In this document: one piece after another, positions 1 to 64,000 of the stretch
Position numbering within the stretch: the first letter of the stretch is position 1
Layout of the letters: each line of letters starts with the position of its first letter
Assembly: GCA_033439295.1 (NCBI GenBank)
Contig: JAVTLE010000017.1
Span: 1,178,001 to 1,242,000, forward strand
From: Deuterostichococcus epilithicus
Taxonomy: Eukaryota; Chlorophyta; Trebouxiophyceae; Prasiolales; Stichococcaceae
DNA length: 64,000 bases
Direction of reading: 5' to 3'
Position numbers and translations under genes: made by a program
The notes under the pieces: model-generated
The model's input: the letters and a program-made list of their open reading frames with translations, nothing else
What the model was told of the DNA's origin: nothing
Databases searched by the model: none

Positions 1-571
1 GCATGGTGCTGACAGGAGTACACCGGGGCCGCAGTTCGGCAGTTGTGACTGCTGAGTCTGCCGCTGCCCGTCGCTGCTCCTGAGGTGGGTCTGCGCCACA
101 GGTTGCTGTGCCGGTAAGTTTGCGCGCCGGCTGGGTGCCAGTAGGCTGGGGCTTCGTCGAAGACATTTCCGCGGCAAGGTTGTCGACTAGCTCGCTGAGC
201 CCCTTGTCATTTCGAGGATGCCTCTCCAGACCTAACAGGACTTTGTCAAGTGCATGAGGGTCTCACCATGAGGGTTGTACCAGATCGGCGCGTCGTAACA
301 GCCAGCAACGCGGTTGTTTTAGGCGTGCGCCTCAAGTAGATTTAATGATAAGCTGAGTAGGGGATTGTTCCGAAGCTGCTTGCAGCGCGATCTTATGATC
401 TCGAGTGCAGAATATCCCGCTCTGGGTCAAAGCGCTGACGTCAGCGGGAATGAAGCCAAGGGAACCAATCCGAGACTCGGCCATACCTTTGTGTGCAGCC
501 TGAAAGGCGATCATGCTGCTTCATATATGCGCAGCTCAACGTTCTGGAAAGAACATACTCGGCCAAGCAGC
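1..571. other. left edge, no gene recognised
   Basis: No exon with a recognisable domain or a GC-rich third-codon pattern is visible here. It may hold the 5' region of the RING-like fragment that starts at 572, or the end of a gene lying outside the window. Confidence 0.3.
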
Positions 572-882
572 ATGGCAAACGAGGCCTCGCAGGGCCAAGG
601 GGAGCCCGAGTCCCGGGCAATTTGCCTTATCTGCCAGGACCCCGAAGCGCTAGTGGACCCTGTGAGCAATCGGTTTGGCTCCGCAAAGCGTTTGCATATC
701 ATGTGATGCATCTCTGGCATAGATCTGAGGCATTGTCGATATCGTGTTGCCGACTATCATGCGCCCTTGATGCTGCTCGTGTCACCCGAGGCCAGCTACC
801 TACTGGCGCCCAGGTGATTCTGGAGGATGCGTCCATGGGCGTCCAGGTATTCTGCTTCGCCTGCATCACACGCTGGCTGGAG
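572..882 (+). CDS. RING-finger-like exon pair, partial
   Basis: Two exon candidates are seen. The first (572-661) starts at an ATG, carries AICLICQDPEALVDP and ends at a GTGAGC donor. The second (847-882) follows an AG acceptor, reads VFCFACITRWLE and ends at a GTCAGC donor. Together they resemble the first C-x2-C pair and the C-x2-C-I-x2-W core of a C3HC4 RING, a zinc-binding E3 ubiquitin ligase module. The middle Cys-x-His pair and the closing CPxC pair are not visible in frame, so either an exon is missed or the gene is broken. The second exon ends in phase 0 and the next plus-strand exon (1200) starts in phase 0, so a RING plus PLAC8 fusion is possible but unproven. Confidence 0.4.
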
Positions 883-1199
883 GTCAGCAGCTCCGGGTTC
901 ACCAAGCCGCCGCACTTTTACCAGGCGCCGCTCGCTGCGGAGTCGTGCAGGTACCAATCTCACCGATGGTGCTGTCCGAACGATGCGAATTCTGTCAGGC
1001 GAAGCAATGATGGCGAGCCAGATCATGATAACAATCCTCATCCAAGAGCGGCACGCCCAGAGGACTGCCAGAAGCTCGCCAACCAGTCTGGTAGCTGGGC
1101 GCCAGGCCTTGGGCACTTGGCATTGTGTCAGCCTTTCTGCGCGGCGAAACGGCGCTCCTAACGAGCCGTCAATTTGCGCCGCTACAAACCAGGCTGCAG

Positions 1200-3048
1200 G
1201 TATGCGCCGTCCCCGGAGCGACGTACTCGCCAGAGTATGAGGAGAAGGTCGGCGCCTACGAGCGGCGATGGGACGAGGTGTCGCGTGCCGAGGCCGGGGC
1301 GGCGGCTGCGGAGACGGCGGCGGCGGCGCGGCTGAGCCTGCGGCACGCTGACTGGCACCAGTCGCTGTGGCAGTGCTGGCGCAGCCCGCTGCTCAGTGAG
1401 AGTCCCGATTCCAATGCAACCCCCGACTGCTCTGGCGCAGAGGCCTGCTGCGCTTGGTGGTGCATGCCGCACGGTTGCGAGTTGCGAGAAACATTGGTAG
1501 GCATCTGCGGAAGCAAAAAAAGGTTTGATTATCGGCGGGTATCTATCCGAGGTTGATGCGCCAGCTGTGGTGTGGCTGGCATCGGCCCTGGAGGGATACA
1601 TCTCGAGCTACACAGCGACGCCAGCATCCCTGCCTGATTCTTGATGCAGAGAGCGCTTCGGACCCTCACCTGGAAATCGCCCATGTTGTTTGAAACGAGG
1701 ATCTGTCTTCGGATGCCCCTGCAGCGCTGGGCGTGTGGCTAGCGCCGCCGATCGCGCATGGCTGCACCGCGGTGTCGGTCAAGCAGCGCGGCGCCTGCGG
1801 CTGTCTGGGGGAGACGCTGGGCTGCCTGGCTTGGACCGCCTGCTGCTGCTGCTACCAGGGTACGCCTGGACAATCCTCAAGCAACTTCACCCTGGGCGTT
1901 GATGTACTTGGAAACTCTGGGAGGCCAACGTCACCATGCCATGGAGGACCGCACGGCGACAGCAGCTGCCGTTGCCCATGCTGCTGTGCTGGCCCAGCCA
2001 ACACCGCGCATGCTACTGCGCAGCCTGCCGGCCACGCGGCTGCAGCGCGGGACCTTGGCCTGCCTGCGGCTTTGACAGGTGCTGCTGAGGTCGTCAACAT
2101 TTGGACCGCCAGGCGAAGGCTTGACTTGAGAAAGGAACACGGGCACTGGAAACTGGGCAGCATGCCGTGACGTCCTGCTTCCCTGCTTCTCGCAGTGTCG
2201 CTGATGGAGACGACTCGTGCGCATGCTGCTGCACACAAGCTTTCGGCATACAATGTCCTGTCGGAGATGCGCGTACTGCTGCGCACCGATTGCGGCGTTT
2301 GTCGGTGTGCCCAGGATGCATCGAACGAGATATCCTGGTTACCATACAAATTGCTTCCTGCTTGCCGCAGTGCCGCTGTCGGAGACGCGAATGCTGCTGC
2401 GCACCAACTTCGGCATTGGCGTGCCAGTCAGCGGCCGCGTGCGGCGCGAGATGCGGGAGCAGGATGGCCGCGACGTCTGCTGCTGCTGCCTGTGCACGCT
2501 GGCGCAGGAGGCCGCTGAGTTGCGGGTGTGGTGCCCTGTCTTCCCGAATCCAAGCTGAGAGGCACTCTCATGCTGAGGGATTGAAGCTTTGGCTGCTAAT
2601 GCCTGTGGACGCTGGCGCAGCGCGCCGCCGAGCTGCGGGCAGCGCAGCACCACTCAAACCCTTCCGCCCAATGCTGACATCGCAGGCAGACTGTGGCAGA
2701 GCCGCCGTTGGGTGGCCAGAATGAAGGCAGTCGCTCAGCCTGAGCCGGGTCGCAGCTGTTGGACGACGAATGCTGCCAGCAGGTCCTGCCCGCAGCAGTT
2801 GGTCTGCCTGCTGCATCACACAGACGCCACTCGGACCGGCGCCACGCCATCCAAGCTTTTCAGCGTCCACCCTGCATCTGGCCAGACCTGCAGTGCTCCG
2901 GTCACTGCCGCGATTCGAGCGCCTGTGCCTGCTGCTGCAGTACCAGAAGCGGCTGGCGGCGGCTGTGGAGCAGCAGGCCGCCCATTCGCCAGGCAGCTGG
3001 CCGACCGGCGAGCCGCCGCCGCAGCAGGACATGGGGAATCCGCCATGA
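1200..3048 (+). CDS. PLAC8 (Cys-rich) domain protein
   Basis: Four exons keep phase: 1200-1395, 1725-1859, 2371-2525 and 2941-3048 (stop TGA). The join gives about 197 residues plus any missing N-terminus. An N-terminal charged helix (YSPEYEEKVGAYERRWDEV) precedes DWHQSLWQCWRSPLL, then a Cys-rich segment (GACGCLGETLGC, then a TACCCCYQ turn). The closing signature is CCCCLCTLAQEAAELR, which matches the end of PLAC8 domains (CxxCxLxQExxEL). The C-terminal tail is Pro/Gln-rich. PLAC8 proteins are small, usually membrane-associated proteins linked to cell size or metal handling in plants; the exact role here is inference. The gene is convergent with the SET-domain gene. Its second intron holds decayed copies of exon 3. 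The true start was not found. Confidence 0.8.
1985..2335 (+). repeat. ghost copies of a PLAC8 exon
   Basis: The real exon at 2371 opens with a segment encoding PLSETRMLLRTNFGI. Related stretches lie upstream in the same intron near 1990-2040, 2190-2260 and 2262-2325, each with a variant of the core gcgcatgctactgcgcac. They carry frame changes and do not extend into the rest of the exon. Confidence 0.7.
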
Positions 3049-3958
3049 GCTAGTCGCCAGGCAGAGGAGGCAGAACGGGCAGTGAAGGGCTGGAGACAAC
3101 TCTTGAAGATGTTGAGCCCATGATGGGGCGGCCTGCGACCATCATGGTTGTCGCGATGCGACGCACGTATGTGGAGGGGCAGCCACAGGAACACACAAGG
3201 TTAAGAGGCGAACAGACATCGGCAGACCGCGGCGAACATGCTGTCCACACATTTTGACGGAAATCATTAGGGCAGTCCAGGGTTGTGTTTAGTGGCGCAT
3301 GATCATGAAGGTTGTTCATGATTAGGCAGACTAGCTTAGGGTTCGGGTGTGATTTCAGTTTTGTACACAAATGCAAGACACTTTCTTGGGATCTGTAATT
3401 GCAGCAACAACCTGTGAACAGGAGCTGCAACACGTCGGTCCATGAGGCAGCGCAGCCGCCCAAGCTGCCGCCACGTGCGAGCTTACCCTATGTTGCGGAC
3501 TGGCCCTTCCAAAAATACGACTAGATATGATAGACTTGTGCCGAACGTGCACGACAGCGGACCATACACCGACAAGGGGGGCATGCATGTAGGGATGGTG
3601 CCATGTTGCAGCACAATCACTACTGGATCGATGGCCGAGCAGGTTTTACGAACTTCATTGACAGTGAGTGAAGCGCATGACAGCGTCAGCCTGCTGTCGC
3701 ACCACCCTGACTTCTCTGACACCAGGCATTTAAGGCGCTGCAGCCGATGCAAGCCTCGCCGGGTCCATTGCAACAACTTGCACACCCCTCTGCAAGCAAA
3801 CGTGGGGCGTCCTATTCCTGTACTCATCCCCAGGTAGCACGCGCGCCTGCCCGCCTCCCCTGCTCCTGCCTCCAAAGGCTTCCGCCAGGACCAGCCCGTG
3901 CATATGCAGAGGGCAATGAGCTGCTGTTCGAACACCTTCTCGTTCCCTTGCCCCATAG
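3049..3958. other. convergent 3' intergenic gap
   Basis: This gap lies between the PLAC8 stop and the stop of the minus-strand SET gene. I see no exon, repeat array or RNA gene in it. It presumably holds both 3' UTRs. Confidence 0.4.
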
Positions 3959-6900
3959 TCACTCCTGCGCGAAGGCGCCGCGCAGCTCCGGCAGCAGGGC
4001 CTGCAGCCGCGCGGCGGCGGTGGCCTCGTCGCCAGTGGGCGGCCCCGCAACGCCATGCCGCGCCAGCACCACATCCAGCATCGGGCTGCCGTACACCTTG
4101 GCCTGATTCCTGTTGTCATCGCGAGCCAGGAGGTGGTGGCATGCACAAAATTTTGGGTGGCCAACAGAGTCGGGTGAAAGCATAAGGCTGCGGCACCTGG
4201 ACTGCGTCTAGCATGGGGCTCCTGCACATCTTGGCCTGGTTTACCAGGTCCCAGGGTTCTTAGGTTCCAGGGCTTGGAAACCATCAGGAAGGGCTGAACA
4301 ATTGATCTTGAAATGTTTGCTAGCAGAGCGTCATGTGCCGCTGCATCAGCGCCGTATCGAGGCGGCAGCAAGCGGTTCAAGGCCGATCGAGGACGACTAG
4401 AAAGAATGCAAGAAAGTACGACACACTCGAGCTGGCTTGGGACCATCAGGAGGAGATCCGGTCTGCCAGCACTGCCTTGCAACATGAGAGGATTGGAATG
4501 GCACATGGTGGGATGTGAACAGTAAGGATGTTTCACCTGAAGCTCGTGGTCGCCTTAAATACAGTGACCAGGAGGAAGAGGGGGTTGCCTGCCACCGTAT
4601 TGACAAGGAAGAAAGAGAAAGAGCGAAGCCGAGACGGGCAAGACAGACAGGCTTACCTGAAGCTCCAGCTGGCGTTGGAGGACCGGGGTTTGTCCATCGT
4701 CAGGATCATACCAATCTGAAGGGAAGATATGAAAAGGAAGATATGAAAGCGCAGGAGACACAAAGGAAGTGGAGTTGATGTGGTACCTGAAGCTCCAGTT
4801 GGCATTGGACGACCAGGATGAAGCCGGGTTGTCCGTCACCGCCGCCAGCAGCGCCTCGCGGTGGCCCTCCCGCACGTACGCCCCGTTGCTGAAGCTCTGC
4901 GGGCACGCGGCAGAATCACGGTGTGTGCCAAAGGCCTTCTGCTTGCGACCGGGGGCGTCCGGCTGTCTGCCGAAAGCCCAGCGCACAATGGCAGGCGGCG
5001 GCCCACTGCAATGCGTCCGGAGACCTGTCGCGAGACGGCATGCGGTGGACCGCGGCCGTGCAGAACAGTTGGCCAGCCACCTCGAGGACAGAGCGGCTTT
5101 TCGTCCGATTGAGGTTTTCTTGACGATGTTCAGTGCATTGTTGAAAGCTGCACAGGCAGGCAGCTGCAGTCGGCGTCGGGCAGGGACAGACAGCTGCAGC
5201 TGTCAGTGCTGAGGTGATACTTGAGCACGTATGGGCCTCTGTTCCAATTGGCATGTCAGAGGCCTACCGGCAGGTAGCAGCAGTCGGCGTCGGGCAGCGA
5301 CAGGCAGCCGCGCCGGTCGGTGCCGAGGTGCACCAAAGCGTCGCCGTGCGGCCGCTGCCACCCCGACAGCGTGCCCCACAGGAAGCCCGACCTGTACCTG
5401 GAAGCGTAGACAGGACAAGTGTACATCAGTTTTCAGATGCAAGATGGACCAAGATGTGCAGCAGCGTGTCCGAGTGTGGTCGCTGCCGGCTGCGACAGCG
5501 TGCCTCACACGAGACCCGACTGATACCTGCGGTGCACGTGGTGGAGAGTGTCAGGTTTATCCAACAGCTTCGTGCCGACGGACGGCGCCAAAGTGGGCCT
5601 GCCGCCATCCTTGTAGGGCTGCCGCACAGGAAGTCCGAGCGGTCCCTACATTGACAGGTGGGACATCATGTATGCATCGTGCACGAATCGTGTTTTGAAC
5701 TCGGGCATTGGCGCGTATCTGTATGGCCGCTGCCACCCCGACAACGTGCCCTACAACAAAAGCTGGAGCAGTGCCTGCGTTGCAGAGGTGCTGGGGGTCG
5801 TGACGCCTGAAAATACATGGCGACGGCATGCGAGCCGTGGGCGTGTCAAGGGAGCTATTGCGCTTGCTAGCCAAGGCTCAGCATGGCGAGTTCCACCCCA
5901 TGTATCTTTCTGGGACGAAATGCAACGGCTCAAGGGCATTGTTGGGGCGAACTAGGCGGTGGTGGCCGCACCCGCAGCGCTACCTGTTCCAGCTGTGCTA
6001 AAACCAGGGCAGAAGAGCCGCACATGCAGCTGATGCTCGCCCACAGCACAGTTCGGCCGTGATTTGAGGACCGCCGCCCACCACACCAGTAGGCGTCAAC
6101 TTCCGGCTGCTTCTTCGGACTGTCTGCCTCCGCCGCTACAGCCGCCCGTGGGAGACAAGACCAGCAAGCGGGAGTATTGACAACGCCGGCGGAATGAACC
6201 ATCTGTAGGTATACCTGCGGGCACTTTCCGCCGCTTGGAGCCACACGCGCCAGTGGGGAACGGGACCGCGCATGCGGAAAAACAGGACAGCGTGTTTGCA
6301 GATTCAAATTCGATTAGTAGATTCAAAAACCGCACCGGTAGGCGTCCTTGCCAGCGGGCTTGTCGGGCTCCTTCGACGCGGCCATCCACATGCGCGAGTG
6401 GAACGACTCGTACTGGGTCGGCACCACCCAGTTGCGCGTCTCCGCCAGCAGCCGCGCCAGGTCGTGCATCGCCGCATGGCCGGGGCCCTGCATGGGACAC
6501 AGCAGTCTGAGTGGATGTGTGAGACCAGCTGTGAATGTACGATGTAGGGTGACGTGCGAGCAGGCCAGATCGTGCATTGCCGAGTGGCTGGGGCCCTGTT
6601 CTGTGGTTTGCGCATGCAGGCGGATTGGTGCATGAACGCTGCAAATGCCGAAAACAGAGATCTCTTCTCGTCAACCGCAGAAGGCTTTGTGCTGCGTCTT
6701 GTTCCTGGGCAGTGCAGCCACCCGCAATGAGTGGCCTTGCCGGCTCCTTGAGTGTCTCGCAAAGACTGCAGACTGCAAATTGCTGAAGACACTTGGCAGG
6801 GGCACTCTGGCAGTGCGCCGCTGGGCCAAAGGCTGTAGCTGCTGCACCTTTGCAGCAGCGCGGCCAGCTTGCAAAGCGCAGGCAATAACTGCGCCACCGC

Positions 6901-9900
6901 CGCCACTGCTGACAGTCAGTTATCCTTAGGAGCCGACTGGATCAAGAAGGGACATCTTAGGCAAAGAGGGTTTGGAATGACACAGGCGTGACGCTATCGC
7001 ACCTGGGTCTGCAACAGCGCGGCCAGCTTGTGCAGGCATGCACGCACATCATCGCTGTCCGCCTTTCAGTCGTGCTCTGGGGACGACCTCCAGTGCAACC
7101 GAAGGGAGATGAACGGAACGGATGCGCACTTGTGACTGCAGCAGCGCCGCCAGCTGGCGCAGGCAGGCCCGGGCCTCGTCGACGGTGCTCGGTTCCCGCT
7201 GCATGAGCTCCTCCAGGGCCTCCAGCGCCTCGTCAGCCGCCGCCTCCTGCACAAGGGTTTGGGGATTAGAGTTTTCAAGATGAGTCCCTCCAGGGCCTCC
7301 AGCGCCTTGCCAGCCGCCGCCTCCTTCAGGTGCCGGCGCGACTCAACCATTGGAGCCGATCTCCGCCGCGGGCAGCCGACAGCCCGCGGGGCGCCGGCGC
7401 ATGGAGCGCCAAGAAGAGCCCAGGATTGGTCATGTGAACGACTGGCGATGGGCATGGCGACTCAGTCATGGAGCTGCTTCCGCTGCGGGCGGCCGTCAGC
7501 CCGCATGGCGCCGGCGCATGGGGCGGCAGGACCGGTCATGCGGACGAACGACGATGGGCTTGGCCTCATCTGTGCGAGAACTTCAGTTGTCTTTGTCTTT
7601 ATCTTCCTGTGAAAGGCTTGGTGTTGGAACGGAAACCCTAAAACCTGCAACGGTGTCGGGGCGCACCTCCTCAGCGCGGCCCTCCTCCGCTTCTGCGCCC
7701 GGCTCCGCGATGGACTGCTCCCTCTCTTCGTCCCTCTTGTCGTCTACACCGCCTGACGACTCCTCCTGTTCCGATCCGGAAACACAAGTGACTCCTGCAG
7801 GTCGATGCGTGAGACTGCGCGCTGGCGGCATAGTCTTGCCGCTACCCGCTGACGACCCCTCCTGCTGGATCAGAAGGGCGCAGACAGGAAACACGGAGCA
7901 GCAAGCCACAGGGCAACCGACGGAAGACCTGCATGCCGCCTCAGTAGCGTCCGCCGCACATTACACTCGTGTACCCTGAGGAGCAGCAGTCTCAAAAACA
8001 TTCGGTATATCGGCAGGTCACACTGTGCCTGCACCCACCTCCTCGTCGTCGTCGCCGCCGGCGTCCTCTGGTTCCTCCTCGACTTCCGCCTTCCGCGGCC
8101 GCCCGCGCGGCCGCTTCGCGCCAGAGCCGCCTGCAGGACAGCGGTTGAGCCATGGGTATGATACGGTACGCTGCCAGGTCCTCGTTGGCGGACAACAGGC
8201 AGGCCACTGCACGTGCAGGGCAAGCGCTTGCGCTAACCTGAGACAGAGGGTTGCAAGACCAGGTGCAGAGAGGTCACCAAAAATCCAGCACTGAAAGAAT
8301 TCGAACCACTGATGCAACTGCACTGCAGTGCCGGCGTCACTGTGCCCAGTGCTTCCCCAATGACTCAGCTCGCTCACAGCTGGCACTGACGAATGGTCAT
8401 TACAGCGCACCCCAGTTGACACTTTGCGCGGAGACGAAACTGGTTGTCAAGGTGCTTGCCCGCAACAATGCCATTCAAACCTCACTGGTTATGTCTCCCA
8501 GCATGGATGCTGGCCTCTCCTTCGAACGCCTTTGATCCCACATTGGAGGATGTAAAGTGGAACAAGGATCTGTCTGATTGACAATGGGGGAGTTGGCGCG
8601 ACAACCAGGCTGAGCGTGCTGGAGGTTGCGGTGTCGCGGCAGCCAAGAAGACATCATGCATGTGCTGTCGTTTGGACGAGACGGAATCCCCGAGAAGAAA
8701 TAGGGACTCCACAGAAGAAGGACTCACTCGACACGGCGGAGCCGGCGCGACGGCCCAGCTGGGCGCGTTCGAGGTGGCGGTCCGACGGCGGCGCCGGCCG
8801 CCGCAGCCCGCGGCTGGCCGTCGGCCCAGTCAGCATGTTGGGGTGCCGCACCTGTGCGTCCGGCGCCAGCTGCTGCCGCACCAGCGCCGCAATGCTACGG
8901 GAAAGAGCACGAAGAAACAATTGCAACGAGTTGGTTGGCGCCATTCACCAGATGGCGGCAGTGTCTGGGTGCGTGCGGGCATCCAGCCGCTGCTGTGCCA
9001 GCTGCGGTGGCAGAGCGGAATGAACAAACGTCGAGCGGTCATCGGATTGAGAGGCATGGAGCAGAGCCTACTGAGCGAAAAGTCACGTCGGATCTGCCAT
9101 GTGTGGCAACGAGCCCAACAGAAACCCACAGCCTGATATGATAGGCTCTGGCATTCGCCCTCAATTTCATGACTGCAGTATGCCCGCCGCCGCGGTCGAT
9201 ATGATCAGGTCTCGTGCAATGGTACACAAGGCACGATGTAATATCCGCACCTACTGGCCTGCGAGTCGTGGTCGGTCCACAGGCAGTGCAGCACCACCAA
9301 ATCGCCCATTCAACAGGAGCAGTGTTGGCGGTGATATCCTCTGAAATTTCAATTTCGGGGATGCGAGGAAACCGATGTTGCTGATGAAGCGACCGCGAGC
9401 CTAGTCGCACCGGTTGGCCTGCGAGTCGGAGCCTGTCCACAGGTACTGCAGCACCTCTGTGTCGCCCAACAGCCGCAGCGGGCCGTCCTTCTGCGCCGCA
9501 ACAGGCGCAGCTTGGCAGTTTTGGAGGGCACTGATGTCTGTGCGGCCAGGCAGCAAACACACGCAACGGCATGCTGGCCCGCGGTCGCGTAGGGCGGTCC
9601 GCCTGCGTCCGGCAGCACCGGGTCCGGTGACCTACGGCAGTCAGCCGTCGGCCCGGGCGGCTGCCCGTGCAGCTTGTCAATCACGTCAATGCGCAAGCGG
9701 ATCTGGGACAGAGATGTTGAGGCTGCCCACAGCTGCTGAACCTGCCTGGGTCCGCCAGACGGGAACGGGAACAGCAACCAGGCCACGGGAACAGGGTGTC
9801 ATCCCGACAGGCATGCACGTGGGCTGTGCACCCACCCGCGCCTCCCGCGGCTGCCGCCGCAGGAACAGCTTGGCCTTGTCCAGCGCGGTGACAAGCGCCG

Positions 9901-12900
9901 CCAGCCGTGCCGCCCGCTGCTCGTCGGCCTCGGACTGCGCGTCCTCTGGAGCAAAGCCGTCGGCTGCAATGGGAAGCCGCGGATTTGTTGTTCAACGTTG
10001 AAAATGGGAAATTAATGGCCGCCAGCCACGCCGCCCGCTGCTCGTCGGCCTCAGACTGCGTGTCCTCTGAAGCAAAGCCGTCGGCTGCAATAAAAAGCCG
10101 CAGATTCATTTTTCAACTTTGACATTGGGAGAAAAATGGCCGCCAGCCGCGCCGCCCACTGCTCGTCGGCCTCGGACTGCGCCCCCTCTGAAGCAAAGCC
10201 GTTGGCTGCAACAGGGAAGCCCACTATCTGCTTGCAAGCCGTCAAGCCAGAGCATCAGCGAGGACGGCAGCAGTATATAGAATATCTGATGTATAATGAT
10301 TACACATGTAGCCGCCAGCCGCGCCGCCCGCTGCTCGTCAGCCTCGGTCTGGAGCAAAGCCGTCGGCTGCAACAGGCAAGCCCACAATTTGCTTACGAGC
10401 CCTCAAACCAGAGCGTCAATCCATGATTCCGGAAAAGTGAAGGGGATGACTGTTGCAAGGCGCACCCCCTCCAGCAGCTGTGGCAGAGCTGCATGCGTGT
10501 CTTCGACAACCCACGGCACGAGCGCCCCGCCCAGCGCACCCATCCAACCAAGGAAGGACTCGAACGGGAAACCAGCAAAGGGGCAGAAAGGCGAGGGAGG
10601 GCGCACCCTCCAGCAGGGTCGGCAGAGCGGCGTGCTCGTCTTCCACGAAGCGCAGCACGAGCGCCGCCCAGCGCACCACCCAGGTCGGGAGCGGCGCCCT
10701 CCCGTCAGGCCGTGCGCACAGCACCGACCTGCGGGTGATGTGAGGCACGGCCAACCTCAGCCGCAACTGGAACGAATGACACAAAGCGCGCCCGGGAAGT
10801 TGGTGAAGATGCAGCGTGCGGTTGGGCGGCTGGCGGCGATGCAGCGCACTGGCAACCAGGCACGCTCTGCTGACGCAATGCCGCCTGCTGCGGCTGCCGG
10901 ACATCGCGATTTAGTCCAGGCCACAAGGTTGCTCACTTGCGCAGGCCGGCGGCGGAGAGCGCATCAAAGTCGCCCTGCGTGACGCCCTCCTTGACGGCCC
11001 GCAGCAGCAGCGCGTTGCGGTCCAGGAAGCTGTGCTGCGCCGCCAGCACCTGCGCCACAACATCGAGACGTCTCTTCGGATGTGCAGTCGATATCAGACA
11101 CTATGGATGCAGCAACAGCGCGCTGCGGTCCAGGAAGCTGTGCTGCGCCGCCAGTACCAGCGCCAGGGCATAAACATTGCAGGTCGGATTTGCAAAGTTG
11201 CTTTCCATTGCAGGCACTGTGCAGGCAGCGGCAGCGGATTACGATGCAGGGTGCGGCACCCGCCAGCGCCTGCAGGACATGGCAGCAGGACTGCAGCAGC
11301 CTGTGCTGAGCCCCGAAAGGAACGCAGCGCCGCTAAACGCCTGAAGTGAGACCGGTGTTCGACTCGACCAGGACGAAGGAAGACGGAGACGGGATGCACG
11401 GCCGCCATGGCAGGGCGGTGGGTTACAATGGCCACCGCCGGCACGGGCGCACAGCAAGTGCTACGGGGTCTACCAAGTCATATTTAGGCTTAGGGTCCCC
11501 TGAGGCAAGCCCTGCGGTGGGCCGCGGCCGGCTGCTGTGACGATGCAGCCATGCGGTTCTGCTGGGGGCTCAAGGCCAGGCGGGAGAATTTCTTTCCAAC
11601 CTTGCTACGCTAGGCCCTTAATTCCAATAAAAGCCTTTGCCTTTGCTTACAAAGGGTCGGGCGCACCTGCTGCTGCGGCAGGCCGTTGGCGTTGTGCGAG
11701 GTATGATACAGGAAGGATCCGCGGCAGTCGGCGGCGCCGCAGAGGCACACCGCCGCACGCTGCTCCTTTTCCGACTCCGTCTCCGCGCCGTAATCAAGCG
11801 TGAGCTCCTCGCCCTGTAGTTGCAGATTTTGTTGTTAGGGATATTACAAATCATTTCTTGTAGTGCCGAGCACCATGTGCGAGTTCTGACGGCGCCTCCA
11901 CCGCACCTCAGCACAGGCTGTTCTTGCTTCGGCCCCTCCCCGCTCTCCACGGCATCGTCTGGAACCAGAACTTAATGTCCTGATGAAGCGGCCACGCATC
12001 CGTGCCACGCAGTGTCAAATACCTTTCCTCCTTCACAGCTGCTGCAGCTGCTTGATTGAGCAGAATCTTGACAGCAAGCGTCCACTTGCGCCGCAGTTCC
12101 GCAATGGCCCATGCGGTACAGATGGTAAGCTTTACAAGACGTTCATCAGGATCGAGTGGGGGATCCCCTCAAACATCAAGGCAGTCAGGTACGGCAGGCG
12201 CACCTCTGCAATCGCGCGCGTGGTGTAGATGGCGAGCGTCAGCTGGCCGCCGGCCACCATGGTGATGGTGCGGCAGCTGGGTTGGCAGGAGTGCGCCATG
12301 CGCGCCGAGAAGCAGCCCTTCGCCGACGCCTGCACGCAGGGAAGGAGCTTCTTGGCATGCAGATCTTAGGTTTCAGGGTTCAGGATTAAGGGTGCGGGCG
12401 ATGGGTCTTTAGGGTTTAGGGGCACGCCGAGAAGCACCATTCTGCAACAGCCACCTTGCGCAGGAGGGCAGCATGGCATCCTTTCGAAGGGTTCAGCGTT
12501 TACGGAGGATGGTACAGCAGCGTGGGCAAGGCGTAGAGGTCGGTGCCCCAGCGCGGCCCCGGACCAGCAGAGGCTGTACACACAGCGCTGCATGCGATTC
12601 CAGTTGCACGCCTCACATGACTGGCTCTGTACTGCATGGCCTCATGTCAAGGACAGACTGCCAATGCAATTGATGCAATGGCTGCTGTGGTTGCATGCAA
12701 CGGCACGGCGCCGCCACGGCAGCTCACAACAGGACAGACACTGCAAACGCTGCAGGCGCACTTGGCCTCAGTCACGAGCGTCCAGCGGGAGAAGCATCAG
12801 CGGTGGGGGACACAATTTGAGCACGTATAAATCGTGCAGATGCCTTAGCACTCTTCGGCAGCAGGAGAGACACGCACGTCCACGTGGATGATGTCGTAGC

Positions 12901-15900
12901 CGGCAGCGTCCTGCTTCGGCCGCGCCAGCGTGCTGTGGTACCACTCCGGCAGCCCCGGCCGCATGCGGGAGCGCTTGCCGACGGCGCCGCCGCGGCCTGG
13001 CGCCCCTTGCTGCAGGCAGGGGACGGAACACTTCATCATCATGGCACTGGCGGCAAGGAGATACCACCCGGGCAGGCGCGGCCGCACGCGTTCCCCAGGG
13101 CACAAGCCTGTGTGCTTTGTTCTGGGTCTTCAAACCATTCGGGTAGTGAGACAAAGTCACCGAGCTCACCTGGCGCTCGGCCCAGGCCCAGGGGCAGTAC
13201 ATCTCGCCGAGGTACTCGCCCACGAAGTCGCCCGGGCCGAGGCCCCCCTCCTTGCGCAGCAACACGCCCTGCCCCTGCGCGCGCCGCGGCAGATGCAGGC
13301 TTCAACACAGCATCTGAGCATCAGAGCTGTAATGTGGAGAAACCCGGCTGAAACACCTTCCAAGTCGCCGTTCTCAGCGCCGAGTCTGCAACCCACGCCA
13401 TCCGCCTGAGAACGCAAACCAACATGTGGAAGCTGACAAGGAGGCGGGACATGGATGCAGCTCAATGACGTATTTCAAAGACTCGTCGAAGTCAGCGGCG
13501 CCGATGCCGTCCCCTTTACGCAGCACCACGCCCTGCCCCCGCGCCGCGCGGGACTCTCTTGCGTTCGAGCCTCGCGGCCAGTTTAGATCTTTGGAAGCGC
13601 GGGCGCTGCCGCATGCTCACAGTCGAGATGGTGAGGGCCAGCATGTGGGTGCTGGACCATGCGCCACATATACGCCAGGCCACACGCCCTGACAGGCAAC
13701 TGCTCGGCTCACAACTGCTGTTAGATAGATGGGCTGCTTGGCTGCGAAAACGGTTCAGGTCGATCGCCATCTTTGCCGTCCCTCAAAGCACGCTGGACGT
13801 GTTCTGGCGATGCGTCGGAAGGGTGCCACGGCAGCAGGCAGCACACCTTGGGCCAGATGCGGAAGTGATCCCGGTCCTCTATCGGGCCGCTCGGCAGCGG
13901 CAGCCCGGAGCGCCGCCCGGCCGCCTTGTAGTGCCGCTCAGTGGCCTCTACCACCCTCGCCAGCGTCTGTGGGATGTGGACTGGACAGCATTAGTCCTCG
14001 AGCACATGGAGCACACTGCTCCGAACTTGCCGGCACCCACAGCATGGGCTCACTACTGTCAAGCGCTCGCTGGCAAGCGGTCCTGCTGCGGGCGGGCACC
14101 ATCGCTGGCACTGCAGGATCACAGTGCTGCAACCGAAACTGCCCAGTCGTTGACGAGTGTTTGATGCACCAAGGCAGGCCCGGCGTGTGGCCAGACGGTA
14201 ATGGCTGCTGCTGTTTTGAAAACCTCATATTTGATACTGAAAACTCGTGCCTTGCAGGCGGAGGCGGTGGCGGTGTCGCCGCTGTGGTCCGCTGCGTTGC
14301 GCAGCGACTGCAGCGCCGTCATGATGTCCCTGCGCCACATGCGCCGCAGAACCTCAGGGCCTTTCGCAGAGCCGGGAAAGCAGCGCGTGCTGGGGCCGGG
14401 CGTGTTGCCGCCTCAGTTCTTAAGTTGCCCAGGTTTCTGGGTCCCCCAGCCGCATTGCGCCAAAATGCAGCTCGAAATCACGCCACCGGAGCAGCAGCGC
14501 TGTGCGGCGGCACAGGGACTAGGTGGACCAGCCAAGGGGAGCGCGCTGCAGCGCGGCAGCCCTGCTCGCTGGAATTGCAGCGCGGCCAGCAGCCGCCGGT
14601 CGATGGAGGCTCCGTCCGCAACAGCACTCAGGCGCCCGACTCAAGCACCAGCATACAGCGACAGCAACGTCGCCCGGCGGCTGACTCAGACGCGACAGCC
14701 CTGCTCGCCGGCGGCGCTGCACCGCGGCAGCAGCTGCTGGTCGCTGGAGATGCCGGATGCGGAATGCGCTACAGTGCTCAGCAACAGCAGCAGGGCGGAG
14801 TGGCAGCCAGCTCACTCAGGGGCTGGCTCAGATTGTTGTGAAAACCCTAAACCCTGGACCCTGAAAACGTACCAGCCCTGCTCGCCGGCGGCGTTGCAGC
14901 GCGGCAGCAGCTGCCGGTCGATGAAGCTGTCCCGTGCCGCCAGCGCCGCCGCCTCGTCGCCGCCGTCTGCCGCAAACGCCTTGCACCGTCCGAGCGCCTC
15001 AAAGATGTTGCTGCATTAAATGATATCAATAAGTCTCATTAGCAATTTCGTCACACAGTCGGCGCTCAGGTGGTGCCATAGGCGAATCAATGCATCCGCC
15101 GCAGAATGCCTGCACCAGTCCAGCGCCACTATGTTGCTGCTGTGCGCGCCGTTGCGAGGTACAGGTGAAGAGTCTCCGACAGACGAACAGTGCCGCCAGG
15201 TGCACAACTTGCTGCCTGCTGGGAGCTTCTTCAGCTCTTCAGCATTGCTGGGCGCTGCCCGAAGGTGCGGTTGCGGCTGCGCTGCTGTGTGCATGATAGT
15301 TCTGGTTCCCTGCGCTTCCAGTGCGGCACCTGCGGGTGTAGCGGTCCACGCCCCAGACGCTGGCGATCTCCCACTGGCCCTCCTTTAGCGGCGGCGGCAT
15401 CCCCCGCACGATGAGCAGCTGCGACGGCAGCAAGAGCATAAGAGCAGAAAATGCAACATATTTATAGACTTGAAGGATTGAGGTGGGATCGGGCGAAGGA
15501 CGGACCTTCCTACGAGCGGCGGCAGTAGTCCCTGCGATTCCGGACTTTGCACAGCTTGGGACAGCGCCAAGTCACCGAGAGCAAGGGTGGGGCAGTGTCT
15601 TAGCGAGGTGTGGACATGGCCCGCCAGCAACTGGACGCTGCCGCAGCCCACACACTCCTCCGCCCACTCAGGCAACATTGCAACATTGCCCCTCAGAGAT
15701 GCGAACGCAAGACTGTCGCGTAGGTTGTCAGCCACCATGCTTTGCCGCCGCTGTTGGCAGCGTCTGGCCCCTGAACCGTTCGTTTGTATATATACAAAGA
15801 TACCAATGAGATCGGTCCGCACATTGTGGGCCACCATGAACTCGACGGAGGAGCCGACGCCGACTCCGCCGGCGGCGCCGGCGGTGCCACTGGCGCCCGC

Positions 15901-18900
15901 CGTCTCCGCCGCCAGGTTGGACTGCAGCCGGTCGAGCAGCGCGCGCTTGTCCACCTCCTCGCCGCCCTCAGGACTCACCTTTAATGATGAATATAGAATA
16001 TTGATTTGAAAATGAACATGAATGTTACTCAAAACCAGGTGGTGTGACTGCCGCATACGAAGCCACGTCCAGCAGCGCGCGCTTCTCCGCCCCCTCGTCG
16101 ACATCAGTGGAAACCTGCAGCTGATCATCGTGAGTGAACCAGAAAGAGCAACAGCAGCGACGGGTCTCTGCCTGCTCGCCATGAGGCGTCACCTGGCGCA
16201 GTAGACCGAGTCCCGACCCTTTTCCATGCATGCTGTGGCTTCAGCACCGTCCTCAGGAAACCGTAGGCCTCAACCATTTTCGGCCAGACAACCCGTGGAG
16301 CAACCCGAGCATTGTGGCCATGCCTGCCGGACACACACAGACACATTCTGCAAGAGTCGGAGGATCACGCTGGTGTGCAAACACACACCCTGTAGGAGTT
16401 TATGGTCTGGTAGGGAAGCTCCGCCCACGGCTCGCGACGCCACAGGCCCGGCATCTGCGGCTCGTCGTTGCCGCTGATGTGCGGCAGCATCGCCCTGCGG
16501 GACAGGTCATGCACGTTTAGGGCGCCTACGTCTTGGGATGTGATGTGACGTATAAACCCTCGAGACAAGTCCACGCAACAGCATCTCTGGACCAGCAATG
16601 CATCCTGAGGTCGGGGTCGAAGCTGGCCGCGGCCGCCTTAATGAGTCTGACGTGGAACCAGTTGTGCAGACCCAGGTTTGCAAGACAGCAGGCAAGGCAG
16701 GCGCACCTGAGGTCGGGGTCTGAGTTGGNGGCGGCCGCGGCGGCCGCCGCCCCCTGCGCGCGAGACACCTTGGGCGCCGGCGCAGGGCCCACAGCGCCGC
16801 CCTCGTCGTCGATGCTCCCCTCGCGGTTCTGCCCCGCCGCCGCGTGCAGCAGCGCCGCCAGCCTGGCGACAGGGGGGACAGATGAAAGAGCTCGGACAGA
16901 TGAAAGGTCTTCGGAGGCAAGAAAACCCTGCACACGCCGCCGTCACACCTTGCTGGTAAAAGCACGAGAACATACGTCGAGACGGAAATCACATACAGTC
17001 TGTTGATCCAGCGGCCCACGTTGGAATGACCAACAAGTTCATTGGAAGTACAGATGCTGTGACAAGACAGCTAACTAGACCGCCTTCCAGTGGGTCGATG
17101 GCATGTTACAGCGTGGGCCAGTGGTTCAGCATCTTCACGCATCCACACGTTCGTCTTCACATCGCATGTAAGGCGCAAGCAGGAGCACAAAGATTGCAAA
17201 TGAGCGATGTCCGAGTGTTCTACCAGCGGCGCATGCGCCACCACGTTTGTGCCCGGGTTCGTACCGATTCGAGGGAAGCCTTTTGTCAATGAGCAACGTC
17301 ATTATGCCTTTCAGAACAGGAACTCACCTCGAGTCCAGTCCAGTGCAGTCCCGAAGTGTTCTCGCGCTGCCGGTTTTGCGGCATGCATTTAGACCAGGGG
17401 GTTTCATGGTTCGGACACTGCCGGACGAACAGCCCAGAAGCGCACGCCGGTGTGCGGTCGTCCGGGTCCTCCCACAGCACAGCGTCTGCACTGCCGCGCT
17501 TGCATTTGGGTTGAGATGGTATCACGTTCATATTGTAGTGAATTATAATCTTGGTTGGGTCAGGACGCTGACCCCAGGTTGGAGTCGTCCGAGTCTTCAC
17601 GCAGCAGCGCGCTGACGCTGCCGCGCTTGCGTGCGGGGCCAGGCGCCGAGGGCCCCGGCGCGGCGGGGGCGCCCAGCTTCCGCTTCCTGCTTCCATTGTT
17701 GTCCAGGTCCACCGAGTCCTCCCGCAGCCGCGGCGGCCGCCTGCGAGTTGGGAACGAAAGCGTCACTTGTTCGGCAGCGTTCTGGCGGTGGGTCCGCTTC
17801 CTGCTGCCAGGTCCACCGAGAGTCCGGCGCGGACTGACAGCTGGCTTCCGGCTTATGCTTGCTTCCTTCGTTGCCATAGCGTGGCGCCTGCCTGGATCGG
17901 GTGCTGTGGATGTTTGTCAGGCTAAAAATGATGTCACAATGCGCACCCTGGGTGGCCGGCGACGGTGACGTCGTGCGACGTCGCCACGCGCACCTCCCGT
18001 TCGTGGCTCACCGTCGTCAGCGTGTAAGTCAGCCCCGTGCGCGCCGCCAGCAGCTTCAGCCGCGCCTCCACCCCGCGCAGGGCCTGCCGCGCAGGCACAA
18101 CCAGGTTGCTGTGTCAGAATAGCGCATGCTGTGTGTACCTGGCGAGAAAGGTGTTGTCAGCGCCTGGGTCGGCTCCTTACACTGCCATTTTTAATCAACT
18201 TTGATTGTTTCTGTTTCTGTTTTTGAACCTGCAGCTCCAGTGCCTCCACACCGCGCAGCTTCTGGAGTACACACTGCCGCATAGTCAGGAAGTACGCTTA
18301 GGGAGCCCCGAGCAGACCCTGGCTGCTGCGCTGCTTTGTGTGCGGCCGTCACCAGCTTCAGCCGCGCCTCCACTCCTGGCAGCGCCTGCAGCCAACCCCT
18401 CGCGATGTGGGACCACACCCTGGGGGCGGCAATGCCCCTCAGATGTCCTGGCCGACTGCGGCCATCCGTGCCGTCAGGCCCAGCCTGGCTCCGAGGTTTT
18501 GCCTGTAGCATGTTGACAGCAACACACGGCTGTGCGGAGGGCTATGCCGCAGGCCCCAGCAGTCCCGGACGCAATGCTCAGGTGTGATGTCTGGAGTCGG
18601 ACCAGGGGGAAGAGGCCGGGCCCCACCTCCGTGGCAAACGCGCGCCGCTGCGACAGGTTGGCAATGAAGCTGCGGTCGCGCGGCTGGGCGCCACCGTCGC
18701 CGCCACCGCCGCCGCCGCGGCCGCCGCCGCGGCCGCTGCCGCGCTCCCGGGCCTCCCGCTCGATGAGCTGGTGCCGCAGGCCGCCCTCCGCCGCGGCGGC
18801 GTAGCCGCCGGATGCGACGGCGGCGGCACGGGCCGACGGCGGCCGGGTGGGCACGGCGCGCGGCGGCTCCGACTTGACGCGCACCTCCGCCCTGTCGCGG

Positions 18901-20760
18901 TTTTAGGGTTTAAAATTGTACAGCACACTGAGGCGTGGCATCCTGCTGGCGCACATCGCATGTGTCGCGTCTTATGTCTGTCTTGCGTATTGCAGGGCAG
19001 CACATTGAAGCATGGCATCCCGCTGCTGCTGGTGTTGTTTTCATCCCGCGCATCGCATCAGCAGCGAGCACCAGCGAGCCGATCAGACCCTGGCACACTC
19101 TCTCCAGTGAGTGGTGCCGGGACGCCAATCCCTGCAGTGCCTGGTGCCCAATCGCGGTACAAGTCGTGCACAGGTCATCTTCTGGCCGTTGTTGCGCCCT
19201 CCGTCTGCCGCTCGAGCTGCCCCCAATCGCTGACCCACAGCCGACAATGTTCCTGCGCCAAGACTGTCAGCAGCCGTGCTGCAGGACAGTCGTGCTGCAG
19301 AACGACTGCGGGCTGCAAGTCAGCGGTCGCTTTTGGTTTTGCTAGCCCTTTTGCGGCGCATCCTGCCTCGCCTGCGACTGCCTGGACGCATGACAGTTAG
19401 GGCCGTGACCCACGAAGAACGCTCACCGCTTGGCGTCGACGAGGCCGGGCGCGGCGCCTACCGCCGACTCCTTCCTGTCGGGAAGCTGGAAGGTGGTGCC
19501 TGGCGGCGGCGGCCCGCCGTCCACGAACGACGCCAGCCACTTTTTGACGTCCGCCTGGTTGTTGCAGTTCAGCGGGTGGCTCGCATCGAATGGCGGTTGC
19601 TGCGCGAGCAGAAACAGCTTGTTATGCCTGGACAGGGCACAGACGACGCCCCCCAGATTTTGATGTCTGCCTGATTGTCGCAGTTCAGCACCTGCCTCAC
19701 GGCAAACAGCGGCTGCTGCAACATAGAGCATAAGATCACACGACAGGCAGAAGCTTCAAATGGGCGGGTGGCCGAAGTCAGACGTCGATTCCAGCGAGGG
19801 AGCAGCATGCCGCCGCCGGGATCCTCTGCTAGCTGGCCCGGCCCTAATGTGGTGATTGTCCTCAAACATGTTCAGGGTTCAGGGCATCAGGGGACGCACC
19901 GCACGGTACTGATAGTGCGCATCGCGGCGCTCAGACTCCACACCCACTGCTGCCAGCACCTACGGCAGCGAGACGGGGAGTCTGCACGACCGTCCGGCGC
20001 AGTCGACCTGGCTGCCGCGGCACAGGACAGGCGGCCTCGCACACATAGCTCCCAGGACATCCCGGCGAACTTCAGTGTTGGTGCAGCGGCCGCGCAGCGG
20101 CTACGTTCTCGATCAAGCTGGACCGATCCTCCGCTGTGAGGCAACGCCTGCATCCCACCTGGCTGCCTTCCGGGTGGACGGCATCCCCCGCTGCTGACAA
20201 GGCAGGCGCGGGGCAGCGCCGCTTTGGCCTGCTGTAGGTGAGTTTCGATGACAAAGCGTTGCACCAAAATGCTGCGTATGATGTGCACCCACACCTGTTC
20301 GCCCTCGGGGGTGATGAGGTACCAGTTGCTGACGCGGCGGCCGTCCGGCAGCGACGCCTTGCCCTGCTGGAACGCTGCGAAGGGGCCGCCGAGCGCCTCC
20401 GTCATGGCCAGCCGGGAGTTGGCCGCCGCAGTCTGGCTGGTCACCGCCGCCGCCACGCGTGCAGACTGGATGTTGTTTGCCGGTGAGGGTGCCGGCGAGG
20501 GGCCGCGCGCTGTGACGCTGTCGGGCGTGGCGAGGCTGCCGCTTCCGCCGCCGCTGCCGAGGCCGCCGCCCGGCGGGTGCAGCGGCTCGGACCCCTCCAC
20601 GCTGCCGCTGGCGGCGGCCCCCAGCTGCAAGGTTTGCGTCCGATAGACGGGATGGGGGCTGTATGTCCAGGTGTGCTGGGGGGTGTCTGCCGGTACTGCG
20701 GCCGCTGTCAGACAGCCGCTGGCGCTGAGGGATAGCCCTGCCGCGTGTGAAGCTGCGTGA
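3959..20760 (-). CDS. ATXR3: ATXR3/SDG2-type histone H3K4 methyltransferase
   Basis: A very long many-exon gene whose stop is at 3961-3959. Read 5' to 3', the pieces follow plant ATXR3/SDG2 in order. N-terminal low-complexity exons lie at 20640-20290, 19560-19430, 18890-18590, 18110-18000, 17760-17560 and 16880-16690. VWGVDRYTR is near 15340 and [17 protein letters not shown] near 14890. The SET module runs 13290-11667. [18 protein letters not shown] follows near 10640, [17 protein letters not shown] near 9900, [13 protein letters not shown] near 9430, [16 protein letters not shown] at 5397-5268, SNANWSF at 4896-4787 and [16 protein letters not shown] in the last exon (4109-3959). ATXR3 proteins place H3K4me3 on nucleosomes. 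An AT-hook and an acidic block sit where the plant protein has none. The 5' end is unresolved; coding potential fades near 20760. Many introns contain ghost exons. Confidence 0.88.
4180..4242 (-). repeat. ghost of the last SET-gene exon
   Basis: On the minus strand the intron contains a near copy of the start of the final exon. CAGGCCAAGATGTGCAGGAG stands against CAGGCCAAGGTGTACGGCAG, and it continues through CCCATGCTAGACGC. The copy lies about 130 bp upstream of the real exon and loses the frame after about 45 bp. Confidence 0.8.
4531..4705 (-). repeat. two ghosts of the penultimate exon end and donor
   Basis: The exon end and donor at 4784 (plus-strand text tacctgaagctccagttggc) recur at 4664 with one mismatch in 20 bases, exactly 120 bp away. 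A weaker copy lies at 4534, a further 130 bp away. The 4664 copy extends through the preceding exon region (GGACAAACCCCGG on the minus strand). Confidence 0.85.
5455..5762 (-). repeat. ghosts of the GCLSLP exon
   Basis: The real exon 5397-5268 begins with a segment encoding [15 protein letters not shown]. Three decayed relatives lie upstream in the intron near 5460-5525, 5580-5660 and 5700-5760. They share elements such as GGGGTGGCAGCGGCC on the minus strand and differ by substitutions and indels. Confidence 0.75.
6530..7045 (-). repeat. ghosts of two SET-gene exons
   Basis: At 6560-6600 there is a minus-strand copy of the start of exon 6487-6336 (GGCCCCAGCCACTCGGCAATG against GGCCCCGGCCATGCGGCGATG, both followed by CACGA). 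At 6835-6870 and 7005-7045 there are two copies of the end of the exon at about 7247-7130 (real: CAGCTGGCGGCGCTGCTGCA). These sit about 125 and 160 bp apart. Confidence 0.75.
7262..7560 (-). repeat. duplicated exon starts in the SET gene
   Basis: GAGGCGGCGGCTGACGAGGC (exon near 7247) is repeated immediately upstream near 7320 as GAGGCGGCGGCTGGCAAGGC. Both are followed by GCTGGAGGCCCTGGAGG. The segment near 7340-7400 (minus CCATGCGCCGGCGC) is repeated near 7490-7530. Which copies are spliced is not certain. Confidence 0.6.
8039..8130 (-). other. AT-hook exon inside the ATXR3-type gene
   Basis: The exon follows a CTGCAG acceptor and ends at a GTGGGT donor. It encodes [19 protein letters not shown] followed by Asp/Glu residues. 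RPRGRPRK is a classic AT-hook that binds the minor groove of AT-rich DNA. The next exon (about 7770-7667) is strongly acidic ([18 protein letters not shown]). Both lie between the segments equivalent to the plant ATXR3 YLW-like and WLRDE-like regions, so they look like a lineage-specific linker insertion. Confidence 0.7.
8938..9330 (-). repeat. ghosts of two middle SET-gene exons
   Basis: At 8938-9000 lies a decayed copy of the start of the exon near 8910-8740. At 9236-9330 lies a copy of the end of the exon near 9520-9415: minus-strand CACTGCCTGTGGACCGACC then CGACTCGCAGGCCAGTAGG, against CAGTACCTGTGGACAGGCT then CCGACTCGCAGGCCAACCGG. Confidence 0.75.
9897..10390 (-). repeat. four-copy exon/intron array
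   Basis: The plus-strand text gccgccagcc recurs at 9897, 10018, 10139 and 10311, so the spacings are 121, 121 and 172 bp. The 9897 copy is the start of the real exon (encoding [18 protein letters not shown] then TALDKAK). The other three are upstream ghosts that keep about 80 bp of exon plus the acceptor-side intron. Copies 9897 and 10018 differ at 3 of their first 43 bases. Confidence 0.92.
10455..11170 (-). repeat. ghosts of two exons just after the SET domain
   Basis: 10461-10560 is a decayed copy of the exon at about 10740-10601, about 140 bp away; both share a Leu-Leu-Glu-Gly end and a GTGCGCC-like donor. 11105-11170 copies the exon at 11060-10935: tccaggaagctgtgctgcgc recurs at 11021 and 11129, 108 bp apart and identical over 20 bases. 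Confidence 0.85.
11667..13290 (-). other. SET and post-SET exons of the ATXR3-type gene
   Basis: These four exons encode the catalytic domain. About 13290-13170 reads [20 protein letters not shown] then [13 protein letters not shown]. About 13012-12878 reads [19 protein letters not shown] then IIHVD. 12330-12204 reads [13 protein letters not shown] and ends TTRAIAE. 11813-11667 reads [18 protein letters not shown] then [21 protein letters not shown] stands in for the usual NHSCxPN cofactor motif, as in plant ATXR3 (CHSCRPNC). LTLDYG carries the catalytic Tyr, and [10 protein letters not shown] is the post-SET zinc-binding Cys cluster. The key residues look intact, so an active enzyme is likely. 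Confidence 0.9.
12405..12421 (+). repeat. interstitial telomere-like motif
   Basis: The text tttagggtttagg is about two units of TTTAGGG inside an intron of the SET gene. Similar short runs occur near 14842 (aaccctaaaccct), 18901 and 62919, all in introns. Confidence 0.6.
13505..13568 (-). repeat. ghost of the first SET-domain exon
   Basis: Minus-strand CAGGGCGTGGTGCTGCGTAA then GGGGACGGC stands against CAGGGCGTGTTGCTGCGCAA then GGAGGGGGGC of the real exon about 262 bp away. The copy would read [11 protein letters not shown], so the decay is mild, but it soon diverges from GEYLGEM. Confidence 0.8.
14535..14800 (-). repeat. two ghosts of the FIDRQLLPR exon
   Basis: The real exon near 15010-14875 contains ATCGACCGGCAGCTGCTGCC. 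Related minus-strand stretches near 14790-14700 (AGCGACCAGCAGCTGCTGCC) and 14610-14540 (ATCGACCGGCGGCTGCTGGC) each continue into a copy of GCGAGCAGGGCTG, downstream of the exon. Confidence 0.8.
16045..16112 (-). repeat. ghost of the KRALLDRLQ exon
   Basis: The minus strand reads AAGCGCGCGCTGCTGGACGT against AAGCGCGCGCTGCTCGACCG in the real exon near 15945. It lies just upstream in the same intron. Confidence 0.75.
16595..16650 (-). repeat. ghost of a low-complexity SET-gene exon end
   Basis: Minus-strand GGCCAGCTTCGACCCCGACC then TCAGG parallels the real exon end CCAACTCAGACCCCGACC then TCAGG near 16715. The copy has lost the GT donor (TCAGGATG). Confidence 0.7.
17465..18410 (-). repeat. ghosts flanking N-terminal SET-gene exons
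   Basis: Copies of parts of exon 17760-17560 lie near 17465-17505 (GAGGACCCGGACGACCGC against GAAGACTCGGACGACTCC) and 17785-17815 (GGCAGCAGGAAGCGGACC against GGAAGCAGGAAGCGGAAG). At 18340-18410 there is a copy of exon 18110-18000 (GTGGAGGCGCGGCTGAAGCT, identical over 20 bases). Confidence 0.75.
19650..19700 (-). repeat. ghost of the NNQADVKKW exon
   Basis: The real exon near 19560 encodes [19 protein letters not shown]. About 120 bp upstream the minus strand encodes [17 protein letters not shown] before diverging. Reading frame is kept for about 17 codons. Confidence 0.8.
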
Positions 20761-22075
20761 GTCCTCCCACAACCCTGCGGGCAAGATGGGCGACTGTGGA
20801 TCAGGGCCGCTCAGGGACTGCATGATGATTGCCGAGCCGGCTGTGCAAGCGCGCCATTCTGCTGTATGACAGCTCGTATGGCAAACTGCCGCGTCGTCCC
20901 CGAGATTGCGATACAACTTGCATCGCGGTGCAATGCTTTGAGGCAGGGCTAGCATCGTGGTGTCGGGTCGAAACCGAGTGGCGTGATCGCTGAAGGATCG
21001 GTTCAGCAGGGGCCTCGGTCTTGCGAGCCAGCCTGCTACTATGGATCTGAAGCGTCCGTGGCTGGTATTTGCTGCGCATGCACACAAGATCGCTGCCGCC
21101 GTCCGCATTGCGGCAGGTTCCGCCCCCAGACTCGAGGTTGCGACAAGGCAGCGTCAGCACCCACAAAGCTGCAAGTATGACAGCGCCGGCCGATCGCGGT
21201 GGCTGAGCAATGCAATTGCATGTACTGTATTTCTTCCGAAGGCGGCTCGTGGGTCAGGCGCGTTGCAGCACGCGAAAACGGCCTGCTCGCCGAAAGCGCA
21301 GGAAGTGCACAGCCGCTGCACAACGGCTTGCGGCCCGCGACCGTCCGATGCAGCAGCACCGTGCTGCAGTTTAGGCATTATAGAAAGCCTTCGGCGCGTC
21401 CGAATGGTCCCAGATTCCGTGCATGCGTCAATGCTGGGACAGCGTATCCCAGCCAGTCTACAAACGGCACGTTGAGCACCGCGCACAGCGCTGCAGCCCT
21501 TCCAGTGCTGCGGACTAAAATTACCACTGCATCCGTTGCAGCACCCCTGCTGCAACGCCTGCTGTCCGGCGGGAGCGACCGCAGCATCGCGTAGGGGCAC
21601 CATAACGGCGTACCTCACGGACGCCGCCGGGGAGGCGCAGTGATGTGCAGAGCCGCGGTTCGGCAAAGCTTGGGGCGACCTCAGACCCTGCACCGCGTTT
21701 GCCGTTGCAAGCTAGCCGAATACGGCACTTTGCACAGCGGCGAGGGAACGGCATGCCGATAGGCTAGCGTCCCGTGCGAGCTTCCCACATGCGGTGCAGG
21801 GCGGGCGTGGCAATACCCTATCCAAGGTGGCTTTCCGTTATTGCCTTCAATGGCGAAAGGCGAAACCTCCGAAAGACCCTGCAGGACTTTCTTTGCACGT
21901 TGGTGTCGTTGTAACGCAGTCGTATCCAGAAACAAAACCGTCGTGATCATTGCAACTACCACACAAACCTGGCGCAGCTGCGTGACGCTGATAATCATTT
22001 CGTCGTTTATGTGGTATACTTGCTCGCCGCTTCCAAGGCAAAGTAGTTAGACTTGCTGGAGTTGAATCCTCAACG
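20761..22075. promoter_or_regulatory. divergent intergenic region
   Basis: This lies between the fading 5' end of the minus-strand SET gene and the ATG of the dehydrogenase at 22076. I see no exon with a known domain. It likely holds both promoters and 5' UTRs and perhaps a missed first exon of the SET gene. No core promoter element is clear enough to call. Confidence 0.4.
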
Positions 22076-24666
22076 ATGACGGCCTCCAGGATTGGGTTCG
22101 TTGGGCTCGGCGCCATGGGCACAGGTGCAAATCGTGATGTCGTTCAAGAATGACGTCACAGCCATCGCATCTGCGCACACATCACATGCATGTGCCGCGA
22201 CGTGAAGACCCCGTCGCTGAAGGTTCGCGTATTCTCACGCGTGCCGAACCTGCATCTTGGCTGTTGCCACAGGCCTTGCGCTCAATCTCCAGCATGACCT
22301 AGCTGGCAGCGACGGCGCCACCGCCACTGCGCAGCCGCTGCTGGTGTTCAACCGCACGCGCTTCAAGGTCGAGCCGCTCGTCGCCGCTGGCGCGCAGGCG
22401 TAAGTTGGTTGCATGTTCTGCATATTACCCTATCCACCTGCACCGCTGGCGACGGTTTTGCCCGTGCCCTTGCCGTGTCTGTCGCGCATGCTCCATTGCC
22501 CCTGCGCAAAAGTGGCGCACGTATAAAGCCTGCGTAGCTGCTGCACGGACGCAGGGCGGCGTCCATCGGCGAGCTGGCGTCGCAATGCTGCGTCATCTTC
22601 AGCATGCTCAGCGACGACGCGGCGCTCCGCAGCATGTTTGACGCCGTCGTTGCCGCCAAGCCTGCGGCAGGCCTGGTCTTTGCGGACATGAGCACAGTGC
22701 TGCCGTCGACGGCAGAGGCGCTTGCAAAGCGGGCGGCCGACGCAGGTGGGTAGGCAATCCCACCCGCCAGCTGTTTGCATCTGCCAGATTGCACTCTGCA
22801 AAGCCCAGTGATATCGCCTGCAGGGCGACAGCCATCTGACGTTCTGGCGGCGAGACTCAACCTTGGCTCTGGCATCCTGGCGAAGCTGCCTTGCGGAAAG
22901 GGGGCTCGAGTCTGGCGAACGGTCTGTACACTCGGCTCCAGAGCTGCCGACACAAATTGAACAGCAGGTTGGGGCGCTGCGACGCCAGACACCTTGCCCC
23001 CTGGCCTCGCCGGCTGCCTATGTGGTGGAGTTGCAGGCGCAGAGTCGATGCGGCATTGATCCTGCTTGACACTGCAGGCGTCGCCTACTTGGCGTGCCCG
23101 GTGTTCGGGCGTCCAGACGCCGTTGCGGCCCGCAAAGCGGTGATGGTGTTGTCGGGGCCGGCCGCGGCCAAAGCCAAAGTGAGGCCGTTGCTGGAGCCGC
23201 TTGGTCGCGCTGTCCTGGGTGAGTGTAGTTTTTTGAACCAAAGTTACTTCATATATATCGAGTGCTGAAAGTGATGGCGACAGGACTGGTCCAGCCTACC
23301 AGCGCGTATGTGGTTTGAAGCCTGCCAGCAGCGGCGAGGTTCAACGCAGTGGGGTTGTACCTGGTCTGCTCTGTGGTATCATGTCCCCCACTCGATGGCC
23401 GGTGGCTCATGTCGCTGCAGACGCTGGCGACACGGCTCAGCAGGGCAGCACAATGAAGCTCGTGGGCAACTTCTTCATTGCTTCAGGCGCGGCGCCCCGT
23501 TTTCCTCGGCTTCTGACTCCACATGCTGGCTGGCCGTCTGGTCGTGTCTTAAGCCGGCTTGCCCAGTTGCCGCTGGCTCTCGAGCATGTCGTCCCAAATG
23601 GAGGGCATCGACGAGCAGGTTATGTTTTACACTTCGGACAGCTGTGCCGGACAAGTTGACTCAGGGGTATCTAAAGTGTACACATTGAGTACCCCTAGTT
23701 GACCTCGTGCAGCCATTGAGCTGCTGGCGGAGGGCATGACGCTCGGTGATGCGGCGGGGCTGCCGCGGGAGGTCCTGCAGCAGTTTCTCAGCCTCATGCT
23801 GCCAGGTGCGATTGCTCGCCGCAGGCAGATCCCCTGACACTCCTGCTGCCGACCGCAGTCTGTGGCGGTGGGGCGATGTGCGCGCGCTTGCGGGTGGGGT
23901 GATGCAGCCGGTGTGATGCTCGTTCGCTGTCCGCACACCAGCCGCGAAGCCGCGCGGGCCTTTCTTTCCCCTGCGCAGCCAGGAGGTCACAGGCCCCTGA
24001 CCTATGACCGGCCCCTTCCATTCCTGCCCATGCGGTCCCGATGCCGCCGCAATGCTAGGCTCAGCCCCACCTCCCAGGACTGCGGCGGCCTCATGGCGGT
24101 TGCGACCAGGTGCCGCATCTCACCATCGTGTGCAGGCCCCATCTTCGAGGGCTACGGCAGCCGCATGGCGGCGGACGAGTTCGACCGGCAGGGCGGCGCC
24201 GCCGGATTCGCTCTGGATATGGGCATAAAAGATGTTGGCCACATGCGCACGCTGGCCGACGAGCACAAGGTCTGGTTCGCCCGAACAAAAATGTTCGATT
24301 CTCAAGATGAGTCAAATCTGCACAGGGAACTGGGGGCCGTCAAGGGTGTCAACATGCTGGCTGACAGGCACCCGAACGCGAAGCACCATAAATGGCGTCC
24401 AATGCAGGGAACAAATCTTCGGTTCCGAGATGCATGTGCGTGCGCCAGCTATATGGGCCTGGCTGCGCTGCCCCTCGTCCTCCATGTAAGAAGCCCCTTG
24501 TCGTAGTGCTCTACCTCCTGTTTTGCAGGTGCACACGCCAGTGGTCGACATCGTGCTGGGGCACCTGAAGGATGCACAGGCGGCGGGGCGTGGCCAGCAG
24601 GACTGGACGGCGCTGGCGACGGCGGTGCGAGAGCAGAGCGGCCGCCTGCCGACGGGGCGGCAATGA
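22076..24666 (+). CDS. beta-hydroxyacid dehydrogenase (HIBADH/GLYR family)
   Basis: Eight exons keep phase: 22076-22124, 22273-22399, 22555-22745, 23078-23218, 23421-23486, 23713-23805, 24136-24269 and 24529-24666, giving 312 residues, typical of the family. These enzymes oxidise or reduce beta-hydroxyacids such as 3-hydroxyisobutyrate, glyoxylate or succinic semialdehyde with NAD(P). The N-terminus RIGFVGLGAMG is the Rossmann GxGxxG. VFADMSTVLPSTAE holds the DxST substrate motif. CPVFGRPDAVAARKA matches the conserved APVxGG region, and GSTMKLVGN carries the catalytic Lys. The protein lacks an obvious long transit peptide. Intron 5 uses a GC donor (23487, GCGCGG). The exact substrate cannot be told from sequence. 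A decayed copy of the last exon lies downstream. Confidence 0.95.
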
Positions 24667-24749
24667 GCAGATGCTGGAGAATACAGTGGTACACAGCTGT
24701 CTTTGTTTTTTTTTTGAATGGGGGATTCGGCCCGTGGCGCGGCCACCAG

Positions 24750-25000
24750 TATCCCCAGCGGGATGGCGCTGTCGTTCTCGGCGCTGGCGTCGGCGGTGCT
24801 GGAAGCCCGCGGCCGCCCAGCGACGAGGCAGCCAAAAGTCCAGCGAGTGAATATCGGGCAGCTGGGGACCAGATGTGCAAGCCGCTGCTGTGGTGGGTCG
24901 CCAGGCGCCCAAACGTTTGGATTGCGGTGATGGGAGCACAATTGCTGCAGCAGGCGGGGCAGCGGGCGGGGCGGCGGCTGGTCGCGCCAACATCGCCTGG
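24750..25000 (+). repeat. ghosts of the dehydrogenase last exon beyond its stop
   Basis: Text near 24770-24840 (ggcgctggcgtcggcggtgc, then gcggccgccc) parallels the terminal exon (ggcgctggcgacggcggtgc, then gcggccgcct). Text near 24945-24985 parallels the exon's caggcggcggggcgtggcc. The duplication has carried coding sequence past the gene end. Confidence 0.65.
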
Positions 25001-25450
25001 CAGGCGGCTGTCGCATAGTGTGCTCGACGTAGCATCATGCAGCCAGCCGTGGGATCAGATTGGGCTGGGCAAATTGGACTTGGACTAGGGCGCTGCACAT
25101 TGCGACACCACGAGCGAGCTTGCCGCTAGAGATATAGGGCAGCAGGCGGCGCTGACGGCACAGCTCGGTATTTCTTTGGCTGGAAGCTGCTTGCTCTCGT
25201 GTAACCGCGATCGATGCCAACCTTGTCAAGCCAGCAGGCACATCTTGCGGGACATGTGTGTGACCCTTTTGCAGCGAATGAGGCGATTGGCCGTTTCCTT
25301 TCATGGTAGTTGAGCGATATGCCCCGATCGGCCACGTCACTGACATAAAATTTCATGCCAATGTTGCTGATGAGGCTTCCACATCGCAGTTACAATGTAC
25401 GAAGTTCCTTGATTGACCAATGCTGATCGAGGTTTCCAACAGGTTCTTGC

Positions 25451-25490
25451 GTGCACACTGATCATCGAGTGTGCACACTGATTATTGAGT
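25451..25490 (+). repeat. 20-bp tandem repeat, two units
   Basis: gtgcacactgatcatcgagt is followed directly by gtgcacactgattattgagt. The two units differ only by two C-to-T changes. Confidence 0.9.
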
Positions 25491-25656
25491 TTGCAGGCAT
25501 ATCGTCGATCTCGTCAGCCAGCTCATCGGCACCGGATCCACGACAGCCTGACGTCCACAGTCAAAAGAGGATTGCAAATTTCATCTTAGATTAACCCGTG
25601 CCCTCAGCAACAGACATATACGCGAGTGCTCGCTGCCAAGCGTCGGCGAGGCGACC

Positions 25657-31490
<5,834 letters not shown>

Positions 31491-32093
31491 TAGGTCGCCT
31501 CTGCAAGGCTAATAGTATAGCTTGAGAGCAGCCGCATTGCGGCGGATGCAGTGCAGTGGGCCTGGGAAAATGACACATAGCATCGCATAGCGATTGCAGC
31601 ATTGCTGGGATGCTCGGCCTGCTTGCGGCGGCAGATGCACTGCTGCCATGCGGAGGGCCAAAATTATGCATAGTTATTATCTGTTGGCATTGAAATCTGC
31701 TTCCGAACTATTGACAAACCAGACACGTCGGACACAACAGACATGTCGACATCCTGTCATGACGGTTGCAATGTTGAATTCCGTAAACCAGGTCTCTGAC
31801 TTGTTGTCTTGTATACAGATGTACATACTCAACAACCGAGGAAGCAAGTGACTTCCAGAACTGCCGCCAGCCTGAGGCCATTGCCAGTGCGTGCGACTGA
31901 ACCATCTGGCTCGTTTGCTTGCCGGCCGGCTGCTGCTCGAGAGGTGTTGGGCGGGTTTCGTGGCGGCGACACAGCATGGACGATGTGCAACACGGCATCG
32001 CTGCAAAGGTGCCAGCCTCGAATGCTCGCCGGCCTGACCAAAATGCAGCAGCTGCCTCGATCTTATTCGATATGACGCCCGGCCGGAAGATAA
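31491..32093. other. intergenic region after malic enzyme
   Basis: No recognisable exon is seen. It should contain the malic enzyme 3' UTR and the upstream region of the coiled-coil gene. Confidence 0.35.
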
Positions 32094-32275
32094 TTGGCGA
32101 CATCAGCATTCACCGTCAGGTACATCTCAAATGCGGCATTGTCATACGTTTTTACACTTTTGCATGCTAAGCCTCTTGCTGCTTTTAGACGCTGCAGCCC
32201 GAGAGCAGCCATCGGCTGGTGGTCGCTCGTGGATTCAATCTCGGCTGGCTTGGACAGCACCACCGCTGCGAAGAT

Positions 32276-33566
32276 GGCGGCTCTGAAATCACCCAGCCAG
32301 CGCCTGCTGAGGCAGAAAGGCCAGCGCTCTGCTGATGAGATTGTGAAAAGGGAAACTGCTACTATCTCACTGTGTCGTCGCAGACCAAGGAGCTGGATCA
32401 CGGGCTCCCAGAGGTTCCTCCGAGTCATACTTTTGTGCAAGAGAACTCAGTCGGGGTGAGACTGAAAGTGTACATTGGCGGGAACTGTGCCGTCACAGAT
32501 CAAGGAGCTGGAACGGGACGCCCAGAAGGGGCTGACAGACATGCGGGCGGGGCACGACCAGCGGCACGCGACGCACTTCGCATCTGCGAAGGTGGTTTGC
32601 TGTGCTGCGCTGTGCTGGCTTGCTTTCGCGGCCTTTCCCCGACCGACTATCTTGCCTGCTGGCGGCGGTGTGTTGCAGCAGCATCTGCGCGCTGCAGTCG
32701 GAGGGGCGCCTGTCCAGATCTTGTGTCGTGCCTTGACGCACCCTGGCGACTATGATCAAGCTCTGCCTGAGCTAGTACTGCTGCCGACCGGGGCGTACCA
32801 TGTGCTGCCCGCGCAGCAGGAGTATGCCAAGGAGACACAGCAGTCACTGGAGGGAGCCGCGTTGGCTCAGGCTCGGGCCGAGGTGATGTCGACGCGGGTC
32901 TTGTGGCTTGGCTGCTGGTCCTTCAGAAGACTGCTCGACCGCCTCTCATGCTGCCATGTATGCTGGAGCATGCCCAAGTAGGCTGCCAGACAATCAGCCC
33001 TGGCAGAAGCACTGCCAGCGCGGTGCGGCAAGGCGGACTGGTAGTTGTTGGAGCAGCGTGCGTGCTGCAAAGTCCGACTCGTGCATCATGCAACATTGCA
33101 GCCCAGGAACAGAAAGTGGTTATGTGCTCAAGCTGTCGGTCTGTCGCACAGTTGCTGACATAACGGTGTGCAGAGCGTCCTGGAGGAGGATACCACGGCA
33201 CTGGCGGAGGCACGCGGGGTACAGGTGCAGATTCTGGACGCACAGGCGGCCAAGGCGCTGCACGAGTGAGCGCGTTCCTGTCAGCCCCATGCTCAGCACC
33301 AGCAGTGCGATGCGCAGCTATACACAGGTCTCATTCTGTCACGTGCCTGCATAACTGCATGTCTGCATGGCATCAGCCCTCGGCAGCAAAGCATGCAGCA
33401 GCTGTGCAAGCGCTGCCCACGGTTTGGCCACGAGACAAGGACCGGATGCATGGCGATTTACAGAGTCGTGGCTGTGTTTCTCAATTCGCTGTGCAGGTGC
33501 GAGGCCATCAGAGCGGCGGCTGCCAAACACATCGCGCAGCTTAGGGCGGCAGCCTCGCGGGCCTGA
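32276..33566 (+). CDS. small coiled-coil protein, unrecognised
   Basis: Five exons keep phase from about 32276: up to 32342, then 32499-32591, 32817-32882, 33174-33265 and 33497-33566 (stop TGA). The product is almost entirely helical with heptad spacing: DEIIKELERDAQKGLTDMR, QEYAKETQQSLEGAALAQAR, ESVLEEDTTALAEARGVQ and CEAIRAAAAKHIAQLRAAA. The start is uncertain; a Met opening MAALKSPSQRLLRQ at 32276 is used here, but the frame is open further upstream (VDSISAGLDSTTAAK). The SPSQ-basic-coiled-coil layout vaguely recalls SYCP3/Cor1 axis proteins. That resemblance is too weak to use as a call. A ghost of exon 2 lies 115 bp upstream of it. Confidence 0.7.
32378..32425 (+). repeat. ghost of a coiled-coil gene exon start
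   Basis: Behind a CGCAG acceptor, accaaggagctggatcacgg parallels the real atcaaggagctggaacggga at 32499, 115 bp downstream. Confidence 0.75.
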
Positions 33567-34501
33567 GGCGGAGAGTTTGACGCCAACTTTTATCGCTTCA
33601 AGCAATCGATGAGTTATACATGCCGGTTTTCCTACCCAGATGCTGCATCCGCGATACTGATGCGGGGCGGCGGGCGCCAGACGGCGGACTCGCCGCCGCA
33701 GCCTTGACTGTGCTCGGCTCCACGGAAATGCCTCTGGAAATGAAACACCGTCCGAGAGGATGCAGTCTTCGTGTAGTGAAGCAAGGAGTGAACGTGCATG
33801 TTGCTAGGGGCTGTGACATGCATGCCGTCGCAGTCGTCACCAGGCACCATGCGCTCCATCGGGAGCAGGTTGATAGCTCAGCCCACGTGCAACGTCTCCT
33901 CTGCAAAATCCCACTTCCATTTCGCACTGTGTCGTTGCAAACGCATCGCAGTGACCTCGAAGCGACGCTGCTGAGCTCAGAGGCAGCACTCACCAGCGTT
34001 GACAGGGCGACCAGAGTTGCACTGAATTTGGTCCTTCGTTGTACGAGGTTGCTCGTTGCTTGCGGTCCGATCAGGGTACCGGCTTGCAAATCTGCTCAGA
34101 AACTTTCTGAGCTGCCCTCAACCGCCTGCGGCAGGGATAGCGCTATAGCCGATCTACGGACCACACCTGGAGGCAACGTCTTGGTCGCTTGCCTGACCGC
34201 AAATCAAAACTTTTTCAGCGAGTTCGTAGAACCATGTGGAGACAGTGCTGGTAGAGACTCATCCTGAGCTTTCACTTGCTGCCGCGGCAGCGCTGCTTGC
34301 AGCAGCCACCAGCCCGCAGTGAATCCGTGTGCCGGCTTGAGGTGCCATCCTCACTGCCGCGACGACAAGTCTCTGCCCGTGCCACTGAACTGCTGCATCG
34401 AGCAGGCCTTGCCGCAGCGCCCGCGCATGCAGCAGCATGCCTGGGCGGCAGCCTGAGCCCGCTGCCATCAGCGAGCACAGCCGCCGGGAGCAGCTGCCGG
34501 C
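33567..34501. other. intergenic region
   Basis: About 0.9 kb with no exon I can support. It should include the 3' end of the coiled-coil gene and the promoter of the membrane protein gene. Confidence 0.35.
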
Positions 34502-37500
34502 ATGCCGGGTGATAGCCCTTTCGCCGCAGCTGCGGCAACCCCCCCTGCCGGCGGACGTTCTGTGAACTTCGCTGATGCACCAGGTGAGGACGCTAGCTGG
34601 AAGGTACCGACTGTCCAGTCCCTGCTGCTTGCTTGATCGGCAGGCAGGCAAGCTCGTGGTATGTCTGATGCTGCATGGTGCCTCTGCCACAATGGCATTG
34701 CAGCGACCGTGCCCATCGAATCGGGCTCGCCGACAGCTGCTCCGCGGGCGGCTGACTCGCGACGACATCTTGAGACTTCCAGCTGCACAATGTTGTCCAC
34801 CTTGCCAGGATCTCGACAGCAGCGAGACCGCCACTCCCTTCGTCAATTGAATGGGGATGAAACCTGCATGAGACGGGCTGACTGATACATATACCATCCG
34901 CAACCGGCGGCGGCGGCAGGGCACCTGTGCTGCAGTGCCTGTCCTCAAACTTTGGGTTCTTTCACCGCCAATGCTCCTGTTGATCCCTTATTATCCCCGC
35001 AGCCGCCGGCAGGGCGCCAGTGCTGCAGCGCCTGTCCTCCAGCTTTGGCGGCCTCAGCTTCACGCTGGGCTCGGGGCGGCGCGGCGGCGGCGATGGCGGC
35101 GGTGCCAACGCGGACTTCCACCGCAGCAGCAACACCAGCACCCGAGCGGAGTCGTCGGGTGAGGGGGAAGCGATCGACTGCATTCCGGGCACTAAAGCTG
35201 CCAATTGCCATGCGCATGACACAAACTTTGTTTCAAGGGCTAAGCCAATGGCAGTATGGCAGCGTTTGGCAGTGACGCAAGTCGTCCGGCTGTTTCCCCA
35301 CCCATAGATGGCGCATGCAGGGCTCCTCACCGTGTGGGTATAGCATGTATGGGAGCGTAGCGCTTGATAAAGTGCCGACTGCTGGCTCTGCTTATTGGTG
35401 CTGCTGCACACAGTCCTGGCAGAACTGCCTGAAGTGGCTTGAATTTAGGCAGACAGGCCTGCGCAGCAGCTGGCGGTTGTGATTTAGGAAGCGGCTGTTG
35501 ACGGCGCAGGGTTGTGCAACTTCCGGCTTCTCTCGCCGGTGCACTCTGGTGCAGGCTGTGTATGTGCTTCTGTTGTTCACCGCCGCGAAGGTGTTTTTCG
35601 GAAAAAATAATCCTGCGGCCCTGCAGGATGGAGCGGCATCTTTGGCGGCGGCGGCCTGTTCGGCACCGCCACCGGACCCCGCACTGTGGTGGCCCGCGCG
35701 GACAGCTTCACGGGGCCGCCGCGGCGGGCGGTGCCGTTCAACCTGGAGAACGACGACGCGGAGAGCGTCGAGAGCGTGCGCTTTTTGAGAGTTGTCTCAT
35801 CTGAAGTGTCTTACAAAAAACTGTCGACACGGATCGCCTGTCTGACATGGCTGGAAGCTTGTCCTGCCTGCTCCACTCCGCCGGAGGCGGCTTGCCAGCC
35901 AGCCTCCGCATGCGTGGCGCCCTAGGCTGTCTGCACCTAGGAGCGGCGCCTGCGGTGGACAGCCCGCTGGACGGGCTTAAGTGCGAGGGCCATTGCCCGC
36001 AAAATATCTAGGAATAATAATGAAAATCACATCATCCGCAGTAGAGCACGAGTCCTGCGACAAACATGGATTTGTGCACCAGTGCAAGCCTGCATCTGTG
36101 GCAGGCGACATGGGGCGAGGGTGCTTGCAGCTGCCTGCCCAGCGGCGCAGCGTCTGCAGATGGGGCCCAGACGCATCCGCTAGTGTCACTCACTTCAGGC
36201 CGCTCTATGCCACCGCCTGCGGCGCGGAGCAGGTCGCCTTTGGGTGTCCGCATGGCGGGGCGGCGCAAGCCAGCACAGCATGCGCACACACACACCCGCA
36301 CTCACTCGAGTTGGGGGCTTGCCCTCTGCTGCAGGAGCAATGCGGGTCGAGGCCGCCTTGAGTGTTGCCTCTCTAGGGTGTGGGGCCGGGGGTGCGGCGG
36401 CGCGCCAGTGCAGACACTCTGATGCGGCCCGGTGCTGCAGACACACTGACGCGGCCCGGCACGACGGCTCGATGCACGCCTGTGCCCCCACCTGTTTCCC
36501 CACCCGTTTCCCCGCTTTGAAACGCGCTTCCCATCTGTTCCATCACAGGCGATGTGGGGGAAGGGCACCTTCGGCTGCCTGTACGGCTGGTGGCGCAGCG
36601 GGCCGCGCGCCGTGCATGGCGCGGTGCGGCGCGGGCCCGACGCGCAGCACACCAACAGCGGCTTCGTGTTCCCCATCCACGCGGTGAGCTTCCGATTGAA
36701 GTCTCATGGTTCTGACATGCCGCTGTGAAACGTTATCGGCCGCAGGGCCCCCGACGCGCAGCACACCAACAGCGGCTTCGTGTTCCCCATCCCCGCGGTG
36801 GGCTTCCAACAGCAAGTTGCTGATCCTGAAGCTCCGCTGGGAAGCAGTATCAGCGGCGCGGCCCCGAGGCGCAGCACACCAGCAGCGGCTTCCAGTTTCC
36901 CGTCCACGCGGCGGGCTTCTGGTTGACAACCGATGGTTCTGATGGGCTCTTGTGAAACACCACCGGCGATGGCGCCCTGATGCACAGCACATCAACGGCA
37001 ACTCCGTGTCACCCGTCCGCGCGGTGAGACTCGACTGCTGCCGCGGCGGCGCCTGCAGCCTGCTGGGCTCTCGCTGCGGCAGCGGGGCTGCGACCGGGCC
37101 GCGGCAGCGGGGGGTCTACGCCCCCCTGCAGGGCCAGTGCGCTGCGGTCAGACGCCGGCAGACCGCGAGACGATGATCCAGTGGTTTCCGCCGCAGGTGC
37201 ACCTGGGCGACAGCGTCACCTTCCTGCCGACGCCGCTGCGCAACTGGTGGGGCCGCCCCCGGCTGCAGGCCGCCTGGCTGGTGTCCAGCGTCTACCTCAT
37301 GGTCGTCGCGGTGCGTGCTTTCGGAAATTTTGGTTTACAGACCCCCGTGGCTGTCGACCTCTCCTGGACACTGCTCTCGGCATGCGTGGATGGTGCCGCG
37401 CGGCTCTGTCCCCAGAGTCTGCCCAGTCGGCCCGGTGCGCCGGCCGCCTTTTGCGGCTTGAATGCCGCTCCCAGCCTGTGGATATTTCCGGCTCGTCCAC

Positions 37501-40130
37501 ATCCAGCACCTGCCTCATTGTCACCTCGGCTGCCGTGTTGCTGACCCCCTGTGACGCAAGAAGTGAGGCCTGTGACAGCCCAGCTACAGCCGGGTTTGAC
37601 GCAGATGCGCTCGAGCTACTTGTGCAAAATCGTTCGCGGCATGGCCATGTCAATGGCCGCAGTGCCTCTGCCATACCCTCATGCGTGTGTGGCTGAGCCG
37701 TACCCAAAGCATGTCATGGTGTTGTGCTGCCCCTGCAACAGGCGGTGAAGCTGGGAATCGACTACATCCTGTCGACCAGCCTGGTGGTTTCCACGACAGC
37801 CGACGACCACAAACACTGTCACACCCATCCAACACTGCCGCCCCTGCCGCAGGCGGGGAAGCTGGGCATCTACTACTTCCTGTCGACCAGCCTGATCATC
37901 TTCCCCACCGCCATCGGCGCGGGGGCGCTGGGCGCCTTTGGTGCGGTGAACTACCTGCGCAAGCGCAACCACATCGACAGCTTCGACACCGCCGCGGTGG
38001 GAATTTTTCCTTTCCTTCTCTACCATCGTGTTGTCTGTCAAAGTTTGAGAGAGACCGAGGGTTGAAAAGTGACTTGGCATTGGCGCCAGTGCCATGGGCT
38101 TGCAGTGCTAGACCACATCAGCAGGTGTGGCACTGCCGCGGTGCGGCGCCCTGCTTCTGCCCCTTCAGCCTTCCCAACATGTGCATGGGCGCAGCATGAT
38201 CGCTCTTGAGCGCATGGGCGTCTGCAAGCGGCGGTGGCTGCGGACGACTGGAGAGCCGCTATTCACACACCTGTGCCTCCTGCTTCCCCAGGCTGTGGCC
38301 ATTTCGAAGGTGCGATCGCTGCTGGGGGTGCTGGGGCACATCCACCTTTCTGCTTCCCTCTGTGACTCTCGCCTCTTGCGCCCGCAGGCGGTGGAGTTCA
38401 CCAAACTGCAGTCGCTGCTGGCGGCGCTGCTCACGCTGCTGGCGATGCTGGCCTACATTGCGCTGCAGCTGGCCTGGTCGCTGCGGCAGGCGGACTGCAA
38501 TGGTGCGGTTTCAGGGTTGAGGGTTTCCCGCCAACACATCCTGTGTATTTCCTCCGATTTGTGAGGCCCGTCGACGGCGGGTCTTAAGGGTCGTTCCTGC
38601 AGTGTGTGCATAGCGGGCTCAATTCAGCTGCCAGCCCTACCTGCATGCTCCAGCCCCGGTGCCATCGCAAGGCACAACGGCGGAGATTGCTCGACAGCGC
38701 AGTCTCTCCGCCACATTCTGCTGGCACTGGACAGGGACTGGGACTCTGCATATGCAAAGGGGTCGCAAAGCAGAAGTCTCCGGATACATCGGGACGGCGC
38801 CACCAGGCCCCTTGATGACCCTTCGTCATGCATCTGCAGGCAAGAGCCTCTCAGAGTGCAATGCGCGGGACATGTGCGAGAACTGGTCGCCCTGCTTTGC
38901 GACGCCGCCCGAGTGGCTGACCGCACAGATTGACGTCGTCCTGTGCGCTTCCCTCCTCTTTCCCGACCCACCTCGGTCCCTCGGTTCCCGCCCTGCCTGT
39001 GCTTGCTATGTAACCGTCGGCAGGCAGCTCGCCTGGCCGACAGTAAGACGGCCAGCATTCTGTGCATGTTGACCTACCACCGCCGTGTTATTGTGGGCAA
39101 TTGACAACGCACATATCCCGGTGCATGACTGCGGTGACCCGTTTGCCTTCTCTCAAGTTTGCGATGCCTGGCGAGCTTGCGCAGGCCTGGCGCTGCGGAA
39201 CTGAGACGCCGCACTGCCGCGGGCGGCCTCAGCATTGCCCTGCGTGGCGGGAGCGCCTGGGCTCATCATCTGTATCAGCTGTGCCGTGTTTACTCGAAGG
39301 CTCAGGCTTTCAGGTTGTCTACCGTGCAGGGGCGTCGTCACGCTGACAGCGGGCGTGCCCTACATGATCTTGTCGATGCTGGTGTTCCGCCGGGCGCGCG
39401 CGGCTTCCTACTACCTGGTGAGGAGAACTCGCGCAGAAGACTTCTGGATTCCCGTCATCTTTGTGCCCTGCATGGTCAAGTGCCCCCCTTCTGCTGGGCG
39501 ACAAACGAGACCTCTTTCGGACTTTTGATCGGTCCTGGCTTCTCCTGATTTTGTATGAAAACTCTTTGCGCACTGTCAATGCCGGTGTGCAGCTGCGCTT
39601 TGCGCGGGCCTCTTACTACCTGATAAGTGCGTGATTGAAGCAAATGGAAGCCAGCAATCCAATACACAAGGGCTGCTTGGCGCCGGCGCCGCCTGCCTGG
39701 TGGTGCCTGTCGCTGCTTGATGAGCGCAGCTGCATTGGCATGTAGATGCCGGCGGCCTGCAGCTGCAGCGGCCCTGTGACATGTGCACGAATCGGTGCCG
39801 CCTCGGCAGCCCCGCGCGCTTAACGGCTGCGGATGGTTGAACCTGCTGAGCCCTGCAGACCCGCTGCTTTCTTCATGCCGCGCTGCAGCCGCCTGCCGCT
39901 GCGCATGCAGCGGGCGCCTCGCCATGGCGTATTACCCCTTGGCGTCCTTTCAGGATTTATACGCGGTGGCGCCACGCTGCTGCGGGAGCAACTGAGCCGT
40001 GTGGATGTCGCTGCTGCGCAGGTCGACAACATGCTGTGACCCGCCCCGGGCGCTGGCGGCTGCGGGCCTTGCAGGTCCACGATCGCCCTCTGCACAACCT
40101 GGCTTTCCGCCAGAGCCCGCTAGCTCTGTG
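34502..40130 (+). CDS. polytopic membrane protein, family not recognised
   Basis: Exons in phase: 34502-34583, 35003-35158, 35627-35775, 36549-36683, 37197-37310, 37853-37996, 38388-38502, 38840-38942 and 39330-39417. A disordered N-terminus (MPGDSPFAAAATPPAGGRS; many Gly/Ser/Arg) leads to FGCLYGWWRSGP and NWWGRPRLQAAWL, then hydrophobic helices: LVSSVYLMVVA, IYYFLSTSLIIFPTAIGAGA, LLAALLTLLAMLAYIALQLA and VVLGVVTLTAGVPYMILSML. A Cys-rich loop (ECNARDMCENWSPC) lies between the third and fourth helices, probably lumenal or extracellular. The terminal exon is not certain: one option opens at 40072 (VHDRPLHNLAFRQSPLAL then stop), another at about 39953. I do not recognise the family. Four of its introns contain ghost exons. 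Confidence 0.8.
34904..34972 (+). repeat. ghost of membrane-gene exon 2 start
   Basis: ggcagggcacctgtgctgca then gtgcctgtcctcaaactttgg parallels the real ggcagggcgccagtgctgca then gcgcctgtcctccagctttgg, 93 bp downstream. Confidence 0.9.
36739..37028 (+). repeat. three-copy ghost array after membrane-gene exon 4
   Basis: The exon segment starting gacgcgcagcacaccaacag at 36639 recurs at 36753 (20 of 20 bases), 36866 (gaggcgcagcacaccagcag) and 36979 (gatgcacagcacatcaacgg). Spacings are 114, 113 and 113 bp. Each copy also repeats the donor and the intron body (ggttctgacatg or ggttctgatggg, then tgtgaaac). The first copy keeps an acceptor and a donor, but its 52-bp length would shift the frame. 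Confidence 0.95.
37736..37797 (+). repeat. ghost of membrane-gene TM exon start
   Basis: Behind a CAACAG acceptor, gcggtgaagctgggaatcga then ctacatcctgtcgaccagcc parallels the real gcggggaagctgggcatcta then ctacttcctgtcgaccagcc, 111 bp downstream. Confidence 0.93.
38286..38342 (+). repeat. ghost of the AVEFTKLQ exon start
   Basis: After CCCCAG, gctgtggccatttcgaaggt then gcgatcgctgctggg parallels the real gcggtggagttcaccaaact then gcagtcgctgctggc, 96 bp downstream. Confidence 0.85.
39592..39632 (+). repeat. ghost of the last clear membrane-gene exon end
   Basis: cgctttgcgcgggcctctta then ctacctgataagt parallels the real ccgcgcgcggcttccta then ctacctggtgagg near 39390-39425. The donor GT has become AT. 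Confidence 0.75.
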
Positions 40131-41285
40131 ATGGGGTGGGGGGCCGCCGTGCTTGCCGAAACGTGTGCAGCACGGCGGCAGCGGCCCGCCTGTCCCGGGG
40201 CCTTTGGCTGGTCCATGTGCTGCTGCAGCGCGGGCGGCAGGCAGAGCGCGGCGCAAGCCCGCATGTCGGTGCAGACTGTGGGGCACAACGACGCGGAGGT
40301 GCACCGCGGCAGCTGCGACAAGCCAAGTGGGACCGCAGGCCGCGATGCGGCCGTGCGTGCCAGCATGTTTTCTTGACGACGAGGCGGCAGGCACTGACTC
40401 AGCAGTTCACCTGAGGCCGCACAGGAGAGCTGCAGCCGATCAGGAGAAAATTTGAACCTGCGCAATCGATAAGCCAAGGTTTCCAGGATGTTTTTTCCTG
40501 GCGCAAGGTTGAAGTAGCATCTGGGAATGGAGGTTTCGGAGTTGGCGGGCAGTTGCACTCAACAGCCGCTGGTTTGGTGCACCTACCTGCGAGGATGTGC
40601 ATGCACGGTGGCACACTCTCTTGGATCCTCACCTTCAAGTGCGTGACAAATAATTTGGTATTATTTCTTTGTTTGCTACAAAAGCCAAAATTTTGTCTGC
40701 AGCAAATTTTACTGTGAACTGAAAGTGGGCTCCGAAACGGGCTAAGAACCAGCACAAACGCCAAGCGGCTGAAGTTTTACACACCGCATCGAATAGCAGG
40801 CATCCTGTCTGTGCATGGGCGCCATTCACCTGCACTTCATGCAAATTTAGGACGCCTGTCCCCCATATCCAGGATCTCTGCTCACTATTGGCCTGCACAT
40901 TCGCTGACACCAACCCGCAAGGGGCACGACAGCGTGCATGCTGCACACTGGGACATCCTGCACGGTGCGTCGCAGTCGCCAGGGCAACGAGCGCAGGCGC
41001 AAGCAGCGGCTCGTTGCCACAGTGGCGGCTGTTTTAGCCACCACAGGCGGTCCCGCCCCAAGCTAGGGCGCCGGCCCATCCGCACGCGGTGGGGAGCTGC
41101 ACGCCAGCCCTGCTGCCATGCTGAGCCTCCGCCGCGACATTCAGGGCGCAGGGCACCCGACCAGGTGCACACATGCGGCCCTTGCGCTTGCTGCCGCAGC
41201 CGCCGCCGCCGAGACCCTTGCCTCTCGAACCGCGCCGCCCGGCCGCCGCCGCCGGCGTCATTGGCTGCGGCAGCCACTGCTCTGC
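40131..41285. other. convergent 3' region
   Basis: This lies between the membrane gene and the minus-strand coiled-coil gene. Long open frames exist on both strands near 40050-40450, but none shows a domain or a clean exon model, so I leave them uncalled. Confidence 0.35.
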
Positions 41286-44200
41286 TCACTCTGCCGCCGC
41301 CGCTTCCACGGGGAAGTTGAATTTGAAGGGCTGCGCCGCTGCCGCCGCTGCTGCTTCACCGCCGCCGTCGCCGCCGGAGCCATTCGAGACGCCGGTCGGA
41401 ACGCCGGCGCCAAGGGCGCGGCTGCCCACGCGCCGCTCCCCCGACATCATGAACAGCGGCACCTGCTGCCCGCGCGCCTCGATGTCGAGCCGCCGCTGAT
41501 GCGCCGCCTGCTGCTCCATCTGCGAGGAAGAGGAAGCAGAACATCGGAACTCAGTCGCTGTTGCGCCGTAAGTCAACAACGGGATGCCACCTTGATGTCA
41601 AGCCCCATCGGTACGCCGCCTGCTGCTCCATCCGCGCGGACATACCACGGACTAGCACCTCAAGATCGAGATCTCATCCCGCAAGTGACGCAATCGACGA
41701 TCGTCCCAGGGGCCGCAATGTGCAGCCGCAGCCAAAATGCCGCCTGCTGTTCTGTCTGCAGAGAGGCAGATACTGGACATATTGATGTTTGGCGCAAGGT
41801 GTTTCCGCGACAGGCATGGTGAAATGAGCCGTCTGGCCTCGATGTAGAGCCCCGGTTGGTGCTCCGCCTTGCTGCTCATTTGCAAAGGTGACAGACGCTG
41901 CGTCAGCCCTCTACAGCGTCAGCGCCCTCTGCTGGGTGGCATCCGCACAGCGCACACGAACACGAACTATGAACATGTCACGACAAGGGGGGAGGCAGCA
42001 AATTTGAGCTCTGAAGAGCCTCTGGTTGGAGGATGCCAGGTGCCGGATCGTGCGATGCGACAGCGAAGTGATGCAGCGCGATGCAGTGACGCGCCCTGAG
42101 GCTGGCCTGCAGCTCGGCGTGCTTCCGAGCGATGCCCGCCTCGTGTTCCTCCTTCTCCCGCTGCCGCTGCGCCAGCCCCGCCGCCCGCTCCTGCGCCGGA
42201 GACACGCTTCATCACTTGCGGACAGCGACCTGTCTGTACAGTGTACAGGGTTGACCGTGAGTTGAGACTGCCCCGTGTGTTGCTCCACTGCCAATACTGC
42301 CCGCCGAGTTGCAAAACTGCCACAAAGCATGCTGACAGACCTCAGTATCAGATTCGACTGCAAGGAGAACCACCTGCGCCGCATCAGCCAGGAGCTGCTC
42401 TTCCTCCCGCTCCTTCTCTGCTTCCGACTTCCGCGCCGCGCGCTGCCGCTCGTTCTTGGCGCGCTGCCGCCGCCGGGTGCGGTCACCCTTGCTCTCGAGG
42501 AAGCCCTGCATGCATCGAGCCTCGAGCAGGCTTCAGGGTTGATGTGGGATCGGTGCTGTACGAGTTGTTCCGGGCACCTCACGGCAGTCGCCGCAGGGCT
42601 CCGGCCCTGCCGAGGTCTTGCGACCAGCTGCTGTCATGTTGGCAAGGCAAACTCATTGAGCTTCGCAAGCTTTGCAGTTTTGGCGAGTACATATTGGCCT
42701 TGATGCAAAGCAGGAAATAAAAGGCAGATGAGCCGAGCCACCCGCTGCATCCAAGCACGATCCCAGAGTCACACGACTCGTAGCAGGACAGTACCACTCG
42801 GGGCGGCTGACTCCATGCCTACTCCCCAGTGGATCAACCATACTACGTTCACGGCAATGCATTCTTGGTGGAGGAAAGATGGTAGGAAAAGTGGGAATAC
42901 AAACACTCACGTCGTCGCTGGCGGACGCCTGTGACAGGGACGTTGCCGCTGACGCAGAGGCCGCATCGTCATCGCCCGCGACCGAGCTGCCCGCGGCGGC
43001 AGACGCCGCGCCGCTGGCNGGCTCGGCCGCCACCGCTACCGCCCCACCAATGCCGCCGCCCCCATCGCCGGCCGGCTGTGCTGCGTCGGCCCCGCCGCCN
43101 ACCGCCTGCCNCGGCGTCGCCGGCTGCAGGCCCGGCTCGGGAGGCGGCTCGGCCACGAACGCTGCCGAGTCGCCGGCCAGGCCCGCGGGCTGCGCCGCCG
43201 CGGCAGGAGCCGCCGCTGTGCTGGCGGCTGTCGCAGACTGCTGCGCAGCGGCCGCAGGTGCGGCGCTGGCGCTGCGGCCAGCAGCAGTGCCGCTTCGGGT
43301 CTCGCTGCTGCCGCCTCCATCCTCGTGCAGCAGCTGCAAGTCAGCGCGCTGAAAATGAGCGAAACCCTGCCGCACCAGGTCGTGCCAAGACCGCCTGGGA
43401 TTGTTGCATTGCCTTGCGGCACACTGTGGTGCAACAGACCAGCCACGACATACTTTCCCTGAGCTGTGGGGCTCACCCTTGGCTGTCGAATCCACGTGGC
43501 AAATGCACCACGATCGATAGAAAAGGTAGGAAATATCACACCGAAAAGCGGTTGGGGTTGACGCCCGCCATCGCGCCCACGAGCGCCGGCCTGGCAGGTC
43601 TGGACGTTTTTGCCGCTTTTGAGGTCGGCTGCTGCGACGCCTGCTGCTGAATCAGCCAGCCATCCGTACTTGCGGCCGCTGTTTGCGCGCTCGCCTCTCG
43701 CTGTGCGGCCACCGGCTGCGCCGCTGCTGATGCCCCGGCATGACTGCCGTTGACGACCGGCTGCAGCCGGCAAGCTGGCTGGCGCGGCGCTGCTGCAGAC
43801 TCGGCCGCAGCGGCCGATGGTGTGGCTGTAGTTTCCTGTGCAGGCTCTGTGCTTCCCCCTGCAGGCTGCGGCACCGACGCTGGCAGCCGGCCCGGCGGCC
43901 CCTCTTCCGCCACTGCAGACTCCTCTGAATGCTGCGCCCGCTTGGCGGGCTGAGCACTGCTACTGGCGGTGGGCTGCGCTGCTGCGTCCTTCCAGCTCGG
44001 CCGCTGCATCGCCGGCACCGCGCCGCCCGATTGCAGCCCCGGCTGTGGGGCGCCTGCCAGTGGCGCGGAGGCCGGTTGCCTGCCGCGCGTGGCAGCAGCA
44101 CCCGCCGGCAGCCGAGTGGATGCACCTGTGATGTCCTGCCCACCGTTCATGCATGCTGCTGGCTCCGCTGGCCGACGCAGTGGCTCGCCGGACCGCCGCG

Positions 44201-45506
44201 CAGGTGGCTCCATGTTCGCGGGCTGTGTTGTCGCAGGCGGTAAGGCACGCGACTGCTGCATCGCCTCAGCCAGCGGCTCTGCTGCCGCTGGCCCTGCACC
44301 TGTGCCGGAGGCCGGCGAGCCGGCGGGGTCGGCAGCTCCCGGTGGCAGCTGCGAGTGCAGTTGCGGGCGAGCCGGTCCGCCGCCCGGCTGCGGGGAATGC
44401 GCCGGCTTGCCGTCTGTGTGCAGCTGCTCTGCCGGTGGGCTGACCTGCCGGACATGGCCTGCAGATTGCGCAGGCAGCGGCGATTGGCGCTGCATGGGCG
44501 CCGCCGCCGCCGCCGCCGTCTCCTCGTCCGGCAGCACCATGGCCGATGAGCTGCGGTGCATCTGCAGCGACGCGTCTGAGCCGCGCACCATCCTGTGCAG
44601 CTGCGCCGCAGACGCACTGTGCGGCAGCTGCCCCGCATGAGCTGGCGCCGCCTGGTGCTGAAGCGTCTGCTCGTCGCGCCGCAACTGCTCATACTGCCGC
44701 CCCGCCGCCACCTGAGCGCCAGACGAGGGCACCGCCGCGGCATGCGGATGCGGCTGCCACGAGGGCGACGGCGGCGGCGGCGCGGCGCTGGCCGCCGCAG
44801 CTGCATTGGCCGCTGCAGCCGCGACTGCCGCCGCCGCGACCTCCGCCGGCGGCGGCACCTGCCATCCAGACAGCTGCCCGGGCTCCGGCGCCAGGCCGGC
44901 CGCCACGGCGCGCAGCGCCGCCATCTGCCGCTGGATGCCGTTCAGCTGGTCCGCCGCGGCTCGCGTCAGGCGCTGCCGTTGCAGGTGTAGGTCCCGCATG
45001 CGCGCCTGCACGTGGTTGTTTACCGTAGGCTCTGAGACTCCGCATCGTGAGCACGAGTTTTGCGGAGAGTAATTTGATGCCCAGTGATAAAACGATCAGC
45101 CTTGTTCAATGTGCCAAGTGTGGCGCCTTTCATCAGGGGTATACAGTGGCATACCATGCCTACTTGCGGAAGGACAACACGCTTGCACGCACGGTAGCTC
45201 TGCGCACACTCACGTGCATCTCTGCGCTGAAGTGTGCGCCGTCGGGGAACAGCTGTGGCGGTACTGGACGGTCCGCGGCCTGCACCAGCAGAGCAGCAAA
45301 ACGGATGTTGAACGCGCCATCGGCCTGGCAATTGGAGAAGGCTGCCACCCCTATGATGGTGTGACATGCACGTCGGTGGCTGACTTCCAGTCAGGCGATG
45401 AAAGATATCGTCCAGTCAGCACCGCCCCAGCCATCACCTGGTACAGGATGGACAGCAGATCGACAGGCACCACCATGGCCATGCTTTCCATGCTGAGCAG
45501 CCTGGC
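41286..45506 (-). CDS. Ala/Gln/Pro-rich protein with C-terminal coiled coil, 5' incomplete
   Basis: Exons keep phase 0 throughout: 45506-45438, 45279-45214, 45005-43542 (488 codons), 43348-42911, 42505-42374, 42190-42095 and 41519-41286 (stop). The N-terminal part (SMAMVVPVDLLSILYQ, LFPDGAHFSAEMH) runs into a short helix (LHLQRQRLTRAAADQLNGIQ). A very long low-complexity Ala/Gln/Pro/Ser region follows. A basic coiled coil (TRRRQRAKNERQRAARKSE, REEEQLLADAAQ) comes next, then a charged helix (LAQRQREKEEHEAGIARKHA) and the end QPFKFNFPVEAAAAE. The basic stretch looks like a nuclear signal, and the low-complexity region recalls transcriptional scaffolds; both are inference. Intron 42094 uses a GC donor (GCGCGT). 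Unknown bases fall in 43019-43111. The first exons are not found. Confidence 0.75.
41583..41885 (-). repeat. three ghosts of the terminal exon start
   Basis: The real exon (41519) begins with ATGGAGCAGCAGGCGGCGCA on the minus strand. Decayed copies of this and of the following CTCGACATCGAGGC lie near 41640-41590, 41760-41715 and 41882-41832, about 115-120 bp apart. All are upstream in the same intron. Confidence 0.85.
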
Positions 45507-46896
45507 CTGACGTCTGAAAGAGTGACGACGCCCGTTGCTCGGCCCTGGGGCCTGCTGGCGGTGTCACTCCGATGCCTGCTCCAAATAGACAGTCAGCAGG
45601 CGTATTGCCGGAAGTCAGATCGCGGCACGTAGGCCTGCGACCCCTCAGCGATTAAGCGAGCAAAGGATCGAGGAAGACTCTCCCCAAACACATGTGAGCC
45701 TGCCCACGAGGATTGCCACATGAGTTGCAGAATCTCGAGTTCCTCTGGAGCAAGCTTGCGGGCAGCGAAAGAGCATTCGCGACAAGGGAGCTGCTAACGA
45801 CGCAGACCGTGCGACGTGACATCCAATCGGATTTAGGAGCAGCAAATGGTGACGAGGGAAGCGGGGCAATCAACGGGCCGGACTCTGGTCCTTGCGTGAG
45901 AAGTTGGTCCCTGCCCCTGGCGGAGGATTTGGCGGCCACGTCGGATCGTGTTGGGGGGCCGCTCCCCGCCCTGGCTCCAATCTGCCGAGCCCTGCAAGGA
46001 TCACTGAGCATTCTCCATGCCGTTATCACGAGTGCGGCCGTTAGATGGTGCTTGGAGACTTTGCACTAGTAGCGCTGCACGCGCATAGTGTTGTTGAAGG
46101 ACATACAAGTGGACGGACACGCCTCATCGCGCCTTTCAATCGCCTGGCTGTGGAAGTTCATCATGTGAGTTGCCCGTCCCGGTATCATTCAAACCGTGTC
46201 TGGCACTTGCACAGTATCTGTGGTTGCATCAGGGATGGTCTCGCACGTTACACATATGCGAACGTGCCTACATACACGCATCCTGCTGCACGCATGCGCG
46301 GGTTTGCATGGCTGCATGGCTGTGCAGCACCTCTATGGAACCTCTGCAGGCAGCACTGGAATGTGTAGCGGCAGCGGCAGCTGGATCACAATACAGCTGC
46401 GCGCCACAACAGTACTCGATATTGCGCTCCTCTTTGCTAGCTGCACACATATATGCATTGATGACGGTGACGGTTTTCAATGATGCAACGTCGCCACGCA
46501 CTGCAATCTCATCAGGTATGCCTGGAAACCTCTTCAGAAACGTCCGTGCACTTCATCTGCGTTATGGCTTCAGAAGGATGACACGGGTGTGTGCGCGTTA
46601 CGTGCATTAAGCGGCTGCCGCTACGGCCTGGCCGGCGACGGCTGCTGGATCTGTGTTCTCGGCTGTGCCTGGCGTCAGTCCTGCGACGTGCGATCAAGAA
46701 ACTCAGACACGTCATGTCGACAGGAAAAACCTCAGAAGCACATGGCGACCGTGAGAAGTGAAGCTGGCCGAGGTCTGCTTGCCGGATATGCAACATCTAG
46801 CAAAAGCAGCCGCGGCACAGCAGCGTCATCATTATTGGACTACCAGCTTGGGACGGTCAGTCATGGATAAAGTGCCATGTAAGTGATCACACTCAC
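45507..46896. other. unassigned region with a weak plus-strand open frame
   Basis: A plus-strand frame at about 45713-46069 reads NLEFLWSKLAGSERAFATRE and onward for about 118 codons without a stop. Its third-position GC is lower than that of the surrounding genes and no domain is recognised. The region may also hide the first exons of the minus-strand coiled-coil gene and the last exons of the secreted-repeat gene. Confidence 0.3.
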
Positions 46897-49800
46897 GTGC
46901 ACCATTCTCGATAGCTTTGCCGGCATTGCTGAGGCAGTTTGCAGCGGTCTGCGCCGCCGACGTGCAGTCGTTGATGGCAGCAAAGTCTGTTGTCGCAGCA
47001 GCGTAGTTGGTCGTGGCTTGCGCGTAGGCCACAGCGGCACCAGCCTGCACACACCACGTTGCTGCTGCAGCATGCTGATGATATGCTTGATCCACCTTGG
47101 CAACCCTGCGCTCTGCTTCAGAACCCCACATGGGCCTCAGTCGGGCGACTACGGTCGCAGGATATGCTTTGTAAGGCACCACAGGTGGTGGAGTAAGCAG
47201 TCATTGCCTCACCGTGTTGCCAACAGCCTCCGACTGCATGCCAATCATGGTGAACTTCGCAGCCAGGCTCGCAGAGTCTGCTGCAGTGGTGCGGGAGGCC
47301 AGGCGCTGCAGACGACGCCAGTCTGCAGCACACCAGTGAAACCATAGTGGCCCTGGCCACCTAGCACCAACGTGTCGACCTGTATTTCGGTTCTTGTGCG
47401 TCATCGTGCTGAGACCTAGCCCCGCAAACGGTCTCTGCACATGGTCTGCTGCCGCAATGCAGCAGTAAGACAGCTTTCCGTCCATCATGAAAAGACCGTG
47501 GACCAACAGCAGTGGGTTGACATGGCGCACTGTACAGGCGTCGGCGCCCCGATGATGCAGATGCGGTCGCGACGGCGGCTGCCGGCGGCCGCGGCGGCAC
47601 GGCGCCAAAGCCGGCGGCGCCGCATGGCGTGCTCTGAATCGCAGCTAGAGCATTGTTGTACGTCATGTGGGCGCCAGGATCTGCAGTTAAGTTGTTGGTG
47701 CAGTCGTGTTGTTGGTGCCCTCAGACCGGGATAGTGGGAGAACGTATTGGCCACCGCCGTGAGGGGCGACTGCACAGCTCTGATGATGCAAGATGACCTA
47801 GCCTGAGCCTCTGCCATAAAGTGCGAATTTGTCCCATAACAAAAGACTGGGAAAGACGGCTGTCCTGACTCTAAGGCGGCTACAGGTAAACACGTTGTTC
47901 GGAAGGCTCGGCTGAGTTTGGTCAGGCACTCGGGACCTGATCACCTGCCGTCAATGCCAGCTGCTGCTGCGCCGCCATTATGGCGATCTGCGCAGCAAAG
48001 CAGATACCGTCCTGCGCGTGCTGCATCGCCTCGTTGCAGGCCGCCGTCACGCCGGCGATCGGGTCGCCGGCGCCCCCACCAGCACTTGCTGATGCCCCAC
48101 CAGCACTTGCAACAGCACCTATGAAAGCGATTTGTTGCATGTAAAGGGAGGAAACAGGAGGTTTTCGGCGTCCCATTTGCGAGGCAGTCCACAGCTGTCG
48201 ACGTGCCTGTCATTAATTCAGATTAAAATGCTTCATCTTCAGGGCTCTGAATGGTGCAAGGTTGCACGCAGCAGCCACCATCAGAGGAGCACGGAGTACG
48301 AAATTTCCAGGGGCGCCTCGTTTGTGGCACCCTCAGGCGACCACCTTGGTGCAGACGGCGACGATATGGCGGCAACGGCGGCGGCGGCAAAAGTGTGGAG
48401 AAAACGCCAGCTGCAGAGTCCAGCAGCTCGGATGACATGACGCCAGGCGTCATGCCAGGTGGTGTAGCCGCCTTGCCGCCGCCGCCACCGCAGGGGGTTC
48501 TGGCGATCTGCAGGTCCGCTGACCGCAGCGCCGCTTGCAATCTGGCGTCTGTAAGTCAGGACACAGTGCAGTGGGTTTGCGGCTCAAACGGTTTGCTGTG
48601 CAGCATCATTTCTGAGATGTCCCCACTTGTAGATGATGACAGAGACGAACAACCTCGCCCAGCCAGCATTACGACTGAACAGTCCCTGCCATATTCTCCG
48701 GTGTGGGCTAGTCTTGAGCCGCCGGAGCACAGCAATAAGGCAGGCTCCTCACAGTCACTCCCGGAGACATGACCTGAGCATGCCACGCAAGGCTGCACGC
48801 AATCTCGTCGTGGAACGAGTGGCCACGAACCTGTCGACGCCGCGCGGTTACTGCGGGCATAGTTCAGCATGGCGGACTGCGCGCACTCGCCGCCGTTAGC
48901 GGCTGCCACGGCGCCTGAAGCGGCGGCGATGGCGTCGTCGACAGACATCGAGTTGCTGGCGGGCGCGGCGCCAGGAGCAACGGCTGGAGCCTGCTGCAGG
49001 ATGCGGCCTGCGCACACGCACAACCGCCATTTAAGCCAGCAAGCCGATAGCTGACACCAGCCAGCGGGCATTGGCAACCATGTTAATCAGATGGCCAGAT
49101 TCGGATCTGCAGACGATATTGTCGTAGCACCAGTGACCAATGTCGACATTTGATGTGACTGACTATCCCGAGCTCCTGCAGTGGCGCTCCTTCCTGTGTG
49201 TGCTTCCGCATATTAGCCAGCTAGTCAGCCGGCCATGCAGCCGATACGGCTGCGCTGCAACCACAAGTCTTGGAGGTGACCAACGAATCGACGCAGGCCC
49301 AACAGGTCTGAAAAAGATGGGGCCTCACCATCCAGGCGGCGACCGCCTACAAAGTGCGGCAAGCCGGTGGCGTTCTCACTGGACACCGCAGATGGCTCCA
49401 GGATGAGTATAGGCCCCTGCTGGCAGCCCGCCGCGTCAGCGGCGGCGAATGCTGCTGTCACGGCTTGCATTGCTCTGGGGTCTGCGCAGGACCATCAAGG
49501 ATAGAGTGTCTTCAGCGACAAAGTAAAACCATCAGGACTGACAGCTGCCGAGCTTGGCTAGGCTCGCTACGAGCTCGCAGGCAGTTCACCTGCTTGCACA
49601 GGTGAGGATTCGTCGTACACAAGGGACGGGTGACGCAACAGCGGTTAACTGGCTTGCACATGTGCCAGCGCAGAGATTGGCAGCATGCCGCAAAGGGACA
49701 GTGGACAAAAGCAGCACGCCTGAGCGGGCACTCTGGTTACGCTGCTGTGATTACACGCTGCTGGGATGCAGCTTTGGCCCTCTGGACAGCAGCTGGGTGG

Positions 49801-51284
49801 CTGAGGCTGCAATCGAGCTCCACTGAGTTATCACCTTGGCTCAAAATGGCGGCCGCGGCGGCCTGCCGCAGCGCCGCAGTTGCGGCGTCGCAGTTGCCCA
49901 TCCTTGCTGCTGCAGCGACCTCATCGGCATCCACGAGCGTATCGTGCACCGCAGCAACGCGCATCTCGCCACTTGGCTCCAACCCTGGCGCCATCACCGG
50001 CAGCAGGATCTGGTCTGCTGTCGGTGCCACCGGCGGCAGCAGGACTTGGCCGGCAGTCAGCACACACATTATCTCTGCAGCGTGTCGCAGGAACAGAAGC
50101 AGTAGCACATTAGTCAAGACAGGAGGCCGTTGCAACACTGCTCTGAAGCGGCCGGCTGCTGGTTGAACATAACATTAGCCATGGCATGGCTGTTTTGGGA
50201 CTGCGAGCTAAGCTAAACGATGCCGCATCTCGGTCCTGTGTGCACCCGCATGAGTCTCACCTGCCGGCGCTGCCACAGGGAACGTGCTTGCAAGCCGCCT
50301 GGTGCCACTGTTGATGAGCGTCGTGTTGGGGTCGACGGCAGGCATGGGAGGAGCTGACGCCACATAGTCCATATCGGTGCCATCGTTTTTGGCGTTGTCC
50401 TCGTCCTCGCCGAAGCAGCCGGTGGCGGACTCAAGGGCCTGGTACGCGCTGTTGACTGCCTGTCGCGCCTCTGGATCTGCATGAAATGGCAGGCGCCACA
50501 GATGAGCCGCTTTGGCTGCTGACGGTTTGTGCCCATCGTGCATGCACACAAATGCATATGGTGGCAGGCTGCTTGCAGCTGGCCAGCTGCCAAAAGGAAG
50601 TGCAGAAGTGTGCCTGAGTTGATCTGACCTGATGTCTGGGTCAAAGCCGTTTCTGCTCGCCCGATGGCTGCTTTGGCGTCGTTGCAGCGGCCCTTCAGGT
50701 GCAAGCATCGACTTACGGCAGATCAGCTTCGCGCTACTGAGGCTGTGAGCACCTCGTGATGCTATGCACATGCAAGCGTGATAATGCTTGGGCCACACAC
50801 AGGGGCTGCTCTCTCATCAGCTGAGGCACGGTGGCGCAAGGCAATGCACTGCTGCCATGCGGATGCATACGGCGAGAATGTGGTGCTTCACAGCAGCCCT
50901 GCCTGAGCAACTGCAATTAAGAACACGTGCCTGCGCCCCTGCAATGACTGCCTCGCGCGCCTCTGAAGTTGCGAGTGCTGCAGCATCTCTGCCGCCGCCA
51001 AAGCCGCCGCCGGGCGGCATGGCCTGCAGCAGCTGCGTCCCTGCACACGGCAGGTAAGGGCCCGTAACAACACAATGCTTTTGAAGAGATGTATCATGTT
51101 GACAGTAGCGACAGAGATAATGTCAGAGTTTGAGCAGTCCATGCTGCAAGCGAGTCGGTCTTGTTGCTGGAAACCGCACAAACGGGCAACGACAGCTGGC
51201 GTACGTACCAGGAGCGCGCGCATGCGCCCCGTCCGCAACGAAGGCTAGCAGCAGGACAGCTGCGATACAAGAGAAGGCGTTCAT
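46897..51284 (-). CDS. secreted Ala/Cys exon-repeat protein, 3' incomplete
   Basis: The ATG at 51284 opens a signal peptide (MNAFSCIAAVLLLAFVADGA then HARAP). Exons then follow at 51040-50927, 50476-50261, 50014-49835, 49481-49380, 49007-48852, 48548-48489 and 48118-47945. All seven begin and end in phase 1. Further coding lies near 47690-47560 (DPGAHMTYNNALAAIQSTPC), 47290-47215 and 47115-46897 (VDQAYHQHAAAATWC). Six units align over about 20 columns, for example HPEARQAVNSAYQALESATGC, split here as HPEARQAVNS + AYQALESATGC, DPRAMQAVTAAFAAADAAGC and NARLQAALRSADLQIARTPC. Each unit looks like an Ala-rich helix ending in Cys. I infer a cell-wall or extracellular protein with disulfide-linked helices. 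I know no named family for it. The last exons are not resolved. Confidence 0.75.
48065..48118 (-). repeat. short duplication at an exon start
   Basis: GCAAGTGCTGGTGGGGC occurs twice in a row at the 5' end of exon 48118-47945. Either an acceptor before the first copy (TAG) or one before the second (CAG) gives phase 1. This may be a young duplication that offers alternative acceptors. Confidence 0.7.
50015..50060 (-). repeat. ghost of a repeat exon start
   Basis: Just upstream of exon 50014-49835, which opens CCAGATCCTGCTGCCGGTGA, lies GCCAAGTCCTGCTGCCGCCGG. This is a short-period copy of the exon start on the acceptor side. Confidence 0.65.
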
Positions 51285-51745
51285 GGTCCTTGTCAGCTCC
51301 GCCAGGATCTCAAGTGGCGGCCGTGCAGGTTCGCTCACGTCCTCACTCTCAGCTGCAAAGAAGCTGGCGGCAACACGCAGCACAGCCGCAGGAAACGAAT
51401 ACGACACCGGGCCTTAGGCGACATCACAGCGGCGCCATCTGCTTCCGTGTTGTGATGGAGAGGAGTCCTGGAGAGGGACGTGACTACCCATTCTGGGACG
51501 TTCTGCATCCAGCTGTAGAAAGGGTTTGGATCTCTTTTTAGGCCTGAAAGTGCCTGACAAACAACGCATGTCGTAGCTTACCCTTCCATTCTGGTGGGCA
51601 CGCACTGAGCGAGCATTTTCCGGTCCTTTATTTACAAACGAAAGCGTCGTCCGCCAACTGGAGCTCCGTCCTTGAGGTCCGAACAAAGGCAACGATTTGT
51701 CAGCATCTTTCAGCGGCTTCAACGTCAGTTGGGCGAGGAAGCGAC
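51285..51745. promoter_or_regulatory. divergent promoter region
   Basis: 461 bp separate the ATG of the secreted-repeat gene (minus) from that of the small plus-strand gene. It probably carries both promoters. No core element is clear. Confidence 0.4.
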
Positions 51746-53134
51746 ATGAAAGGCTCCAACCTAGCGCCAAAAGAGCTGCAGCAAGCCGCTGCCAGCCGCT
51801 GGTGGCCCCTGTCCTCCTCAGCGCCCTGGCCGCCGGCGCCGGCGCAGCGCCAGCAGGGCTTCAGCCTGCCGTTCAAGGTCCATTCTGCCTGTGGCAGTCC
51901 CATGGTAGATGCATTTTTGAGGCCACAATCCCACATTGTTCATGGTTCATTGTCCGCACCAGCGAGTGCATAGAGCCTGCGACAGTAGAGCCCGCCAGGT
52001 CGCCCTGTAACGGCAGAGTCTTCGTCATGTCTGCCGAGGTCCGCAATCTGGACAACGACAGGTCCCTGTTGCCAGCGGCTCTCCTGGCGTGGTACGTCCT
52101 CGATGCTCATATGCGCTCCTTGATGCTGCTGTGTGTGCCACCTCGGCATGCTTGACTGCCCGTCTTGTGGTCCACACACAATTTGAAGAATCACCAAGTT
52201 GGCACGGCCCCCATGCACCTGCTGCTTCGTGCATCTGCACTGCAGCCATTGCCTTGGATCGCCTTTGTGATCATCCACCATAATTCCTTAAAGTAGCAAG
52301 ATGTTTCTGCTCCTCCCGCAGCCTGCCACCGTGGGACCCTACAAGCAACAACTGTCCGGCACCACCAAGACCGCTCTGCAGCAGGTGCTGTCGTCGCCGC
52401 AGTGCAGCACGCACTCCTGGCCATCTAGTTCTTGCATAGTAGCGATGCCCACAAGATTGCCTATATCGGAGCCTCTTGCCTCATTAACTGCGCATGAATG
52501 CGAGCGCATGATGCCAAAATCTGTGCAGCGCGGCGCCGTGCGGCCAAAGTCCAGACTGAGGCTGGTTGTCGCAAAAAGCGACCTCAGCAGCGTGGTAGGT
52601 TGTACGTACTTGACACAACCGTGCAGGCTGTCATGCCGACGGACGTGATGACGGGAGCCCTGTCCAGCCACATCCCCCTGCCGCTGCCTCCGCTGGCCGT
52701 CAAGGTATTACATGGGCCATGGGGGGGTGCCGATTTTGTTGCGTATCATCTCGGTAACACACCTCCAGAACCAGCCAGGGCACAGGAGCTGAGCTAATCC
52801 AGACAGCATCTTCCAATACAGGTCACTAGTGCAGATGCTGCAGTGGCTTGCTGTTAAGCGTCTGGGTCTCTACCGCTGCCATATGGCCGGCGTCTCCTTG
52901 ACATTCCTGAGTGCGGCCTGTCAGTTCCAGATCTTACACAGTGGTACACTGCCTCTGAGCGAGTTGCCAATGGCTGCTGCGCTGCAGACGCTGGCCCAGC
53001 TGCCGCTGCCGCTGCCGGTCGCGCCCTGCTGCCTTCACCTGCTGCCATGCGGCTGCCACGTCATCGCCGCTGCTGAGGCCGCCAAAGCTGCGCAGGCAGC
53101 CGCCATCACCGCCCTGGCTGCTGCCGCCACATGA
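51746..53134 (+). CDS. small Pro/Leu/Ala-rich protein, unrecognised
   Basis: Four exons in phase 0 give a 139-residue product: 51746-51877, 52322-52384, 52627-52704 and 52988-53134 (stop TGA). Splice sites are AAG|GTCCAT, CAG|GTGCTG and AAG|GTATTA with CAG acceptors. Third positions are strongly GC in the chosen frame, which is the main reason for calling it. The sequence opens MKGSNLAPKELQQAAASRWW, has a hydrophobic stretch (TLAQLPLPLPVAPCCLHLLP) and ends in an Ala-rich helix (EAAKAAQAAAITALAAAAT). No domain is recognised. The opposite strand is also open over part of the last exon, so the strand call is moderate. Confidence 0.45.
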
Positions 53135-54517
53135 TCACAAGGGTTTCAACTAAGTCAGATATGGACTGGTGCACAGTGCGCACTAGCTGCAGCTGCAAAT
53201 GCCGCTGCCGCAGGCAATGCATGGCAGTTCACAATGACGCATCCATTGAAGTCACAATTCTAGATCTGTCCGATACAGAATTTGTACAACCGTTGCATCG
53301 TTTCGAAAGGAGCGACTGCCTTGAAGATGCGGCAGCTGTGCATCTGCTGCTATCTCACCGTTCGTGTCACACTCAGGCGTCGTCCAGTACGGCGGCAACT
53401 GCGCGCTTGGGCATTTGACAGGGGCTGTGCATATGGCGGCGGCAAGGCAGCGGATGCAGATCAGACACACAGATTTTTCACAGCCGGTCAACAAAGTGCA
53501 AACCGCCGACGGAACATCTGTCGACGGGGACCAAAGTATGCAGCAGTTTGTGCAACTGGCACTTGCGTTCATGCGCTGATCACCAACTGATGGTCATACA
53601 GGGCAGGCTTGTGCAGGAGAGGTATTGCTTTCTTTTCTCGCATGTTGCTCGGCCAAGGTAGCTGGCTGATTGCCGCTTTGTCTCATGCCATTCCATGGCA
53701 ACCTCAGACGATAGTATGCGGCTGAAGGTGCATCACTCTATATAAGACAATATGGCACCGCAGATCCCAAAGAACATGCGCACCAGCTCCATGCACCTGA
53801 ACAAGCAGGCTTACCCTGGCGCAGCGTTTAGCCCACTCTTTTGATCAGTATCGAGCTGCACATGTGAGGCGACGCATGCAAAGCAGGCATGCGTGCCGCC
53901 GCCGCTGACCGGCCGGTATCACCAGAATTCGCGGCAATTGGCGGCGGAGCAGAACCGCAAAATTTTCTAAATCAAGAGTGGTGTCCTGAGCAACTTCCGA
54001 CTGGAACTAAAGTCGTTGCAATGGATCCGTAGTCAGGTGCTTTTTCGCGACTGTGCACACGCTTGACCGACCCCGCCTGAGAGCATTCCACCCGCTCGCA
54101 CTTTGGTTCTCGTTTCCTTAGCTGCGGGGACAGTAGCAATGGATTCGTACGCAATTTCTACAGCACACCTGCCTGACGTACGAATCTCACCATTCTCAAG
54201 ATCCTGTCAAATACGCCAAATTGTGCTGGACAGTTTTGTTCAAAAGCAGCAGCCGATCTTGCGCCTGCCCCCATACGCGATCCGCTGTGCTTGCAGCTAC
54301 TCAAAGACAGCTTGCAAATACAGCTACTCAAAGACAGCTTGCAAAGCTTTTTTGCAAATGGACCGATGACACCACTGACCTACGGATCGCTGTGACAGTC
54401 GCTGAGCTTCCCATCGCCACTGCTTGCTGGCCACCACATCAATTTTGAGATTCTATCAGCGATTCGACACACTTTCAGGGCAGCGTGACGAGAAAACCAT
54501 TTAGAGGCCCGACCCTC
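53135..54517. other. intergenic region
   Basis: About 1.4 kb of lower GC with no exon I can support. It includes the 27-bp tandem repeat at 54294 and should hold the methyltransferase promoter. Confidence 0.4.
54294..54345 (+). repeat. perfect 25-bp direct repeat, 27-bp period
   Basis: The 25-base unit beginning cagctactcaaagacagctt and ending gcaaa occurs at 54294 and again at 54321 without mismatch. The spacer is 2 bp. Confidence 0.95.
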
Positions 54518-56522
54518 ATGCGCCCGATTGCTGCCACTACTCAGCCTCCCAGCTGGGTGCTCCTGGCGGGCGCCCGTCCGCGGCCAACAGCTTCAGCAGC
54601 AATCAGAAGCTCTGTTCCCATCACATTGGCAAGAAGCTGGAACCGGCCCCGGGCAAGGAAAGCAATGGCAGCCGCGGCACAGGACATGCGCGCGGCGCCG
54701 TCGCTTGAAGCCGGCGACCCTGGCTACAAGGACCGGGTCAGGGATATGTGGGCCCGGCGCAGCGCCACCTACGACGCCGGAACCTTCCACCTGCCGCTGT
54801 GCGAGCAGCTGGTCCGCCTGGCGGATATCCACCCTGGGGCAGCCGTCCTTGACGTGGCCACAGGCACCGGGAACGCGGCATACCCCGCGGCAGCTGCGGC
54901 GGGGCCGGGCGGCAGCGTCATCGGCGTGGACATATCCGAGGCGATGGTGCAGAAGGTGCTGCTCGTCCTGACAGACCTCGGCAATGCACGAAGTCACCAG
55001 CGCAGGTGCTTTGCAGCACATTGGGCAGCACCATGTGCACGATGTGTCATGCAATGCAGTCGGATGGCATGTCTCGCGAAAATGCCGCCGCAGGCATCAC
55101 GGACAAAAAATGAACGATTGCTTCCCACCAGAACGAATATTAGGGCTTCCTTGTTGAGGTTAACAAGGTTGTTCTCTGGCGGTAGGCGCGCGCCAAGCTG
55201 GATGCGGCAGCGGGCACAGCAAGCATCGACTTCAGGATACAGGACATAGAGACAGCAGACTTTGAAGACGACAAATTCGACTTTGTGCTGTGCTCCAACG
55301 GCATGGCATACCTGCAGGTAGGCCCATTTGCAGGATCTATGAGCAGCACCTCCAATTTCGTGGAGATGCATGAAGCGTAGGAAGTGTGTCAGTGGTTGCA
55401 TTGTTTGTCTCTGTTGCTCATTTGGATGTCTGCTGGCTGCTGCAGCGCACGCGCATCTCACTGGGTGCCCAATTGAGCACATTCACCAGGCAAGCACAGT
55501 ATGTTTTGCATGCAGCACCTGGCGGCAACAGCAGCAAAGCTCCGGCGGTGGCTCAAGCCGGGCGGCACCCTCGCCTTCAACAACCCGCTGGTGAGCCATG
55601 GCTGGACTGCAGCAGCTGGGGAGAGGAGAACTCTTGCTGCAGTGGCGAGCGCTCAAAACCACGTGGTAGCAGCCGGACTCGCTACTTTCAAACATGCAGC
55701 CATGCAGCTCCACAGCAAGCGGCAGGCGAGCCCAACCCATGGCTGATAAAAACTAACCCAGCTCTTCTGGGCGCAGAGCCCCATGATCCCGCTGACGGAT
55801 GTCATACGACGCGTGGCGCTCAGGGACTTCGGCACCGACTTTCCCGACGGGGGCGAGGCGCTCGGCAGCGAGCAGCGCATTCGCGACATGCTGGCCGGCG
55901 CCGGCTTCAGCAAAGTCCAGGCACACTCGTATCCGCGCACTGCATTTCAATTGTCATCCGTTGCTTGTCCCACGACTCTGTGGCGGCTGGTCAGCCCATC
56001 GGCTTCCCAGGGCAACTCAGCACACGCCATTGGCTGTGCCCACAGGTCACACGCACGCATGAGGAGGTAGTGTATGTAGGCAAGACGCCAGAAGTGCTGG
56101 CGGACACCATCTTCGAGATGATGCGGAATTTCCCAAGGACCCCAATGGATACGTACCTCACCGCAGAGCAGGTGTGACCCCGGCGGTCCATGCTGCGAGC
56201 CGCACAGCCTTTCGTATTTCACGAGAGAACGTGTTGCAAGCTTCGACACCATTGCTTGGTGTGACACGCACGCCATGCCCAGAATGGCCGTTGCGAACAC
56301 GCATGACAGCGCCAACACCCCATTCTACCCGCAGTGGCTCTCTCTTCCCTAGCATGCTACTCAACCGCCCGTGCTCAATGCCAGGCGTCTGCTTCCCTTT
56401 CGCAGGTCGAGCAGCTGCGCACCAGCTACAGGCCGCAGGCGGTGGAAATAGCCAGCGGCTGGCGCCGCGGCAGCGACATTGTTGTACCTTATCAAATGCA
56501 GTGGGCTGTCGCCACCGCTTGA
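54518..56522 (+). CDS. class I SAM-dependent methyltransferase (UbiE/COQ5-like)
   Basis: Six exons keep phase: 54518-54955, 55186-55317, 55516-55590, 55777-55914, 56046-56171 and 56406-56522, about 341 residues. Motif I is AAVLDVATGTGNAAYPAAA and it continues into SVIGVDISEAMV, which binds the SAM adenosine and ribose. DFEDDKFDFVLCSNGMAYL is the motif-II region, and LRRWLKPGGTLAFNNPL is the post-II strand. The roughly 50 residues before DPGYKDRVRDMW are Ser/Arg/Ala-rich and could be a plastid or mitochondrial transit peptide. The closest general type is the UbiE/COQ5 and small-molecule methyltransferase group; the substrate is unknown. The donor of exon 4 is either GT at 55915 or GC at 55921, which changes two residues. 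It is convergent with NFU. Confidence 0.92.
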
Positions 56523-57086
56523 GCCGATGAGGTTGGAAATGGCGGGGGCTACTGCGAAAAGTTTGCGGGCAGGAGTTTCTAGCAAGATGGACCTGCTTTT
56601 GCTGATGTTTATCACAGAGCCGGTGCCTCGCACGTGTCTGAATTGAGTTTCAGAGCAGGATGGCCACATGTACTCCTGTGGCTGTATTTGTGAGCTGTTG
56701 GGTGCGTTGTGCAGTCATGACTGTGAGTAGTGGACGACGGCGCTCACCGTCTACAACAGAAAGGTGCCTGCTGCGCTTCACAAGAAATTAAATGCTCTCA
56801 TCCAGATCATCTGTAGCCGTAATATACAACCATTACAACAGCGGAATATCCCCCTGACTCACTCCCAACGCTTACTGCTGGAAGCAGCAGCACCGTGCCA
56901 GCTGCTCAGCCTTCATTTGAAGCTCGCTCTTGCCGCCATTGCGCCTGCCCACAACTCGGGCGGTAATCTATGATGTGACCATAGTTCTGAACACCATCTC
57001 GACCGCTGGCGTGCTGTTGTTTAGCGCTGCTGTGCTGTCGTTGGTTGCTGAGACGCTGTCTGCCGGCAGATAGACCTTATAGACCT
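56523..57086. other. convergent 3' region
   Basis: This contains the 3' UTRs of the methyltransferase and NFU genes. I see no gene or array. Confidence 0.45.
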
Positions 57087-58881
57087 CTAATTTAAAAGTT
57101 GCACAGCGGCTATACTTGGAATACGCTCTCTGAGCTTCTGCGTCACTGCTACTCGGACGGTCATCACCTTGGCCGCCGGTCCAAGCACTCGTATCTGCAA
57201 GCCAAATCGCACACATCAGCTTTTGGTTGGTTGGTCAAATGCACACACAAAGAAACCGGCTACCAGAACCAGCAGTCATCAGTCTACCAGCACCCACCTT
57301 GCAGATGGGGCCGTCAAGGCCGACGTGCTCCAGACCGCCGCCGCCGGTGCCAATGAGGTAGGGACGGATCTCATCCAGCACCTGGGTGTGCGCCAAGGAG
57401 TCAAGGTCTGTGCATCTGTTGAATGCGCCTTCGCCGCCCGCCTTGCCGCTGCTGCTGCGGCTGCAGCTGCTGCTGCTGCTGCTGCTGTCCGCATCCACAA
57501 CAGCCGCGAGGACCAGGCACAGCCATGCATGCTCCGCATCATGCGCACCTGCTCGACATTGGCGTCAGTGAGCTCCATGCCTGCCTGCTCTTCCATGATC
57601 TGCTCTACCTCCAGGATCTCCTGTGGGCAACATAAGGCGACACAGCTTCAGTGCAGTTGCCGGCGCAAATTGTAAACACCTTGCCTGAGAGAGTCAGCCA
57701 TACCGGATGGTGCAGACTCAAGCGCAAGATGCCTGCAAGGCCTTTGCAATTTCCAGCGGCTGTATTTGTGCAGGAACGGAGATGCAAGCTGAGCACTCTG
57801 TCATGTCGGGGGCTGACACCATGATGCAGTGACAGCAAACATGGCCGCGGCTTTCCAGAGGCAAGGGGACGCACGGGGATCTTCTCCATGAGGCGACGCT
57901 TGATGCCCATGGTCATGGTCGTCGTGCTGGAGGGGCAGCTGCCGCAGGCGCCCTGTAGGGACACGACCAGCTTCGGCAAAAGTGCACCCGTCGTCGGGGC
58001 CGGGCAATTCCTGGGGTCCACAGGGACTTCCAAAAATCCCCCGATTGACGACTACAGGCTATGACTGAGAGCCAGAGGATCCTGGGCAACACAGCAGCTG
58101 GGGACAGCCATAGGAAGGATATGTGTGTCAATGTCCAGCACGGATCAGGACAAGGCCGATACCTGGAGGCGCAGATAGACGACCGGGCCATCGATCTCCA
58201 CAAACTCCACGTTGCCACCGTCCGACATGAGATACGGCCGCACCTACGGGGTTTGAAGGCACACTATTTTGAGCGAAGCGATTAACTGCATGCGGCGTGT
58301 AGCTCGCTGCTGGCTGACTCTTGTGACTGCCAGCAGCACTTTCGACATGCTGTGCTTGGGCGGCGGCTGCCAGATGTTTTGAAATGCCTTCCTCAGCGCC
58401 AACGATGCCACGTACCTCGTCCAGGACGGCTTCCACATTGTCCTCTGTCAGCTCCAACACGCCCTCGACCGCCGCTGCCGCTGCAGCCACCCCTGCAGAA
58501 TCCGGCAGCACTTAAAGAGGCACGGCGATGTGCAGTCGCAGCAGCACAGGAACGTTGTTTGACTACATCGGGAAGCATGAGACTGATGCATATGGTGTGT
58601 TGCAATAGCGACTCACCTCTACTGCGAGTTCCTCTGCTGCTGCTGATGGATGCGCCCGCAAAAGCAGTCTGCCGCTGTAGCCGGTCACGCTGAGCTGACT
58701 CGAGGGCTGCATGGCTGGCGCCGTGGCTACGGCTGGCTGGCAGCGCGTTGGAGGACACCAGGCGCTGGAAGCTCGCTGACCGGGGTAGGGCGAGGCTGCG
58801 GACGCGCAGCGAGCTTGCTGGCGCATGCGATGTGCCTGGACCATTGCATCTCGGCCGACAGTCCACCGCTGTGGCTGTCAT
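57087..58881 (-). CDS. NFU: plastid-type NFU iron-sulfur scaffold
   Basis: Seven exons keep phase: 58881-58617, 58492-58416, 58243-58163, 57952-57875, 57620-57549, 57381-57298 and 57194-57087, exactly 255 codons with the stop. NFU proteins hold and pass on [4Fe-4S] clusters to plastid targets such as photosystem I. The first exon is a Ser/Arg/Ala-rich transit peptide. The first NFU domain ([36 protein letters not shown]) carries the CGSC cluster ligands in [19 protein letters not shown] second, degenerate domain follows ([19 protein letters not shown], then [19 protein letters not shown]) without CxxC. This two-domain layout is that of plant plastid NFU1-3. An ATG at 58844 in another frame was rejected because it breaks the exon 2 join. 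No ghost exons were seen here. Confidence 0.96.
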
Positions 58882-59366
58882 GGTCGCGAAATCACCGTTG
58901 CACCTGCAGAAGAACCTGTGTGGGGGTTGTCCGAAAACTGCACGCTTGACAGAGCAAATCCAGGTCCGTAAGGCGCGTGAGATGGGGACCGAACTGCTCA
59001 GAACCAGCAGAGCTTGAGGCTTGGTTGTGATGATTACGCGTTGCTGCAGCGAGGCGCACATGAACTAAGTGGCCTCACCCGATGAAGCAAGGGAACTTTC
59101 TACAAACTAGGATGAGATTCTTCATCTAGACCCTGCCCATTTGTCATGCTTGTCGAGACTGCTGTCCCTGTGGTCGCATGCGCGACTCTCGTGCTCGCAG
59201 TTTCGTTCTGGGGTGTGTCTGCAGCATTTGCAAGCAGATTGGAGGCAGATTGGAGGGTGTGTCGCACAGCGTTGAAATCTGCGATTCTCAGATCACATCA
59301 CGTCCTGTCCTGTGTGGATCCTCTATCAGGAAACTTCACAGCTGACGGCAGCAGATAACGTGCAGC
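58882..59366. promoter_or_regulatory. divergent promoter region NFU/BRO1
   Basis: 485 bp separate the NFU ATG (minus) from the BRO1 ATG (plus). It likely drives both genes. No clear TATA or other element is visible. Confidence 0.45.
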
Positions 59367-62300
59367 ATGCCGTCCAATGCGATGCTGGCGGTGCCGGCCA
59401 AGCGCGCCGGCGGCTTCTTGGATCTGAAAGGGCCGATTGGACGCTACCTGCAATCCAGCTTTTCGGCCGGCGTAGCGGACCAGGCAGTCGCGGGCCTGCA
59501 GCAAGCGCAGCTCCTGCGAAACAAGGCCGCCGAGATGGCCGGAGGGGCGGAGGAGCTCAAGGACGCATTCATCGGGTGAGGCCCGAAGCTCGTCCGAAGC
59601 TGGGCTGTCTCTGATCCTCAACCTTGTACGGCAGGAGAGCGGCGGCCGGCAGAAGGAGTCCAAGCATACAAGCATTTGTGGTGGTGGCTGCAAACGCACG
59701 GCGAGTGTTGGCATCGAATAAGTTTGCCGGTGTCGGACGTATGGGTCGCACGACGGATATGCAGACGGAGTCCAGCTTGTCGTCCTCAGTCGAGGAGCTG
59801 CACATGATGTACTGCAATCAGGGTGTATGGCCGCCACGCATGGAGCAAGGGTGTAGTTGTGCACGGCGCGCCAGATCTTTGCGCATTTCAGCGCAATGCA
59901 TGCCGCTCGGCAGCCTGAAGGCTCATCAGAACCAGACCTCACGTGATGTTGGTCTGTCGAATCCTTCACAACTGCTGCTGCGCCGTCAGAGGGGGCTTGT
60001 GCACTCCCATCTAGCATAGCCTTGCCGCTCTTGACGATGCTTGCTAGCCTTGGACTGGAATTTGTCAATGACTGGCGTTTTTGGCGCTGACGACACACCT
60101 GCTGCAAGGAGAGGTGATTTTGGGCCAGATGGAACTCACTGACGGTTGTAGTCGAGGAGATCGTCCTTAGAAAGAGACCTGCACATAGAACGATGCCGTC
60201 ACCTTGTATGCAAGTCGCGGCCACACGACTCAATGAAGGTGCAACACGCGCCGCCGCGCCAAATCGTTGCGCATGTCAACGCTCAAGGCATGACCCTGGG
60301 CAGCCTGAATGTTCATCAGAACCAAGCCGCATGTGCTGGTGTTCTGTTGAACCCTCCTGCTGCTGCTGCGCCGTCAGATGACGCTTGTGCATGCTCGCAA
60401 GCATTGGCCTGGCCAGTGTTGATCACTTCCTTGGGAATGCTTCACGACTGACGGTTCTGGCGCTGGCGCCGCACATGCTGCAGGGAAGGTCAAACTGGGC
60501 CAGATGGAACTCAGGACTCGTGCGCCTGAGTTTGCATGTATGACGCATCACCAGCGCTTGCGCCCCACCCGCAGGTACTACCGCTTCCTGACGGCGCTGG
60601 AGAACGCGATCCCGGTGGGCAAGGAGCGCGGCGGTGCTGCCCTGCGCTTCCAGGTGCGTCATTCCAGCGTGTGGCTGCTGACGTCGGCTCTGCACAGCAG
60701 CAGGCCGATAAAAAGCTGATGCAGTCAGGCTGCTGATGCAGCGGGACTGCTGGCTACCTGGAGCTCGGCCTTGCAGCACGGCAACAGGAGCTTTGGAATC
60801 TGCGATGCTGCACTTTGCGGCGATTTGAAGCTTCCTTCGTGGCTGCAGTGGACAGACGCCTTCCAGCCGGACCGTGGCGATGGGCGCTCGGACGTGGCGT
60901 TCGAGAAGGCGTCGCTGCTGTTCAACCTGGGCGCCATCGCCAGCCAGGTTGGCCCGTGTCCATTGCAACAAGTCGTCTCCCTCTGGAACCTGCCCTACAC
61001 GCCCAGACCAAGCAGCGCGGATCAGCGTTGTCAGAGCACCGCAGCAGTTGCAGCCAGCAGGGGACCGGGAGGACACTGTGCCGACACACCATATGTGTTT
61101 GAATATAGATTCTCCATGGCTAGCAAGGTCTGGGGGCGGTTGCGAGACGTTCGCACTGCGGGAGGCTGCGGCAATGCTCTCGGCAGGCATGGCCTTGATC
61201 TGCGTGTGTCTCAGTTGCCAGAGTCTTCAATTTCACAAATAGAAACTGGTTTTCAAGCCCATGTGCAGGTGGCCATGGGTGCAGATCTGTCCTCGGAGTC
61301 GGGCGTCAAGAATGCCGCGCGCAGCTACCAGGTGTGCTGTCGCGCAGTGCAGCCGCCCCGCAGCGGATCACCACTCGCATTGCACGCCACACACATCGCA
61401 GACGAAAGTGGCCAGCTGGTTTGCCGCCGTGAACCAGGATCTCCCCTGAACCATTGCTGTCACCCACCCCGTAGGAGGCGGCCGGCGTGTTTGGGTACCT
61501 GGCGGAGCGCCTGGTGCCGCGGCTGGAGACGCCACACCCTGTCGACCTAAGCCCCGACTGCTGCGGCATGCTGGCGACGCTGTGCCTGGCGCAGGCGAGT
61601 CGGCACGCGCCGCACAGGCCCCGCACCCTGCGTCTGGAGCCTGAGTCAAGTCATTTCCTTGAGAAACGCTTTGCATCTCTGGCTTCGAAGTTTTGCCTTG
61701 AAATCCTTGCCAGGCGCTGGGCAGTAGAGCCCTGCTGCCGTCGGGAGGAACTGCTGCCGTGCAGATGCAGTCGCAAACGAGCGGGATGCGCATGGGGTGG
61801 CGGCCTGCTCCTTGTGCATGCTGACGCGACATGCGCATGGAATCAGTTGCGCATTCATTATAGATCGGACCCCCTGGTTGCCCTCTGGATGCAGGCGCAG
61901 GAGTGCTTCTACACCAAGGCAGCGGCAAACCGCAAATCGCCGGCGCTGCTGGCACGCATCGCCCGCCAGGTGCCGGCATTCCCTGAAACCTTTTTGACGA
62001 TCAGATGGAGGGCGAACACAGCAGAATGCTTGTGCTTGTGTTTGCTCCGGTGCTGAATGCAGTATTCTGGTCCCACTGCATCTTTCGCACACTGGTCAGA
62101 GGGCCCTGCGGCAGCTCCATGCAATGGCTCTGCGCTTTCCCGAGCGATTGCAGGTTTCGTGCTGAGCATGAAGCCTGCCCTCGTCCGAGATGGGTGCAGT
62201 CAGAGTTCTTCAGGTGTTAATGCCGCACACATGGCAAGCAGGGCGGAGTGCAATATGTTGGCATTGTCATGTACACGGGCGCAACAAGGAAATCAGGCAG

Positions 62301-64000
62301 TGCAGTAAGCAGAGGGAAGTACTTGCCTCCTTTCAGATTCGCAAAACTCTACGCAAGGGACGCAGATGTTGCCACGGCGGGCGCTGGACCGGACCGGGCT
62401 GCAGGCCGGCACGCTTCTTGCTGGTTGCCACATGGTCGCTGTGGGCCCATTGCAATAGACATTTGGCAAGCAAGCAGAAGCATGTGGCAAACAAGCAGAC
62501 ATCCTAAACCTGATTGATGCGCAGGTGGCGGAGATGTACCGCGGCATCACGGCAATGAACCTATCGGACACCCTGAAGCGGGAGCTGGGAAAGCCCATGG
62601 CGGCACACCTGGGCATCAAGGCGGGCCTGTTCACGGGGCTGACGTTGCGGCATCAGGCGGAGGTGTTTATAGAGGACGATGAGTGCGGCCAGCAGATCGC
62701 GTGCCTGCAGGCGCGTGTTTGTGTTTGGCCCCACCCTGTGTGAGTGCTGCCTGCATCTCGCTGATCCACCGTTCGCAAGAGGAATGGATAGTAAATTCCA
62801 CTTTCCCCTTGCCAGGGAATGGGAGCATCAGCTCCTGCTGTCCTTGCCGTGCGCCGGAGGCGCAGCGGGTGCTTATGGTGGCGCGGCTTGTGACTTTAGG
62901 TCTCCAGGCTTGACGCCCTAAACCCCAAACGTCCCGCTGCATGCACCCTCCGCAGGAGGCGCAGCGGGTGCTGGAGGCGGCGCGGCGCGAGGGCACCGGC
63001 TGGGTCAAGGTCGACCGGGAGCTCATCGCCAAGGTGGACGAGGCGTTGGCCGGCATCGGCGGTGCGCTCACCAAGGCGGAGCGCGAGAACAGCAGCCTCT
63101 ATTTCCAGGTGCCTTCCCGTGACCTCGAGCAGGCTTTGCTCTGCTTGGCTTTAGGAGGCTTGGGAGTGCATCTCGGAGGGGGAATGAACATGGGGACGAG
63201 ATCCTGAACGGGATTGTGCCGACCCTCAAAAAGTCAGAAGGCAGGAACGACAGCCTCCACAGCATTGGCTGCCAGCACAGGCGACAAAACGCAATTGCAA
63301 CTGGAAAAGGATTAGCCGCAGTGGTGCGAGCGTGTCAGAATTCATCCTTTCGGGTGATAAGCAATATATCATGGGGAATGGATGCAAATGTGGAGTAGGC
63401 CGCTGCCACACCACAGCTGCTGGTACCGTGTGCACTGCAACTTTCCTGGCACCATGCGCTGAATGTCTGTTCAACTCTGCGGTTGGGCGGTGCCATGCCA
63501 TTGCAGTGCGCCGCAGCATTGCCCGCCGCCACCTCGGAGTTCACTGGCGGTCCAGTTTGCATCGTTTCAGGACATGTAATACACTCTGAGGCACATTGGA
63601 GCATCCGCAGAGCCCACTGCCAAGGCTCTCGGCTTTGTAGCAGAATATTCAGTCTGCCGCCCAGCAGTCTGCAGCGCTCATCCTGTCCTGAGGCAATCCC
63701 AGGCTGCGCCGCCGTGTGCGGCGCATGCTGCCGGCTTTGCATTTGGCGCCACCACCGGCCACCGCTCGTTGTGTCTGTGAATTCCACATTGGGCATGCGA
63801 TTCCAGGAACAGCGAAGCATTCTGGAAAGTTGCACTTGTTGCGCTGCCAGATTGCAGTGCGTGACGCTGGCTTCGGTCCTGTGAGTGGCGCCGCCGGCGC
63901 CCGCCTCACTGATGGATCCTGTGCAGCCACTGGAACTGTCAATGGTGGCACTGATTCTCATCATGCGCCCTGCCTCTGTTTGCAGCGCGTGCCGCCGGCG
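59367..64000 (+). CDS. BRO1-domain (ALIX-like) protein, 3' cut by window end
   Basis: Nine exons keep phase: 59367-59575, 60575-60653, 60849-60947, 61269-61331, 61475-61594, 61895-61969, 62525-62710, 62956-63108 and 63986 to the edge. BRO1 domains bind ESCRT-III on endosomes and guide cargo sorting and membrane scission. The protein opens with LAVPAKRAGGFLDLKGPIG, then YYRFLTALENAIPVGKE, WTDAF, FEKASLLFNLGAIASQ, ADLSSESGVKNAARSYQ, LATLCLAQAQECFYTKAA, ECGQQIACLQEAQRVLEAA and SLYFQRVPP. All are in the order of ALIX, BROX and yeast Bro1. GC donors occur at 61595 (GCGAGT) and 62711 (GCGCGT). Whether it is full ALIX with a V domain or a short BRO1-only protein lies beyond the window. Confidence 0.95.
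59840..60520 (+). repeat. large intronic tandem duplication, about 300-bp units
   Basis: Inside BRO1 intron 1, a stretch from about 59848 to 60140 recurs from about 60235 to 60510. Shared landmarks in the same order: tcatcagaaccaga/tcatcagaaccaag, ctgctgctgcgccgtcag, tggcgctgacgacacacctg/tggcgctggcgccgcacatg, and gggccagatggaactca. It is a larger and older duplication than the ghost exons. Confidence 0.85.
62835..62910 (+). repeat. ghost of BRO1 exon 8 start
   Basis: gaggcgcagcgggtgcttat then ggtggcgcggcttg parallels the real gaggcgcagcgggtgctgga then ggcggcgcggcgcg at 62956, about 100 bp downstream. The copy lacks an AG immediately before it. Confidence 0.85.

Follow-up and report, generated by a model that had tools for sequence, protein, structure and literature searches.

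Intronic copies of exon ends in a compact green algal genome: apparently slower decay in exon than in intron parts and a probable origin in tandem duplication

Tandem genomic duplication as a route by which introns are gained or grow has been described by Rogers (1989), Gao and Lynch (2009), and Hellsten (2011), as related in the sections of PMC4974935 drawn on here. Intron gain in Daphnia has been placed at staggered double-strand breaks (excerpts of PMC3443670), and a survey of duplicated exons gives the share of exonic bases with any homologue in their gene as 0.08% in fly, 0.06% in worm, and about 2% in human (excerpts of PMC9013439). Gains in intron length and content are poorly documented because their traces fade. 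A chance to trace intron growth is offered here by exon copies that can still be recognized beside their own exon in a compact genome; growth by tandem duplication is a known route, and its putative traces are unusually dense.

We analyzed a stretch of 64,000 nucleotides from Deuterostichococcus epilithicus (contig JAVTLE010000017.1, positions 1,178,001 to 1,242,000; hereafter the window), its flanks, and other stretches. An offset scan for local direct repeats (score of at least 20, offsets of 15 to 700, low-complexity stretch L010 omitted) returned 62 segments in the window and, across 15 other stretches, a further 66, compared with 0.4 in block-wise dinucleotide shuffles of all 16 (mean of 5), which bears out the preliminary description; the 66 take in some coding repeats of L012 and L015, and a single array is counted several times. 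When the window is compared with itself, 40 of 49 pairs are direct and 77 to 414 bases apart, 5 are inverted, and 4 are direct but remote. The main class of repeat is an exon end with a copy, here called a ghost, within the adjoining intron.

An own-intron match (score of at least 38) is present at 46 of 911 junctions, where length-matched introns of other loci, not oriented to the gene strand, lead to an expectation of 0.4; the reversed intron and its reverse complement each gave 0, and the total of 1010 junctions includes 99 more, set aside for their short arms or introns. The copies thus resemble their own exon, as had been claimed, while the wording that introns are built from them is an overstatement, a recognizable copy being present at 46 of 911 sampled junctions. 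The window contributes 25 of these (from 234 junctions), and 19 other stretches contribute 21 (from 677), with matches in 11 of the 19. Over 274 kb there are 51 ghost junctions, 27 at acceptors and 24 at donors, in agreement with the description of both sides as affected. They also occur in both flanks of the window and are unevenly spread (by the gene model, the 88 introns before 40.4 kb hold 25 and the 44 beyond it 1), with a ghost junction of step up to 200 in 4 of 10 gene models, which merge neighbors and come from a self-trained program used without RNA evidence. Exonic bases with a ghost copy amount to 4.9% in the window and 2.07% in all stretches, the latter being bases copied within an intron at 80% identity or more, among 75617 exonic bases; left out of the pair counts are the low-complexity L010, the short-period array L018, and the coding repeats at L015 3800-4500, whose exons stay in the 75617.

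It is hardly credible that the ghosts are an artefact of assembly or sequencing. A few single N letters are present in the sequence, but the copies differ by about 5-35%, chiefly by substitutions, where repeats from misassembly would be exact; moreover, the ghosts respect splice sites, and matches recur in the 11 other stretches and both flanks.

The copies in the window are given here with exon coordinates followed by ghost, step in bases, and identity. On the plus strand, exon starts are copied at 2371..2417 (2253-2299, 118, 72%), 24136..24171 (24064-24099, 72, 81%), 32499..32512 (32384-32397, 115; gapped match of 25 bases at 96%), 35003..35048 (34910-34955, 93, 85%), 38388..38429 (38292-38333, 96, 69%), and, in a BRO1-domain gene, 62956..62986 (62857-62887, 99, 87%; spacer not homologous), and exon ends at 2479..2525 (2592-2638, 113, 83%) and 37968..37996 (38112-38140, 144, 76%, score 18). 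The malic enzyme gene on the same strand carries an exon start at 26805..26888 (26655-26738, 150, 68%), exon ends at 26928..26975 (27053-27100, 125, 75%) and 27584..27613 (27684-27713, 100, 77%), an exon at 28791..28814 with a weak ghost (28677-28700, 114, score 18), and three copies within 30745..31036, namely ghosts at 30751 and 30859 and an exon start at 30973 (steps 108 and 114). On the minus strand, exon starts are copied at 4056..4109 (4189-4242, 133, 72%), 5364..5391 (5493-5520, 129, 86%; more copies at offsets 248 and 375), 6456..6487 (6564-6595, 108, 84%), 7203..7246 (7280-7323, 77, 91%; 33-base spacer without homology), 11001..11049 (11109-11157, 108, 94% in the exon part; spacer weakly alike), and 13223..13280 (13487-13544, 264, 79%), and an exon start within 41469..41877 has copies at offsets 112, 236, and 360. 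Exon ends on this strand are copied at 5268..5330 (5154-5216, 114, 83%), 7130..7181 (7003-7054, 127, 75%), 8728..8792 (8579-8643, 149, 66%), 9411..9468 (9251-9308, 160, 76%), 14873..14946 (14696-14769, 177, 81%; spacer homologous), 16707..16738 (16605-16636, 102, 84%), and 17573..17637 (17446-17510, 127, 69%). In two further cases the gene model takes both copies as exon: 4654-4687 and 4784-4817 (4654..4817, minus strand, step 130, 88%) and two exon-start copies within 37725..37912 (plus strand, step 111, 81% over 77 bases). More generally, the model calls some ghosts exons, at 4654, 30859, 36762, 37742, 10306, and 10466.

Exon-end copies had been proposed beforehand at 15 sites (19 coordinates), and all have a match on them or no more than 31 bases away. 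A repeat with a score of at least 18 (offset 60-420) covers 16 of the 19, the others being 13 bases (41882), 23 bases (28654), and 31 bases (41583) off; the weakest matches are those at 28654 and 30751, with a score of 18.

The copies are 14-84 bases long, lie inside existing introns, and have diverged by about 5-35%, with substitutions predominating (37 gap openings per 2331 aligned sites). Among the 51 ghosts, no ungapped segment is at least 95% identical; with gaps allowed, two short ghosts of 25 and 27 bases align at 96%. An indel, not always frameshifting, is present in 27 of 51 and an in-frame stop within the ungapped part in 5 of 51, which leaves the statement that the copies are mostly frameshifted or stopped roughly right at best. 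The step has a median of 115 (quartiles 101-136, range 72-186, 51 junctions), and its mode is 110-119 both in the window and among the 51 (11/51). The proposed clustering at 95-125 holds for the mode, but only 23 of 51 junctions fall inside that range and the distribution is broader than claimed; the 15 other stretches taken alone have no single step peak. A fixed step with random phase was rejected, as the length of the spacer shows no correlation with that of the exon part (-0.09, gaps allowed), and the step is consequently no strict ruler. In one set of 64 exon-plus-intron pairs (offset 60-420, flanks excluded), 56 come as close as 12 bases or less to the end of the exon on the ghost's side, from which it follows that the duplicated unit crosses the exon-intron border. 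In a separate set (offset up to 200, flanks included, "mixed" and "both exon" pairs excluded, and the pairs not all independent), 64 exon-containing pairs stand against 8 intron-only pairs.

Taken together, the ghosts are probably relics of junction-spanning tandem duplications with a unit of about 115 bases (72-186) that have since decayed. A short unit would be duplicated in tandem across an exon-intron border, the splice site on the exon body would remain in use, and the second copy of the exon end would come to lie inside the intron, which would become longer by one unit. The exon, frozen, could then act as a reference, by which old duplications would stay visible long after purely intronic ones had faded. 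Direct local repeats, the location of each ghost next to its own exon end, toward the intron, and arrays of near-full units support this origin, as do the 10 of 51 events in which the intron parts are homologous at p ≤0.02, about 1 being expected by chance. The suggestion of tandem duplication across junctions fits these observations and leaves the loss of the intron parts unexplained: the intron part of the unit is usually gone while the exon part is still alike, and simple duplication followed by decay is no explanation for this. The events whose intron part is unrecognizable seem for the most part to have begun as full tandem units.

Two arrays exemplify the imbalance. The tandem-repeat program TRF reports 2.6 copies of 121 bases in the exon-start array at 9897..10440 (minus strand) and 2.6 copies of 114 bases in the exon-end array at 36626..37080 (plus strand, steps of about 114), and four copies could be aligned in each. 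In the former, copy A is the exon start (acceptor 9963/9964), B and C are ghosts at a 121-base step, and D is predicted exon 27 (10306-10366); the exon counted at 10306 is itself probably a ghost. Between copies A and D, 2 of 56 exon-part sites and 24 of 54 intron-part sites differ, and between the ghosts B and C 7 of 67 and 30 of 53, respectively. Ghost against ghost, the second array has 12 of 58 differing sites in the exon part and 26 of 55 in the intron part. The relations within the 9897 array conflict, with A and D closest by exon part and C and D by intron part.

Equal-rate, plain neutral decay fails for the ghosts. Spacer homology is far below the expectation of equal neutral rates (Fisher p 2.6e-11; in 14 of the 51 events it falls under the 5% level of the simulation), and there is a shortage of intron-only pairs (8 against 64, with an expected junction share of 0.546; p 4e-10). 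With an intron rate of 2 and ages of 0.10-0.6, a simulation without exon targeting yields a junction share of 0.826, the observed value being 64/72 = 0.889 (p 0.10), and a similar spread of identities. With a factor of 3, the share is 0.753 for ages from 0.05, which is too low (p 0.003), and 0.964 for ages from 0.10, which is too high; as these miss the observed share, the fit requires a particular pair of rate and age. Ages taken from identity carry a selection bias, for which 0.04 or 0.03 was added. Exon parts of ghosts thus appear to change about 2-3 times more slowly than the intron parts of their unit, also from ghost to ghost, and very recent duplications appear to be scarce. The scarcity required by the fit could alternatively reflect assembly collapse of near-identical copies.

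Several sources of this difference were considered and set aside. Introns that change exceptionally fast everywhere find no support in the L013 paralogue pair, one ghost-free locus and the sole internal clock, in which introns (273/1347 differences) are no faster than third positions (33/135; positions 1 and 2, 11/269). Base composition does not account for slow ghosts, as the frequency of differences is about 1.4 times higher at A/T than at G/C sites, which by our arithmetic would make the AT-richer spacers only about 6% faster. Large shifts masking spacer homology were sought over 400 bases past the ghost and 1500 on either side, with few new partners. A search for close paralogues as further clocks found none, the best other malic enzyme match being 43% identical and the dehydrogenase gene having no other place.

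It is conceivable, if rather unlikely, that ghosts are repeatedly rewritten from the exon by gene conversion, or by switches of the replication template, between direct repeats spaced about 115 bases from each other. An exon held by selection would then refresh its decayed copies, with exon parts staying alike as intron parts drift. The exon parts of ghosts, far closer to one another than the intron parts in both arrays, speak for such rewriting, as do the disagreement of relations in the 9897 array, the rate factor of 2-3 given by the spacers, and the junction share, which also requires a factor above 1. Mismatches between exon and ghost at the three codon positions are 0.192, 0.196, and 0.248 (45 events), and the low ratio of third to first and second positions, 1.28 (95% CI 1.10-1.49), speaks against long independent evolution; by our own reckoning, however, a clock started after refreshing predicts a ratio near 2. 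Nor was there a clear signal of patchy conversion tracts (mismatch patchiness at p ≤0.05 in 1 of 37 events and ≤0.2 in 12 of 37). Ordinary recombination works poorly on repeats of this length and 20% divergence, and a search that favors well-conserved ghosts could also yield part of the rate factor. The wider proposition that exons are standing templates rewriting their own decayed copies over about 70-190 bases, a range that might be set by a replication fork or repair patch, and that introns are in part continually re-seeded, is unlikely.

The codon-position mismatches further indicate that ghosts are not protein-constrained, in contrast with the L013 paralogues (11/269 at positions 1 and 2, 33/135 at position 3); with these and the indels in 27 of 51, the ghosts lack a frame under protein selection, and a reading as mutually exclusive or alternative exons is disfavored. 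When both ghost exons are removed from the malic enzyme (the 6-base 27095-27100 and predicted exon 21, 30859-30924; frame kept), the Pfam Malic_M match improves from 156.2 bits to 165.6 and the top PDB match, 269.7 for a query with four extra N-terminal residues, reaches 289.8, which shows by homology that these two are not coding. The same removal of two predicted ghost exons from the SET-domain gene lowers its SDG2_C match from 81.3 to 76.1 bits and hence gives the ghost reading no support in that gene. An RNA-level job, with ghosts conserved as alternative exon ends, decoy splice sites, or poison exons, is very improbable. The splice dinucleotide is kept in 30 of 57 ghosts and the acceptor in 4 of 4 copies of the 9897 array; yet retention of the dinucleotide (0.675, where the final 10 bases of the exon give 0.73-0.78) is not above the prediction from identity, the absence of codon constraint and the indels argue against such a job, and independent constraint would be expected to give much more diverged exon third positions.

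Copying of exon ends by a mechanism coupled to transcription or splicing that halts at the splice site, in place of plain DNA duplication, is likewise very improbable. In favor of such copying, identity reaches background within about 6 intron bases in the 37 events without spacer homology, donor positions 1-3 match no better within than between events, and exon-containing pairs exceed intron-only pairs (64 against 8). Donor position 4 and acceptor positions 5-6 match better within events. Against such copying, donor-side ghosts seem to be followed by a donor-like signal, one unlike a spliced junction; donor and acceptor cases are near equal (24 and 27); intron-part homology persists in 10 of 51 events; and the junction bias arises untargeted when introns change about twice as fast. 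Tandem duplication across the junction, followed by decay, is retained as the preferred reading.

With a few percent of junctions bearing a recognizable copy in a compact genome, duplication rate, unit size, and fate would become directly measurable, and the different pace at which exon and intron parts decay suggests that simple models omit a process. Ghost density and mode of decay are the features that are not ordinary here.

Comparison with known systems, as far as the cited sections of PMC3443670, PMC9013439, and PMC4974935 describe them, places these features in context. Introner elements (PMC3443670) have in common a mass change in intron content; three ghost-bearing introns searched genome-wide gave only self or local matches, and introners were rejected as the source of the spacers, since these introns have no other genome copies and control spacers between events score at background. 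Staggered-break intron gain (PMC3443670) shares direct repeats from local repair, but there short repeats flank a new intron, whereas here copies lie within an existing one; with one copy being the exon end and the other inside the intron, flanking repeats are absent and this repair was rejected. Unannotated tandem exon duplications and mutually exclusive exons (PMC9013439) likewise place exon-like sequence in introns of their own gene; here, in contrast, the copies take in only a portion of an exon and do not maintain the frame, and the 2.07% of exonic bases, although methods differ, is far above fly and worm and like human, with its much longer introns. Tandem genomic duplication (PMC4974935) shares the direct duplication of a segment crossing or adjoining a splice site, with the potato RdRp example spanning an intron-exon border in the manner of the acceptor cases here. 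It differs in that existing introns lengthen here, the origin of new introns not being what is seen, and in the many events per gene, the modal unit of about 115 bases, and exon parts that outlast intron parts.

The local direct repeats of the window are genuine. Self-comparison by BLAST gave 49 pairs, of which 40 are direct at 77-414 bases, 5 inverted and 4 remote, and an ungapped offset scan (offsets 15-700) detected 62 segments in the window, with a further 66 across 15 other sampled stretches of this genome (46.8 Mb, 21 contigs), against 0.4 segments in shuffled versions of the same sequences. Judged by its G+C content, size and splice signals, the genome appears to be that of a green alga. 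The offsets peak at 110-119 in the window; no single peak was seen in the 15 other stretches at that sample size. All 15 intron sites at which the preliminary description had reported copies of exon ends carry a match on the site or at most 31 bases away. Also present are a segment of about 270 bases duplicated in direct orientation (59864-60513; offset 388, 74% identity) inside one long predicted intron, a perfect tandem pair of 27 bases outside predicted genes (54294-54345) and, in other stretches, a short-period array whose offsets lie for the most part close to multiples of 73-76 bases (L018 8294-8860), a coding repeat in a predicted exon with offsets mostly multiples of 48 bases (L015 3888-4448) and densely packed direct repeats of low complexity, spaced by as much as 2.5 kb (L010 6930-9505).

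The repeats belong to exon ends. Gene structures were obtained with a self-trained gene model run on 224 kb (469 exons, median 110; 444 introns, median about 223; donor signal AG|GTG(A/C)G, acceptor TGCAG|G), and Pfam backs several genes among five predicted proteins submitted (SET with SDG2_C, NAD-binding dehydrogenase, malic enzyme, methyltransferase, NifU, BRO1). At a score of at least 38, 46 of 911 junctions match their own intron, against 0.4 expected from length-matched introns of other loci and none for reversed or reverse-complemented introns; the matches fall at 25/234 junctions in the window and 21/677 in 19 other stretches, 11 of which hold at least one. In an enlarged set of 274 kb (22 stretches including the two flanks of the window; L010 and L018 skipped for pairs), 64 pairs at offsets up to 200 join exon and intron versus 8 within introns only. 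This set holds 51 separate ghost junctions, that is, exon-intron borders with a decayed copy of the exon end (a ghost) in the adjoining intron, 27 at acceptors and 24 at donors. The median step between copies is 115 (quartiles 101 and 136, range 72-186), and 23 of the 51 steps fall in the proposed spacing of 95-125 bp. Ghost junctions per intron are uneven, with 25/88 up to 40.4 kb of the window, 1/44 beyond, and 3/19 and 5/18 in the flanks.

The spacer, the intronic part of the duplicated unit between exon end and ghost, spans 30-159 bases in the 51 events and never less than 30, a minimum that the search start at offset 60 may limit and that perhaps reflects the need of a working splice site for its own signals. 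Telomere-like words occur in some spacers (7247, 14873, 62956 and L014 3845), and predicted introns, both in the window and in the other sampled stretches, are enriched in them (CAAACCCT, 14 versus 1.85 expected; CAGGGTTT, 8 versus 1.48).

Ghosts are not protein-coding. Exon-ghost mismatches at codon positions 1, 2 and 3 are 0.192, 0.196 and 0.248 (45 events); in contrast, two L013 paralogues differ at 11/269 first and second and 33/135 third positions. These tandem genes (1-1832 and 8189-9993; 76% identity across 1.8 kb including introns) are usable as a local clock, and none of 44 L013 junctions matches its own intron. Removing two ghosts modelled as exons from the malic enzyme preserves frame and improves both Pfam domain scores (170.2 becomes 174.3, and 156.2 becomes 165.6). 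The best PDB match gains as well, scoring 289.8 bits after the removal and 269.7 bits before it, for a query that had 4 extra residues at its start. The same removal in the SET-domain gene had the opposite outcome, a drop from 81.3 to 76.1 bits.

The ghosts probably originate by tandem duplication. In 56/64 cases (offset 60-420, before the flanks were added) the exon segment comes to 12 bases or fewer from the exon end facing the ghost, and intron-part homology is significant in 10/51 events, where about one is expected by chance. Two arrays retain near-full units, at 9897-10440 (step 121, with a fourth copy about 170 further on) and at 36626-37080 (step about 114). No dispersed element was found for the three introns examined.

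Under a model in which exon copies are frozen and a single neutral rate governs all other decay, similarity is still expected between the intron parts of young units, but these parts are mostly dissimilar across the 51 events. Their mean score is 19.3, against 32.9 simulated (Fisher p 2.6e-11) and about 14 for unrelated events, and of 17 events with exon parts at least 83% identical, 13 lie at or under 5% of the simulation for the intron part. A doubled intron rate fits the full set of 51 (p 0.96) and the young subset poorly (p 0.02), which a tripled rate fits (p 0.69). Two ghosts (B and C) of the first array differ at 7/67 exon-part and 30/53 intron-part sites, and two of the second at 12/58 and 26/55; as exon parts are slower even between ghosts, selection acting on the working exon explains the difference at most in part.

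Equal rates likewise fail to give the scarcity of intron-only pairs (8 versus 64): the observed junction-pair share is 0.889, whereas 0.546 is expected, or 0.566-0.588 in three other age ranges. Among six combinations of factor 2 or 3 with three age ranges, the best is factor 2 with ages 0.10-0.6 (0.826, p 0.10); ages from 0.05 fall below the observed share (0.695 for factor 2, 0.753 for factor 3), and the remaining three exceed it (0.939-0.964). No ungapped ghost segment among the 51 reaches 95% identity; gapped alignment gives two short ones at 96%.

In the 37 events lacking spacer homology, identity drops to the background level no more than about six bases from the junction; such a border is expected wherever constancy is imposed on the working copy's exon and splice signal alone. 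At donor bases 1-3, copies from one event agree no better than copies from different events, whereas they agree better at donor position 4 and acceptor positions 5-6. The rate factor may stem from the exon rewriting its ghosts, from something inherent in exon-like sequence, or partly from the choice of well-conserved ghosts. Rewriting would account for the small third-position excess better than independent conservation, although mismatches lack clear patchiness and the third-position ratio of 1.28 lies under the value that a refresh clock would give.

Among titles and abstract openings of the open-licence literature, we found no account of an algal genome in which relics of exon ends are dense and show a modal step. 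Exonic bases that are copied in an intron at 80% identity or more amount to 4.9% in the window (802/16425) and 2.07% overall (1564/75617); for exonic bases that have a homologue within the gene, PMC9013439, whose method differs from ours, reports 0.08% for fly, 0.06% for worm and around 2% for human. The ghosts represent a known process; the case is real and dense, and its decay pattern is one that a single neutral rate does not account for. A review counts tandem duplication among seven mechanisms (PMC3443670), and the potato RdRp case spans an intron-exon border (PMC4974935).
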